DNA of 64,000 bases, taken from Patescibacteria group bacterium. GTDB lineage: Bacteria > Patescibacteriota > Microgenomatia > UBA1406 > GWC2-37-13. The stretch is taken from the NCBI GenBank assembly GCA_025057905.1, contig JANWUX010000001.1:208155-272154 (forward strand), in the 5' to 3' direction. The notes under the pieces were generated by a model. That model saw only the letters and a program-made list of their open reading frames with translations, was not told the DNA's origin and did not search any database. Shown piece by piece: positions 1-64,000 of the stretch (position 1 is the stretch's first letter; each line of letters opens with the position of its first letter). The position numbers and the translations under genes were made by a program.

Positions 1-1005
1 AGTATACCAAGTTTCGCTGAAAAAAAATCGGTTAAAGGGAAGAATCCCGCCCTCCAAAATTGAGAGATTTTTATTGAAGATTGCCTCTTTGTCAACAGCA
101 AAAATGGTTCCAATTCCCTTGCATCTTTCACAAGCTCCAAGGGGGGAGTTGAAGGAAAACATTCGTGGCTCAAGTTCAGGCAAAGAAATTCCATCTAAGG
201 GACAGGAAAACTTTTCCGAAAATAGAATCCTCTTTTTTCCAGAGTCAGCAACAACCAAGCCATCAGCTAAAGTTAGGGATTGCTCAATTGAGGTCGATAA
301 CCGAGACCGAAGACCCATCAGAAAGGATTGACTCTTCAATTGTTTGTAAAAAAGAGAAAGGTTATCAATTACTACTTCAATGTTGTGTTTATTTGTCTTT
401 ATTAAGCTGATATTTGCTCGAAGATCTTTTTCTTGATTGTCAACGATAACCTTAGTGTACCCCTTGCTCAATAGATTTTCAAAAAGAGCTCTAAACTCAC
501 CCTTTTTCTCTCTAACCACAGGAGACAAAACTCTGAAAGGGATAGGTCTTAGTTTCTCTCGCGATGTCTCCTCGAGTATAAGGTTTAGAGTTTTTTCAAC
601 AATTTCATCCAGAGACATTCTACTTATTTCCAAACCACATTTTGGACAGTGAGGATGACCGACTCTTGCAAACAGAAGTCTGAAATAATCATAAATCTCG
701 GTAATTGTTCCAACAGTTGACCGAGGATTGTGAGAAGGAGTTTTCTGATCAATTGAGATTGAAGGAGACAAACCTTCAATTAAATCAACATCTGGTTTAT
801 TCATAATTCCCAAAAATTGTCGTGCATAAGCTGAAAGCGACTCAACATATCGGCGCTGACCTTCGGCATATATCGTGTCAAAAGCAAGGCTTGATTTACC
901 GCTACCAGAGATGCCGGTGATGACAACTAGCTTATTTTTGGGAATGTCAAGAGAAATGTTTTTTAAATTATGTTCGCGGGCGCCTCGGATTTTCAGATAA
1001 TCCAT
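1..1005 (-). CDS. uvrA: UvrABC system protein A (excinuclease ATPase), N-terminal part; truncated by window edge
   Basis: Reverse-strand reading from ATG at 1005: [66 protein letters not shown]..., Walker A and CPKCG motif; runs off the window. Confidence 0.96.
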
Positions 1006-1018
1006 CAGAGTGACTCTT

Positions 1019-3082
1019 CTAACTTGATCTTTCGATTTCTTTTATTTTATCTCTGATCTTAATCGCCAACTCAAAATTTAGTTCTTCAGCCTGTTTCATC
1101 ATTTCTTGCCTGAGTCTTTTGATCAATTTTTTTCTGTCATAGGGAGTTAAAGATTCAACATTAATTCTTTCAAGATCACAAAGATCTCGGCTAACATCCG
1201 AAATTAAAGCGTTAATTTCATCAGTTTTTTTTTCAATAATTTTTTCTCTTATTGGTTTGGAAATTGGCCTTGGTGTGATCTGATGTTTTTTGTTGTACTC
1301 AAGCTGATATCTTCTCCGCCGGTTTATCTCCTTAATTGCCTCTTTCATCGATTGAGTCATCTCGTCAGCATAAAGAATTACTTGAGAATTAACATTTCTG
1401 GCCGCTCGACCCATTGTCTGGATTAGAGATGTCTTGGATCTTAAAAATCCCTCTTTATCGGCATCAAGAATCGCCACTAAAGAAACCTCTGGTAAATCCA
1501 GTCCCTCTCTAAGAAGGTTAACACCAATCAAGACATCATATTTTCCCCGTCGCAGGTCATCAAGAATGTCACTACGTTCAAGAGTATCGATATCACAGTG
1601 AAGATAGGCAGCTTTTATTTTTTTTTCTTTTAAATAGTTAGAGAGATCTTCGGCCATTTTTTTTGTTAGAGTCGTTACAAGAATCTTTTCTTTTTTTTCT
1701 ACCCTTTTTTCAATCTCAGAAAGAAGATCGATCACTTCATTTTTTGCAGGTCTGACAATGATCTTTGGATCAATGATACCAGTTGGTCGAATTAATTGTT
1801 CAGCGATAGCAAATTTATCATAAACTCCAAGCTTTTTGATTGGATTGTCATCTGGAACTCGAGATTGATTCATCTCCCACTCATCCGGAGTCGCCGAAAC
1901 ATAAATAATTCGCGAAGGAATTGGATAGAATTCCTCAAATTTAAGCGGCCGGTTATCAAAGGCGGCTTTGAGACGAAAACCAAACTCAACGAGGGTCTTC
2001 TTTCGAGAGAAATCACCGTTGAACATGCCTCGAAGTTGAGGAACTGTCATATGAGACTCATCAATAAACAACAGCCACTCAACCCCGTACGCCTGCCGAA
2101 AATAATGAAGAAGAGAAAAAGGTGGCTCACCCGGTTTTCGACCATCAAAATAACGGGAATAATTCTCTATACCGTTTACATAACCTAGTTCTCGGATCAT
2201 CTCAAGATCATAATTTACTCTTCTTATCAATCTTTCCGCCTCCAAGTTTTTTCCCTTCTTTCTTAACTCTTCCGATTCTTTTTTAAGATCCTCTCTTATC
2301 TGTGACTTAACCATCTCAAAAGTTAATCTATCGACCATATAATGTTTTGCTGGGTAAATAATGAATTTTTTGATTGAATGATTGTCATTTATTGTTTGCC
2401 CTGTCAGCGGATCAAATTTTTCGATTTTTTTGATTTCCGTTGACTCAATAATTAGTCGGTAACCAAAATCTTCATAGGCAGGATAAATGTCAATATTTTC
2501 CCCCCTAACTCTGAAAGTGCCCCGCTTAAAGTCAAACTCACTTCTTTCGTATTGAAGTTGAGCCAGGCGAGTAAAAATCTGGCGATGATCAATTAATTGA
2601 TTTTCACTTAGTTCAAGGATAAACCGGCCATATTCAACCGGTGAACCAATGTTGTAAATGCAGGAGACCGAAGCAATAACAATCACATCTCTTCGGGTCA
2701 AGATATTTGTCGTCGCTTGAAGCCGAAGTTTATCGATCAAATCGTTTATCTGGGCCTGTTTTTCAATATAAGTGTCAGTGGAAGGGATATAGGCCTCAGG
2801 TTGATAAAAATCATAATAAGAGACAAAATAGCAAACGGCATTTTCTGGAAAAAAATCTCGAAATTCCTGATAAAGTTGACCAGCTAAAGTCTTGTTATGA
2901 GAGATCACGAGAGTTGGTAGTTGAGTTTCTTGGATCACATTAGCCATAGTGAAAGTCTTGCCGCTGCCAGTGACTCCTAGAAGTACTTGGTTTTTTTGAC
3001 AATGAGTAACTCCCAAAACTAATTTCCTGATAGCTTCAGGCTGATCGCCGGTAGGTCTAAAGGCGGATCTAAGCTGAAACAT
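1019..3082 (-). CDS. uvrB: UvrABC system protein B
   Basis: 687 aa; GVTGSGKTFTMANVI, YYDFYQPEAYIPSTDTYIEK, C-terminal UVR domain; adjacent to uvrA. Confidence 0.98.
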   Translation of the reverse strand: MFQLRSAFRPTGDQPEAIRKLVLGVTHCQKNQVLLGVTGSGKTFTMANVIQETQLPTLVISHNKTLAGQLYQEFRDFFPENAVCYFVSYYDFYQPEAYIPSTDTYIEKQAQINDLIDKLRLQATTNILTRRDVIVIASVSCIYNIGSPVEYGRFILELSENQLIDHRQIFTRLAQLQYERSEFDFKRGTFRVRGENIDIYPAYEDFGYRLIIESTEIKKIEKFDPLTGQTINDNHSIKKFIIYPAKHYMVDRLTFEMVKSQIREDLKKESEELRKKGKNLEAERLIRRVNYDLEMIRELGYVNGIENYSRYFDGRKPGEPPFSLLHYFRQAYGVEWLLFIDESHMTVPQLRGMFNGDFSRKKTLVEFGFRLKAAFDNRPLKFEEFYPIPSRIIYVSATPDEWEMNQSRVPDDNPIKKLGVYDKFAIAEQLIRPTGIIDPKIIVRPAKNEVIDLLSEIEKRVEKKEKILVTTLTKKMAEDLSNYLKEKKIKAAYLHCDIDTLERSDILDDLRRGKYDVLIGVNLLREGLDLPEVSLVAILDADKEGFLRSKTSLIQTMGRAARNVNSQVILYADEMTQSMKEAIKEINRRRRYQLEYNKKHQITPRPISKPIREKIIEKKTDEINALISDVSRDLCDLERINVESLTPYDRKKLIKRLRQEMMKQAEELNFELAIKIRDKIKEIERSS

Positions 3083-3125
3083 AAAGTAGAAAATCTATAA
3101 TTTTAGCATTTTTTTCATAAAGTTT

Positions 3126-3722
3126 CTACTTTGAGAGGACTGATTTTTGCTTTTTGATAATTCTATCAACAATAACAAAACCGCCAATTAGCATGATAGT
3201 AATCAGAACAATTGTTAATTCAAGATAGTCACGTAAAAAAACTTTAATTCTCTCTCCAAAAATGAAAATCAGACCGCCCACCAAGAAAAACCTTCCACCT
3301 CGACCAATAATCGAAGCAATGATGAATCTCTTTATATCAAGCTCAAAAAGACCTGCTGCTAGAGTAAAAATTTTGTAAGGAATTGGCGTAAAACCAGCGA
3401 CAATCACTGCCCAGACATCATATTTTTGATAAAGAAGCTTAACTTGATAAAGCTTATCATCTGAGATAAATTTTCTGACAAGATGTCTTCCTCCCTTGGC
3501 TCCAATAAAATAGCCAAAAACACCACCTAAAACCGAAGAGACTGTTGTTAAGAGAGCATAAAAGAATGCTAATTCTGGCTTAAGGAAAGAAAGAGGGATC
3601 ATTAGTGTGTCCGGAGGAATAGGAAAAAATGACGATTCAGCAAAAGCAATTAAAACAAGAATAATTGATGGATTGCTAGATGTTAGAGCTTTATCAACGA
3701 ACTCTAAAAAAAATTCTTTCAT
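3126..3722 (-). CDS. DedA/YqaA-like VTT-domain membrane protein
   Basis: 198 aa; ESSFFPIPPDTLMIPL, GFTPIPYKIFTLAAG, multiple TM segments. Confidence 0.8.
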   Translation of the reverse strand: MKEFFLEFVDKALTSSNPSIILVLIAFAESSFFPIPPDTLMIPLSFLKPELAFFYALLTTVSSVLGGVFGYFIGAKGGRHLVRKFISDDKLYQVKLLYQKYDVWAVIVAGFTPIPYKIFTLAAGLFELDIKRFIIASIIGRGGRFFLVGGLIFIFGERIKVFLRDYLELTIVLITIMLIGGFVIVDRIIKKQKSVLSK

Positions 3723-3822
3723 TATTCAGTAATTATTTTAAAAGAAAATCAAAAATAAATTGACTCAGATTTGCTAAAACTGGAATTTGATAAAATTTAC
3801 TCTCAAAAAATAATTTTAAGTT

Positions 3823-5538
3823 ATGAAAATTTTTATCTCTGAAATTTGTGGTCCTTTCTATATCTTTTCAAAGGGAAACATAAACTGGTCAAGAATTCCC
3901 TTTAATGATCTTGAAAACAAAAACAAGATTGATCCTCAAAAAGAAAAAAAATTAATTTCAATTTTATTTAATTATTTAGATCAAATAAGTTCCCTAGGTT
4001 TTAATGGAGTAAGTCTTGATGATCTCGCTCATCTTGTTAGTATGCCTTTTTACTCAAATGCCATTCGAGAAAAACTCAATCATTATCGATTTTTTTACAA
4101 AAAACTTTTTTCGATAATAAAAGAAAAAAAACTAAAAATATTTATCAAAACTGATTTTATGTTCTATAACAGAGAGATAATTGATTATCTAAAAATAAAA
4201 AGAATTGATGAAAGCTCGATGTTCAGGATTTTTATTGAAAAAGCCTTCGAAGAATACCCAGAATTAGAAGGAATAATTATCAGAATTGGCGAATGCGACG
4301 GAGTCGATATAGTTAATGATTTTAAAAGTAAAATTACCATTAAATCAGCAAAACAATTAAATCATTTTTTAAAAATGATTATTCCTATTTTCGAAACTTA
4401 TCAAAAAAAAATAATCCTCAGAAACTGGACAGTAGGCATAAACAAAGTCGGTGATTTAATTTGGAATGAAAAAACCTTGAAAAAATCTCTTCACTCGATT
4501 GAAAGCAAAAATTTTTTCTTATCAATGAAATATGGAGAGACTGATTTTTTTAAGGGGATTGAACTTTCAAAATTAATTAATGCAACGAATCATCAAAAGA
4601 TAATTGAGTTTCAAACAAGAAGAGAGTACGAAGGATTTGGTACCTTTCCAGTTTTTGTTGGCTGGGATTATCAAAGTTTTTTAAAAAAAATGAAAAAAAA
4701 TAAAAATATTGTCGGTATTTGGGTCTGGCCATCAGAGGGAGGCTGGTGTTCATTTAAAAATATTTTTGCTTTTATCAAAAACAAATCTTCAATTTGGAAT
4801 GAATTAAATACTTATACAACTATTAATATTGCCAAAAATAACTGGCCAGTCAAAAAATGCATCTTTAGTTTTTATGAAAATTTTATTAATAAAAAAGACA
4901 CTAAAAATGAAAAGATAAAATTTTTAAGAATTGTAAAACTTGCTGATCAAGTAATAAAAAATGGGTACTACATTAAAGAGATAGTTAAAAAACAGATATT
5001 CTTTAATCGTTTTCGACTGCCACCACTTTTATTCCCAATATGGCAATACGTTACTGTTAATGATTTTATTTATTATATTTCAAAATATTTAGTAAGAAAA
5101 AAAGACTTGCCAATCAAAGATTCTTTAAAAGCTCTAAGAAAAATAAAAATGATTAAAAAGATTGCCAGAGAAATTAATTTAAACCAAAACTGGGATTACT
5201 ATTACGATACTTTTTATATCATTTTTCTTATAAGAAAACTAATTTTTAAAGAAGAGAAGAATTTCTCTTTTCTTGAACAATCAATAAAGAATTATGAAAA
5301 AAAATATGAAAATCATTTTTATTTTATAATCAATTGTCAGCCATGTCTAATCAAATCAATAATTTTTCGTTTAATTTTTAAAATCTTTTTAAGAAAAAAT
5401 AAAAAATACCACTTATTTCATCGATTAGTTATTAATAAATTAACCTTTTTTGTGCTGAGAAGAATATTTTATTTCTTTGGAAGAGAAAAATTTATCACAA
5501 ACAAAATTGGCATGCCGGTTGATTATTTTTTTAATTAA
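3823..5538 (+). CDS. Hypothetical protein, possible TIM-barrel glycoside hydrolase (alpha-glucuronidase/GH67-like middle region)
   Basis: 571 aa; LGFNGVSLDDLAHL, IIEFQTRREYEGFGTFPVFVGWDY, GIWVWPSEGGW resemble TIM-barrel glycosidase motifs; family assignment tentative. Confidence 0.45.
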   Translation: MKIFISEICGPFYIFSKGNINWSRIPFNDLENKNKIDPQKEKKLISILFNYLDQISSLGFNGVSLDDLAHLVSMPFYSNAIREKLNHYRFFYKKLFSIIKEKKLKIFIKTDFMFYNREIIDYLKIKRIDESSMFRIFIEKAFEEYPELEGIIIRIGECDGVDIVNDFKSKITIKSAKQLNHFLKMIIPIFETYQKKIILRNWTVGINKVGDLIWNEKTLKKSLHSIESKNFFLSMKYGETDFFKGIELSKLINATNHQKIIEFQTRREYEGFGTFPVFVGWDYQSFLKKMKKNKNIVGIWVWPSEGGWCSFKNIFAFIKNKSSIWNELNTYTTINIAKNNWPVKKCIFSFYENFINKKDTKNEKIKFLRIVKLADQVIKNGYYIKEIVKKQIFFNRFRLPPLLFPIWQYVTVNDFIYYISKYLVRKKDLPIKDSLKALRKIKMIKKIAREINLNQNWDYYYDTFYIIFLIRKLIFKEEKNFSFLEQSIKNYEKKYENHFYFIINCQPCLIKSIIFRLIFKIFLRKNKKYHLFHRLVINKLTFFVLRRIFYFFGREKFITNKIGMPVDYFFN

Positions 5539-5734
5539 TTTTGACTCTAAATTTCTTAAATTTCTTTAAATGCAAAAATCAACTTTGTTTCAAGATATCT
5601 TATAAAGTGATTAATGTGATCTTGATCTTATTTTTTTATAAACCAGAAAAACATTTTTTATCTTAAATTATAGTTATTTCAATTCAAAGCTTTTTTTGTT
5701 TTTTTTGTATCAAGATACCTTCTCAATCTTCCAA

Positions 5735-5917
5735 TTATTCTAAGCCTGATTTCGGTATTTTAGTAACTGTGCCAATAACTGTACCAGGATCAGGAGATAT
5801 TATTTGATTTAAAGTTGATAGAGCATTTGCGATAAATTTCTTCTCTTCTGGTGCTAATTCTTCTCTCTGACTTAATTCATTGAATCATTTTGTTAACTGA
5901 TCAATGTTATAATGCCG
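5735..5917 (-). pseudogene. Remnant of a protein-coding gene (C-terminal fragment)
   Basis: Minus-strand reading RHYNIDQLTK*FNELSQREELAPEEKKFIANALSTLNQIISPDPGTVIGTVTKIPKSGLE*, protein-like composition interrupted by TGA, no start. Confidence 0.5.
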
Positions 5918-5981
5918 TTATTATAGAATTAATTAATACCGAATAATCTTTCCAGTTCTTGATTAATTTTAATTACAATGA

Positions 5982-7382
5982 TTAGTTATTTCTTAGATAT
6001 TCACTAAACCAATCAGCAATTAACTCATGATTGAAAACTGCCCAGTCAGAATTATTACCAATTTGAAATAAAGTAACACCTATAAGATAAGGATCTTCCT
6101 TTAATCTAGCATCAAACCAAACTAACCAATCCTTATATTTCTCAACATTATTATTCTTTAAAAAGCCACCGTAAGGATTCCAGTTTTCGGCTATCCCTCC
6201 TTCTGAAAGAATAATCGGCATATTAGCTAACACTGGCGCTTTAGTCTTTAAATAGACATGAATTTGTCGATAGAGTAATGACCAATTAAGCTCGTAATTG
6301 AGATCTTTGTTGTAATTATCAGAGTAAGCATGATAGCAAAAAGCGCCGCCTAGCTGATAAATCTCAACTAAATCATCAACCGCCGGTTCTAAATTTTCTG
6401 GTCTTGGCGTTCCAACCAAGGCTCCAGGAACGCAGGTTTTCATTCCCATTCGTTTGTTTAACTGAGACAGACGAAGCCAAAATCGACCATTCCAATCAAC
6501 CTCGTTTTTGTTTGACCATTGAGGCGTGTTCTCGGCCTCGTTGGGCGTGTGAACATAATCAAAAAGATAGCGCCCCTCGCCAAGAACTTGATAATTTGGG
6601 ATCATTACCTGGTTAAAAAAATCTTCAGCTGACCTAACGGGATCATCAGTTAGTTTGTAGTTTATACCAGATGTGTTTTGCCAAAATCTGAGAACAACGG
6701 TGCCACCTTGGAAAAGGGATCGATACTTTTGGATAGCTTCCATAAACTTCGGATTAGCATAAGGATCGATGAACTTAATCACTCTTGGACCTGACAAAAG
6801 AATTTTCTCTCCTCCAGGCGTGAAGTTAACAAGATAAAACATCCCCAGCTTGCTATTTGACAGTCTCATCACTGGCGGTCTTTTTGGTGGCGGTTGAGTT
6901 GGGTTTGGTGGCGAAACTACTGGTTGTTGAGTGATGCTATTTGAGGTTGGAAGTGACGTAAAAAAAGGAGTTATAATATTTAGACTATAAGGAGTGACCA
7001 TTGGCAAGATAGCAGGACTTATTAAATTTCCTGTCGGCCTAGGCGAGGCAGGAATAGTAACAGAAGTGGGAGAAAAAGTTGGCGAGGGTCGTTGATAAAC
7101 AGGAGTCAGAGTGAAGTTACTAAACTTTAACCCAGAAGAAGATTTATGATTATTATTTTCCATTCGTTTCGAACCTCGATTGATATTAATGACCCCAATT
7201 TTTTTTGTTTGACCTATTAAGTTCTTGACCGAGTTCCTAATTTCAGAGATACCTCTTTTAATTTTTGAGTCATCGATAATTGGTGTTTTTGAGAAAAAAA
7301 AATTTGTCACTAAAAAATCAGAGAGAAAAAAAGAGACGAAAAGAACAGCAATGAGCCTAAAAAAATATCTTCTATCAGTCAT
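5982..7382 (-). CDS. Membrane-anchored/exported protein with Pro/Thr/Ser-rich linker and C-terminal TIM-barrel glycosidase-like domain
   Basis: 466 aa; N-terminal TM (RLIAVLFVSFFLSDFLV), long P/T/S linker, C-terminal ...NMPIILSEGGIAENWNPYGGF... typical of glycosidase barrels. Confidence 0.6.
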   Translation of the reverse strand: MTDRRYFFRLIAVLFVSFFLSDFLVTNFFFSKTPIIDDSKIKRGISEIRNSVKNLIGQTKKIGVININRGSKRMENNNHKSSSGLKFSNFTLTPVYQRPSPTFSPTSVTIPASPRPTGNLISPAILPMVTPYSLNIITPFFTSLPTSNSITQQPVVSPPNPTQPPPKRPPVMRLSNSKLGMFYLVNFTPGGEKILLSGPRVIKFIDPYANPKFMEAIQKYRSLFQGGTVVLRFWQNTSGINYKLTDDPVRSAEDFFNQVMIPNYQVLGEGRYLFDYVHTPNEAENTPQWSNKNEVDWNGRFWLRLSQLNKRMGMKTCVPGALVGTPRPENLEPAVDDLVEIYQLGGAFCYHAYSDNYNKDLNYELNWSLLYRQIHVYLKTKAPVLANMPIILSEGGIAENWNPYGGFLKNNNVEKYKDWLVWFDARLKEDPYLIGVTLFQIGNNSDWAVFNHELIADWFSEYLRNN

Positions 7383-7400
7383 CTAGGACAGGTTTTTAAG

Positions 7401-8393
7401 TTAAAAAGAAATCAATTGTCTTTCTTGATTAGAATAAATGATTCCTTCGAGTGCTTTTTTTAGGGAAAAATAATCCTTGGGGGTGATCCCTCGAAATTGG
7501 CTGGTTGTGTTTTGGGATGATCGACAAGCAAAGTTTTCACCAAACCTGTCTTTTATCTCTTCAAAATTCAACTCAAGACCATTTTCGGCGGCACAACTAT
7601 TGTATCTTTCTATTTCCGCCAAGATTTTTCTAAACTCATCTTGATACTTAGTGTTGACCAGTAAGTATTTGTCGGTTTTTATATCAAAAGAAAAAAAATC
7701 AAAAAGACGATAACCACACTGCCGACAATCATCAAAGAAGTAGCCCAATCCTGAATACTTAATATCTCCGTTGGGCATAATCTCAATCTCACGGAAATTA
7801 AATGAATCTCTAAAAGATTGGGTAGAAAAAACAACTCTTCCTGATTCAGGGTTTACAATAACGGCAAAATTTAAACTGAGAGCTCCTGTCTCAAAAACAA
7901 GGTTTTCAATTAGAAAAAAAACTTGATTGTTATCATAAATAAAAGGTAATATCCGAATGAAATTATTAGGTAGGTTGTCGAAAAGCTTAGGATAGTCTTT
8001 TTTTGTTATCTCGACAAATGAACAAACACCAAAACCATCACAATTAGAACTTGCAAGTCTCAATCTCTCCCTTTCTAAATAAAGAAATGAATTTTTTGTC
8101 TCAAAAGAGTTTGATTCTTTTCGGCTTTCTTTGCTACCAACTTTGTCCTCATAGGAGATATTTTTCGGTTTATAAACTTTCATTGCCTCTTGTGATTTTG
8201 TGTCTTTAGTTGAAGAAGGATTAACTTGTTGATTCTTTGTTGAAGAGATATTAACTTCTTGATTGTTTTTGATAAAGGGAAGAATATTGTCAAAAACAAA
8301 ATTGATTCTTGACTGGAAATAAACGTAGATTAAGGAAAACATAGAGAAAAATAATGCCAGAGCTATAAAAATAAAACCGGCCTTTTTAATCAT
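7401..8393 (-). CDS. Membrane-anchored hypothetical protein
   Basis: 330 aa ORF, N-terminal TM (AGFIFIALALFFSMFSLIYVYF), Cys-containing extracytoplasmic part. Confidence 0.6.
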   Translation of the reverse strand: MIKKAGFIFIALALFFSMFSLIYVYFQSRINFVFDNILPFIKNNQEVNISSTKNQQVNPSSTKDTKSQEAMKVYKPKNISYEDKVGSKESRKESNSFETKNSFLYLERERLRLASSNCDGFGVCSFVEITKKDYPKLFDNLPNNFIRILPFIYDNNQVFFLIENLVFETGALSLNFAVIVNPESGRVVFSTQSFRDSFNFREIEIMPNGDIKYSGLGYFFDDCRQCGYRLFDFFSFDIKTDKYLLVNTKYQDEFRKILAEIERYNSCAAENGLELNFEEIKDRFGENFACRSSQNTTSQFRGITPKDYFSLKKALEGIIYSNQERQLISF

Positions 8394-8483
8394 TTTTTCG
8401 AAATTTCTGAATTAAGAGGCTATGATTTTATTATAGCTTAATTTATCTGAAAGTTTTCCGGAAGAAAATTTTTTAAAAGGAGG

Positions 8484-8750
8484 TTATTTCTTTTTCGAGA
8501 CCAGTTCTTCGTTGATTAATTTCGCCTCTTGATAAGCATCAATTGAAAGGGCTAAACTAATGAGAATAGAGCTAATCAAAAATTCTAAGAATTCCGAAAA
8601 AAGTTTTTCAAATTTGTCTGCATAAAAAAATGAAGAGATAGAGAAACTTAGTAATAAAATTAACCCCATAGCCACTCTTCGACCATTGTAAAGATAGCCG
8701 ACTCCTAAAAAGAAAAGATTTAAAATAGCTGACAACCAAGGCTTTTTCAT
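8484..8750 (-). CDS. Small TM2-like membrane protein
   Basis: 88 aa; KPWLSAILNLFFLGVGYLYNGRRVAMGLILLL. Confidence 0.55.
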   Translation of the reverse strand: MKKPWLSAILNLFFLGVGYLYNGRRVAMGLILLLSFSISSFFYADKFEKLFSEFLEFLISSILISLALSIDAYQEAKLINEELVSKKK

Positions 8751-8819
8751 CGTTATTTATAAAATCTTAATAAGAAAGTTTCTCTTGTCAAGATTAACTC
8801 TTGACTTCATCAAAAGAAT

Positions 8820-10060
8820 CTAAAGATTAACAAAATTCTTTCTAAATTTTTGAGTGATATTTCTTTTCACAAGTAGATATTTGCATAGAATAATAATTAA
8901 TATTGAAAATTGACTCAAAGAATTTTTCTCTTCGATTAGGATAAGAACATAAGTCTTTCCTGATTTTTTTATTTCTTCGTCGTCTGGTGCTGAACAAATA
9001 CTCTCATTTTGGATTAAGATACCATCGACAATTTGCTCTTTTTTCCGGCGACAATTATTTCTTAAGATAAAAAGCTGGAAGGTGATCAGACCAAAGAAAA
9101 GATCAAAGAGACCTAAAACTTATTATCAATCATATACAGTCTCAAAAAGGCAGGCAACCCTTTATGGTAAAACATGCAAATCTGATATATTAGACCAACT
9201 GGGCAAAAAAAGAAAATCTAAGATAAAGTGAGGATTAATAAGAACAGTTTTCCTTGATTCTTTCTTTTACTCAGACTTATCTTAGAAATAGGCTTTCTAT
9301 CTTCTGTGAATAAGTTAGCAAAAATCTCTTCCTAAATCTCCAAATCTTGAAATATACTCTTTAGATGAAGGGTTGCTGGTATAGTGATTAAAGTTTACCA
9401 CCTCTTGAACTCTTTTTACAATATTTTTATTTTTTTTATTTTATCTTATCAATTTCTTCTTTGTTCTTTTTCAGTGTATCTCATCCTTTTTCTTCTTATT
9501 TGCTCAATTTCTCTGTAAAAAATCTCCAAGATGTCTTCATAATTTTCACCAATTTTATTCTTTTCAACTGAATTATAAAAATCAGAATCAGCGGTAGTAA
9601 AATTTGGTACTTAATGAATATTTGAGACAATTTCGCTCATTTTTTCATCATTGCTTTTTTTGTGAGATTTGATTTATATAATTTTCTTGTCTTCTTTTAC
9701 ACTCATCTTTTGGTAGAGGAGTCCAGTGATTTTCATTTATCTAACAATCAATTTGCTGCATAATTATTTTCTTAAAATCAAGACTCCGCTGTAGGAAAAG
9801 CGACAGCAGATTTAGTCAGAGTTGTTGCTTTTATAATCAAAGTTCAAGTTTTGCGACACTGTCTGTTTTTGATTGGTTTTTTTATCCTTGTTAATTTTTG
9901 TAAATAGAGAGTAAAAATTTAAAGAGGCAGTTGTCTTTGATTTCAGAGTTGGATTTGGGTTGGAGGCCAAGAGAGGTAGATCTGTGAGTTTATTTCATAT
10001 AGAAAATGGGGCTAGGATAATAAGGCAAAGGGTTATCTGGCTAAAATTCTCTGCCACCAT
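8820..10060 (-). pseudogene. Multiply frameshifted remnant of an exported/membrane protein gene (possibly more than one gene)
   Basis: No ORF over 60 aa in the track, but minus-strand frames give long protein-like stretches: 8820-9119 VLGLFDLFFGLITFQLFILRNN...ICSAPDDEEIKKSGKTYVLILIEEKNSLSQFSILIIIL...*; 9315-9428 KNIVKRVQEVVNFNHYTSNPSSKEYISRFGDLGRDFC*; 9449-9610 VPNFTTADSDFYNSVEKNKIGENYEDILEIFYREIEQIRRKRMRYTEKEQRRN*; signal-like N-terminus near 10060. Confidence 0.55.
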
Positions 10061-10310
10061 TTTTTAGCAAATTAATTTATATTTGCAGCCAGTAAGATCA
10101 ATCTTTTGCCATCTGAGTAATCACAACCTTCCATATTTTTCAGATGAAGTTGTTTTTTTGATTTGGTCAATTGTTTTTTTTGGATTCTTTCTGTTGTAGC
10201 AGGGTATTCCTTTTTCTTGAAAAAATCGATGATCTGAAAAAGCAAAGATAGAAATTAAAAATCTAAAATGAAAGAGAGGCATTTAAAAAAAATCTGGATG
10301 CAAATTTTGT

Positions 10311-10398
10311 TGGTCCAGGGGGGAGGATTCGAACCTCCGTAGGGATAAAACCCGACAGTTTTACAGACTGCTCCGTTTAACCGCTCCGGCACCCCTGG
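10311..10398 (-). tRNA. tRNA-Tyr (anticodon GTA), long variable arm, CCA encoded
   Basis: CCAGGGG...CCCCTGG-A-CCA acceptor, anticodon loop CTGTAAA, GGTTCGAATCC T-arm. Confidence 0.95.
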
Positions 10399-10444
10399 TG
10401 ATTTTTTTTACGCGTTAATATTATATAACAAAAATCAGCCTTAT

Positions 10445-10474
10445 AAAAATTAGGCCCCCTGTATCAGGGGGGCC
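10445..10474 (-). terminator. Rho-independent terminator downstream of groEL
   Basis: Minus strand GGCCCCCCTGATACAGGGGGCC hairpin followed by TAATTTTTAT, 27 nt after the groEL stop. Confidence 0.75.
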
Positions 10475-10500
10475 AACTCTTGATAATTATTTTTTTTCTC

Positions 10501-12177
<1,677 letters not shown>

Positions 12178-12208
12178 TTATAACAGTGTAATTATCAGGG
12201 AAAATTTA

Positions 12209-12565
12209 TCACTCGACAATAGCCATAATATCTTTTTGTTCAACCAAAAGCCATTCTTCTGGTCCAGTATCTGTGTTAATCTTAACTTCATTACCTGCCC
12301 ATTTCTTGTAGAGAACTTTGTCCCCAACCTTCACAAACATCTCAGAGGATTTTTTGCTACCTTGGCAGTCTCCATTGCAACACTGATCACCTGGCCCAAC
12401 CGCAACTACCTCACCCATCTGAGGCTTTTCTTTCGCTGTATCAGGTATAACTATTCCTGAGGGAGTTCTTGTTTCGGTTTCAAGAGGTTTAATTAATACA
12501 TAATCAAATAGTGGTTTGATATTGGGTTTGATGTTAATTTTTGTTTTTGACATAATTGTAATCAA
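12209..12565 (-). CDS. groES: Co-chaperonin GroES with Cys-rich insertion (true start may be an internal Met, e.g. MSKTK)
   Basis: IKPLFDYVLIKPLETETRTPSGIVIPDTAKEKPQMGEVVAVGPG...VKVGDKVLYKKWAGNEVK; directly upstream of groEL. Confidence 0.96.
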   Translation of the reverse strand: MITIMSKTKINIKPNIKPLFDYVLIKPLETETRTPSGIVIPDTAKEKPQMGEVVAVGPGDQCCNGDCQGSKKSSEMFVKVGDKVLYKKWAGNEVKINTDTGPEEWLLVEQKDIMAIVE

Positions 12566-12678
12566 AAATAACTTTTAACTTATCTTAGCAAACAATTATT
12601 TCGATTGATAATATAATCATAAATTTTTCATTTGTCAAGAGGAATTTGTCGATTAATTAAAAAATCTACTAAAAAAAA

Positions 12679-13725
12679 ATGGATGATAATAAAGCTCTTC
12701 TAGAGATAGAAAAGCTAAGAACCAAACTTGAGTCAGCCGAGTTACCAATCTCTCTTCAGGAGAAAGCCCTTGAACAAATCGAAAGGGCGCATTTGTCGAT
12801 CAAGTATAGTGGCAATTTTTCTCAGCTCGACATAACTGTAAAATATATTGACTGGATTACTAGCCTGCCTTGGAATAAAAAAACCAATGATATTCTGGAT
12901 ATCAATCTTGCAAAAAAAATCCTTGACAAGAACCACTTCGGTCTAGAAAAAATAAAACAGCGAATTCTTGAGTACCTCTCAGTAATTGTTCTTCAAAAAC
13001 AGAAAACCAAAGAAGGAAGATATCGGGCACCAATCCTTCTTTTTGTTGGCCTACCAGGTACCGGCAAAACCACTTTAGCCAGATCAATCGCCGAAGCTTT
13101 AGGCAAGAAACTGGCTCGAATCCCTTTTGGGGGGTTGTCCTCACCTCTTGATCTTCGAGGTCAAACAAAAACCTCACCTCAAGCAGAACCTGGAATGATT
13201 ATTAAAGCTTTAAGAAGAGTTTGTGTTAACAATCCCGTGATTCTTCTTGATGAACTTGATCGAGTTACCCCTGAGTCGCGAGCAGCTATTATGGGAGTTC
13301 TGATTGAGCTTTTGGACCCTGAGCAAAACAGTGCTTTCACCGACTATTTTATTGATTATCCTTTTGATTTATCTCAAGTACTTTTTGTTGCCACCGCCAA
13401 CAACACCAACAACATCTCAACGGCCTTGATGGATCGACTTGAGGTCATCACAATGCCGGCATACACTGATCAAGAAAAGATATTTATCGCCAAGAATTAT
13501 ATCCTTCCTAATTGTCTAAAAGAGGCTGGTTTAAGTCAGGAAAATATCATTATCGATGAAACTCTCTGGCCAAAAATCACTCGGCCACTTGGCTTTGATG
13601 CTGGTATTCGAACTCTGGAGCGAACCATTGAAGGAATCGTCAGAAGAATCGCACTAAAGATTGTTAAAGGCGAAGGAACAAAATTTTACATAAACGAAGA
13701 AAATATCAAGCAGTATCTTTATTAA
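12679..13725 (+). CDS. Lon-type AAA+ ATPase lacking substrate-binding N-domain and S16 protease domain
   Basis: 348 aa; DWITSLPWNKKTND, FVGLPGTGKTTLARSIAEALGKKLARIPFGG, Walker B NPVILLDELDRV, sensor VATANNTNNI; ends before any peptidase domain. Confidence 0.9.
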   Translation: MDDNKALLEIEKLRTKLESAELPISLQEKALEQIERAHLSIKYSGNFSQLDITVKYIDWITSLPWNKKTNDILDINLAKKILDKNHFGLEKIKQRILEYLSVIVLQKQKTKEGRYRAPILLFVGLPGTGKTTLARSIAEALGKKLARIPFGGLSSPLDLRGQTKTSPQAEPGMIIKALRRVCVNNPVILLDELDRVTPESRAAIMGVLIELLDPEQNSAFTDYFIDYPFDLSQVLFVATANNTNNISTALMDRLEVITMPAYTDQEKIFIAKNYILPNCLKEAGLSQENIIIDETLWPKITRPLGFDAGIRTLERTIEGIVRRIALKIVKGEGTKFYINEENIKQYLY

Positions 13726-13734
13726 GACTTAAAC

Positions 13735-14184
13735 TCAGGCGATAATTTTTTTCAACCATTCTTTAATTAAAACATTATTTTTTTCCTGATTAAAAAGGTA
13801 ACCATCAATTTTCAATGTTGGCAAGATTACAGTTGCATTATGATTCTCCAAAAACTCCTTGATAATATCAACAGCGCCACAGAAAGAAGTATAGGAAGAA
13901 TCACCTAATCCAAAAACAGCGGTTTTTTTCTTGGCCAAATTAATCTCCTGATTTTTATTTATCCATGAAAGAAAATCTTGATGAGGCTGACCTTCTTTAT
14001 CTTCGAAATTCCACGAAGGAGAGGCAAAAATTAACAGATCAAAACTATCAAAAGTTTCAGAAGAGACCTGGCTAATCTGTTTAAGTTCGACATCATGACC
14101 CCACTCTTGAAGGAACTGAATAACAAACTCACAAGCAACTTGAGTGCCTCCTGAGTAAGTGGCGTAGATAACAAGAATTTTCAT
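13735..14184 (-). CDS. Flavodoxin
   Basis: 149 aa; MKILVIYATYSGGTQVACEF, FASPSWNFEDKEGQPHQDF, FGLGDSSYTSFCGAVD. Confidence 0.92.
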   Translation of the reverse strand: MKILVIYATYSGGTQVACEFVIQFLQEWGHDVELKQISQVSSETFDSFDLLIFASPSWNFEDKEGQPHQDFLSWINKNQEINLAKKKTAVFGLGDSSYTSFCGAVDIIKEFLENHNATVILPTLKIDGYLFNQEKNNVLIKEWLKKIIA

Positions 14185-14241
14185 TTAAAGCTTATTTTAC
14201 ATAAGCAAAAAGTTTAAGAGTAAAGAATCCAAGAGTCTCTA

Positions 14242-15162
14242 TTAGTTAATAAATCTTTTTAGTCTTTTTTCAATTCCAATAAACCCCTGAGCTGTCACCC
14301 TCAAGAGTTTTTCAATCATCTTTATTTGGACTATTGCTGACTCAAGCGTTGGGTAAACTAAAATTTCTTTTCTTAGTCCACAAAAAGCAAAAACTGGGAA
14401 GAAAATTGTTGGCTTTTGAACCATACCTATATCCCTCCCAAAGCTATCATCAATTTTAAAAGTCCCCAGTTGAGCGACAGTTTTTATTTCTCCATTATAG
14501 ACAAATTGCTCAACCGCACCTTGATGTTTGTCAGCACTAATGATCAAATCAATATTTTCTCCAGACAATCTCAGAGCTTGTTTGCCAGCATGAGTGGGAT
14601 TAAACTGGGAGTTAAGCCGAGCTATTCGGTGCCAGATCTTAATCCGATATGTCTCTCTATCAATATTAAGCTCCAAAATTCCGCCGTTTTTTAAAAGAGG
14701 AATTTTATGGTTATCGTGGATAATTTTGTAAACATCGATGCCGCTTGATTTTTTGACAAAATCCTCATGATTGCCAGAGACTAGACCAAGACACTTATCT
14801 TCTAAACTTTTCAGAAGATCTTTGACTAAAGTTAATTGTTCATCTGGGGATAGTAAATTGGTATGCATGGCGTAAGGATGACGATTTGGATTGTAAAAAT
14901 CTCCCAAATCCCCCACAAAAAAAGTATAAATTGGATGCACTTTAAACAACTTAACATAAGTCATCAGAATTTTATGATTGACACCCTTTGATCCAATGTG
15001 AACGTCAGAAAGTGGACAGAAGAAAAACCACTTAGCCGGGCTTTTTATGTCATAAACAATTTCGTTTTGCCATATTTTCTCCTCAGTCTCCTGTCTTTTT
15101 GAGATTTTATCTAATTCTTGGGTAAATTTTCTGTAAGAATTAGTAGCTAACTTTCTTTCCAT
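14242..15162 (-). CDS. Metallophosphoesterase (calcineurin-like)
   Basis: 306 aa; LSDVHIGSKG, FVGDLGDF, GLVSGNHEDF. Confidence 0.85.
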   Translation of the reverse strand: MERKLATNSYRKFTQELDKISKRQETEEKIWQNEIVYDIKSPAKWFFFCPLSDVHIGSKGVNHKILMTYVKLFKVHPIYTFFVGDLGDFYNPNRHPYAMHTNLLSPDEQLTLVKDLLKSLEDKCLGLVSGNHEDFVKKSSGIDVYKIIHDNHKIPLLKNGGILELNIDRETYRIKIWHRIARLNSQFNPTHAGKQALRLSGENIDLIISADKHQGAVEQFVYNGEIKTVAQLGTFKIDDSFGRDIGMVQKPTIFFPVFAFCGLRKEILVYPTLESAIVQIKMIEKLLRVTAQGFIGIEKRLKRFIN

Positions 15163-15328
15163 TATATATAAATAGAAAATAATACATATTTATTTTATTT
15201 AGTAAATATTTAATAAATTCAATAATTTTTTTCTATAAGATATTTTAAAAATCTAGGTAATTTTAGCTTTTTTTGTTGATAATTGAGAAAAATTAAAGAC
15301 TTTTTTTATAATATATATAGATATAGGG

Positions 15329-16330
15329 ATGGAGATTCGCAACCTTCAAAAAACAGGTGGAAGAAGTTACTCTATCACTCTTCCAAAAAACTGGATAAAA
15401 AGAAATTTTCTTAAGGCAAAAGATAAGGTAAAAGTCTTAGATATTCAAAATTTTCTTGTTATTGCCCCACTAAAACTCAACAGAAATGAAAAATTTATTT
15501 CTGTCGATATCAAAAATCTCAATCAGAATCAGATCTTCCGGGAGATCATCGGCTATTACCTTTCCGGTGCTGATAGCATTATCATAAAAACTGACAAAAT
15601 TAGCTATCAACAACGGTCTGCTGTAAGAGAAATCTCCTTTCAATTAATTGGTTGTGAATGTTTAGAAAGTCTTTCCGATAAGATTTTTTTAAAAATTGTA
15701 AACACCGACATCTCTCATCATCTTTTTGAGTACCTGAAGAAGATGTCCTCGATCATTTATTCAATGTTCCAAGACACGGTCAGAGCAGTTGAGAAATACA
15801 ATATCGAATTATCAAGGGACATTATTGAACGAGATGTTGAAATCGACAGACTCCATATCGCCATAACTCGCTTTCACAATTTAAGACTCATCAATCTTTT
15901 TGAAGAAAAAAATCAGACTTTAACGGCCATCGATTCTCACTATCTTTCAATTATTGGTTTAAGACTCGAACGAATTGCCGATCATATTGTAAAAATAAAT
16001 AGAGTTCTCATTCAAGAGAGCCAGAAAAATTTTAGTCTTTCTTACCGGCAAAGACACCTTATCAAATATACCTTGAAGAATCTTTCTTCTTTGTCAGAAA
16101 TTATCTTTAAAAAAGACAAAGTTTCCGCCCATTCTTTTCTTGATTATTTCGATCAAAAGAAAGAAGGCTTTTTTCACAATCTTCCTCATAAAAATTATCT
16201 TGCACTGATCATTGAGGAGAGTCTTTTTAGAATCAATAGCTACATTGCAAATATTGCCGAAGAAGCTATAAACTATCTTAACATCAAAGATACTCTTTCT
16301 TCTTCGCTAACAACCTCTTTGATAGAATAG
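15329..16330 (+). CDS. AbrB/SpoVT-domain plus PhoU-like phosphate regulator
   Basis: 333 aa; N-term MEIRNLQKTGGRSYSITLPKNWIKRNFLKAKDKVKVL (AbrB swapped-hairpin), C-term helical PhoU-like RLERIADHIVKINR. Confidence 0.85.
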   Translation: MEIRNLQKTGGRSYSITLPKNWIKRNFLKAKDKVKVLDIQNFLVIAPLKLNRNEKFISVDIKNLNQNQIFREIIGYYLSGADSIIIKTDKISYQQRSAVREISFQLIGCECLESLSDKIFLKIVNTDISHHLFEYLKKMSSIIYSMFQDTVRAVEKYNIELSRDIIERDVEIDRLHIAITRFHNLRLINLFEEKNQTLTAIDSHYLSIIGLRLERIADHIVKINRVLIQESQKNFSLSYRQRHLIKYTLKNLSSLSEIIFKKDKVSAHSFLDYFDQKKEGFFHNLPHKNYLALIIEESLFRINSYIANIAEEAINYLNIKDTLSSSLTTSLIE

Positions 16331-16339
16331 AACTCGTTC

Positions 16340-17431
16340 ATGGTAAAAAGAAAGTTTGCTTTTTTATTCTTCTTCTTTGGCTTTTTAATTTTTTTCTTTT
16401 TTCAACAGGAAAATATCTTTAAGACAAAGAGTCGTATTTATGTAGGAAAAATCGAGAGGATTCTTGAGGAGAAAGAATTTATCGTTAGCAAGAGAAAAAA
16501 TCTAAATCAAAAACTGAAAATAAAGATCATCCGTGGAGAACTTGTCGAAAAAACTTTGATTGTTGAAAATCAAATTGATCAAATCTTTTCTAAAAAAAAA
16601 TATCAAGAAGGCGATTATGTAATCATTACTAAAGAAAAGATTAACAAACAGGAGCAATATCGGATAAAAGACTATTACCGACTGAATCATCTTATTCTTC
16701 TTTTTGGCCTTTTCTTTCTTCTAACTCTTCTTATTACTGGCAATCAAGGGGTGATGTCTTTTATAGGAATGGCCTACTCGTTTTTTATCATCTTCAGTTT
16801 TATTTTCCCTCGCATTGCCTCAGGTGTTGATCCGCTGCAAACCGTTATTCTTGGCTCATTAGTGACTATTCCTTTAACTTTTTGCCTTTCTCACGGCCTT
16901 AACAAAAAGACGGTTAGCGCTATTTTTGGAACGTTGATCAGTTTAATTTTAACAATTTTCTTTGCTTTTTTTTTCATCGACAAGACAAAAATAACCGGTG
17001 ATTCATCTGAAACCATAAACTTTCTTCAGTTAACTAACAAAGAAATCACTGATATTCAAGGATTAATCATAGCCGGGATTATCATTTCTGCCATTGGAAT
17101 TTTTGACGATGTCAATATCTCTCAAGCCGGTATTGTTTTTAAGATTAAAGAGATCAACAAAGAAATATCTTTTTTGAAGCTTTTCAAAAAAGCCATGGAA
17201 ATTGGTCGTGATCATATCGCCTCAACGGTGAACACCTTAGTTTTTGTCTATGCAGGAGCATCGATGCCTCTACTTCTTCTTTTTTTTAACACTCAACTCT
17301 CTTTTTTTGAGTTAATTAACGAAGAGATCGTTGCCGAGGAGATTGTTAAAATTCTTCTAGCTAGCACTGGCCTAATCTTATCTGTTCCGATTACTACCCT
17401 AATTGCCTCTTACATGGCCACAAGTGACTAA
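16340..17431 (+). CDS. YibE/F family membrane protein
   Basis: 363 aa; GNQGVMSFIGMAYSFFIIFSFIFPRIASG, IISAIGIFDDVNISQ, AMEIGRDHIASTVNTLVFVYAGASMPLLLLF. Confidence 0.9.
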   Translation: MVKRKFAFLFFFFGFLIFFFFQQENIFKTKSRIYVGKIERILEEKEFIVSKRKNLNQKLKIKIIRGELVEKTLIVENQIDQIFSKKKYQEGDYVIITKEKINKQEQYRIKDYYRLNHLILLFGLFFLLTLLITGNQGVMSFIGMAYSFFIIFSFIFPRIASGVDPLQTVILGSLVTIPLTFCLSHGLNKKTVSAIFGTLISLILTIFFAFFFIDKTKITGDSSETINFLQLTNKEITDIQGLIIAGIIISAIGIFDDVNISQAGIVFKIKEINKEISFLKLFKKAMEIGRDHIASTVNTLVFVYAGASMPLLLLFFNTQLSFFELINEEIVAEEIVKILLASTGLILSVPITTLIASYMATSD

Positions 17432-17434
17432 GGA

Positions 17435-17905
17435 TCAAGTGTGCCTATCAGCAATTTTTGAGGCCCCATAGGCTTCCGGTTTTATCATTGGTTGATAGCC
17501 ATTGGAGCGAATTATCGTTGTTACTTCTTTAATCAACTCTCTCGTTTCCCCTTCTTTTCCAATGTCAACATGAATTTGAATTCGATATCGAGAGATGCCA
17601 TTAGTTTTGAAGAACTCGACAAAACTCTCCGACATCTCCAATGACATCATGGCCTCTAGATAAATTCTCTCCTTTAAAGAAATTTTTCTTGCAAGAGTTG
17701 TTCTTCGCCAAAAATAGATTCCGCCGCTACCGACTCGGTGTATGATCAAGGCAGAAATAAAATCATAATGTTGTGGGCCGGTTCTTTGGGAATCGGTGCC
17801 GACAATAACATTGTAACTGGCGGTTTTTTCTTGACTCATAAACAATCTGATTATTTTTTTCAGTTGGTCGATGTCGAGCTTGCCGTAAGTTGGACTGTTA
17901 AACAT
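17435..17905 (-). CDS. RNase H-like YkuK/DUF458 family protein
   Basis: 156 aa; NVIVGTDSQRTG, IHVDIGKEGETRELIKEVTTIIRSNGYQPMIKPEAYGASKIADRHT. Confidence 0.85.
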   Translation of the reverse strand: MFNSPTYGKLDIDQLKKIIRLFMSQEKTASYNVIVGTDSQRTGPQHYDFISALIIHRVGSGGIYFWRRTTLARKISLKERIYLEAMMSLEMSESFVEFFKTNGISRYRIQIHVDIGKEGETRELIKEVTTIIRSNGYQPMIKPEAYGASKIADRHT

Positions 17906-17933
17906 CTGGTTATTGTCTGAAAAAATGGCTACG

Positions 17934-19199
17934 TTAAGTTTTTGTCGTTAATCCCAGGCGACGACAGAACCAAGGTGTTAACGGCGGCTCAATCACTAAG
18001 GTAAGAATGATTACCCACATCCCCAGCGCTATGACTAAATCACTTTGAACAATTCCAGAAGAGCTAATGATAATTAGCAAGACGGCTGCGATTATTCCTG
18101 TTTCTCTGACAAAATTAAGAAAAATTATGTCTTCTAGCTTAAAAGCGCCTTTCATCAACCAAGGAAGAAGAGAAATAAAAACTACAATTGGCCGGACCAA
18201 AAACATAAAAACAAGAGCCGCAATAATTCCAATTAAAGAAAAGCTAAGAAGAACATTTAAAGAAACCAGCGAACCAAGAATGATAAACAGAAAAGGTTTG
18301 ATCAAGTTGTTTAGAAACTGATCGTAGAAATGAGCCACCTTTTTTAAAGTGCCGACAACATCAGAGAACAATCCAGCAGAAAAAGCCGCTAGGAAACCAG
18401 CTCCGCCAAGTAAATTCCCTAAAACATAAGTGAAGATTGGAACTGGGAGAAGTAATGAAACATCAGTTTTATTGATATCATCATCGACAGTGTGATTATC
18501 TTTTCTTCTTAAATAAAAAGTTTTCAATAAAAAGTAACCAAAGTAGCCAACAATGATTCCTGACAAAATCTCAAGAGCAAAAGCATCATAGGTTGATTTT
18601 CTTAACAGAGGGAGAAAATAGTTAATAACATTATCGCTGGCAACTGCTGTTGAGGTAAAAGCCAAAAGAAGAAAACGAGTGAAGATGCTACCCGAGATGT
18701 CTGTCAACGCACTTTCTGAAATTGCCAACTCCTTGATGAACGACCGCTTAAACCGAAGATCTCTCAAAGTAGGCAAAATAGCCGTTGGATCAGTTGAAGC
18801 CAACGCGGTTGAAAGAAGGACGATTGAGATAAGATATTCTTCCCGATATAAACCAAGAAGTTTCATGACTAAAGAAAGAGCAAAAGCTAAAATGATTGAG
18901 GAGAAAATTACTCCAATTAGAGACAAAGACGCTATTGGGAAAAACCAGCGCTTAAATTTGCCAAAGGCGATTTCTAAGCCCGAGGTAAAAAGAATGAGCG
19001 CCGCAAATATTTCGGTTATAATTTTCAATCCTTCCAGGTTTTTTGAAAAGAAAAATAACACAGGGTGAAGAGCAATTCCAGCAAAAACTACCCAGACAAA
19101 AGAAGGAATTGCCGCTCTTGGAGAAAGTTGATTAATTACATAGCTCAGAAAAAAAACTCCGCCCATAGCAAATAAATGAAAAATCAGGATGATGAACAA
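17934..19199 (-). CDS. Cation:proton (Na+/H+) antiporter family protein
   Basis: 421 aa polytopic; ALASTDPTAILPTLRDLRFKRSFIKELAISESALTDISGSI. Confidence 0.9.
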   Translation of the reverse strand: MFIILIFHLFAMGGVFFLSYVINQLSPRAAIPSFVWVVFAGIALHPVLFFFSKNLEGLKIITEIFAALILFTSGLEIAFGKFKRWFFPIASLSLIGVIFSSIILAFALSLVMKLLGLYREEYLISIVLLSTALASTDPTAILPTLRDLRFKRSFIKELAISESALTDISGSIFTRFLLLAFTSTAVASDNVINYFLPLLRKSTYDAFALEILSGIIVGYFGYFLLKTFYLRRKDNHTVDDDINKTDVSLLLPVPIFTYVLGNLLGGAGFLAAFSAGLFSDVVGTLKKVAHFYDQFLNNLIKPFLFIILGSLVSLNVLLSFSLIGIIAALVFMFLVRPIVVFISLLPWLMKGAFKLEDIIFLNFVRETGIIAAVLLIIISSSGIVQSDLVIALGMWVIILTLVIEPPLTPWFCRRLGLTTKT

Positions 19200-19415
19200 T
19201 TTTTAGATTAAGATCAATCAATTGTTTCGAGAAAAATGAGAGAAGAACAAGAAGAAAAATTAGAATGAAATAACTTTTGGCAGATCTAATCTGGCTAAAA
19301 AAACCAGCTCTTAAATGGGACATGATCATAAGATAAAAAAAAGCCGGATAAAATTCAACTTTTATCCTTGACCTTTGTTACTAGAGTTAGATATCATTAA
19401 AGAAAGAAAATTTTT

Positions 19416-20168
19416 ATGAAAAAGGCCTTTGTCATTCCAATAGTCATTTTAATTGGTGCTTTTTTTTCCACTTCGGCTGTTGGAATAACTTACTTGAGAA
19501 TTAAAAAAAATCAAAATGAAAGGGATAGGTCGATTAAACATCAAAAATCTGATAAAGAGACTCTTCAATTTAAGAGTGAAAAAGTTGAAAACCAGCTAAA
19601 TGAGAAAAATATCACCGAAATAGAAATAAAAAATCTTCAAATAAAAGGCAAGAAAGAAAACTCACCAAAAGATGCTTCAGAATTAGAAAAAGAAGAAAAA
19701 AAACTTCTAGAGATGACTTTAAAAAAAAGTAACCAGGAAAGTAATTCACTCAATCAAAATCAGGCAAAAAAACCAAAAACTAATCAAGATTTTAGTGTAT
19801 CATCTCAGGAAATTTCACCAACTAAGATAAACACTCAAGTTAATTATGTCGACCCTCCACGGCCTGGAAGCTTTATATTCATTGGCAATGAACTTCAGCT
19901 CTCATTGTCTAAGGAAGATGATGGCGTTAGACTCAGCTGGACGAGATGTCAGAGCGATCAATTTGTCGCTTATAAAATAGTCAGATCAGAAACAGCAAAT
20001 GATGTTTATTTTCCAAGAGATGGAGCCATTGGTTCTATTTCAAATCAAGATGCTCTCTCATACTTAGATCACACTGTTCAATCAGGAAAAACCTATCATT
20101 ACAGAATTTGTTCTCTTGAAAAAAACGGCGAATCATGGTGTGGCAATGTCGCCACAATCAGTTTCTGA
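19416..20168 (+). CDS. Signal-anchored protein with charged linker and C-terminal fibronectin III-like domain
   Basis: 250 aa; N-terminal TM, Lys/Glu/Asn-rich middle, C-term GVRLSWTRCQSDQFVAYKIVRSETANDVYFPRDGAIGSISNQDALSYLDHTVQSGKTYHYRICSLE. Confidence 0.6.
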   Translation: MKKAFVIPIVILIGAFFSTSAVGITYLRIKKNQNERDRSIKHQKSDKETLQFKSEKVENQLNEKNITEIEIKNLQIKGKKENSPKDASELEKEEKKLLEMTLKKSNQESNSLNQNQAKKPKTNQDFSVSSQEISPTKINTQVNYVDPPRPGSFIFIGNELQLSLSKEDDGVRLSWTRCQSDQFVAYKIVRSETANDVYFPRDGAIGSISNQDALSYLDHTVQSGKTYHYRICSLEKNGESWCGNVATISF

Positions 20169-20178
20169 AACATCAAAT

Positions 20179-21621
20179 TTAGAAGCTGTTCCAGATCACC
20201 TGATTATAAACTTCATGATGATAAAGGACTTCGCCGTTTTTAACTCGTGTCCCTAAATCAACTGGACTTCTGTTGGCGGCCGCTTGCTTTAAACTGACAA
20301 ATTTCTCCTTGAACTCCTGACTTAAGATTTTATCAATAAACTTACTTCTTCTGAATTGACTGATCGCTACATGGATATTAGAGGGCAAGTAATTGACTCT
20401 TTCTCTTTTTTCATGATTTTCTTTTTTCATCTCGCCCTCCAGAGCTACCTTTGTCAGAACATACATAGTTAGGTAGGGGTTAGCATCAGGAGCTACACTT
20501 CTAATCTCGATTCTGGCTGATCGTTCATTGAAAATTGGTACTCTAATCATTGCTCCTCTATCAGTCTCGGAGACCTTTATTTCGTTAGGCGCCTCAAAGT
20601 GAGGATCAAGGCGACGATAAGAGTTGACGGAACTATTTAGGACCAGACAGATATCGCTTGCATGATTTAGAATTCTGCTTATCACTGCCCAAGCAAAATT
20701 TGAGAGCTTACCTCTACCCTTTTCATCATAGAAAAGATTCTTTCCTTTTTTTGAAATCGAAAAATTAGTATGCATACCGCTGCCATTGATCCCTGTTATC
20801 GGCTTTGGAAGAAAGGTGGCGGTCATTCCTAGATTTCGAGCAATCTGTCTAGCGGTTAATTTGTAGAGCTGTATCTGGTCAGCTGCGTTGACAACTTCTG
20901 AATAGGCATAATTGAGTTCAAACTGAGAAGGGGCCACCTCTGGATGATCTTTTTCGTTTTCAAAACCTAGGGCCCTTTGTGCCTCAGCCGTTCTATCAAT
21001 GAAAATTCTCAAAATGTCATATGGCAAAGAGTGATAGTAACCACCAGTGGCAACCAACTCAAAGCCAACCCGTTCATCAAAGTTTTTTTCCGCATCGATG
21101 CCTTTTACAAGAAAACCTTCAATCTCATTAGAAACATAGATAGTGTAGTCTTTGATTTCTCTCAATTTCTTGACATATGATTTTAGCAATCCTCGAGAAT
21201 CCATCTTGTATGGGGTGTTGTCTTGATCGTAAATGTCAGCCATCATTAGGACTTTTCCTGGACCAAAAACATCTGATGGCAACCACCAAAAAGCGGACCA
21301 GTCAACCTTCAAGCGAAGGTCAGACTCTGCCTGTCTGGAAAAACCCCTAATCGAAGAACCATCAAAGGTGAGATTATCATAGTTTTTTATGAAAAATTTT
21401 TTATCATAATCGAGCATGTGAAACCTACCCTCGATATCGGAAAAACCAATCGTTACTGCTTTTAGTCTCTTTTCTTTGCTTAAGTAACCAAGATAAAATT
21501 CCCTCATCTCTTCCTGAGAAGTATAAGAAACTCTCTTTTTCTTTGCTTTAAGATTAAGCTCTTCTAATTCATCATAGGTAATTTCTAAAAAATTACGAAG
21601 GTTAGTGTTATTTTTATCCAT
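20179..21621 (-). CDS. glnA: Glutamine synthetase
   Basis: 480 aa; NLTFDGSSIRGFSRQAESDLRL, GSGMHTNFSISKKGKNLF, NSYRRLDPHFEAPNEIKVSETDRGAMIRVP. Confidence 0.95.
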   Translation of the reverse strand: MDKNNTNLRNFLEITYDELEELNLKAKKKRVSYTSQEEMREFYLGYLSKEKRLKAVTIGFSDIEGRFHMLDYDKKFFIKNYDNLTFDGSSIRGFSRQAESDLRLKVDWSAFWWLPSDVFGPGKVLMMADIYDQDNTPYKMDSRGLLKSYVKKLREIKDYTIYVSNEIEGFLVKGIDAEKNFDERVGFELVATGGYYHSLPYDILRIFIDRTAEAQRALGFENEKDHPEVAPSQFELNYAYSEVVNAADQIQLYKLTARQIARNLGMTATFLPKPITGINGSGMHTNFSISKKGKNLFYDEKGRGKLSNFAWAVISRILNHASDICLVLNSSVNSYRRLDPHFEAPNEIKVSETDRGAMIRVPIFNERSARIEIRSVAPDANPYLTMYVLTKVALEGEMKKENHEKRERVNYLPSNIHVAISQFRRSKFIDKILSQEFKEKFVSLKQAAANRSPVDLGTRVKNGEVLYHHEVYNQVIWNSF

Positions 21622-21781
21622 TTTATGTTATTTTTTTTAAATTTATAAAAAATTTTAGTAATTATGTTGAAAAAAAATAATAAAGAAAATGTTAAGTAAT
21701 ATCAAGAGAAGATTTTTGCTACTATATTTTGCTGATAATATGATAAATTAAAAAAATTTAAAAAAAATCTAACCACTGACT

Positions 21782-22726
21782 ATGATTGAGGCGCGAGAAA
21801 ATTTTTTCAACAAGCCGTTTGATTTTTCTTTGATTGATCAAATAAAGGCTGCTGGGCCGGTGGCAGAACTAATCGAAGAGATGAAAAGAAAAGGTTTATT
21901 ATCTGAAGAAAACTCTTACCACAAACCAATCATTGAGACTGATGTTTATAGGTTGAGACGAGGTCTTTGCTTGCCTTGCGCTTCGGCCGTCGCTATAAAT
22001 ATTCTTTTGAACAGGCGAGTAGTTGGAGATGATGATGGGATATTAAGTATCGCCGACATGCACCGACTTCTTCTTCCTCATCACGGAAAGTATCCAACCA
22101 CCAATTTTCCTTGTGGTTGGCTAGTTGTCAATGATAAGGGAGATATGTATCATCATGCAATTGCTGCTTTTGCTGAGGCTCTGGAGATTAATACTTATTC
22201 ACTTTTAGGTTTCAAAAAAATTGACGACTTGATAAATATAATGGAAAAAGCGAAAAATAGCGCAATCGTGGTTTCTTTCAATAACCGATTTGTTCTAGAA
22301 CAAACTTTAAAAAACTATCCTGATTCAATTAAAAAAGATGGAGACAAATTTTTAATTAAAGTATCAACTCCTGAAGGTGATATCTTTAAACCATTTGAAA
22401 ACGGTCGGCACGCAGTTACTATTCTCAATTTTTCGACTTCAAGCGGTGAACTCTTAGTTGCCGATTCTTTTAATCTCCCTCAAACAAAGCAAACAAAAGG
22501 AATTTTAGTAAGGCTCTCACTCGAAGAGGCGACTGAGTACTTGAAATATCATGACAATGCCATTACAAGAGCAATCGTTTTTTCCCAAAATCCCGATTTA
22601 AAATCCATTTTCCAGGATTTACTGATTCCGTATATCCCCAAAGAGGTAAAAAGTGACCTATCCTCAAGAATAGACGATAAAAAAGCCCAGATAAAAGCTA
22701 AGTCTCTTTGGCTGAATGTAATATAA
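21782..22726 (+). CDS. Hypothetical protein with C39/papain-like cysteine peptidase-type fold
   Basis: 314 aa; Cys in RRGLCLPCASAVAINILL, His in GRHAVTILNF, Asp/Asn in VADSFNLP in the order expected for a C39-like triad. Confidence 0.5.
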   Translation: MIEARENFFNKPFDFSLIDQIKAAGPVAELIEEMKRKGLLSEENSYHKPIIETDVYRLRRGLCLPCASAVAINILLNRRVVGDDDGILSIADMHRLLLPHHGKYPTTNFPCGWLVVNDKGDMYHHAIAAFAEALEINTYSLLGFKKIDDLINIMEKAKNSAIVVSFNNRFVLEQTLKNYPDSIKKDGDKFLIKVSTPEGDIFKPFENGRHAVTILNFSTSSGELLVADSFNLPQTKQTKGILVRLSLEEATEYLKYHDNAITRAIVFSQNPDLKSIFQDLLIPYIPKEVKSDLSSRIDDKKAQIKAKSLWLNVI

Positions 22727-23016
22727 TTATTTCGCCGAAGAAACACTCTTATTTCCATAATTTACGTGACTTAAAGAAACACATCTCAGCCACATTATCT
22801 ATTATGGCTCCTTAGATTCAAAAAAATTTAAATTTCACAAAAAATCAGTGTGGTTATGTCAATCATCATTAATTTTCCTAGTTGCCACAAAGAAAAGATC
22901 TGAATTATGAAATCAGATCAACTTATGCTTAAAAAATAATCTGCCAAATCTCCTTTTAAAAAGATGTTTTCTTTGAAACAATCTAATCTTCTGAACTAAA
23001 AGACAGCTTGATCAAG

Positions 23017-23103
23017 CGGAGATGGAGGGATTCGAACCCCCGATGACCTTGCGGTCATACTGGTTTTCAAGACCAGCCCGTTCAACCACTCCGGCACATC
23101 TCC
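23017..23103 (-). tRNA. tRNA-Ser (anticodon TGA), CCA not encoded
   Basis: GGAGATG...CATCTCC-G acceptor, anticodon loop CTTGAAA, long variable arm, GGTTCGAATCC. Confidence 0.95.
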
Positions 23104-23107
23104 CCTG

Positions 23108-23179
23108 AGGCGCGTGCCGGACTCGAACCGGCGGATAGCTGTTTTGCAGACAGCCGCGTTACCTCTTCGCCAACGCGCC
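23108..23179 (-). tRNA. tRNA-Cys (anticodon GCA), CCA not encoded
   Basis: GGCGCGT...ACGCGCC-T acceptor, anticodon loop CTGCAAA. Confidence 0.95.
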
Positions 23180-23255
23180 CCAAAGCCTCTATTAATTTTA
23201 CCAGAGATTGTCAAAATTAGCCTTCCCCTTCGATTTGAGGTAAAATATAACAAAT

Positions 23256-23340
23256 GGAGGGTTGGCAGAGCGGTCAATTGCGCGAGTCTCGAAAACTCGA
23301 GGGATTTTTCCCTACAGAGGTTCGAATCCTCTACCCTCCG
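23256..23340 (+). tRNA. tRNA-Ser (anticodon CGA), CCA not encoded
   Basis: GGAGGGT...ACCCTCC-G acceptor, anticodon loop CTCGAAA, long variable arm. Confidence 0.94.
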
Positions 23341-23341
23341 C

Positions 23342-24082
23342 ATGAAGGAAATTTTTTTCTCCATCGTTATTCCGACTTTAAATGAAGAAAAATCTCTGCC
23401 GATTCTACTTAATTCAGTAAAAGCTCAAGATTACAAAAAAATCGAGATAATCATAGTTGATAGCTTTTCAACCGACAAAACAAAAAAAATTGCTCTTCGC
23501 TATAAAAGATCTCTTCCATTATTTTTTTTCGAAAGAATGAATCAGAATGTTTCTCAAGCAAGAAACTTCGGCGCCAGGAAAGCCAAAGGCGAATTTATTG
23601 TTTTTCTCGATGCTGATGTTGAGTTGGGCCAATTTAATTTCCTAAGTCAGCTAAACAAAAATATTCAGTTAAATCATCTTGATGCCTTAACTGTCTGGAA
23701 CCGAGCAAAGGAGAATCTGACTGGTAAACTCATCTTTGGATTAATGAACCTGCTGATGACTCTTCTTCAGAAGCTTAGACCCTCAGCCAATGGCCCGTGT
23801 ATCATCGTCAGGAACTCATTTTTCAAGAAAGTTGGTGGTTTTGATGAAGAAATTGTTTTCGGCGAAGACGTCGAACTAGTTCAAAGATTAGTAAAAAACA
23901 AAGCTCGATTTGCTGTTTTTTCCTCGCCAATTCTCTTCGTTTCAGATCGAAGATTCAAAAAAGAAGGACTTTTGAAAAGTCTTTTCAAGTCAACGAAAGC
24001 AATTTTTCATCAGTTAATTTTTGGACCGATTAAAAAACCAATTTTTGAATATCAAATGGGAGGAAAATACTATGAAAATTAA
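23342..24082 (+). CDS. Family 2 glycosyltransferase (ORF-track start 23114 is artefactual, runs through tRNAs)
   Basis: MKEIFFSIVIPTLNEEKSLPILLNSVKAQDYKKIEIIIVDSFSTDKT, FLDADVEL, GGFDEEIVFGEDVELVQR. Confidence 0.9.
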   Translation: MKEIFFSIVIPTLNEEKSLPILLNSVKAQDYKKIEIIIVDSFSTDKTKKIALRYKRSLPLFFFERMNQNVSQARNFGARKAKGEFIVFLDADVELGQFNFLSQLNKNIQLNHLDALTVWNRAKENLTGKLIFGLMNLLMTLLQKLRPSANGPCIIVRNSFFKKVGGFDEEIVFGEDVELVQRLVKNKARFAVFSSPILFVSDRRFKKEGLLKSLFKSTKAIFHQLIFGPIKKPIFEYQMGGKYYEN

Positions 24083-24557
24083 AACCGAAAACTCCGCTGG
24101 TGGGATTGTTTTCAAAAGAGAGCCGAAACTCTCAAGGAAGGAAACTCTTTGGTTAATCTGCCAGCATTCTTACCATAAAGGCTGGGTCTTCCCAAAAGGA
24201 TTAGTTGCTGATAAAAAAACAAATGAGTCAATTGAGTCTGCCGCTCTGAGAGAGGTTGAAGAAGAAGGTGGAGTTAAAGCAAAAATCGTTTATCCAAAAC
24301 CGGTCATTGTTTCTTATTTCTACCATTGGCCGAACTCGCCTCATAGTAAAGATGACAAAAGTCAATTGTTGGTAAAGAAGACCGTTTATTACTTTCTGAT
24401 GGAGTATTTGTCAGGTGATCCAAAAAATCATGATTTTGAGATGAGTGATGCCATTTTTGTCAATGTTGATCAGGTAAAAAATAGCTTACGATTCCCAAGC
24501 GACAAAGACGCTTTTGAAAAAATTCTCAAAATTTACCAAAAACTCTATGGAACCTAG
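24072..24557 (+). CDS. NUDIX hydrolase
   Basis: MKIKTENSAGGIVFKRE...; Nudix box GLVADKKTNESIESAALREVEEEGGV. Confidence 0.92.
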   Translation: MKIKTENSAGGIVFKREPKLSRKETLWLICQHSYHKGWVFPKGLVADKKTNESIESAALREVEEEGGVKAKIVYPKPVIVSYFYHWPNSPHSKDDKSQLLVKKTVYYFLMEYLSGDPKNHDFEMSDAIFVNVDQVKNSLRFPSDKDAFEKILKIYQKLYGT

Positions 24558-25119
24558 AGAGTCGAAACTTAAGATATTCAAGTACAACGCCATTCTCTCG
24601 ATGATTTTTTTTATCAGTTCAACTTTGGTTTTTAGTTCGGCAATAGACAACTTTAGCCTTCGAGATTACACCATTTCAGACATCAGTAAATTTCTTCCCA
24701 AAAGGCAACTTAGTTATTTTAACGCGTTGTTTTTTATCAAGTGTTTGATGGACTTCTTGTTTGTGGCTTATTTGATACAATTCTTCAGAATAAAAGCTTA
24801 CTCTCCTACGGCACTATTTCTTCTTTTAGCTGTTATATCTTTTGGGGCTTTAGGGTTTTTTCCAATAAGCGAGAATCGCTTCGGCCACATACTCGTAGCA
24901 TCAACTATGTTCATTAGCTTTACTTTCAGCGAAATTAGTCTGGCCAGACTTATTGGAGATGATAAATTTCTTTACTTAACTAAGAATCTTGTTGCCATTC
25001 AGATAATCAGTGTTGGCTTGTTTTTCTCCTGGGGCAACTTTAACGGCGTCTTTGAGCTCTTTTATATGATTACTGCTTTCCTCTGGTTGATGATTCTAAT
25101 AAAAAACTACCTTCGATAA
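24547..25119 (+). CDS. DUF998-like membrane protein
   Basis: Polytopic; NFSLRDYTISDISKF, ALGFFPISENRFGHILVA. Confidence 0.65.
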   Translation: MEPRESKLKIFKYNAILSMIFFISSTLVFSSAIDNFSLRDYTISDISKFLPKRQLSYFNALFFIKCLMDFLFVAYLIQFFRIKAYSPTALFLLLAVISFGALGFFPISENRFGHILVASTMFISFTFSEISLARLIGDDKFLYLTKNLVAIQIISVGLFFSWGNFNGVFELFYMITAFLWLMILIKNYLR

Positions 25120-25128
25120 AAAATCGAG

Positions 25129-25200
25129 AGCGGTGGATGGGATTCGAACCCACGACCTTCTCCTTGGCAAGGAGACATTCTACCACTGAACTACCACCGC
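25129..25200 (-). tRNA. tRNA-Gly (anticodon GCC)
   Basis: GCGGTGG...CCACCGC-T acceptor, anticodon loop TTGCCAA, GGTTCGAATCC. Confidence 0.95.
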
Positions 25201-25276
25201 TGGTGCCGAGGGTCAGAGTCGAACTGACATCTGAGGTTTTTCAGACCCCCGCCGTGACCACCTTGGCTACCTCGGC
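25201..25276 (-). tRNA. tRNA-Phe (anticodon GAA), CCA encoded
   Basis: GCCGAGG...CCTCGGC-A-CCA, anticodon loop CTGAAAA. Confidence 0.93.
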
Positions 25277-25285
25277 TTATTCAGG

Positions 25286-25357
25286 TGCGCTGAGAAGGAT
25301 TCGAACCTTCGACGCCCACTTTATAAGAGTGGTGCTCTACCGCTGAGCTATCAGCGC
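25286..25357 (-). tRNA. tRNA-Ile (anticodon TAT)
   Basis: GCGCTGA...TCAGCGC-A acceptor, anticodon arm CCACT-CTTATAA-AGTGG (34-36 = TAT), GGTTCGAATCC. Confidence 0.9.
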
Positions 25358-25392
25358 CTTTTAATAATTATATCACTCTCCAATAGTCTTTA

Positions 25393-25760
25393 TCAGACTC
25401 TGCTTTTCTCTTTGGCCATCAAACTACCATAAAAAATTTCATCGCAGGGACTAAGATCAAATTGACCATTTGCGATTGCTACAAACACTTCTCTAACCAT
25501 AATTGTTCTTTTTAGGTGAGCGAGGGTATTATCTTCTCCTCTTTGATTGTGTTGCTACAGAGATGGATCAAAAGAAGCTAATTTTCAAGCCAGTTTATGA
25601 AATCTCTCCGCAAACTGGCTTCATTATTATCGTTAATAAAAACCGAGGAAGTGAATTGGGTAAATTAAGCAAAGTCTCTCTTTTATGCCACTTTCTCCAA
25701 AAATCTCAACGACTCTCTGGGTAATATTAACGATCTCAATTTTTTTTGATTGGTCCTTAT
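25393..25760 (-). pseudogene. Decayed YjbQ/UPF0047 family (secondary thiamine-phosphate synthase-type) gene
   Basis: Minus-strand fragments in different frames: KKIEIVNITQRVVEIFGESGIKERLCLIYPIHFLGF / VFINDNNEASLRRDFINWLEN* / QHNQRGEDNTLAHLKRTIMVREVFVAIANGQFDLSPCDEIFYGSLMAKEKSRV*; collinear with YjbQ family motifs. Confidence 0.8.
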
Positions 25761-25816
25761 GATCAGATACTTAGTGAAAGATTTTTTCTTGAATAAAATT
25801 TCCAGACAGAGAATCT

Positions 25817-25890
25817 TGGTGGACCCACGGAGAATTGAACTCCGATCTCAGCGATGCGAACGCTGTGTTTTACCGTTAAACCATGGGCCC
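25817..25890 (-). tRNA. tRNA-Ala (anticodon CGC), CCA encoded
   Basis: GGGCCCA...TGGGTCC-A-CCA with G3:U70 identity pair, anticodon loop TTCGCAT. Confidence 0.93.
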
Positions 25891-25896
25891 AACCTG

Positions 25897-25968
25897 TGTC
25901 TCCGGAGAGATTCGAACTCTCATCAAAGGCTCCGGAGGCCTTTATTTTATCCGTTAAACTACGGAGAC
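25897..25968 (-). tRNA. tRNA-Arg (anticodon CCG)
   Basis: GTCTCCG...CGGAGAC-A acceptor, anticodon arm AAGGC-CTCCGGA-GCCTT. Confidence 0.9.
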
Positions 25969-26080
25969 AAGATGTTTTATTATAATTATAAAATCCAAAG
26001 CCAATGAAACACCCATTACAAAAAATCATCACCTACCGGACACCGAGTTGGTACAAAGAAAAATCAAGAAAGAGAATAAA

Positions 26081-26863
26081 TCATTTCAAAATTATTAAAG
26101 AAAGAATCACTGCCAAAGCCACCCGGTAAACTCCAAAAATCACCAGGGTGTGATTCTTGACGAAGTTAATTAGCCACCTAACTGATAACCAAGCAAAAAG
26201 GAATGAGGTAAAAAAACCAATCAGCAAAAACCAAAAGTTGACTGAAACGCTAAAAATCACCTCTTTTTGGATGTAGAAATCAATCAAACCAGCCGAGATT
26301 ATTGTTGGGATCGATAGTAAAAAAGAGTAAACAGTGGCGGCTTCTCTTTTGTAGCCTAAAATCATCATTCCTAAAATCACCGCTCCTGCCCGAGAAACTC
26401 CCGGAATTATCGATAATGATTGAAATAACCCAATAAAAAAACTATCACGAAGGCTAAGATGAGAGATTTCTTTTTTAAGAATGACTTTCTTCACATCAAC
26501 AAGCTTTTCAAAAATAATAAAGCCCAAACCGATGACAAACAAACTCAGAGCAATCAAGGTTAATGATTCAAAGAATACGTCTTTGATTATTCGGTATGAA
26601 AATAACGCAACTGAGGCTGTCGGAATAAAAGAGATTAACAAGTGTTTGATTATGGATTTATGAATCATAAAGAACTTAAAATAAAAAAAAACCACCGAAA
26701 GAATTGCTCCTGATTGAATGACTACCTCAAACACTTTCAAAAACTCCGTCTGAGGTAATTTCAAAATTTTAGAAGCAATGATCAGATGAGCCGTTGAGGA
26801 AACGGGTAAAAATTCTGTAATCCCCTCAACAATTGATAAAACGATCACATGGAATAGGTTCAT
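26081..26863 (-). CDS. uppP: Undecaprenyl-diphosphatase UppP/BacA
   Basis: 260 aa; SIVEGITEFLPVSSTAHLI, GLFQSLSIIPGVSRAGAVILGMM. Confidence 0.96.
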   Translation of the reverse strand: MNLFHVIVLSIVEGITEFLPVSSTAHLIIASKILKLPQTEFLKVFEVVIQSGAILSVVFFYFKFFMIHKSIIKHLLISFIPTASVALFSYRIIKDVFFESLTLIALSLFVIGLGFIIFEKLVDVKKVILKKEISHLSLRDSFFIGLFQSLSIIPGVSRAGAVILGMMILGYKREAATVYSFLLSIPTIISAGLIDFYIQKEVIFSVSVNFWFLLIGFFTSFLFAWLSVRWLINFVKNHTLVIFGVYRVALAVILSLIILK

Positions 26864-26895
26864 GTGGAAAATTATATAATTATATTTTCTTGCTA

Positions 26896-28059
26896 ATGAA
26901 ATCTCTTGCCGAGCTTAAGATCGCTCTCGTCCACGACCAATTGCTGGAGTTTGGCGGCGCCGAGAGAGTTTTAGTCTCACTAAAAAAAATTTTTCCCCAT
27001 GCCGATATTTTTACCACTTGTTTTAGGATAAATTCTCTAGGATCACACAAAAAATTGTTTAAAAGATGGTCAGTAACTGTTTCTTGGTTTGGCAAACTTC
27101 CTCTTGTCAATCGTTTTTATTCACCTTTTCGTTTTTTAACCCCGCTAATTTGGGAAAGTTTTAATTTTTCTCGATATGATCTGGTTATTTCTTCGTCAGG
27201 TAGCTGGATGTCAAAGGGTATTCTCACTCGAAAACCAACAATTCATATCTGCTACCTTCATCATCCCCCGCGTTATCTGTATGACTACGAAACTGCCATT
27301 GAATGGCAAAGATACTTGCCCGTGAGAATTTATGGAACTATTGTTAATCATTCTCTTCGCCTCTGGGATTTTCAATCAGCTCAAAGGCCGGATTTTTTGA
27401 TTGCTAACTCGGTTGAAACTCAAAAACGAATTGAAAAATTTTATCGCCGAAAGTCAACGGTAATTTATCCACCTGTAGCCATACCTAAAACAATCTATAA
27501 TCAAGAACAAAAGAATTACTTTATAACAATCTCTCGCTTAGCCAAACCAAAACACATCGAGGTACTAATCGAAGCTGCTAATAAAAAGAGATTCTCTCTC
27601 AAAATTATTGGCACTGGGCGTGAAGAGAGGTTTCTAAGATCGATTGCCGGAGAGATGGTAGAGTTCTTGGGAGATTTACCAGATAATCAATTTGAGAAAG
27701 TTATCTCGGGAGCCAAGGCCTTTCTTTTTGCCTCAAAAGATGAAGAGTTTGGAATTGCTTGTCTTGAAGCAATGGGTTATGGAATTCCAGTTATCGCCTA
27801 CAATTCTGGAGGAATTCCTGAGTATCTTGTTGATGGCAAGAATGGCTTCTTATTTGATTATTTGAATTATCAAAGTCTTGTTGACAAAATCAAAAAGTTA
27901 AACCATCTTAGCAAAAAAGAATACCATCAGATGCGCCGACAAGCTAGAAAAACAGCGGAAAGATTTAGCGAAGAAAAATTCAAAAAAAAGATATCTGACT
28001 TTATAACAAAAGCCATTAAAAAGGCAAATTCTTTAGAGAAGATTAATCCCAATCTCTAA
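26896..28059 (+). CDS. Family 4 glycosyltransferase
   Basis: LKIALVHDQLLEFGGAERVLVSLKKIFPHADIFT; KDEEFGIACLEAMGYGIPVIAYNSGGIPEYLVDGKNGFLF. Confidence 0.94.
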   Translation: MKSLAELKIALVHDQLLEFGGAERVLVSLKKIFPHADIFTTCFRINSLGSHKKLFKRWSVTVSWFGKLPLVNRFYSPFRFLTPLIWESFNFSRYDLVISSSGSWMSKGILTRKPTIHICYLHHPPRYLYDYETAIEWQRYLPVRIYGTIVNHSLRLWDFQSAQRPDFLIANSVETQKRIEKFYRRKSTVIYPPVAIPKTIYNQEQKNYFITISRLAKPKHIEVLIEAANKKRFSLKIIGTGREERFLRSIAGEMVEFLGDLPDNQFEKVISGAKAFLFASKDEEFGIACLEAMGYGIPVIAYNSGGIPEYLVDGKNGFLFDYLNYQSLVDKIKKLNHLSKKEYHQMRRQARKTAERFSEEKFKKKISDFITKAIKKANSLEKINPNL

Positions 28060-28818
28060 TCTAAGACAAGAAACGTACCTAAAGAGAGTTTTCTCGCATT
28101 TCAACTTGAGTGAAAAATCAGTCTCTATAAAAATCAAAAGAGACTTAACCTGCAAAAATTTCTTTTCATTAACGAATTTTATCTTTAATATGTTTTAAGG
28201 ATTATAATTTACAGATATTTTGTTTACAAAAGAATAGAGGTCTGATATTGAATATTCCAATCTCCCTTTTTAAAAGGGAAGAATGATAATTTTGAACCAA
28301 TCCAATTTCTTCTAGAAATCTATTTCCTGTTATTTAAGATTTTTTTATCTAGTCTGCTTTTTGTCTATGGAATATTTATCTCTTTGTTTATTTTTTTATA
28401 ATAAATAAAACCAAACTCAAACCAATCTTTTTGTGTTTTATCTAAAATTCAAATTAAATTTTTTAAAGATGTGCCCTCTCAATAAAGAAATTATTTTAGT
28501 CACTCAATAGCTTACTTTTTTAAGATAGATTAACTGAATCGTAGTATTATTTTAGTTAAATTCTTCAAAAAAAAGACATTTTTTTATTCAGATAATTTTT
28601 TATTTTTTAGTCAGCAAATTTTTATGACAAATAATGAAGAAAAAATTTCCTTTTTGATTTTGTCATCTGTGTTTAGTTGTTAGTTTTATTATTTTAAACC
28701 AACAACTATGAGATTATGATTTTCACTTATCAAATTTTTATTTAGAATCTTTATTCAGAATCCGCTTATTGTATTAAATTTTCTAAAAATAATTAGCAAC
28801 AAAATCACAGAACACTCT

Positions 28819-29682
28819 ATGCCTGAGCTTCCTGAAGTTGAGACTATTAGGCGTTGTCTAAAGAGGAAAATTGTCTCCAAAGTTATTGAAGATATTGAAG
28901 TCTTATCAAAAAAGAACTTTATCGGTGATAAAAGAGAAATCTTTGGTCTAAAAATAACCTCAATTAGTAGATACGGAAAAGTGCTGGTGTTTGGATTAAA
29001 CGATCCTCTGAATTTAAGCTCTGGTCTTAAAAGATATCTCAATTTTCACTTCAAGCTGTCTGGTCAGTTACTTTACGCTGACAATGTCAAAAACGCAACC
29101 TACATAAATAAAATTCCCTTCACTAAGAGCAACAAGATGCCAGCTAACACAACACGAGTGATAATTAAATTTACTGATAAATCAGGACTCTTTTTCAACG
29201 ACTTAAGAAAATTTGGTTGGGTAAGAATCTCAGCCAAACCGCTTTTCCCTAAAGGTGCTGATGTTCTCTCCAAAGAGTTCACTTTTGAGTATTTTAAGAA
29301 AATTACCCACGAATCTAGGAGGCCAATAAAACTTGTTCTTCTTGATCAGGATAAAATTGCTGGTGTTGGCAATATTTACGCCAATGACGCCCTTTTTGTT
29401 TCGGCTATCCACCCTCTCAGACCAGCCAACTCCCTTAACGAAAAAGAGCAAATAGCTCTCTATCAAGCGATTCTTCAGGAGATTAAGAAAGGTGTCAAAC
29501 ACAAAGGCTCGTCGGGAGGTGATGAAGCATTTGTTCTTCCCGATGGTTCAAAAGGTAATCACCAACGCTATTTTCTTGTTTATCAAAGAGAAGGTCAGCC
29601 GTGTTTAAAGTGTCAGGGGAATATAAAGAGAATAAAGCAAAATAACCGAAGTACTTTTTTCTGTCCCCTTTGTCAGAAGTAA
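28819..29682 (+). CDS. mutM: Formamidopyrimidine-DNA glycosylase
   Basis: MPELPEVETIRRCL, FNDLRKFGWV, GVGNIYANDALF, C-terminal zinc finger CLKCQGNIKRIKQNNRSTFFCPLCQ. Confidence 0.97.
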   Translation: MPELPEVETIRRCLKRKIVSKVIEDIEVLSKKNFIGDKREIFGLKITSISRYGKVLVFGLNDPLNLSSGLKRYLNFHFKLSGQLLYADNVKNATYINKIPFTKSNKMPANTTRVIIKFTDKSGLFFNDLRKFGWVRISAKPLFPKGADVLSKEFTFEYFKKITHESRRPIKLVLLDQDKIAGVGNIYANDALFVSAIHPLRPANSLNEKEQIALYQAILQEIKKGVKHKGSSGGDEAFVLPDGSKGNHQRYFLVYQREGQPCLKCQGNIKRIKQNNRSTFFCPLCQK

Positions 29683-29688
29683 ATTTTT

Positions 29689-30918
29689 CTATTGATATCT
29701 AATGGCCTCGATCGGTGACAGATCAGCGGCCTTCTTTGCTGGAAAAACACCAAAAATTATTCCCACAAAAGACGAAACACCAAGAGCCAAGAGCACTGAG
29801 TAAATGTCAATATATGCCGGAATAAATCTTTGAACTAGAAGTGTTAACAAGAATGCTAGCCCTAAACCTATACTTCCGCCAAACAAGGAGAGAAGGGTCG
29901 ATTCGACAATGAATTGGAAAAGGATGTCTTTTTTTCTGGCGCCGATGGCTCTTCTGATTCCAATCTCTCTCGTTTTCTCGGTGACAGTGACAAACATGAT
30001 GTTCATAATACCAATACCACCGACAACCAAAGAGATACTAGCAATTGCGACTAAAACAAAATTTAGAATAGAAAAGATTGAGTTGACAGCTCTTAAAATT
30101 TCCCCTGGCTCAATAAGACTGAACGAATCATCATTATGTCGCTTTAACATTTCCCGGATGATCGAATCTTTTATTTCTTGCAGAGTAAACTTCTCATCAT
30201 CAAATTGAAGAGCAATTCTCGAGAAGTCTTTCTGTGGATTAAAAATATAGCCTGTCGTGTAAGGCGCAAAAAGATAGTTGTCGTAATCAGGCCCACCAAA
30301 CCCGCCGCCACCCTCCGGCTCAATCACGCCAATTACTGTGTAGCTAATTCTGGAGACCGAGAGTCTCTGATTAACAGCCAAATCTGGCTTACCAAATAAT
30401 TTCTCAGCGATTTTAGATCCAAGGACTACAACCTTTGATCTTTTAATCACTTCATTTTGGTCAAAAAAACGGCCAATTTTTATTTTAAAACCATTGATTT
30501 CAAAAAAAGCTTCATTGGAAAAAATGATCGTTCCCTCTTCAGAGCCTTTTGAGCTTTTTACCTGAGTTTGAGCCGAGTAAATTGGAGCCACCTCTTCTAC
30601 CCCTCTTAGTTTTCTGATTCTGGCTAAATCTCGATTGTCAAATTTGACCGACTGAAGAGTCGCGGCTACATTAAAACTGCCACCTTGAATTATCTTTCCG
30701 GGAACAATGAAAAGAGTGTTTTTTCCTAGTTGAGCAAATTGATCATTGATGTATTTCTTAAGACCTAGACCAAGAGCCATCAACATCACCACGGCAAAAA
30801 CACCAATCATAATCCCCAAAGAAGTCAAAAAAGTCTGAGTCTTGTTTTTTTTAAAGTCTTCAATGGCGTTTTTGACGACAAAAAAAAGATAATTCACCTC
30901 ACTTTTGTATCGCGACAA
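29689..30918 (-). CDS. MacB-like ABC transporter permease (FtsX-like)
   Basis: 409 aa; TFLTSLGIMIGVFAVVMLMALGLGLK, MFVTVTEKTREIGIRRAIGARKKDILFQF. Confidence 0.94.
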   Translation of the reverse strand: MSRYKSEVNYLFFVVKNAIEDFKKNKTQTFLTSLGIMIGVFAVVMLMALGLGLKKYINDQFAQLGKNTLFIVPGKIIQGGSFNVAATLQSVKFDNRDLARIRKLRGVEEVAPIYSAQTQVKSSKGSEEGTIIFSNEAFFEINGFKIKIGRFFDQNEVIKRSKVVVLGSKIAEKLFGKPDLAVNQRLSVSRISYTVIGVIEPEGGGGFGGPDYDNYLFAPYTTGYIFNPQKDFSRIALQFDDEKFTLQEIKDSIIREMLKRHNDDSFSLIEPGEILRAVNSIFSILNFVLVAIASISLVVGGIGIMNIMFVTVTEKTREIGIRRAIGARKKDILFQFIVESTLLSLFGGSIGLGLAFLLTLLVQRFIPAYIDIYSVLLALGVSSFVGIIFGVFPAKKAADLSPIEAIRYQ

Positions 30919-31580
30919 ATCTTGCCATCTTTAATCTCAATTAATCTCTCGGCAAATGAGGCGACTTGAATATCATGAGTGACCACCAAAACGGTAATTT
31001 TCTCTTCATGATTTAATTTTGCTATTAATTTCATTATCTCTAAACCTGTCTTGCTATCTAAATTACCCGTCGGTTCATCAGCCAGTATCAATTTAGGTTT
31101 CATCATCAAGGCTCGAATTATTGCAACTCTTTGTTGTTGACCACCAGAGATTTTGTTTGGGTAAGCTGTCTCTTTTCCCTCGAGACCAAACTTTTTTAAG
31201 AAGTAAAGAGCCCTTTCTTTTGGATTAAAATCAAGTCTTTTTCTTGAATAAATTGTCGGTAAGATGATGTTTTCTAAAACTGTTAGTTTATTGATCAAGT
31301 TGAACTGTTGGAAAACAAATCCGACAAACTCATTCCTTAATGAAGAAAGATCATCATCATTAAAAGTCTCAATCTCCTTGCCCTCAACTAGAATCTTTCC
31401 TGAGGTTGGCCGATCAAGAAGCCCAACAAGATACATTAAAGTCGATTTGCCGCTTCCTGAAGGACCAATAATTGAAATGAACTCACCTTTTCTTATTTTA
31501 AGAGAGACCTTTTTTAAAACATGGAGAGTGAACTCCTGATCTATATGGTAGATCTTATTAACTCTTTCTAAGATAATCAC
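30894..31580 (-). CDS. LolD/MacB-like ABC transporter ATP-binding protein
   Basis: 228 aa; IGPSGSGKSTLMYLVG, ISGGQQQRVAIIRALMMKPKLILADEPTGNLDS. Confidence 0.96.
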   Translation of the reverse strand: MIILERVNKIYHIDQEFTLHVLKKVSLKIRKGEFISIIGPSGSGKSTLMYLVGLLDRPTSGKILVEGKEIETFNDDDLSSLRNEFVGFVFQQFNLINKLTVLENIILPTIYSRKRLDFNPKERALYFLKKFGLEGKETAYPNKISGGQQQRVAIIRALMMKPKLILADEPTGNLDSKTGLEIMKLIAKLNHEEKITVLVVTHDIQVASFAERLIEIKDGKICRDTKVR

Positions 31581-31583
31581 TTA

Positions 31584-32609
31584 TCAATCAATCCTAACTA
31601 AAATTTGACCTTCTTCACTTCCTTCGACTTCAAACTGACCACTGATTTCTTCCCCTTTTTTTATGTATTTTTTTTCTATTCTACCATCTTTTTTCACAAG
31701 AACAAAATTCCCTTTTGAATCATTACCTATGAATTTTTGAGGAACAGCAATAATGTCCTTTCTTTCTTTGGTAACAAATTCTACATCTCCACTCATACCA
31801 ATTCTCAAAGGGAGTTTTTTTAATTTATCATCAAGATTTATCTTGATTTGATAGACCACGCCTGTCTCCCCTTGTTTCGGGGCAAAACTTATGTAAGTAA
31901 CCTCTCCTTTTCCTTTTTCTTTAGGAAATGAATCCAAGATAATCTCGCCAATCATTTTTTCTCTTATATCTACAACATCAGTTTGATCAGCGATAACTGA
32001 AAAGTAGAGAGATTTTGGGTTTACGATTTCAACAACTGCGCTTGCCGGCGTCACGTAAACCCCTGGTGATGAAATCTGCATTTGTGTGATAATTCCATCA
32101 ATCGGCGCCGAAATAACACTGTTCTCCAAAAGAAGATTTTGATACTCAACATCAAGGATAGCTTGATCGAGATTGTATTGATTTTTCTCGAGAATTCGCT
32201 GAGCTTTTTTTCGAGTTGATTCATCGAGATCGTACTGTCTATTCCAGTTATTTTCTTTTACCTCTTCAAAGTCAAGCCTGGCTATCATATAACCCTTTAG
32301 ATATCGATCCAGTCGATTTTTGAGTTCCCTGGTATCTAGAGAAGCGATTAGCTGATTTTTTTTGACAAAATCTCCCTCCTTGACACCGACCCAACTTAAC
32401 TTTCCGGAAGTTGGAAACTTAAGAGTCACTTTTTCTTCAGCATCTATCTCACCTGATAAAGTCAGAGTTTCTTTAATTGTCTGTTTTTTAACTCGAAAAA
32501 CTTCTTCCGGTGATTCTTGGATATTTTTCCTGACTACCATAAAGAGGGTAAAAAACAAAACTAAAGCAGACAAAAAGAAATACCAGTACCTCTTGATCAA
32601 AAAGATCAT
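31584..32609 (-). CDS. HlyD/MacA-like membrane fusion (periplasmic adaptor) protein
   Basis: 341 aa; N-terminal TM, LSWVGVKEGDFVKKNQLIASLDTRELKNRL, VISAPIDGIITQMQISSPGVYVTP. Confidence 0.92.
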   Translation of the reverse strand: MIFLIKRYWYFFLSALVLFFTLFMVVRKNIQESPEEVFRVKKQTIKETLTLSGEIDAEEKVTLKFPTSGKLSWVGVKEGDFVKKNQLIASLDTRELKNRLDRYLKGYMIARLDFEEVKENNWNRQYDLDESTRKKAQRILEKNQYNLDQAILDVEYQNLLLENSVISAPIDGIITQMQISSPGVYVTPASAVVEIVNPKSLYFSVIADQTDVVDIREKMIGEIILDSFPKEKGKGEVTYISFAPKQGETGVVYQIKINLDDKLKKLPLRIGMSGDVEFVTKERKDIIAVPQKFIGNDSKGNFVLVKKDGRIEKKYIKKGEEISGQFEVEGSEEGQILVRID

Positions 32610-32610
32610 G

Positions 32611-33744
32611 CTAAAGAAATGGCTGCCACTGAGTCAAAGGAATTAAATTATAAGAAGCAAAATTCACCGCGTAGAGAAATATTGCAAGAAGAAGAAAGAG
32701 AAAAACCAATAAAAATTCTCTAGAGGTAAAAAAACCTTCAAAAGCAATTACGGCCATTGGCCAAAGAGGCAGGCTGTAACGAGATATGTCTCGATGTTGA
32801 ACAAATAGGATGGCTAAGAAAAAAATCAAACTGAAGTAAAAAAAACTTCGAAATTTGATTTTTCTTAGAGAGTAGACCACTAGGCCGTAAAGAAAAAAAT
32901 AAAACAAGACATCTTCAAGCCAGGCCGTTCCAACCCAATTTTTTTTGTAATCAAAGACGGCAAATGGATGAACAAGATGGATATTATCACCGGAATTAAA
33001 ATAAGCAAAAAAATCACCTGTTCTTAAGAAATAAAAAACAAAAACCAACAAGAGAGCCAATGGAATAAGACCAATTCCCCACCATTCTCTTTTGATCTCA
33101 ATCTTTTTTTTACTTATCATTCTTTCTAAGAAAACCAATAAATAGACTCCAAAAAGCAAAATACCTGGAGTTTTTGTCATTGTTGACAGACCTCCGAAAA
33201 GGCCGGCAAGAAAGTATCTTTTCTGCTCAAAAAAGTAAAGAGAAACTAGAATCAAAAAAATAAACATCGACTCAGGTGCCCCAACCGAGCGAACAACAAA
33301 AAAACGGGGAAGAAACAAGAAGGTAATCACCAGTAAAAGAGGCTTTGCCGAAAGCTTAAAATTCTTTAGAAGAAAGTAAAGAAAACATGTCAGAGAGATA
33401 GTAAAAATTAAATTAACAATTAACATTGATTTTAGAAAGCTAAACCGACTAAACCAACCACCTATAAGATTAAAGATTTCGCCAATAACTCTTATAAGCA
33501 AAGGATAAAGAGGCAGATGAGCTGGGTAGTATCTTGCCGGGATACCCAACTCACCAAAACCGAAATTAGTGTTAACTTTTTCTATTTCTTGAGGATTATA
33601 AAAAGTTTTTGCCGGAATGGTATAAAGAATTCCGTCAAAATTTCGGTAGATAGTTTCCATACCAACCACAAGCCAAAGAATTAGAGTCGAAGCTAAACAA
33701 ATTACTGATAAAATAAAATACGGTGATTTAAAGAACTTAATCAT
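32611..33744 (-). CDS. GT-C fold/GT39-like integral membrane glycosyltransferase
   Basis: 377 aa polytopic; RYYPAHLPLYPLLIRVIG, SVGAPESMFIFLILVSLYFFEQKRYFLAGLFGGLSTMTKTPGILLF. Confidence 0.75.
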   Translation of the reverse strand: MIKFFKSPYFILSVICLASTLILWLVVGMETIYRNFDGILYTIPAKTFYNPQEIEKVNTNFGFGELGIPARYYPAHLPLYPLLIRVIGEIFNLIGGWFSRFSFLKSMLIVNLIFTISLTCFLYFLLKNFKLSAKPLLLVITFLFLPRFFVVRSVGAPESMFIFLILVSLYFFEQKRYFLAGLFGGLSTMTKTPGILLFGVYLLVFLERMISKKKIEIKREWWGIGLIPLALLLVFVFYFLRTGDFFAYFNSGDNIHLVHPFAVFDYKKNWVGTAWLEDVLFYFFLYGLVVYSLRKIKFRSFFYFSLIFFLAILFVQHRDISRYSLPLWPMAVIAFEGFFTSREFLLVFLFLLLAIFLYAVNFASYNLIPLTQWQPFL

Positions 33745-35251
33745 GATTGATATTCTAGCAAAGACAAAACTCTATATTTCTCGAGTGGTATTTTTTTTTA
33801 GTAAAAAAAAATCAAAATTAGCTCTCTTTTATTTCATTGTCCTAATGAGTATAATCTCTTTTGGCATCTTTCTTCGTTTTTACCGCTTTGAGGAGTTCGT
33901 CACTTTCCTAGGTGACCAAGGTAGAGACGCAATCATCATCAAAAGAATTATCACCGGGGAACATTTTCCAGCCATTGGTCCACCAAGCTCAGTCGGCCAG
34001 GTCTATCTTGGTCCTTTTTATTACTATTTCATTGCTCCTTGGCTTTTGTTTTTTAATTTTAATCCTCTTGGACTTGCCTTTGGTGTCTGCTTTTTTTCTT
34101 CATTGTTTATAATTGTTAATTACTTGATAGTCAAAGAACTCTTTGACCAAAAAACAGCTTTGATTTCTTCAACCTTAGTTGCATTTTCTTTTGTCTTAAT
34201 TGATCTCTCTAGATTTTCCTGGAATCCTAATCTTCTACCCTTATTTAGTCTTATCAATCTTTATTTTTTTATAAAAAGCCTGAAAACTCACCGTTGGTAT
34301 TATTTTGGACTAACTGGCGCTTTTTTATCATTTTGTCTTCAACTTCATTATGTCTTTCTCTTTTCTTTGCCAGGTTTTTTTTTGATCTATCTTTTCTCCT
34401 TCAAAAGAAATCGGGTCAATTTAAAAACCTCTATATTAAACTTCTCGATATTGCTGACAGCTTTTTTTCTTTCTAGTTCCCCTTTGCTCATTTTTGATTT
34501 AAGGCACAATTTTTTGAACACAAAAAATTTCCTTAATCTTATTTCCCAATCAAGATCAGATTTAACTCAAAAAATCAGCAATTTCCTGGAGTCTTTTTTT
34601 GCTCTTAATCAATTTTCTTTTAATTTCGAAATGAATAAATTACTTGCTTATAGTTTAATTTTTTTTCTGAGTTTGTTGACCATAGTTTTTGTGAAAAAGG
34701 AAGACTCCCTAAAGTATTTTTTGGTCACCTTACTGTTCTCTTTAATTTTTATGTCTTTTTTTTCCGGTAAAAAGCACCCTCATTATTTTGCAAGTCTTTA
34801 CCCTTTGTACTTTGTCATCATTGCTAATTTTTTTTCATTTTTTTCTGATTCAAACTTTGGAAAAGCCACTATTTTTGCATTTGTCGCTGGCTTTATTTTT
34901 CTTAACTTTCAGAAATATCCTTACTTCAGATTTCAGGGAGATAATCAGATAAATAAATCAAGAAGAGTGGCTTTTAAGATCAAAGAAAATGTAAAAAGAG
35001 AGAAATTCACGATTACCTCCTTACCAGAGCAATATTCTGATTCAACCTATCGCTACTTTTTAGAGATCTGGGATAAAAAACCAATTGAAAAAAACTCCCT
35101 AGAAAAAGCTGATGAGCTCTTTGTTGTATGTGAAGGAGAGTGCTCAACAATAATTGGCAATCCACAATGGGATATTGCTTATTTTGCTCCAACCAAAATA
35201 ATCGGTCAGTGGGAGATTAACAACACTAAAATATATAAACTGATCAGATGA
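33743..35251 (+). CDS. GT39/ArnT-like membrane glycosyltransferase (DQGRD subtype)
   Basis: 502 aa; FLRFYRFEEFVTFLGDQGRDAIIIKRIITGEHFPAIGPPSSVGQVYLGPFYYYFIAP. Confidence 0.82.
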   Translation: MIDILAKTKLYISRVVFFFSKKKSKLALFYFIVLMSIISFGIFLRFYRFEEFVTFLGDQGRDAIIIKRIITGEHFPAIGPPSSVGQVYLGPFYYYFIAPWLLFFNFNPLGLAFGVCFFSSLFIIVNYLIVKELFDQKTALISSTLVAFSFVLIDLSRFSWNPNLLPLFSLINLYFFIKSLKTHRWYYFGLTGAFLSFCLQLHYVFLFSLPGFFLIYLFSFKRNRVNLKTSILNFSILLTAFFLSSSPLLIFDLRHNFLNTKNFLNLISQSRSDLTQKISNFLESFFALNQFSFNFEMNKLLAYSLIFFLSLLTIVFVKKEDSLKYFLVTLLFSLIFMSFFSGKKHPHYFASLYPLYFVIIANFFSFFSDSNFGKATIFAFVAGFIFLNFQKYPYFRFQGDNQINKSRRVAFKIKENVKREKFTITSLPEQYSDSTYRYFLEIWDKKPIEKNSLEKADELFVVCEGECSTIIGNPQWDIAYFAPTKIIGQWEINNTKIYKLIR

Positions 35252-35264
35252 TCGACCCAGTTTT

Positions 35265-36020
35265 ATGGTTATATCCTTAATCATACCTTGCTACAACGAA
35301 GAAGCAAACATTCAAAAGGGTGTTTTAGATAAGGTCGGTAACTACACGAAAGGTGACCCTCGTTTTTTGGAAGTAATAATCGTTGATGATGGCTCAACTG
35401 ATAACTCGAAAAAAATAATCAAAGAAAAGTATCTCTCTCTTTTTCAAAAGTTTCAACTAATTACTAATTCTCATCAGGGAAAAGCTTTTGCAATTATTAC
35501 AGGAATAAAGAAATCAAAAGGCGATTATGTTATGTTCTCGGACATAGATTTGGCAACACCAATTGAAGAAGCAGAAAAATTAGTCAAGGAAGCTAAGAAA
35601 GGATATCCAATTATCATTGGTTCCAGAGATAACAAGAGAGAGGGGGCGCCATTAATAAGAATGATCATGGCAAGAGGATTTATTATCGTAAGAGACTTAC
35701 TCATTGGCTTAAGAGGCATCAAGGATACCCAGTGTGGTTTTAAACTCTTCAAAAAAGATGTTGCCTTACGAATTATTAAAAACCTAAAAGTTTTTCGTCA
35801 CTCAAAAAAAATCACTCAATCTTCAGTCTCAGCTGGTTTTGATCTCGAATTTTTGTACCTTGCTCTGAAGATGAAGTACCGAGTAAAAGAGGTCCCGGTT
35901 ATTTGGCGTCATGTTGAGACAAAAAATGTTGCCTTTCTTAGAGATTCTTTAGAGACTTTAAGAGACATTCTAAAAATAAAGATTTACTCGATCTTGGGGA
36001 AGTACAATTCACTCACATAA
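35265..36020 (+). CDS. Family 2 glycosyltransferase, dolichyl/polyprenyl-phosphate glucosyltransferase-like
   Basis: 251 aa; ISLIIPCYNEEANIQKGV, IVDDGSTDNSKKI, FSDIDLATPIEE, GLRGIKDTQCGFKLFKKDVA. Confidence 0.88.
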   Translation: MVISLIIPCYNEEANIQKGVLDKVGNYTKGDPRFLEVIIVDDGSTDNSKKIIKEKYLSLFQKFQLITNSHQGKAFAIITGIKKSKGDYVMFSDIDLATPIEEAEKLVKEAKKGYPIIIGSRDNKREGAPLIRMIMARGFIIVRDLLIGLRGIKDTQCGFKLFKKDVALRIIKNLKVFRHSKKITQSSVSAGFDLEFLYLALKMKYRVKEVPVIWRHVETKNVAFLRDSLETLRDILKIKIYSILGKYNSLT

Positions 36021-36031
36021 AGAAATAACAA

Positions 36032-37306
36032 ATGGTTGAAAAGACTGGTCAAAGACAATTTTTTGATCTTTTCATCATCTTCATTTTTTCATTGTTGGTT
36101 ATTTTCTTTCGTTTTCCCTTAGTTCCAAAAAATCTTGCCTTTGATGAGGTTGAGTTTGCCAGACTAGCTCTTTCTCTAGAAAACCAACCTTACACTCCCT
36201 ACTCATCTCTGGCTACTGGCCACTCAACTCTTTATTTTTACCTTATTTTCTTTTCCATAAAAATTTTTGGAATTAACAACTTTGCCCTTCGTCTACCTTC
36301 AGCTATTTCGGGAGTAGTTGCTGTGTTTGTCTTTTATTTTCTAGTTAGAAAAACAAAGTTCAAGTTTCCTTTGATCGTAACTTTGCTTTTTCTTACCTCT
36401 CGGTGGTTTTTTAATTTTTCTCGGTTTGCCTTTGAGGCAAGCTTTCTTTTAATGTTGGAGCTTATTTCTCTTAATTTTCTTCTTAAAGGAATTGCTGAAG
36501 GATTAATTTATCTTGCTGGAGCTGGTTTCTTTAGTGGTCTTGCTTTTAATTCCTACACACCAGGACGAATTTTTTTTCTTTTACCTCTCTTTGTTCTTCT
36601 TTACCAAAAAAAAGCGAAGAAACTCTCTGGAAGGGCTTTTTCTTTAGGTTTACTGCTTTTTCTTCTTCCTTTTTTGATAACGAGCGCACCATTAGCAAGC
36701 TATCTTTTAGAACACCCAGACGAACGAGTCAATCAACTTTTTTTTTGGAAAAATGAGGAACTCACTCTTCAGGAAAAGATCACAGATACAATTACCAACG
36801 TAAAGTCTTTGTTTTTAATGTTTTTTTGGCAAGGTGATCTAAACGGACGGCACAATTATCCAGGCAAACCAGCTCTTAATCCTTTTTTGGCAATCTTATT
36901 TTTCTTTGGGGTAATAATAGCTTTGAGAATAGTGAAGAAAAGAAGAGAAACCGACAAAAAACTTTTTTCGTTAATTTTTCTGGTCTATCTTTTTTTGTCT
37001 CTTTTTCCTTCACTGGCAGTTTATTCCTGGGAAAATCCAAACATGCTTCGAACATACACGGCTTTACCCTCAGTTTTTTTCTTTATCGGTCTTAGCTTGG
37101 AAACAATTCTGGAGAAACTTAAAAACCCAAAAGAAATTACTTTGAAAGCCGCATATCCAACAATAATTCTTTTCTTAATTCTTTCTTCTTTTTATGAAAT
37201 CAGAACTTACTATAAGTATCAGATCATTGTTTTTAATGACGCTTTTGATGTTAGAGAACCACTTGAGAAAATAATGACGAGAGAAAAAAACAATGAAGAT
37301 CAATAA
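36032..37306 (+). CDS. GT39-like membrane glycosyltransferase
   Basis: 424 aa polytopic; RFPLVPKNLAFDEVEFARLALSLENQPYTPYSSLATGHSTLYFYLI. Confidence 0.82.
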   Translation: MVEKTGQRQFFDLFIIFIFSLLVIFFRFPLVPKNLAFDEVEFARLALSLENQPYTPYSSLATGHSTLYFYLIFFSIKIFGINNFALRLPSAISGVVAVFVFYFLVRKTKFKFPLIVTLLFLTSRWFFNFSRFAFEASFLLMLELISLNFLLKGIAEGLIYLAGAGFFSGLAFNSYTPGRIFFLLPLFVLLYQKKAKKLSGRAFSLGLLLFLLPFLITSAPLASYLLEHPDERVNQLFFWKNEELTLQEKITDTITNVKSLFLMFFWQGDLNGRHNYPGKPALNPFLAILFFFGVIIALRIVKKRRETDKKLFSLIFLVYLFLSLFPSLAVYSWENPNMLRTYTALPSVFFFIGLSLETILEKLKNPKEITLKAAYPTIILFLILSSFYEIRTYYKYQIIVFNDAFDVREPLEKIMTREKNNEDQ

Positions 37307-38690
37307 AAAATTAATCAGTTTTTTATTCCTTTTTTTAATTAGTTTTTTTCTTCGAGTTTACCGAATTGATCATTATATTTCATTTCATCAAGATCAAGTC
37401 CGAGATCTCTTTTTCATAAAAAATCATTTTCAAGAAAAAACGATTCCTCTTCTAGGGCCGAAAGCGTCTGTTGGCGATTTTTTTTTACCACCATTTTGGT
37501 ATTACTTGATGAGTTTATCTTATCTGATATCACCTTCACCTCTATCTCCAGCTTTATTAGTGGCGACTATCAACAGTTTTGTCCCGCCAATTTTTTTTCT
37601 TTTTTTAGGAAGATTTTTTTCTAAGAGAATAAGCTTTCTCTCAGGTCTTCTTCTGGCAGTGTCACCACTAGCAATTGATTATTCCCGCTTTGCTTGGAAC
37701 CCAAATCCAATTCCTCTTTTCTCCCTGTTAACCTTTTACTGTCTATATGAGATTCTTTTTTGCCAAAGTTCACCGAAAAAAAAAGAGATTATTTTTTTTA
37801 TTTTTGGAACAATTTCTGCTAACCTCACTTTTCAACTTCATTATCAAGGGACAATCATTTTTCTATTTTTCTTCCTTATTCTCTTAATCAAAAAAAAATT
37901 TGATTTAATAAAAATCTTCGTTTACTTGACGATTAATTTTTTATTAATTCTTCCATTGATTATCTACGAGATAACAAATCAATTTTCAAACATTAAAGGA
38001 GTAATTAGCTTCTTTAGTGCCTCTCAGAGAACAAATTTTGAGTTTTTTGGTTTACCTTTTTATCTTCGTTTTTTACTCAACGATTTTTCTAAGTTCATTT
38101 CTGAACTTATTTTCTTCAAAAATCACTCTCTTGGTTATCTTGGATTAGTTTTTTTTACTGCAGGATTGGTTTCCTTTTGTTTTCGCTGGCTTTCACTAAC
38201 TCCTCAAGAAAGATTATTGGTTGTATTTTTAATTTTTTCGTTGTTTTTTCTTTTTATTTACAAAAACTCTCTCATCAATTTTTACTTACTTTTCCTGATT
38301 CCCTCGATGGTTGCCTTTCTTTCTCTGTATTTTCTAAAAATCAGTAAAAAGTTGTTTCCTCTTTTAATGCTGGTTTTGATTATTATCAATCTTTTTCACT
38401 CTCCCGCTTTTGGTCCCTATGACAATACTTATCTTTGGCTAGTTAATGTCGCTAAAACAATCTCGTCAACTCAAGATTATTGTCTTGAATACGATCTTTT
38501 TGAGGAAACTTTCCTTGAGGATAAACTTCGTTATCTTTTTTTAATTCAAAAAAATGAAGAAAGTCCATCTCGTTGCCGGAACAAATTCTATATCTGCCAT
38601 CGGGAAAAATGCCAATTAAAAAAGTATTCTCAGATTAAAAAAATTCCTTTCTCGCAGACCGACTATGTTCAGGTTTTTAAAGTTAATTAA
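37293..38690 (+). CDS. GT39-like membrane glycosyltransferase (DQ-RD subtype)
   Basis: 465 aa; FLRVYRIDHYISFHQDQVRDLFFIKNHFQEKTIPLLGPKASVGDFFLPPFWYYL. Confidence 0.8.
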   Translation: MKINKKLISFLFLFLISFFLRVYRIDHYISFHQDQVRDLFFIKNHFQEKTIPLLGPKASVGDFFLPPFWYYLMSLSYLISPSPLSPALLVATINSFVPPIFFLFLGRFFSKRISFLSGLLLAVSPLAIDYSRFAWNPNPIPLFSLLTFYCLYEILFCQSSPKKKEIIFFIFGTISANLTFQLHYQGTIIFLFFFLILLIKKKFDLIKIFVYLTINFLLILPLIIYEITNQFSNIKGVISFFSASQRTNFEFFGLPFYLRFLLNDFSKFISELIFFKNHSLGYLGLVFFTAGLVSFCFRWLSLTPQERLLVVFLIFSLFFLFIYKNSLINFYLLFLIPSMVAFLSLYFLKISKKLFPLLMLVLIIINLFHSPAFGPYDNTYLWLVNVAKTISSTQDYCLEYDLFEETFLEDKLRYLFLIQKNEESPSRCRNKFYICHREKCQLKKYSQIKKIPFSQTDYVQVFKVN

Positions 38691-38804
38691 TTCGCTTAAA
38701 TTCGGTAATCTATAAAAAAACAATTTTGAGACTTTTTCCTGATCTCCAAATTTCTTATGAAGATTTTAAATTCGGCAACATCTTCTGCTAAAATCTAATG
38801 AAAA

Positions 38805-40343
38805 ATGTTTGATATTTTTAAAATCACACGCTTTCTCCTGCAAAATTTCTCCGCGAAAGACTGGGTGGTAATTTTTCTTGTAATTATCGCTTTTTTTATT
38901 TCGAGACTTCTCTTTCTTGATAAATTTCCAATTTTTTCCGATGAGGGGATTTATATCAAATGGGCAAAAACCGCATGGCAAGACGCCAGCTTGCGGTTTA
39001 TTTCCCTAACTGATGGCCGTCAGCCTCTTCAAACATGGGCGACTATTCCGTTTTTAAAACTCTTTCCTGAAAACTCACTATTGGCAGGCCGTTTATTTGC
39101 CGTTTTTTCTGGACTAACAGCTCTGGTTGGGATTTTTTTTCTCAGTTATTATCTCTTTGGAAAAAAAACAGCTTTAATTTCTTCACTATTGTATGTTTTA
39201 ACACCATTATTTTTATTCTTTGATCGAATAGCTCTAGTTGACTCCCTTGTCAATAGTGCTTTTGTCTGGATAACCTTCCTTTCTCTTATTCTAGCCAAGA
39301 CTCTTCGTCTCGACATCGCTCTTATTCTAGGTTTAGTCACCGGTCTTTTTCTCTTGGCCAAATCTTCGGTATTTCTTTTTTTGATCCCTTTGTTTATTAG
39401 CGGTATTATTTTTTTTGATAACAAAAAAAATCTCCCTCAAAGACTAATCAATTTTTTTATCTTAACCATTCTCTCCTTAGTGATTGCTTTGGCTGTTTAT
39501 AATGTTCAACGACTTTCTCCCTACCTTCATTATGTCAGTGAAAAAAACAAAACCTTTATTCTGACTGTGGAAGAATGGGTCAAAAACCCTTTTCAGGTTT
39601 TCTGGCATAACTTTCGGTACATTCCTTATTATGTCGCTCACTCGTTAGGTTACGCTTCTTTTAGCTTCGGACTTTTTGGTTTGATAATTTTGTTTAGAAA
39701 AAAAACTCTTCTGGCTGCCTATCTTCTTTTTTCTTTGATAATGATCTATTTACTAATGTCTTTTTTTATGAAGATTTTGTCAACAAGATACGTGATTTTC
39801 TATGGCTCAGTTTTTATAATTCTAACAGGATACTTTCTTTCTTTATGGTTGAAAAGAGTCACTAAGAAAAAAATTGTCTTTCTAATAACCTGTTATATCT
39901 TTACTTTTTATTTTTCATACACGATTATTATTGACTTTAAAAATATTCCCTTTGCCCCCTTTCCCCACCCGTCTGTTGATCGAGGTCAGTACATCGAAGG
40001 TTGGCCAGCAGGGTGGGGAATAAGAGAATTTATCGAACAAGCAAGAAAAAAAGCCAAGGAAAAACAAGTAATCATTATTGCCGAAGGAAATTTTGGAATG
40101 GCTGGTGATGTTTTAGAAGCTCATCTTAAACCAAGTGATCGAATCAAGATTAAATCTTACTGGCCAATTAAAGAAGAAAATTTAAAAGAAAATCAACCAC
40201 TTCTCATTAATTCACATGTCTATGTTTTTTTTGCTCATCGAGAAACTTTTCCAGATTATTGGCCAATTAAGTTAGTAAGAACTATCGAAAAACCAAGCAA
40301 TCGCTCACGCTTTTATATTTTCGAGTTAACTAACAAAAGGTGA
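38805..40343 (+). CDS. GT39-like membrane glycosyltransferase
   Basis: 512 aa; LDKFPIFSDEGIYIKWAKTAWQDASLRFISLTDGRQPLQTWATIPFLKLFPENSLLAGRL. Confidence 0.82.
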   Translation: MFDIFKITRFLLQNFSAKDWVVIFLVIIAFFISRLLFLDKFPIFSDEGIYIKWAKTAWQDASLRFISLTDGRQPLQTWATIPFLKLFPENSLLAGRLFAVFSGLTALVGIFFLSYYLFGKKTALISSLLYVLTPLFLFFDRIALVDSLVNSAFVWITFLSLILAKTLRLDIALILGLVTGLFLLAKSSVFLFLIPLFISGIIFFDNKKNLPQRLINFFILTILSLVIALAVYNVQRLSPYLHYVSEKNKTFILTVEEWVKNPFQVFWHNFRYIPYYVAHSLGYASFSFGLFGLIILFRKKTLLAAYLLFSLIMIYLLMSFFMKILSTRYVIFYGSVFIILTGYFLSLWLKRVTKKKIVFLITCYIFTFYFSYTIIIDFKNIPFAPFPHPSVDRGQYIEGWPAGWGIREFIEQARKKAKEKQVIIIAEGNFGMAGDVLEAHLKPSDRIKIKSYWPIKEENLKENQPLLINSHVYVFFAHRETFPDYWPIKLVRTIEKPSNRSRFYIFELTNKR

Positions 40344-41240
40344 AAGAATTTTTCATTATCCTGACAATTTCTTTTGTCTGTCGATTAATTTTTTTGTTAT
40401 TTGGCATAGATTCCATTGCTCACGATGAAGCTGATGCCTTTTTAAATAGTTATTTTTTTGCCAAAATTTGGGTTTATGAAAAGAATTTTAAGCAATAAGA
40501 TTACTGTCATTATTACTTATATAATCAGTCATTTTTTTTTCTCTATTAATACAATTATCGTTTTCTTGAAAGATGATCCTCATCCAATTTATGGAACCAA
40601 CTTATTTGGGCTTTTCTATCTCTGGCAATTGATCACCTTTGTCATTGGAGTAATTTATCTTCTCAAGATTCCTCACCTCAAAATATTAATCCCTTTTCTT
40701 CTTATAATAACCTTTGGCTCCATTCCTACGGCAATCTCGGTTCTTGAACCAACAACCGCTCTCAGATCATTTCCAATTATTTTTCCATTCTCCTTAATCA
40801 TTGCTAACAGGCTTTATCAATTAAGAAATTTTCTAAGAAAAAAAACAAATCAACAATATTTCAACATTCTCCTGGTTTTTCTATTTATTTTCTCTTTCTT
40901 TCAGTTTTTCATTTTCTTTCAAACACGAATAAAAATCTTGTCAAATGAACAGTGGCATCGAGGAGAAAAAAGATTATTTGAAAAAATAATCCAGGAAAAA
41001 AATGAGAAAGAAAAAATATATATAGTCAACAACGAACCAAGGAAAACTTTCATATTGTCTACCTTTTATAATTTAAAAAATCCCTCCTTAGTCAAAGAAA
41101 AACTTAAAAAACGAGACTTTACCCACGAAAATTTAATTTTCACCAATGAAAAAATTTCTTCTCTTAAAAGAGAGATTCTCATTAAAAGATATACACAAGA
41201 CATTGAAAAACTGATAAATGAAAAAAAAACTCACCAGTGA
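40340..41240 (+). pseudogene. Decayed GT39-like glycosyltransferase (internal deletion plus frameshift)
   Basis: GTG at 40340 reads VKEFFIILTISFVCRLIFLLFGIDSIAHDEADAFLNSYFFAKIW...KQ* (N-terminal GT39 block, stop at 40498), overlapping ORF 40458-41240 in another frame encodes only C-terminal TM/LPxxTAL-type region. Confidence 0.7.
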
Positions 41241-41296
41241 AAATTTTCTTTTATCAGAAAATCGAAGCGTTGTCCTTTATTGAGTTGTTCTAGAAA

Positions 41297-42982
41297 ATGA
41301 AATTTTTCATTCTTCTTATTTCGATTGCTTCAATTGTCTTTTTTTTGGGAAAGTCACTTCTTCCCTTTAATGACTTTTTTTTTGACTTCCACGACGAAAC
41401 TCAGCCAGCGCGAATTCAAGAGTTTGTCTTAAATTTGAAAAATCTAAATCTTCCGCCAAGAATCGCTCCAAATTTTTCTTTCAACCTGGGTTATCCAGTT
41501 TTTACCTATTATGCCCCCTCCTCATATTGGCTGACCTCTTTTTTTCATTTGATTGGTTTTTCAATCATTGATTCCTTAAAAATTTCATTTCTTCTTGCGC
41601 TCTTAATGAGTTTTTTCTCAATGACGAAACTTATGTCTTTGTTTTTTAATTTTTGGGCTTCTGCTTTTGTTGGTTTACTTTATGCCTCTTCGCCTTGGTT
41701 AGCCGTTGAGATCTTCGTTCGTGGCAACTTAGCTGAACTCTGGTTTATTGCGGTTTTACCACTCTCTATTTATTTTCTAATCAAGAATAGCCAAGAATCA
41801 AATCGTCAGGTATTTTTTTTTACCTGTCTGGCTTTTGTCTTTATTCTCTCTGTTCATAACATTCTTTCCCTGATTTTTTTTCCATTTTTAGTAATTTTCA
41901 TCCTTGTTAATAAACATCGAGAACGAAACCTCAAGGCTCTAGGTATGTCTTTATTGGTTAATAGTTATTTTTACCTGCCGGCGTTTTTTCAGCTTAACTT
42001 GATTAACACAGCCAATCTTCTTTCTTACTCCAATTATTTAGATCACTTTCTTTGCCTTTGGCAGCTCTGGACGGCTCCTTATTGGGGATATGGCGGGTCA
42101 AACCATGGTTGTCAGGATGGAATGTCATTTATGATCGGCAAACCCCAGATCTTGCTTGGAAGCGCTGGTCTGTTGTTTTTTCTGTTGAATCTCAGAAAGT
42201 TCAATCAAATTCTAATTAGGAATTTTCTGGTCATTTTAAATTTGCTTTTACTGTCGATTTTTTTTGTCAGTTATCTTTCCTTCTCCTTTTCGAAAATTTT
42301 TTTTAACTTTTTTAATTTTTTTCAGTTCCCCTGGCGATGGTTAAGCTTCGCAGTTTTTGGTTTGGTTAGTTTTTCAGGTTTTCTTTCTAATTGCTTTCCA
42401 AAAAAAAGACCGATTCAGCTTGGTATTATTTTGTTCTTTGTTGGCCTTGGGATCACCGTTTATAATAGCAAATTTTTCACCAAGACTCCCATCTCAATAG
42501 ACAGATTCAATCAGAATTTTTTATCTTCAGATTATGTTGAAAAAAGAGTTGTTTATAAAATCGCAGATTATCTTCCTTGGTCGGTCAATTATCAGACTTG
42601 GCTTCAACACGAACCAAAAAAAAATCAGACCTACTTGGTCGATCAATCACTTGAAGATAAGCTTCCAGCCAAGACTAAGAATAATCTTTTAATCAAAAAA
42701 AATGAACCTTTCGAAAGAGAGTTTGAAATCAAAAAAGTAATCGAAAACAAGGTTATTATTAATATCCACTATCTGCCTCATTGGAAGATTTTTATCAATG
42801 GCAAAGAATTTTTTCCAGAAAAACTTGACCTCCTTGGTCGACCAGAGATCAAGATTAATCAACCATCTCACATTCTAATAAAATATCAGCAAACTCCGGT
42901 AGAAAAAGTCGCCAATTTCGTCAGTCTTTTGACGTTGATTTGGCTTGGGTTAACTTTCTTTAAATCCTTTTCAAGAAGATAA
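41297..42982 (+). CDS. Large polytopic membrane protein, 6-pyruvoyl-tetrahydropterin synthase-related/YfhO-like (GT-C type)
   Basis: 561 aa; FFDFHDETQPARIQEFVLNLKNLNLPPRIAPNFSFNLGYPVFTYYAPSSYWLTSFFHLIGFS, EIFVRGNLAELWFIAVLPL. Confidence 0.75.
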   Translation: MKFFILLISIASIVFFLGKSLLPFNDFFFDFHDETQPARIQEFVLNLKNLNLPPRIAPNFSFNLGYPVFTYYAPSSYWLTSFFHLIGFSIIDSLKISFLLALLMSFFSMTKLMSLFFNFWASAFVGLLYASSPWLAVEIFVRGNLAELWFIAVLPLSIYFLIKNSQESNRQVFFFTCLAFVFILSVHNILSLIFFPFLVIFILVNKHRERNLKALGMSLLVNSYFYLPAFFQLNLINTANLLSYSNYLDHFLCLWQLWTAPYWGYGGSNHGCQDGMSFMIGKPQILLGSAGLLFFLLNLRKFNQILIRNFLVILNLLLLSIFFVSYLSFSFSKIFFNFFNFFQFPWRWLSFAVFGLVSFSGFLSNCFPKKRPIQLGIILFFVGLGITVYNSKFFTKTPISIDRFNQNFLSSDYVEKRVVYKIADYLPWSVNYQTWLQHEPKKNQTYLVDQSLEDKLPAKTKNNLLIKKNEPFEREFEIKKVIENKVIINIHYLPHWKIFINGKEFFPEKLDLLGRPEIKINQPSHILIKYQQTPVEKVANFVSLLTLIWLGLTFFKSFSRR

Positions 42983-42984
42983 TC

Positions 42985-44421
42985 GTGGACAAAATAAAAA
43001 AAAAGACCATCATCTCCGGCCTCTCGCTTTTTTTCAATAGCGGCTACGCCGCGATTCTTAGTTTCTTTGCTAATTTGATCTTAACAATCATTGTCTCACC
43101 AAAAATTTTTGGCGTCTATTTCACTGTTTTGTCAATAATCTCAATCTTTAATTACTTCTCTGATGTTGGTCTGGCCGCATCCTTAGTTCAGAGAAAAAAT
43201 CTCAACAAAAAAATGGTGGCGACTGTCTTTACTTTTCAGCAATTATTTGTTGCTCTTTTAGTCAGTCTTGGTTTTTTGTTGACGCCAATTGTTGTTAATT
43301 TTTATCAACTTGAAAAATCGGGTAAGTATTTGTACTGGTCACTATTGGTCTCATTCTTTTTTTCCTCACTAAAGACTATTCCATCAGTTTTTCTTGAAAG
43401 AAAAATTGAATTCCAAAAGATTACTTTCGTTCAAGTTGTTGAAAACACTTTTTTTTATATGATAGTGATAATTCTTGCTATTTGGGATCTTGATCTTTAT
43501 AGTTTTACTTTTGGAGTCCTCGGTAGAAGTCTAATTGGCTTGGTGATTATCTATTCTCTTTCACCGTGGCCCCCCTCTATCCAAATTGATCTGACTGTCC
43601 TTAAAGAGCTCCTTAAATTTGGTTTGCCTTTTCAAGGGAGCTCTGTCTTGGCTCTAATCAAAGATGAAGTGATGACTTTATATCTTGGAAAAACAATAGG
43701 TTTTGAATCACTTGGCTACCTAGGCTGGGCAAAAAAATGGGCTGAGTCACCGATAAGAATAGTCATGGACTCATTTTCTCGACTGTTGTTTCCACTCTTC
43801 TCAAAATTTCAAAATGATAAAAATAAAATGAGAAAAATCATTGAAAGAGCTGTGTTTTACCAAAATCTTATAGTTATTCCAGCTATTGCTCTTTTAGTTG
43901 TTGTTATGCCTGGCATTGTAGAGTTAATTCCTCGTTATCAGAAATGGCAACCAGCTCTGGGATATTTTTATCTTTTCTCTCTCTCAGCTTTTTTTTCTTC
44001 TTTTTCAACACCATTTATTAACCTTATGAATAGTCTAGGCAGAGTTGATCTTTCTTTAAGGTTCATGGTCGGCTGGACTTTGGCGACGTGGTTTCTTGTT
44101 CCAATTCTCGTTTCCTTATTTGGGCCAGCTGGTTTTCCCTTGACTATCCTTTTTCTATCTTCTTCTTTCATTGTCGTGATTGCCGCTTCCAAAAGATTAG
44201 TTGAGTTCAATTTCTTGAAAAATACTCTTCCTTTTTTTATCTCAGCCGGGGCAATCCTTTTTGGCACTTCTTTTAGTTTTTTTCAAATTGACCATCTTGC
44301 TTTGGAAACTTTCCTTAAGGTTTTTTTCGGTATAATTGGCTATGTTGTTATTCTAAGATTTTTCTTCAAGATAAGCCTTTATCAACTTGTCAAAGAGTTA
44401 TGGAGGGATTATCAGCGGTAA
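42985..44421 (+). CDS. Wzx/MATE-like polysaccharide (oligosaccharide-lipid) flippase; GTG start
   Basis: 478 aa polytopic; FGVYFTVLSIISIFNYFSDVGLAASLVQRKNLNKKMVATVFTFQ. Confidence 0.88.
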   Translation: MDKIKKKTIISGLSLFFNSGYAAILSFFANLILTIIVSPKIFGVYFTVLSIISIFNYFSDVGLAASLVQRKNLNKKMVATVFTFQQLFVALLVSLGFLLTPIVVNFYQLEKSGKYLYWSLLVSFFFSSLKTIPSVFLERKIEFQKITFVQVVENTFFYMIVIILAIWDLDLYSFTFGVLGRSLIGLVIIYSLSPWPPSIQIDLTVLKELLKFGLPFQGSSVLALIKDEVMTLYLGKTIGFESLGYLGWAKKWAESPIRIVMDSFSRLLFPLFSKFQNDKNKMRKIIERAVFYQNLIVIPAIALLVVVMPGIVELIPRYQKWQPALGYFYLFSLSAFFSSFSTPFINLMNSLGRVDLSLRFMVGWTLATWFLVPILVSLFGPAGFPLTILFLSSSFIVVIAASKRLVEFNFLKNTLPFFISAGAILFGTSFSFFQIDHLALETFLKVFFGIIGYVVILRFFFKISLYQLVKELWRDYQR

Positions 44422-45290
44422 TTGCGGTCAAGGGGTGGTCGAAATTCTCTCAACAAAGCCTTCAATCAGTTTGTGACCTAGTCAAAGAGATCATTATTCT
44501 TGACCTTGGTTTACCAGCTAATGTTGAAAAAGATCTCAAAAAAAAACCCAAGACAAAAATCGTCAAGGTAATTAAATCAATTCCCTACATAGAACTAATC
44601 CGGGAAGAGTCAAAAAAATATGTTAAAACTGAGTATGTTTTCTTTCTCGATCCTGATGAGATTGTTCCACCAACCCTCAAAAAAATAATCAAGGAGAATT
44701 ACCTCAAATATGACTTTATCAAGATTCCAAGAAAAAATTTAATTTTCGGTAAGTGGATAAAGCACTCCCGGTGGTGGCCTGATTATCAAATAAGAGTTTT
44801 TAAGAAGAACAAAGTTTTTTGGCCAAAAAAACTTCATCAACAACCTCAAACCCAAGGAAAATCTCTAACTGTAAAACCGCAGGAAAAATTTGCTTTGATT
44901 CATCATAACTATCAAGATCTTGATCAGTATTTTGAAAAAGCTCTTCGCTATGCCAAAAGTCAGGCTGAGGAATATAAAAAAACAAAAACTTTTCCAAGTT
45001 TTCAAAAAACTGTTAATGACTCAATTAGAGAGTTTGTCAGCCGGTATTATGTCTTCAAAGGTTACAAGGATAAAGAAAGAGGCTTTATCTTGGCCTTTTT
45101 ACAGTTGATGTATTATTTTCTTGTCTACTTCTTTTATTTGGAAAAGAAAAATTTTCAAGTGTCCGAGTCAATCTCACCAGAGAAGTTTTTTAGTCAGGGA
45201 CTTTACCACTCATTATTTTGGAAAGAAAACAAAACACTTAAAGAGAGATTCCTGCTCAAGGTTCTTAGAGTAGCTAAACCTCAAGATTGA
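44400..45290 (+). CDS. Family 2 glycosyltransferase (WaaE/KdtX-like)
   Basis: EYVFFLDPDEIVPPTLKKII, KWIKHSRWWPDYQIRVFKKNKVFWPKKLHQQP. Confidence 0.85.
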   Translation: MEGLSAVIAVKGWSKFSQQSLQSVCDLVKEIIILDLGLPANVEKDLKKKPKTKIVKVIKSIPYIELIREESKKYVKTEYVFFLDPDEIVPPTLKKIIKENYLKYDFIKIPRKNLIFGKWIKHSRWWPDYQIRVFKKNKVFWPKKLHQQPQTQGKSLTVKPQEKFALIHHNYQDLDQYFEKALRYAKSQAEEYKKTKTFPSFQKTVNDSIREFVSRYYVFKGYKDKERGFILAFLQLMYYFLVYFFYLEKKNFQVSESISPEKFFSQGLYHSLFWKENKTLKERFLLKVLRVAKPQD

Positions 45291-45291
45291 G

Positions 45292-46125
45292 ATGATCGGC
45301 TTGATAACAGCAAACTATAATCAATACGAGCAGACAAGAGCGTTTTTAGATTCCTTAACTCAGGTAACTGACTGTTCAAATCTCTACCTTTATTTAGCAG
45401 ATGTCTCATCAAAAAAACAAGAAATCCATGTCTCTGACTATCCCTTTAAAATCAAAATAGCTACTTTGCCCAATAAAGGATATGCCTTTGTCATCAACGA
45501 AGGAATTCGATTTTTTTTAAACCAAGGACTGATTCAGTTTTGTGCGATCAACAATGACATTTATTTTAAAAAAAACTTCGCTCAAGAAGCTGCAACCGGC
45601 TTTAAAATCGCCGATATCTTTGGTGGAAAAATATACTATGCTCCTGGATTTGAGTATCATAAAAATCGGTATCGCCTAGAAGACCGAGGAAAAGTAATCT
45701 GGTATGCAGGAGGAAAAATTGACTGGAGAAATGTTCTTTGCCTTCATCGAGGTGTTGATGAGATAGACCTCGGACAGTACGATCGCTTTGAAAAAACCGA
45801 TTTTATCACTGGCTGTCTGATTTTTTTTAATAAGAAAGTCATTGATAAGGTTGGCTATTGGAGAGAAGAATATTTTCTTTACTTTGAAGATGCTGATTTT
45901 TGTGAAAGAGCCAAGAAAGCTGGCTTTACCCTATACTACAATCCAAAAATTGTCATTTATCACCAAGTTTCCCAGTCAACTCAAGGATCAGGTTCAGAAT
46001 TTCAACGACATTATCAAGAAAGAAATCGCCTTATATTTGGCTTAAAGTATGCTCCTTTTCGAACAAAAATTCACCTGATCAAAAATTGTGTTTTTAATAA
46101 ATTTAATAATCTCTTCAAGAAATGA
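45292..46125 (+). CDS. Family 2 glycosyltransferase (rhamnosyltransferase-like)
   Basis: MIGLITANYNQYEQTRAFLDSL, FCAINNDIYF, DFITGCLIFFNKKVIDKVGYWREEYFLYFEDADFCERAKKAG. Confidence 0.9.
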   Translation: MIGLITANYNQYEQTRAFLDSLTQVTDCSNLYLYLADVSSKKQEIHVSDYPFKIKIATLPNKGYAFVINEGIRFFLNQGLIQFCAINNDIYFKKNFAQEAATGFKIADIFGGKIYYAPGFEYHKNRYRLEDRGKVIWYAGGKIDWRNVLCLHRGVDEIDLGQYDRFEKTDFITGCLIFFNKKVIDKVGYWREEYFLYFEDADFCERAKKAGFTLYYNPKIVIYHQVSQSTQGSGSEFQRHYQERNRLIFGLKYAPFRTKIHLIKNCVFNKFNNLFKK

Positions 46126-47803
46126 ATTTAACCAAAAAACTTTTCTTTATTCTGATAATTTCTTTGAGCTTCTTTGTTCGTTTTTTTCAGATTGATCGAT
46201 TGCCTTATGGACTTTTACCGGATGAAGCCAGTATTGGTTACAATGCATATTCAATTTTAGTTACTGGCAGAGACGAGCACAACAAAAAGTTTCCTCTAGT
46301 TTTTGAGGCTTTTGGTGACCAAAAACTTCCACTTTACATCTACCTTACCGTACCAGTCATAAAACTTTTTGATCTGAGTAATTTTAGCCCTCGATTTGTT
46401 GCTGGAATTTCGGGCGTAATTTTTATTCTTTTAATCTTTAAACTCACCCGGATTCTTGGTTTTGGAGTAAATCAATCACCGTTTGCTTCAACAATTGTTT
46501 CAATTAGCCCCTGGACAATAATGCTAAGCCGTTTGTCTTTCGAGGCTTCTCTAGGTCTGGTCCTTTTTTCTTCTGGATTGTATTTTCTTGTCAGAAACAA
46601 ATCAAAAAATGACTTCTTTATTTCATTGCTATTTTTCTCTTTGACTTTCTTTTCATATATTCCCTACCGCTTCGTTAGTCCTTTGTTATCTCTTTTTATT
46701 ACTCAAGTTATTCAAAAAAATCGGTTTCGAAGTTTTATTTAGGATTCGTTTACTTAGGGCTATATCTAATCTTGTATCTTTTTCAGATTCAAGCCACAAA
46801 TTTTGCTCGCTTTAGTCAGATAACTTCCAACAGTGTTCTTGGTCTTGTTCTTAAAATTAATGAGTATCGTAATCACTGTTTGGATTTCTCTCCTCAGCTA
46901 TTATGTTACTTGATCGCCAATAAAATAACTTTCTTTGTTCGAGAGTTCTTTTTCCGTTATCTAAAACTATTTTCTACTGATTATTTATTTATTTCCGGTG
47001 ACTTTGAACTGAAATACTTAAACGTTGACCAATTTGGTTTATTACCGTTCATCTTTATTCCTTTTTATGTTGCCTTTTGGATCGTGCTGATAGATAAATT
47101 AATAAAAAGGAAGATCGGCCATCTTGAAAAATTAATTACTTTTAGTTTAATTATCACCCCAATTCCTAATCTTTTAGTTAGTGATCCCCAGAAAGTCAGA
47201 CTTTCTCCAATGATTCCATTTTTAATCTTGGCTTTAGTTATTGGATTTAACTTTTTTCTGGGAATTATAAGGTCTGAAATAAGAAAATGGGTTTATATAA
47301 CAACATATTTGGTCTCCTCGATTTATTTTGTTTTTTTTAGTGTAAGCCTCTTTGTTCACTTTAATAAATACGAGATTAATTATTACTCCCATGTCAGACG
47401 CCTGATTGAATTTATGATACAAAAACCAGAATCGGAATTTTTTATTAGAAATTACCCGGAACTTCCTATCATCTATGCCTTTTATTCAAAGCTTAATCCA
47501 ACAATCGATCAGAAAGAAGCCAAGCGCAAGAAAAGAGATCAACTAGGCGCTTTTCACATAGAAAAAATAAGAAACGTCAACATGACTGAAAAGAAAATTG
47601 AGGAAATTTATTGTCAATTAAAAAATAAAAACCTTCTCTCTAACAAAAATTACATCTACGCAATCAACGAAAATCTCATCGACAATCAAAAAATCAGCAA
47701 AGCCGAAAAGATAATTTTTTCAAAAGATACTTCTCTTCAATTAATCTTCGTTTACAGCCTAAATGAAATTAACTCTCAATTTATTAGTTGCCTACCAGAT
47801 TAA
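46122..47803 (+). pseudogene. GT39-like membrane glycosyltransferase split by a frameshift at an A7 tract (46714-46720)
   Basis: ORF 46122-46742 (PDEASIGYNAYSILVTGRDEHNKKFPLVFEAFGDQKLPLYIYL) continues in the -1 frame as KFYLGFVYLGLYLILYLFQIQATNFARFSQIT... (ORF 46772-47803) without break. Confidence 0.8.
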
Positions 47804-47805
47804 AA

Positions 47806-49261
47806 ATGACACTTTGGCAAAAAATACTTTTTTGCTTAATTTTAGCCTTTTGGGTTTATTTCAGAATCTCGCCAATTATTAATCTCACCGTTCCCTACAC
47901 CTATGATCAAGGAAGAGATTTTTTGAAAGTCAAAGAGATGGTAGAAGAAAAAAACCTCCCTTTTATTGGGCCAACAACGGGTCGTGAAGGAATTTTTCAT
48001 GGTGTCTGGATCTATTATTTTTTATCAATTCCTTACCTGCTTACTGGAGGTGAACCCATAAGCTTTTATTTATTTTTCTTCTTCCTAAATTTACTCTCAA
48101 ACATTTTTTTCTTTTTATTTCTGCAAAAGAACTTCAATCTTTTAGCAGGTTTTCTTTTTCTCGCAATTACATCTGTTTCTGATTATTTTGTTAGAATTGC
48201 TTTTTTTCCCAGCAACGATCATCTTTCTCCTATCTTTGTTATTTTTTTTATCATTTCAAGCTATTTTTATTTTAAGAATAAAAAAAAACAAGCAACTATT
48301 TCTAATTGGCATTTTTTCTGGATTTATCCTTGAATCAGAGTTTGCCTTTGGCATATTCTTTATCCCTTCTGTTTTTATCTCTCTCTTCATCTTTGAAAGA
48401 TTCCCTTTTATGAAAAAACTTCCATTTTTTCTCACTGGCCTTCTCTTGCCATTAATTCCAAGATTATCATTTGAGATTAAAAACAACTTTCTTCAGACAA
48501 GAAACTTTTTTAGATATCTTGTAGAGAAAACATCTCTTACTCAAATTAACCCAGGTGATGTCTTATCCAGAAGATTTGAGTTATTTTTTCAATATTTAAG
48601 GGAAATATTTATCTTTGAATTTCTTTCTTTGATGATCGTCATTCTCTCAGGTTTAACTCTTTTACTTTTTTTCAAGGAGTTATCAAGAAAAAAATGGATC
48701 TTTTTTCTTCTTTTTTGTCTCACTTTGGTTTTTCTACTTTCTTTAATTTATTCTCGAGGCCAATTTTATTCTTATTATCTCAACGGCATTCAATACTTAA
48801 TCTTTAGTTTTTTAGTATTGCCTTTAATGACGATGCGAAGAAAGTTAATAAAAATTATCTTAACAGGGATCTTTATTTTTTATCTGGTGATTATTGTGAT
48901 CTATTTTAAAACTTCAATTACCAATAAAAAAATTCCTCTTGTCGGCTTAAGAGCGGACAAGGAAATCATTAACTACTTGATAAAGAAAACAAACAATCAG
49001 GAATTTTGTCTAAGAATCTACACTCCACCAGTAATTCCTTATACCTATCAGTATCTAATTGTTTTTTACCAGAAAAAGAATCTTGTAAAGCAACCTAACC
49101 TCGATTTTTATCAGAGCAGATGCTACTTTATCATTGATTATGATGAGTATAAATTTCGAGTTGAGAATTGGAGAAAGAATAACACTCCAGTAAACGCTCG
49201 ATTGATCGAAGAAAAGTTATTTGAAAACAAAACTAGGCTAGAGATTTATGAAATCATGTAG
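47806..49261 (+). pseudogene. GT39-like membrane glycosyltransferase (DQGRD subtype) split by a frameshift at an A9 tract (48280-48288)
   Basis: ORF 47788-48333 (VPYTYDQGRDFLKVKEMVEEKNLPFIGPTTGREGIFHGVWIYYFLS...FYFKNKKK) continues after A9 in another frame as ...KNKQLFLIGIFSGFILESEFAFG (ORF 48188-49261). Confidence 0.8.
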
Positions 49262-50354
49262 AAAGAATTTATTCTTGTTTTTGATTTTTGGTTTGTTGAT
49301 TTTTGTTAACTTGACTCGCTCTTACTCACAATTCAAGATTAATCTCCTTTTTAATCAATTTGACTTTAAGAAGTATGAAAACCAATATCTTCAGTCTCAG
49401 TGGGTGATCCCCAATAGCCAACATCCAATTGGGGATGATGTTCTGTATACCTATGCTGGCGTGAAATATCTTAAAGGAACTGACCCATCACTTCTTAATC
49501 CGGAACACCCACCATTAGGGAAAAATTTAATTGGCATAAGCGCTCTTTATCTAAAAAACGAGTATTTCTTTAGTTTAGGGAGCGGCGTTTTTTGTGCTCT
49601 TAGTTTTTTTTTGCTTATCTATAAAAAAATTTTGAGAAAAAAAATCATTGCTTTTCTCTTGACTGTTGCTGTATTTTTAGAACCAGTGTTTATTGCAAAT
49701 ATCTTCTCCACTAATCTTGATCTTTTGTTTTTTGGCCTTTTTTGCCTTTATTTATTCTTTACTATTAGCTATCAAGAAAGACAAAGTTTTTTTTCTCTTT
49801 TTTTGGTAAGTATTTTTTTTGGTTTTATGATTAGCGTCAAAGTCTATCTTCTTTCTGTACCAGTGATCACCGCCACCGTGATCTATTTGCTAGCCAAAAG
49901 AAACTTTCCAGGTATTTTTTTCTTTGGTATTAGTCTTTTAGTTTCATTTTTTATACTTATAGTCAGTTATTTTCAATATTTTCTAAAGGGTCACTCTTTC
50001 CTTGATTTTCTGAGCCTTCAAAAATACATTTTTGCTTTTCATGTCCAAGGTAGACAAGAAGCCTTATTTATAAATCCAGGTCTTTTTGAGCTTCTCTTTT
50101 TTGGCCGGTACTACCCAGACCTAAAAAAACCGGCCCAAGAAGCTCACTTTAGTCCCGTTTGGCCAATTATTACCTATTTTGGAGTATTAGGCTTGTGTTT
50201 TAAAAATAACTGGTTATTACCAATCATTTGGTCCAGTACTTACATTTTTTTCAACCTTCTCACTTTTCCAAATGTTCGATATCTAATTCCCTTGCTTCCT
50301 TTTGTTTATCTGTTTTTTGCTGGTTTTCTAGTCAGAAAGATCAAAATAGATTAA
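49248..50354 (+). CDS. PMT/GT39-like membrane glycosyltransferase
   Basis: 368 aa; SQHPIGDDVLYTYAGVKYLKGTDPSLLNPEHPPLGKNLIGISALYL. Confidence 0.82.
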   Translation: MKSCRKNLFLFLIFGLLIFVNLTRSYSQFKINLLFNQFDFKKYENQYLQSQWVIPNSQHPIGDDVLYTYAGVKYLKGTDPSLLNPEHPPLGKNLIGISALYLKNEYFFSLGSGVFCALSFFLLIYKKILRKKIIAFLLTVAVFLEPVFIANIFSTNLDLLFFGLFCLYLFFTISYQERQSFFSLFLVSIFFGFMISVKVYLLSVPVITATVIYLLAKRNFPGIFFFGISLLVSFFILIVSYFQYFLKGHSFLDFLSLQKYIFAFHVQGRQEALFINPGLFELLFFGRYYPDLKKPAQEAHFSPVWPIITYFGVLGLCFKNNWLLPIIWSSTYIFFNLLTFPNVRYLIPLLPFVYLFFAGFLVRKIKID

Positions 50355-50362
50355 AATAGGGT

Positions 50363-51079
50363 ATGAAAAATCTAACTGTTGTTATCTACTCTCCCCAGGA
50401 TAATTATCAATTAAAACAATCAATAGAAAATGCTGAAATCCTTTCAAAATTCATCACTATCGTTTATCCTAATTCTCCAATTGTCGAGACGGTTAGAGAA
50501 ATAGGAATAAAAAAAGCTCAGACCGAATGGGTATTGATTATTGATGCCGACGAGCGCATTTCTCTCTCCTTGTCCGAAGAGATCAAAAAAACTATTCAAC
50601 AAGAAAATTTTGGCGCTTACAAAATTCCTCGAAAAAATATCTTTACTTTAAGAAATGATCACATTTGTCAAAAAAAATGGTTAAGATGGGGTGGCTGGTG
50701 GCCGGATTATCAAATCCGCCTCATTAACAAAAAAAACCTCATTTGCTGGCCAAAAGTTATTCACGCCTCCCCGATCATCAAAGGAAAAATTGGCACTCTT
50801 TCTCAGCCCATTTATCATTATTTTCACAGTGATTTAAGATCAATGGTCAATAAAACCATTGTTTTTGAAACGATTGAGGCTGAGTTACTTTTTGAAGCAA
50901 AAAAAAAGGCGTCTACTCTCACTTTTTTTAGAAAATTCTTCGGCGAACTGGGACGTCGGCTTGTTAGGAATCGAGGTTTTCTTGACGGCTCAATCGGTAT
51001 CCTCGAGTCAATTTACCAGGCTTTCTCAAAAACTATCACTTATCTTTTTCTTTATGAAAAAATCGTCACTGACAAGTAA
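50363..51079 (+). CDS. Family 2 glycosyltransferase (paralog of 44400..45290)
   Basis: EWVLIIDADERISLSLSEEIKKTI, KKWLRWGGWWPDYQIRLINKKNLICWPKVIHASPII. Confidence 0.86.
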   Translation: MKNLTVVIYSPQDNYQLKQSIENAEILSKFITIVYPNSPIVETVREIGIKKAQTEWVLIIDADERISLSLSEEIKKTIQQENFGAYKIPRKNIFTLRNDHICQKKWLRWGGWWPDYQIRLINKKNLICWPKVIHASPIIKGKIGTLSQPIYHYFHSDLRSMVNKTIVFETIEAELLFEAKKKASTLTFFRKFFGELGRRLVRNRGFLDGSIGILESIYQAFSKTITYLFLYEKIVTDK

Positions 51080-52139
51080 AACTGTCGGCGTTTATTCACC
51101 TTTTCTTGATGTTTTGGGTGGAGGGGAAAAACATCTTTTTGCTATCTTGGAGGTTTTTTCTCAAAAAGGCGCAACCGTCTCTTTTTTTTGGAAAGAAAAC
51201 CTCTCTTCGCTTGTTTTTAAGCGGTTTGGTTTTGATTTTGTAAAAAAAGCCAATTGGCTTTCTGTTGATTTGATTAAAACCTCCTGGAGGAAGATGATAT
51301 TCTTGAGAAAATTTGATTACTTTTTTTACGTCCCCGACGGAAGTTACTTTTTTTCAACCGCAAAAAAAAATTTTATTTTTGCTATGGTTCCTGATAAAAA
51401 ACTTTACTCTCTTCACCTGCTAAACCGACTTAAGCTTCTTAATTATCAATTTTTAAGTAACTCGCCGTACACAAGTGAGTGGCTGAAAAGATGGGGAATT
51501 AGAAGCTTTGTGATTTTACCTTATGTAAGCGAGGAGTTCTTTCTAACCAATAAATCAATAAAAGAAAAAATTATCCTTGTTGTTGGCCGTTTCTTTCCTC
51601 ATCTTCACTCTAAAAATCACGAAAAAGCGATTGAAATCTTCGTTGAATTAAAGAAAAAAAGCCCTCTCTTTAAAGATTACCGCCTTATTCTAGTTGGAGG
51701 CTTAAAAAAAGAGGATCATGATTATTTTAATCATCTAAGATTCCTTTCAAAAAAAAATTCTCATATCGTCATTCTTCCTAACCTATCTCTCAGAACATTG
51801 CTCACTTACTATCATCAAGCTCGATACCTCTGGCACTTTACTGGTCTTGGGGTTGACGAAGCTCGTCAACCAGAGAGAGTCGAGCATCTTGGTTTGGCTC
51901 CTCTTGAAGCTGCAGCCTCTGGCTGTTTTATTCTTTGTCATCGCTCGGGCGGTCCAAGGAAACTCTTTAGACATCAACCAGATGTTCTCTTTGAAAATGA
52001 AAAAGAGTTAGTCGAGAAAATGGTCCTAGTAGAAAAATATCCCTCATTGAGAGAAAGAATTATCAAGAACAATCTGAGATTAATCAGAAAAAAATTTACT
52101 AGAAAAGTATTTAGCCGTCGAGTTTCAGAGCTTTTCTAG
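51054..52139 (+). CDS. Family 4 glycosyltransferase
   Basis: KTVGVYSPFLDVLGGGEKHLFAILEVFSQKGATVSFFW; VDEARQPERVEHLGLAPLEAAASGCFILCHRSGGPRKLF. Confidence 0.88.
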   Translation: MKKSSLTSKTVGVYSPFLDVLGGGEKHLFAILEVFSQKGATVSFFWKENLSSLVFKRFGFDFVKKANWLSVDLIKTSWRKMIFLRKFDYFFYVPDGSYFFSTAKKNFIFAMVPDKKLYSLHLLNRLKLLNYQFLSNSPYTSEWLKRWGIRSFVILPYVSEEFFLTNKSIKEKIILVVGRFFPHLHSKNHEKAIEIFVELKKKSPLFKDYRLILVGGLKKEDHDYFNHLRFLSKKNSHIVILPNLSLRTLLTYYHQARYLWHFTGLGVDEARQPERVEHLGLAPLEAAASGCFILCHRSGGPRKLFRHQPDVLFENEKELVEKMVLVEKYPSLRERIIKNNLRLIRKKFTRKVFSRRVSELF

Positions 52140-53036
52140 ATGAATAAAAACTTATTTCAGTTCTCCGTTATCATTCCCGTCTATAAGAATTATCAGTTCT
52201 TTTTAAAAAATCTAAAAAGAAATTATCGATTTTTATCTGATTGTCAGTTAATTGTAGTAAATGATTATCCGGCAGTCAAAATAAGAAAGATGATCTTGCA
52301 CATCTACCCTTCAATCACGGTAATTGACAATGAGAGAAACCTTGGTTTTGGAGAGAGCATTAATCAAGGGGTTAAAATGGCTAAAGGGAAGTATCTTTTT
52401 TTGCTTAATTCCGATGTTATCATCCAAGATTTCTCATTTAAAAAAATTATTGATTTGTTCAGAAAAAACACCAGGCTTTTTGCCGTCAGTCTAATCCAAA
52501 AAGAAAAAAATGGTAAGACAGTTGGCGCCAACCGGGGTTTCTTTAAAGACGGTCTAATTTATCACCAGTCAAGAATCTTCGATCAAGACAAACCGAGTTT
52601 TAATTTTTGGGCTGAGGGTGGCTCAACAATTTTAAGAAAAGATATCTTTGAAAGATTAGGAGGGTTTGATGATCTTTTTTCGCCTTTTTATTGGGAAGAT
52701 GTCGACTTGAGCTATCGAGCTTGGAAGGCAGGTTATGAAATAATCTTTGACCCAAGAGTGGTCGTAATCCATCATCATGAAACCACCATCAGCCGGTACT
52801 TTAAAAAGGACACTGTAAGGAAAATCGCCCTTAGAAATCAACTTCTTTTTTTCTGGAAGAATGTTACTGACAGCTCTCTCTGGAAAAATCATTTTTTTCA
52901 TCTTTTAGGCTACATAAATCAACCAGGATTTTTTGAAGCTTTTTTTAGATTGCATAAATTAATATCAAGAAGAAACAAAGTCTTAAAATTGTTTAAAAAA
53001 ACAGATAAAGAGATTCTTGACTTGTTTCAATCATGA
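52140..53036 (+). CDS. Family 2 glycosyltransferase
   Basis: FSVIIPVYKNYQFFLKNL, YLFLLNSDVIIQDFSF, GGFDDLFSPFYWEDVDLSYRAWKAGYEIIFDP. Confidence 0.9.
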   Translation: MNKNLFQFSVIIPVYKNYQFFLKNLKRNYRFLSDCQLIVVNDYPAVKIRKMILHIYPSITVIDNERNLGFGESINQGVKMAKGKYLFLLNSDVIIQDFSFKKIIDLFRKNTRLFAVSLIQKEKNGKTVGANRGFFKDGLIYHQSRIFDQDKPSFNFWAEGGSTILRKDIFERLGGFDDLFSPFYWEDVDLSYRAWKAGYEIIFDPRVVVIHHHETTISRYFKKDTVRKIALRNQLLFFWKNVTDSSLWKNHFFHLLGYINQPGFFEAFFRLHKLISRRNKVLKLFKKTDKEILDLFQS

Positions 53037-54607
53037 AAAAATCACTATTTTTTGTTTTTGTTATCAGTCTCCTTTCAACTTTTTTGTTTCTCTTCAAAAT
53101 AACCAGAGTTCCCCCGGCTTTAAATGCTGATGAAGCCACTAACGCGTATGATGCCTATTCTATTCTTTTGACTGGTCAAGATCAGCATGGTCACTTTCTG
53201 CCTCTGCGATTTCAGTCTTTTGGTGACTATAAACTGCCAGTAATAACTTATCTTTTAATTCCCTGGGTAGCAGTTTTTGGTCTGACCGAATGGGCCGTAA
53301 GACTGGTTAACCTGCCATTCGTCTTCTTTTTTCCAATTTTAGTTTATCTTCTGACAAAAGAACTTTTTCGGTCAACCCCGATAGCCATGATTGCTTCTTT
53401 TTTAACTGGATTCTCACCGGGGCTTCAGACGCTCGGTCGACAAGCCCATGAAGGTTATCTGACGGCTTTTTTTCTAACTTTATCTTTTTACTTAATATTG
53501 AAGGGAATGAAAAGAATCTCTTTTGGTTACGTAATTGTCTTTGGCCTTTCTTATTTTTTGTTTCTCTTTGGTTATCACTCATCTCGAATCTGGGTCTTGA
53601 TGATTATTGGTCTTCTAGTTTATCTAACTTTGAAAAAGAAGATTTCATTTTACTACCTTTTAATAAGCTTAATAATCACTCTTTTCTTTATATACACAGA
53701 TCTTCGCTATCAACCAACAAGAGTTGTCAATCTCATGTTTTTTAAAACGCCTGGCTTTGCAAGCAAACTAACCGAGTTAAGAAATGAAACTCCATTTCAA
53801 GTACTTCATAACTTATTTACACTTGCCTTTCGAGAGCTAACTAGTAATTATTTAATCTACTTCTCGCCTCAGTTTCTGGTGATTGAGGGAGATAAAAATC
53901 CCCGCTTCGGCTTTGAGGGTGTCTCACCGATAACACCAGTAGAATATTTATTCATCTTCATCGGTCTTTATTTTCTCTTTGCTAACAGGGAAAAGTGGCG
54001 TTGGCTGATTCTAATATTAATTTTGCTGGCGCCATTTTCTGGAAGTTTATCCTGGGCGAAACAATCCCTCACTCGAACCGTTTTTCTTCTTATACCTTTT
54101 TTTATTGTTGCTAGTTATGGCTTCTTTAACTTTATAAAGAAAACTAATCTTTTGTTAGGTCTTTTTTTTGTACTTTTTTATATTCTTTTCTTATTTTTCT
54201 CTTGGGAGTTTTACTTTTTTCACTATCCAAAAAGAGCAGTGGTCCTTCGAAGTTGGCAGGTTGGTTACCGAGAATTGGCTGATTATATAAAAACAAATTA
54301 TCACAAATTTGACCGCTTTTACCTTACTCGAAAAAACGGACAACCCTACATTTTTCTTCTTTTTTTTCTTCGTTATCCACCCCAGCGATTTCAACAGCAA
54401 GCCAGGCTCTTACCCCCTGATGAGTACGGCTTTACTCAAGTAAGAGAGTTTGACAAATTCTATTTTGAACTCTGGCCTATCAAGGAAACGAAAAACTATG
54501 TCATCATTGGTTATCCCGACGATTTCAATCTTCACGAAGAAAAAAAACTTAAGGAAATCAAGATCGGGACAGAAACTATCTTTCTAATAAAGGAAGTTAG
54601 AGACTGA
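53033..54607 (+). CDS. GT39-like membrane glycosyltransferase
   Basis: 524 aa; RVPPALNADEATNAYDAYSILLTGQDQHGHFLPLRFQSFGDYKLPVITYLLIP. Confidence 0.87.
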   Translation: MKKSLFFVFVISLLSTFLFLFKITRVPPALNADEATNAYDAYSILLTGQDQHGHFLPLRFQSFGDYKLPVITYLLIPWVAVFGLTEWAVRLVNLPFVFFFPILVYLLTKELFRSTPIAMIASFLTGFSPGLQTLGRQAHEGYLTAFFLTLSFYLILKGMKRISFGYVIVFGLSYFLFLFGYHSSRIWVLMIIGLLVYLTLKKKISFYYLLISLIITLFFIYTDLRYQPTRVVNLMFFKTPGFASKLTELRNETPFQVLHNLFTLAFRELTSNYLIYFSPQFLVIEGDKNPRFGFEGVSPITPVEYLFIFIGLYFLFANREKWRWLILILILLAPFSGSLSWAKQSLTRTVFLLIPFFIVASYGFFNFIKKTNLLLGLFFVLFYILFLFFSWEFYFFHYPKRAVVLRSWQVGYRELADYIKTNYHKFDRFYLTRKNGQPYIFLLFFLRYPPQRFQQQARLLPPDEYGFTQVREFDKFYFELWPIKETKNYVIIGYPDDFNLHEEKKLKEIKIGTETIFLIKEVRD

Positions 54608-55276
54608 CTACACTTTAATTATTCCGATGAGTAGATTATAGATAGAATGAATAAAAATTGGTGAGAAAAGACTTTGCCGCCAAAGAAAAATCAGTCCGTT
54701 GACTATTGATAGAAAAACATTTGTTATTAAAGCCAAGAAAAGAAAACTGCCCGTTGTTCTTGGGTCTGAAAAAAGAATCGGAATATGAAGAAAAAAAAAC
54801 AAAACACTTGCAAAAAAAGTCGATGAAAATAAGTTCTTCGAGTCCTCATAAAGTCTTTTTAGAATAAATCCTCGAGAAATAACTTCCTCATGAAAAGCAG
54901 AAACAAGAGAAACAAAAATAAAAAAAAGAAAAGAATCAGGTATTAGTAAATTTTCAAGAGAGAAAAAATCACCGGTTCTTAAATAGTAACCGAAGAAAAT
55001 CGTTATTAATAAGATTAAAATTAAAGATGAAGCATAAAAAAAATCATTGATGATCAACTTGGGTCTGAAGAAAAGATATAAACTCTCAAAAATGGGTTTT
55101 TTTTCGATTTTTTTTATGTAATAAAAAACTGGCAAAGTGAAAACTAAAAATTTGATGATTATCTCATCAAACCAAATCGGCATTTTAAAATAAGAGCGAT
55201 AAAAAGCCCAGACAATCAAGATGACTGCCCAAAAGTTTAATGCTTTCTGAACTGGTTTTTTTTCTTTTTTTGCCAT
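54608..55276 (-). CDS. CPBP family intramembrane metalloprotease (CAAX-like)
   Basis: 222 aa; FVSLVSAFHEEVISRGFILKRLYE, FFLHIPILFS, FIHSIYNLLIG. Confidence 0.86.
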   Translation of the reverse strand: MAKKEKKPVQKALNFWAVILIVWAFYRSYFKMPIWFDEIIIKFLVFTLPVFYYIKKIEKKPIFESLYLFFRPKLIINDFFYASSLILILLITIFFGYYLRTGDFFSLENLLIPDSFLFFIFVSLVSAFHEEVISRGFILKRLYEDSKNLFSSTFFASVLFFFLHIPILFSDPRTTGSFLFLALITNVFLSIVNGLIFLWRQSLFSPIFIHSIYNLLIGIIKV

Positions 55277-55282
55277 TGAAAT

Positions 55283-56371
55283 TTACTCTAAAAAGTCTCT
55301 TAACTTTCTAGCCCGACTGGGATGCTTAAGCTTTCTTATTGCCTTTGCTTCAATTTGTCTAATTCGCTCTCGGGTGACTCGAAACTCTCGACCAACCTCC
55401 TCCAAAGTTTTCGGTCGACCATCATCCAGACCAAACCTCATGATTAAAACTTTTTTTTCTCTAGGAGATAGAGAGTCAAGAACCTTAGCGATTGCATCTT
55501 TAAGAAGCTCTTGTGAAACTTTGTCATAGAGGCTAGGTTGATTAGTGTCGGGAACAAACTGCTCAAGAGTAGCCTCTTTGTCATCACCGATTGGCGTGGA
55601 CAAAGATCGAGGCTGTTGAGAAATTCTAATTAAGTTTTCAACCTCCTCGACCGAAATTCCCATCTCTTTAGCAATCTCCTTGATTTTAGGCTCTCGGCTT
55701 AATTTCTGGGTTAGTCGCCGTTGAACTTTGTAGTAGCGATTAATCTGATCAACCATATGAACGGGAATCCTAATCGTTCTCGATTGATCAGCAATGGCTC
55801 GAGTAATCGCTTGTCTTATCCACCAGGTAGCATAGGTAGAAAACTTAAAACCTCGTCGCCAGTCATATTTCTCAACTCCACGAATCAATCCTTTGTTGCC
55901 TTCTTGAATTAAGTCAAGAAAAGAAAGTTTCTTTCCTAGGTACTTTTTGGCAATGGAAACAACTAAGCGAAGATTTGCTTTGATGAGTTTTTCTTTAGCT
56001 TCTAGATCACCTTTTTCATATCTCTTAGCCAACTCAATCTCTTCGTCAAAAGTTAATAGAGGTGTTTTTCCAATCTCTTTTAGATACATCTTTATTGGAT
56101 CAAGAGACTCGCCTTGCTTTAAGACAGCCAGACTCTCTAACTCTTTCTCAATTTCTTCCACTGATTTTTTTGCATCATGTTCGTCTTTAGTTGAGATCGT
56201 CTCGAAAATATCAATACCATCTTTTAGGGCTTTATCGAAAAAATCATCAATTTCATCTATGTGCTTTTCCGGCTCCGGGAAAACAAGAAGAATATCATCC
56301 TGGATTAAGAAACCATCATCTTTTCCTTGTTTGAGAAGATCTTTGAGTGTTTTAGGCAACTTAGTTTTCAT
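55283..56371 (-). CDS. rpoD: RNA polymerase primary sigma factor
   Basis: 362 aa; [89 protein letters not shown]. Confidence 0.97.
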
Positions 56372-56399
56372 CCTTTTTTCATTTTTAATAGAGATTTTA

Positions 56400-58175
56400 C
56401 TATTGCTGAAGACTTTTTTCTACTTCTTTTAATTGTTGATTTAACTGAACAAGTCTTAATCTCTCATTTTCTGTTTCTTGATTCGCTTCCAAGATTTCTC
56501 TTATCTCTTTTTTAAGAGAGTTTTTCTTTATTTCAAGAGAAATTTTTTCTAGACTTCTAAAGGAAAAAGGTGTTTCAAGAGAAGAAAAGAGATAGACCTC
56601 ATCAAAAACTGATTTTAGCTCGGCTGGCAAGTGATCAACAAAAGTTTCTAAAGAGTAAGTCCCACCTTTATTCTGATATTCAAGAAAGTGAAAAATAATT
56701 TTTTGGAAGGCAGGCTGGGAAAAATCTGCCGGGGAAAGAATGCTGAAAATTTTTTTTGCCAAAACAAAAGGCTCTTCATCTTGAAAAAGACAACTAAGAA
56801 GAAATTTCTCAATGAGTATTTTTCGCTCATCTGGATTGATTTTTTTGTAGTTAAGATTAACTAGATAGCGTTGCTGTCTCTTGTTTTCAATCATTTTGAT
56901 CATTTTTCTTATCACTGACTCACTGACTTCAAGAATCTTGGTGATTTTTTTTAGATAATGATCCTTGATGATTGGGTTGGCAATTTTTTCAATAAATGGA
57001 AGAACTTTTTCTGCTAATTTCTTTTTATTAACTGGCGTCAGTTCCGGGTATTCCCTATGAGCAGTATCAATTATAAAGTCGTAGATGTTGCTTGATTGTT
57101 TGATATAGGTTTTAAAAAGGCTGAAATTTTCAATAATTGCCTCATCAGGATCTTTATTTATCGGCAGCTTAACTACTCTTATCTCAAAATCAAGTTTTTC
57201 TGCTTGATCTATAGCTCTTTTTGTTGACTTGATACCAGCCTTATCGACATCAAACATAAGTGTTAATCTATCAGTGTAACGTTTTAAAAAGATTAACTGC
57301 TGAAAAGTTAATGATGTTCCTTTAACGGCAACAAAATTTTTTAAACCATACTGAAAAGGTAAAATCACATCAAATTCACCTTCGACTAAATACACGTTGT
57401 TTTCTTTCTTAATTGTTTCCTTAGCTTGATCGATTCCATAAAGAATCTCTCCTTTTCGAAAAAGAAGAGTTTCAGGCGAGTTGATGTATTTTGACTCGCT
57501 TGAAGTCTGGTCAAGAACTCGACCAGAAAAACCAACAATCAAACCTCGAGCATCTTTGATGGAAAAAATTAATCTCCCTCGAAAAAAATCAATCAGATTA
57601 CCCTTGTCAGTTTTTTTAGCCAAACCATTATCAAGAATCTCTTCTTCGGTAAAATTTTTTCTCTTTAAGAAATCTAGGAGGGAAGTCCAAGAATTTGGCG
57701 CATAACCAAGATTAAATTGAGTAATGATATCAGTGGTTAAACCACGCTGGCGAAGGTAGTTAAGAGCTCTTTCACCGTATTTTTGCTTAAGTAAAACAAA
57801 CGAGAAAAATTCAGCAGCAAGATTGTTCATTTGCAAAAAGCGCTGTTTTTTTTTCCAGATCTTATCTTCAAAGCTAAGACTGTGAACAAAGGGAACGCCG
57901 GCTCGCTGAGCTAGCTCTTTAAGAGCTTCATAAAAAGTAAGATTCTCCCATTTCATCATAAACTTAATTACATCCCCCCCTTCGTCACAGGCGCCAAAAC
58001 ACCGCCAAATCTGCCGCTCAGGAGATACAATGAATGAAGGTGTCTTCTCCTGATGAAATGGGCAAAGAGCCTTGAAGTTTCTACCAGCTTTTTTTAGAAC
58101 AATAAAACTGCTGATAAAATCAACAATATCAATTCTTTTTTTAATCTCTTCAATCAGCGAATAATTCATAATCAT
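56400..58175 (-). CDS. dnaG: DNA primase
   Basis: 591 aa; [55 protein letters not shown] ... LMFDVDKAG. Confidence 0.96.
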
Positions 58176-58239
58176 ATTTTATCAAGGCTCCATTCAAAAA
58201 ATTGATATTTAAGGAGAATTTAACTATCATATAGGTATT

Positions 58240-59700
58240 ATGATTTATCTTTTTTTGAACAGGAATAACATCAAGACTCTTTTCGTAAAAAAAACCTTTC
58301 TAAAGCAAGAGGAGATCGCTTTTTTTGAAAAAGATTATCACTCAGAGCTAATCTCAATTAATAAACCGCTAAATGTTGATATTATTGCCTCGGCCTTGAA
58401 AGAATCAATCTCGGCTCTTTCCTCGAAAAACCAAAGAGAAAATCGGCTCTTCTTAATTCTTCCTCAGGAATTCTTCTATTTTTTTAGAACAGAAGTACCT
58501 TTCGATATCGCTAAACCAGCTATTAATTCATTCATCACTGACAAAATCTCAACGACTTTAGCTTTGTTACCCGAAGAGATAATTTTCGACTATTTCATTA
58601 AGGAGACTAAGACCCAGAAAATTATCAATTTTTTCGGTTTGAAGAAAGAAAAACTGGATTCACTGGAGAAAGCGGCCGAACTTATTGATCTAAAAATTAT
58701 CAATGTTATCCCTGAACCACTTGTTTACTATAAACTTTTTGAAAAAACCCTAAAAAACGATAAACAAGAGGTAATTTTTTATGCAATCCTTGAAAAAGGG
58801 TTTATCTATGGCTATGTTTTTGATAATTTTGGTCTTGTTGACAAAACTCAGTTTTTCGAAACCCTAAATGAAGAAAAGAACTACCTCAAGACATTAAGGA
58901 ATATCATTGGCAAAATTGAGGAAAGAAAAATAAAACTCAACAGAATTATTTTGTCTGGACATCAATCAGATAAGATTCGTCAAGATACCTTCACTCGGGA
59001 TATCGGTATCTGGACGAATCCTTTGAAAAGAATAGTTCCTAATTACTATGAAAACTACCTAAAGACTCTTGTTGTTAAAAATCAAGAAATCTTCCCAATA
59101 TTGATATACGATGTTTGTTTTGGAGCTTTCATTTTTTCCAAGGAAGAAAAATTTTCGATATTTAAAAACCACCAACTTTCAAAAAAAGAAATCTATCGGT
59201 CAAAGTTAAAAAAATCATCAAAAAAAGAAGCTTTCATTTTTATCATTTCATTTCTAGTTTCCCTTGGTGGCTTTTTGGTTTTGAGCAATATTAACAATCT
59301 CAAAAACTATCGTTTCTCACTCTTCAATAATCGACAGAATGAAAAAGTTCAAGCTCAAATGTCTCCAACCCCTCAACCACAACTCAATTCTTCAACTCCT
59401 CAAGTTACTATAAAAAAGGAGGAACTAAAAATTCAGGTTTTAAATGGCTCAGGCATACCGGGAAAAGCGGGTGAGTTAAGATCAATTCTGAAAGAAAAAG
59501 GCTATTCAGAAGTGATCACTGGAAACGCTGATAATTTTAATTATCAAAATACAGAGATCAAAGTAAAAAAGTCAAAATCCCAAGCTCTCAATCAGATAAA
59601 GAAAGATCTCGGTTATTATTTTTCTCTCCTTAAAGAGAGTTTTCTTGAAGAAAGAGAAATACCCGACATTATCATTATTGTTGGCTCTGATTTCAAATGA
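58240..59700 (+). CDS. PilM/GspL-like actin-fold N-terminal region, TM, LytR_C-terminal (CpsA-type) domain
   Basis: 486 aa; FLILPQEFFYFFRTEVPF..., single TM AFIFIISFLVSLGGFLVLSNI, C-term LKIQVLNGSGIPGKAGELRSILKEKGYSEVITGNADNFNYQNTEIKVKK. Confidence 0.6.
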   Translation: MIYLFLNRNNIKTLFVKKTFLKQEEIAFFEKDYHSELISINKPLNVDIIASALKESISALSSKNQRENRLFLILPQEFFYFFRTEVPFDIAKPAINSFITDKISTTLALLPEEIIFDYFIKETKTQKIINFFGLKKEKLDSLEKAAELIDLKIINVIPEPLVYYKLFEKTLKNDKQEVIFYAILEKGFIYGYVFDNFGLVDKTQFFETLNEEKNYLKTLRNIIGKIEERKIKLNRIILSGHQSDKIRQDTFTRDIGIWTNPLKRIVPNYYENYLKTLVVKNQEIFPILIYDVCFGAFIFSKEEKFSIFKNHQLSKKEIYRSKLKKSSKKEAFIFIISFLVSLGGFLVLSNINNLKNYRFSLFNNRQNEKVQAQMSPTPQPQLNSSTPQVTIKKEELKIQVLNGSGIPGKAGELRSILKEKGYSEVITGNADNFNYQNTEIKVKKSKSQALNQIKKDLGYYFSLLKESFLEEREIPDIIIIVGSDFK

Positions 59701-59725
59701 TAATTTCTTCTTTTGATTCTTCTTT

Positions 59726-60736
59726 ATGAGAAAAGAGGAGGTAAAAAAAAGATATACAAATATTCTGGAAAGAATCTCTCTTGAAAAAAAAAAGATGGAA
59801 CTCAGAAATCTGGAAAGTCAATTGAACCAACCTGATTTTTGGCTTAGCCCTCAAAGAGCCACCGAAGCTATGAAAGAAATAAGTCAACTAAGAAAAGAAA
59901 TTGACGATCTCGAAACTATTCAACTTCTTCTTGAGGAAAATCACCTCGACCAAGCCGAGGAAATAATCAAGAAATACGAAATAAGTCTTTTTCTTTCAGG
60001 CAATTATGACAAAAATGACGCTATCTTCTCCATCTATGCTGGCCAGGGAGGTACAGAGGCAATGGATTGGGCTCAGATGCTTTTTCGAATGTACACTCGG
60101 TATTTTGAAAGAAAAGGCTGGCGATGGGAAGAGATCGACAGAGTAAGAGGAGAAGAAGCAGGTATTAAAAGCATCACCATCAATGTTTATGGCCAATTTG
60201 TTTATGGTTATTTAAAGGCAGAAGCAGGAGTTCATCGACTCGTCAGACTTTCTCCGTTTAACGCTGATAACTTGCGACAAACTTCTTTTGCCTTAGTTGA
60301 AGTTCTTCCCCAAATTGAAGAGAATGAAATTAAGATCAAGGAAGACGAACTAGTTTGGCAATTTTATCGATCCGGAGGCAAGGGAGGTCAGAATGTTAAC
60401 AAAGTAGAAACAGCAGTTAGACTAATTCACAAACCAACAGGTATTGTCGTCACTTGTCAAAGTGAACGCTATCAGGAAGCCAACCGAAAAAATGCTCTAA
60501 AGATCCTTCGAGGAAAGCTTTGGGCTACGGAACAAGAAAAGAAAGAAAAGACTCTTTCCTCACTCAAACAAAGAGCCTTACCCTCCTGGGGTAGACAAAT
60601 TAGAAGCTATGTCTTTCACCCTTACAAACTTATCAAAGATCTTCGAACGAGCTATCAAGAAACTAATATTGAGAAAGTTCTCGATGGCGACCTGGATGAT
60701 TTTATTAAAGCGTTTTTGAAAACAAACAAGAATTAG
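59726..60736 (+). CDS. prfB: Peptide chain release factor 2 (no programmed frameshift)
   Basis: 336 aa; [53 protein letters not shown] (SPF motif), [17 protein letters not shown] (GGQ). Confidence 0.96.
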
Positions 60737-60792
60737 AAAAGGATAGTAAATTTGAATCTTAAGTGTAAACTCTGTATGATAAGGATTACCTA

Positions 60793-61227
60793 ATGACCAA
60801 CATCATTCACACTCTTAAAGACCATTCTTCTGAACAAAAACTTAGCCTTACTCTTTTTTTAATCTTCGTCGCTTTTTCTGTTATTTTTGGGGTGCTAAGT
60901 GGTTTTTTTCTTTATCGGGTAACCAGAATGCCAATAACGAAAAACGGTGAGGATCCAAAAAAATCAAAAAAAATTGTTGGCATCGAAGATAGGAATACCT
61001 TCAAAGATCAAGCTGAAGGAATACTTAGAGAAGGGGGGATCAATGGTGAAGGAAATTTTCATCTAGAAAGACCAGGTGGGCCTTCTCAAAATGTTTATCT
61101 TACCTCAAGTGTTGTTGATCTTTCCCTTTTTATTGGAAAAAAAGTTCGGGTTTGGGGGAAAACTTTTGCAGGAGAAAAAGCTGGCTGGTTAATGGATGTT
61201 GGCTCAGTTGAGATTTTAGATGAATGA
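60793..61227 (+). CDS. Membrane-anchored hypothetical protein with OB-like C-terminal domain
   Basis: 144 aa; TM LTLFLIFVAFSVIFGVLSGFFLY, C-term NVYLTSSVVDLSLFIGKKVRVWGKTFAGEKAGWLMDVGSVEIL. Confidence 0.6.
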   Translation: MTNIIHTLKDHSSEQKLSLTLFLIFVAFSVIFGVLSGFFLYRVTRMPITKNGEDPKKSKKIVGIEDRNTFKDQAEGILREGGINGEGNFHLERPGGPSQNVYLTSSVVDLSLFIGKKVRVWGKTFAGEKAGWLMDVGSVEILDE

Positions 61228-61901
61228 TTATTTTTGAAAAAGTCACGAAGAGATTTCCCCTTGGAAATCTAGGTGTAAGCGATGTTTCTTTTAGGATCGA
61301 AACAAACGAGTTTGTTTTTCTCGTTGGCTCTTCCGGAGCGGGCAAAACAACAATTATTAAGCTTATTAACAGGGAAATTCTTCCCTCATCCGGCTCAATA
61401 ATTATTGACAACGAAGAGATTTCTTCTTCCTCTTACAACAGAACGACTCAACTAAGAAGAAAAATCGGGATTGTTTTTCAGGATTTTAAGCTTCTTTACG
61501 AAAAAAATGTTTTTGAGAATGTTTCGCTTCCCTGTCAGATAAAAAATCTCTCCTGGTCAGAAACAAAAGAAAAAGTCAATCAAGCCTTAGCCTTGGTCGG
61601 TTTGTTAGAAAAAAAAGATTTTTTTCCTATTCAACTATCTATTGGCGAGATCCAACGAGTCGCAATTGCAAGAGCAATAGTCGACAACCGAGACTACCTA
61701 ATTGCCGATGAACCGACTGGTAATCTTGATCCAAAGACTGCCTGGGGGATTATGAAAATCTTTAAAAAGTTCGAAGGCAAAAAAACGATAATCGTTTCCA
61801 CTCATAATAATGATATTGTTAACAGTTTTCAAAAACGAGTAATTGTTCTTAAAAACGCTCGAATCATCAAGGACAAAAGAAAAGGAACATACGAAATATG
61901 A
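61224..61901 (+). CDS. ftsE: Cell division ATP-binding protein FtsE
   Basis: MIIFEKVTKRFPLGNLGVSDVSFRIETNEFVFLVGSSGAGKTTIIKLINRE; LSIGEIQRVAIARAIVDNRDYLIADEPTGNLDPKTAW. Confidence 0.95.
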   Translation: MIIFEKVTKRFPLGNLGVSDVSFRIETNEFVFLVGSSGAGKTTIIKLINREILPSSGSIIIDNEEISSSSYNRTTQLRRKIGIVFQDFKLLYEKNVFENVSLPCQIKNLSWSETKEKVNQALALVGLLEKKDFFPIQLSIGEIQRVAIARAIVDNRDYLIADEPTGNLDPKTAWGIMKIFKKFEGKKTIIVSTHNNDIVNSFQKRVIVLKNARIIKDKRKGTYEI

Positions 61902-62794
61902 TGAAAAAGGTTTTTCAATCATTAAGAAGAAATCCATATCAATCATTGGCTGGCTTTCTGGTTTTATTCTTCAGTCTTTTTTTATCCTTGATTATTTTTA
62001 CAGGTTTGGTCTCTATTAATGGCTTTCTTAACTACTTAGAAACAAAACCTCAGATAATTGTTTATTTCAAACCAGAGACCCCAGAAGAGCTAATCTTCAA
62101 AATTAGAGATGAGCTCTCTCAATCAGGTAAAATTTCCTCAATTAGATATATTTCCCAGAAAGAAGCATTCGACATTTACAAAAGAGCTAACAAAGATAAT
62201 CCTCTGCTTTTAGAGATGGTCTCGGCTGATATTCTCCCCCCGTCTCTTGAAATATCAGCCACAAAACCTTTTTTCTTACCTGAGATCGCTGAGTTTCTCA
62301 AAAGACAATCATCTGTTGATGAAGTTCAATTTCAAAAAGACATTCTTGATGAAATTCTTAAGTTTACTAACACTGCTAGGAGAGTTAGTTTAGTCTTTTT
62401 TGGGTATTTGATCTTGATGGCTGTTGTCGTCTTAAGCACCTCAATTTCTTTAAAAATTGCTCTGAGAAAAGAAGAGATCGAAATTCTAAACCTTATCGGA
62501 GCAAGTCGAGGTTATATAATCAAACCATATCTTCTCGAGAGTGTTTTCTTGGGAATCTTGGCTGCATCATTCTCATTTTTACTTTTTCTTGGGCTTATTA
62601 TTTCAATAAACCCATTTTTGAGAGATTATCTCTCAGGGATTGCCGAACTAGCGGTGGAAATTGGAACACTAAAACTGGTTATTTGGCCTTTAAACCCTGT
62701 TTTTTTCAGTTATCTATTTCTTGTTGTTATTGTCTTTGGAACATTAATTGGAATTGTTTCTTCTCTGTTAGCAAGCGTGAAGTATTTTAAGTAA
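61898..62794 (+). CDS. ftsX: Cell division protein FtsX
   Basis: 298 aa; QSLRRNPYQSLAGFLVLFFSLFLSL, KPQIIVYFKPETPEE, LRKEEIEILNLIGASRGYIIKPYLLESVFLGIL. Confidence 0.95.
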   Translation: MMKKVFQSLRRNPYQSLAGFLVLFFSLFLSLIIFTGLVSINGFLNYLETKPQIIVYFKPETPEELIFKIRDELSQSGKISSIRYISQKEAFDIYKRANKDNPLLLEMVSADILPPSLEISATKPFFLPEIAEFLKRQSSVDEVQFQKDILDEILKFTNTARRVSLVFFGYLILMAVVVLSTSISLKIALRKEEIEILNLIGASRGYIIKPYLLESVFLGILAASFSFLLFLGLIISINPFLRDYLSGIAELAVEIGTLKLVIWPLNPVFFSYLFLVVIVFGTLIGIVSSLLASVKYFK

Positions 62795-62810
62795 AAAATC
62801 CTTAAATAAC

Positions 62811-64000
62811 ATGATAATTTTATTTCTTTTTTTCATTTTCATTTCGTTTTCTTCTCGCTCAATCATTGCTATTGAATGCAACGAATCAGCAGCTCTGAAT
62901 TGTAATTTAAACAAGAACTGCACTCAGGTTATTGAGACGTGCAGAAAACAACAGGAGAAAGACAACAAACTAATATACGATGCTGAAGCTCAAATAAGAA
63001 TGATTATCTCTCAGTACGATCTTGCAGTAGCAGAGTATCGACAAACCGAACAAAAAGTGATTGATTTAGAGAGAGAAATTGAGATTCTTGATTCACGAAT
63101 CGAGAAACTTGATAACTCACTTACCGCTCTTTCTCAAAGATTTCTCACTAAAGTACTGGAAAGTTACAAACAAAAAGATCTCGACGTAATTGGATTTGTC
63201 TTCTATTCAAGTAATTTAAGTGAGCTTGTTAACAAAGCCAAGTATATAAAAATAGAAAGAAACAACAATCAGCGTTTACTCATTCAGGTTCAGCAAGCAA
63301 AAAAAAATTTTGAAATTCAAAAACAACTTCGAGATGAAAAAAGAGCTGAACTTGTGACTCTCAAGGAAATCTTAAAGAAAAGACAAGCAGAACTTCAGGA
63401 ACAAAAGAGGAAAAAAGACAGAGAACTTGCCTATTATCGAAACAATCTAGCTGAAATCAAAAGAATTTTAGAGATTGCCAGACAGCAAATCGCCAGTTTT
63501 AAAGCTTTCTCTGCTCAAGCAAAGGCTGATATTATTTCTCCCAATCAGTTCGGGGCCGGCTCTGATGGCAATTATTACTCTCAGAGAGATTCCCGTTGGG
63601 CCAATCTTAAAATTGGTGATTCAGATGAAAGTATTCTCGATGTTGGATGTCTGGTAACTTCAGTGGCAATGTTTGCTAAAAAATTTGGATCGAGCTTAAC
63701 TCCAGCCGACATCGCTTCGGAGAAAGATAGATTTTTCGGAAGAACTGCTTATATGAAATTACCGTGGAAAGGTGTTGCTGGTAAAGTTTTTGTTAATTTA
63801 GGAAATAATCAAGAGGTAATTAATGAAGAATTAAGAAGAGGAAATTTTGTCATTGTCGGTGTTGGTAGCTGTTACCTTGGAGGAAGTCACTTCGTCGTGT
63901 TAATAAGAAAAGATGAAAATAATTACATAATGCATGATCCAATTTACGGTCCAGATCTTAATTTTAGCAACTATTATTCGAATATTTGCTCAGCCGGAAC
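62811..64000 (+). CDS. Exported coiled-coil protein with C-terminal C39-like cysteine peptidase domain (EnvC/PcsB-like arrangement); truncated by window end
   Basis: ATG at 62811: MIILFLFFIFISFSSRSIIAIECNESAALNCNLNKNC... long coiled coil ...GSDGNYYSQRDSRWANLKIGDSDESILDVGCLVTSVAMFAKKFGSSLTPADIA...GGSHFVVLIRKDENNYIMHDPIYGPDLNF; open to window edge. Confidence 0.85.
   Translation, partial: MIILFLFFIFISFSSRSIIAIECNESAALNCNLNKNCTQVIETCRKQQEKDNKLIYDAEAQIRMIISQYDLAVAEYRQTEQKVIDLEREIEILDSRIEKLDNSLTALSQRFLTKVLESYKQKDLDVIGFVFYSSNLSELVNKAKYIKIERNNNQRLLIQVQQAKKNFEIQKQLRDEKRAELVTLKEILKKRQAELQEQKRKKDRELAYYRNNLAEIKRILEIARQQIASFKAFSAQAKADIISPNQFGAGSDGNYYSQRDSRWANLKIGDSDESILDVGCLVTSVAMFAKKFGSSLTPADIASEKDRFFGRTAYMKLPWKGVAGKVFVNLGNNQEVINEELRRGNFVIVGVGSCYLGGSHFVVLIRKDENNYIMHDPIYGPDLNFSNYYSNICSAG

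Follow-up and report, generated by a model that had tools for sequence, protein, structure and literature searches.

The region from 32611 to 54607 of the window, the 64,000-nucleotide stretch of DNA analysed here, is a real locus for the assembly of a glycan (sugar coat) in a Patescibacteria bacterium with a tiny genome. This island is a conserved, class-wide locus that consists of a fixed backbone and variable slots for GT-C glycosyltransferase genes. A glycan-assembly island of about 22 kb had been proposed in a sequence-only reading of this DNA, and this proposal is borne out by the gene families and by the conserved gene order. The open reading frames and three-frame translations also match the coordinates given in that reading. 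New here is the recognition of the island as a conserved locus of the class, not the number of its GT39-type genes. Little is known about the envelope glycans of Patescibacteria, and an ordered, conserved gene set with a class-signature enzyme provides a defined target and points to enzymes for assay.

The island contains eleven GT-C-like membrane glycosyltransferase genes, of which eight are intact, one is a deletion pseudogene and two are split by a frameshift. This number, which is obtained from the open reading frames, Pfam and orthologue scans, agrees with the earlier estimate of about eleven. The genes, which are referred to by their first coordinates, lie on the plus strand, except for the divergent left-end backbone gene 32611 (32611..33744), which lies on the minus strand. 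Searches with the Pfam HMMs give PMT_2, PMT, PTPS_related or GT87 matches for the GT-C genes or for their orthologues. PMT_2 is detected above the cut-off in 33743 (33743..35251; backbone), which also shows weak similarity to Agl23-like proteins (TIGR03663), and in 36032 (36032..37306), 37293 (37293..38690; variable slot), 38805 (38805..40343; backbone) and 46122 (46122..47803, with a second part starting at 46772). PMT (PF02366) is detected above the cut-off in the right-end backbone gene 53033 (53033..54607; PMT/PMT_2), and PMT_2 below the cut-off (0.0019) in 49248 (49248..50354; variable slot). 32611, 41297 (41297..42982) and 47788 (47788..49261, with a second part starting at 48188) give no Pfam match on their own, but their orthologues do. 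GT87 is detected in 7 and PMT_2 in 5 of 19 orthologues of 32611 (GT87/PMT_2-related), PTPS_related in 17 of 19 orthologues of 41297 (PTPS_related/YfhO-like), and PMT_2 in 8 of 12 orthologues of 47788/48188. The remaining gene is the 40340 remnant (40346..41240).

The acidic motifs of the GT-C genes (DE, DQGRD or HD), which are probably located in the first extracytoplasmic loop as judged from the sequence, are invariant across alignments of 13–19 orthologues. The invariant residues are D58, G60, R61 and D62 for 33743 (19 orthologues), D38 and E39 for 36032 (FDEVEFA motif), D46 and E47 for 38805 (SDEGIYI motif), H32 and D33 for 41297 (HDxTQ motif), and D33 and E34 for 53033 (NADEA motif). Of the two recurring motif subtypes described earlier, both are real according to the pairwise and profile E-values, but several GT-C genes belong to neither. 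33743 (DQGRD subtype) matches 37293 (DQxRD) with an E-value of 2e-22 (32%), its family matches that of 48188 (DQGRD subtype) with an E-value of 8e-30, and 46122 (DEA subtype) matches 53033 with an E-value of 4e-25. 36032 is assigned by Pfam, by alignment and by its pairwise match to 46122 (3e-10). Profile comparison also relates 53033 to 38805 (1e-13) and 33743 (9e-12), and more weakly to 41297 (3e-5), the 48188 family (1e-4) and 32611 (4e-4).

The AlphaFold model of 53033, which is built from an input of four sequences, is of modest quality (pLDDT 61.5, pTM 0.60). All 17 PDB structures that match this model at E ≤ 0.001 are GT-C enzymes (PglB, STT3-type subunits, AglB, ArnT and ALG12), with query-normalised TM values of 0.35–0.44. 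The single-sequence model of 33743 (pLDDT 43) is too poor for use, and a PDB sequence search with four GT-C profiles finds no relative. The GT-C identity assigned by the sequence-only reading is consistent with the Pfam families, the invariant acidic motifs and the exclusively GT-C significant matches of the 53033 model. These results support the presence of a GT-C fold in the proteins of the island, with the support at the fold level coming from the modest model of 53033, the one gene that is usably modelled.

The gene order is compared in 18 genomes of the order, which are selected for a 35265-like GT2 gene and a 53033-like GT-C gene on one contig and therefore form a sample biased to co-location. 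Matches to 32611, 33743, 35265, 38805, 41297, 42985, 45292, 50363, 52140 and 53033 are found in all 18 genomes, as is a match to 54608 (54608..55276, minus strand; PF02517), which encodes a CPBP/Rce1-like membrane protease and forms the right border. This protease gene adjoins the 53033 match in all 18 islands, in one of them with a short open reading frame between. The order of the backbone genes is nearly identical in these genomes, and variable GT-C genes are interspersed among them. The GT4 gene (51054) is recognised in these islands by its position and size, while 36032 and 44400 are frequent but not constant. The islands are 18–42 kb long and contain 7–18 GT-C-like genes as counted by hydropathy, and they are followed by RpoD matches in 13 genomes. 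An apparent split of the 37293 homologue in the relative G019 is a scaffold gap of N.

The backbone core can also be recognised in five genomes of other families within the class, which are likewise picked for co-location, and the 35265 family is matched in 51 of 56 relatives. At an E-value of 1e-40, the 38805 profile detects relatives in 22 of the 23 class members sampled (own genome excluded), as counted on the assumption that the genome listing is ordered by kinship, and in none of 263 genomes of the other classes of the phylum. Relatives of 38805, 35265 and 41297 share a contig and fall within about 50 kb in all 20 searched class genomes that have all three. Among the DnaG relatives that carry names are Microgenomates bacterium UTCPR1 and a genome of Roizmanbacteria, so that the class is probably Microgenomatia. 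As judged from these profile matches, the 38805 family is a signature of the class and is not found outside it in the sampled genomes of the phylum. The description of the system as lineage-specific holds at the class level, but GT39-type genes are no more numerous than usual in this group. The genome contains nine PMT_2 matches, six of them within the 22 kb of the island, and its 56 relatives contain 4–33, so that an excess of GT39-type genes is rejected as a novelty. No match is found in phage records, and none of 39 stretches of viral contigs that fitted a pattern is confirmed.

Three genes of the island are broken in this genome. The 40340 remnant retains the HDEAD motif, but lacks about 219 internal codons as compared by tblastn with an intact orthologue of 531 amino acids, indicating that it is a pseudogene as previously proposed. 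46122 encodes the N-terminal half of a protein whose gene is broken by a single frameshift, which lies between 46718 and 46790, and the gene starting at 47788 is broken by one frameshift at about 48281–48291, at an A9 run; the frames are otherwise open. These two frameshifts could be either assembly errors or decay. Phase variation is not supported, because runs of at least eight A/T are common in the window, although one break lies at such a run. The island might alternatively be a cluster that is decaying or was acquired laterally and has no stable role. Its three broken genes would fit this reading, and 41297 likewise is out of step with DnaG (rho 0.12, 13 genomes). The 41297 slot is always filled, often with a distant relative and sometimes on the opposite strand, so that its occupant is apparently exchanged. 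The distances of the other always-present genes, however, correlate with those of DnaG (rho 0.42–0.89, 13 genomes). Such a cluster is very unlikely, because the divergence of most backbone genes follows that of DnaG, the backbone order is common to the order genomes sampled, the acidic motifs are invariant, and the 38805 family marks the class.

Six soluble glycosyltransferase genes are present in the island, all on the plus strand. The earlier tally listed six in addition to the GT2 gene 35265 (35265..36020; backbone), and is corrected here to six including this gene. 44400 (44400..45290) is a divergent GT2-like gene that matches Glycos_transf_2 below the cut-off (0.016) and shows 31% to a homologue of 50363 from a related locus. 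45292 (45292..46125; backbone) is a rhamnosyltransferase-like GT2 gene that matches Glyco_trans_2_3, and TIGR01556 below its cut-off. 50363 (50363..51079; backbone) is a divergent GT2-like gene by Pfam. 51054 (51054..52139; backbone) is a GT4 gene (Glycos_transf_1, 9e-18, from 51057), which is fused to the 50363 homologue in the relative G035. 52140 (52140..53036; backbone) is a GT2 gene (Glycos_transf_2, 2e-17). The flippase gene reported earlier, 42985 (42985..44421, plus strand; backbone), is confirmed to be of the Wzx type (MOP) by its match to Polysacc_synt_3 (2e-48), with MOP flippase models below the cut-off, and UppP is confirmed at 26081, outside the island.

35265 has a GT2 domain with DxD. 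It matches dolichol-P-mannose synthase (PDB 5mlz) with an E-value of 4e-17 as a single sequence and 5e-23 as a profile, and also matches undecaprenyl-P-sugar synthases. These matches and Pfam support the earlier assignment of one GT2 of the island as a putative polyprenyl-phosphate hexose synthase (DPMS/ALG5-like). The resemblance to ALG5 is tentative. The DxDxQ motif has been proposed as a hallmark of polyprenyl-P-sugar synthases (PMC10821137), and 35265 has DIDLA instead, with A97 invariant in the alignment.

The product of the locus is probably a lipid-linked surface glycan whose synthesis starts in the cytoplasm and, after flipping by Wzx, is completed outside by GT-C enzymes with polyprenyl-P-hexose. 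The soluble enzymes 44400, 45292, 50363, 51054 and 52140 would assemble an oligosaccharide on a polyprenyl-diphosphate carrier, which would be primed by a phosphoglycosyltransferase encoded outside the island. The sequence-only reading recognised no such initiating enzyme in the island, and the candidates of this genome (two Bac_transf and two Glycos_transf_4) are indeed located elsewhere. The flippase 42985 would turn the lipid-linked oligosaccharide outward, 35265 would load polyprenyl-phosphate with hexose, and the GT-C enzymes would draw on this donor to lengthen, branch or transfer the glycan on the outer side of the membrane. In this model, we infer the donor, the lipid carrier, the order of the steps, and the nature and final anchor of the glycan. 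The gene families, the synthase-like 35265, the GT-C fold matches, the invariant acidic motifs, the conserved gene order and contig-sharing within the class, the absence of STT3, the presence of phosphoglycosyltransferases elsewhere in the genome and the similarity to the Gram-positive wall-polysaccharide systems described below favour such an externally finished glycan. Counted against it are the lack of DxDxQ in 35265, the location of all Wzy_C matches outside the island, the selection of the 18 order genomes for both markers on one contig, and the presence of a single clear synthase for up to ten GT-C enzymes. Donors may therefore also come from outside the island.

The sequence-only reading suggested that the GT-C enzymes directly glycosylate exported proteins, as in PMT-like O-glycosylation. 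53033 exceeds the Pfam cut-off for PMT and several genes that for PMT_2, Pmt4 structures are among the weaker fold matches of 53033, and the protein encoded by 5982..7382 is exported-looking and Pro/Thr-rich. However, the PMT_2 family includes enzymes such as ArnT, whose acceptors are not proteins, the 5982 protein has no Pfam family, and transfer of one sugar requires neither a flippase nor five cytosolic glycosyltransferases. Action on such proteins is therefore unsupported and improbable; the flippase and the five cytosolic enzymes instead suggest that the first acceptor is a lipid-linked oligosaccharide. The product might otherwise be a glycolipid or lipoglycan, in which sugars are added stepwise to a membrane lipid, not a polysaccharide transferred to the wall or S-layer. 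GT-C enzymes make actinobacterial lipomannan, according to two papers (PMC2440535, PMC2157549), and this precedent, together with the lack of an oligosaccharyltransferase, speaks for such a product. As noted in the sequence-only reading for the island, none is found: STT3 is absent from the genome, and no match exceeds the cut-off in 56 relatives. The Wzx flippase in the backbone, however, favours a flipped lipid-linked oligosaccharide, and a glycolipid or lipoglycan is unlikely. For the lipid-linked surface glycan, the locus predicts one shared donor and lineage-specific finishing steps. It is possible, though tentative, that this is a class-specific envelope glycan finished mostly outside by exchangeable GT-C enzymes that share one polyprenyl-P-hexose, and that the variable slots endow each lineage with a surface of its own.

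A limited search of the open-licence literature, its broader part covering titles and the starts of abstracts, finds no account of the locus and nothing that links Patescibacteria with GT39, PMT or 'glycosyltransferase family 39'. In eukaryotic and archaeal assembly of lipid-linked oligosaccharides, DPM1 or ALG5 charges the carrier, and the GT-C enzymes ALG3/9/12/6/8/10 extend the flipped oligosaccharide. The proposed system would resemble it in GT2 charging and in several GT-C enzymes, and ALG12 is a significant fold match of 53033; it differs in being bacterial and in that no STT3 or oligosaccharyltransferase is found in the genome. The island enzymes resemble ArnT and PMT_2 enzymes (GT83/GT39-like) in the PMT_2 domain, in a conserved acidic motif near the N-terminus and in the fold match to ArnT, but the four GT-C profiles searched have no sequence relative in the PDB. 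O-antigen and capsule loci have conserved borders and a variable interior. The island likewise has fixed ends and an exchangeable interior, but this interior consists mostly of GT-C genes, and sugar-nucleotide synthesis genes are not recognised. Rhamnose-rich wall polysaccharides of Gram-positive bacteria are modified by multicomponent transmembrane glycosylation systems, such as GacI/J/K/L and WpsA/B/G/H/J (PMC10821137). Unlike these systems, the island has many more GT-C genes per locus, a synthase-like GT2 without DxDxQ and no identified small activator protein. Like them, it has a polyprenyl-P-sugar synthase-like GT2, a Wzx-type flippase, GT-C enzymes and intracellular glycosyltransferases, and the lactococcal wall-polysaccharide cluster is similarly composed of conserved and variable parts (PMC10821137).

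The divergent GT2-like soluble glycosyltransferase encoded by 50363 and its GT4 neighbour (51054..52139), both of the island backbone, are represented in the island of the relative G035 (L048-L049) by a single 632-aa ORF, which is a fusion of the two homologues. The orthologue of 53033, the GT-C gene at the right end of the backbone, is seen as two pieces in another relative (G006:C37:6228-7825). The islands of G029 (L041-L043) and G053 (L058-L061) are each broken by a stretch of ~10 kb or longer, the ORFs of which are mostly soluble and give no matches to the window. Elsewhere in the source genome, contig C4 (G000:C4) carries, at ~63-90 kb, a cluster of three Wzy_C hits with a phosphoglycosyltransferase of the Bac_transf family, which possibly constitutes a second polysaccharide locus.

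The exported-looking protein 5982..7382 contains a linker rich in Pro/Thr/Ser, followed by a C-terminal domain for which a Pfam match was not found. The 348-aa protein encoded by 12679..13725 resembles the ATPase portion of Lon and is matched at 41% by a 773-aa ORF of the related locus L014. The shorter protein may thus be Lon-like but lack the protease portion.
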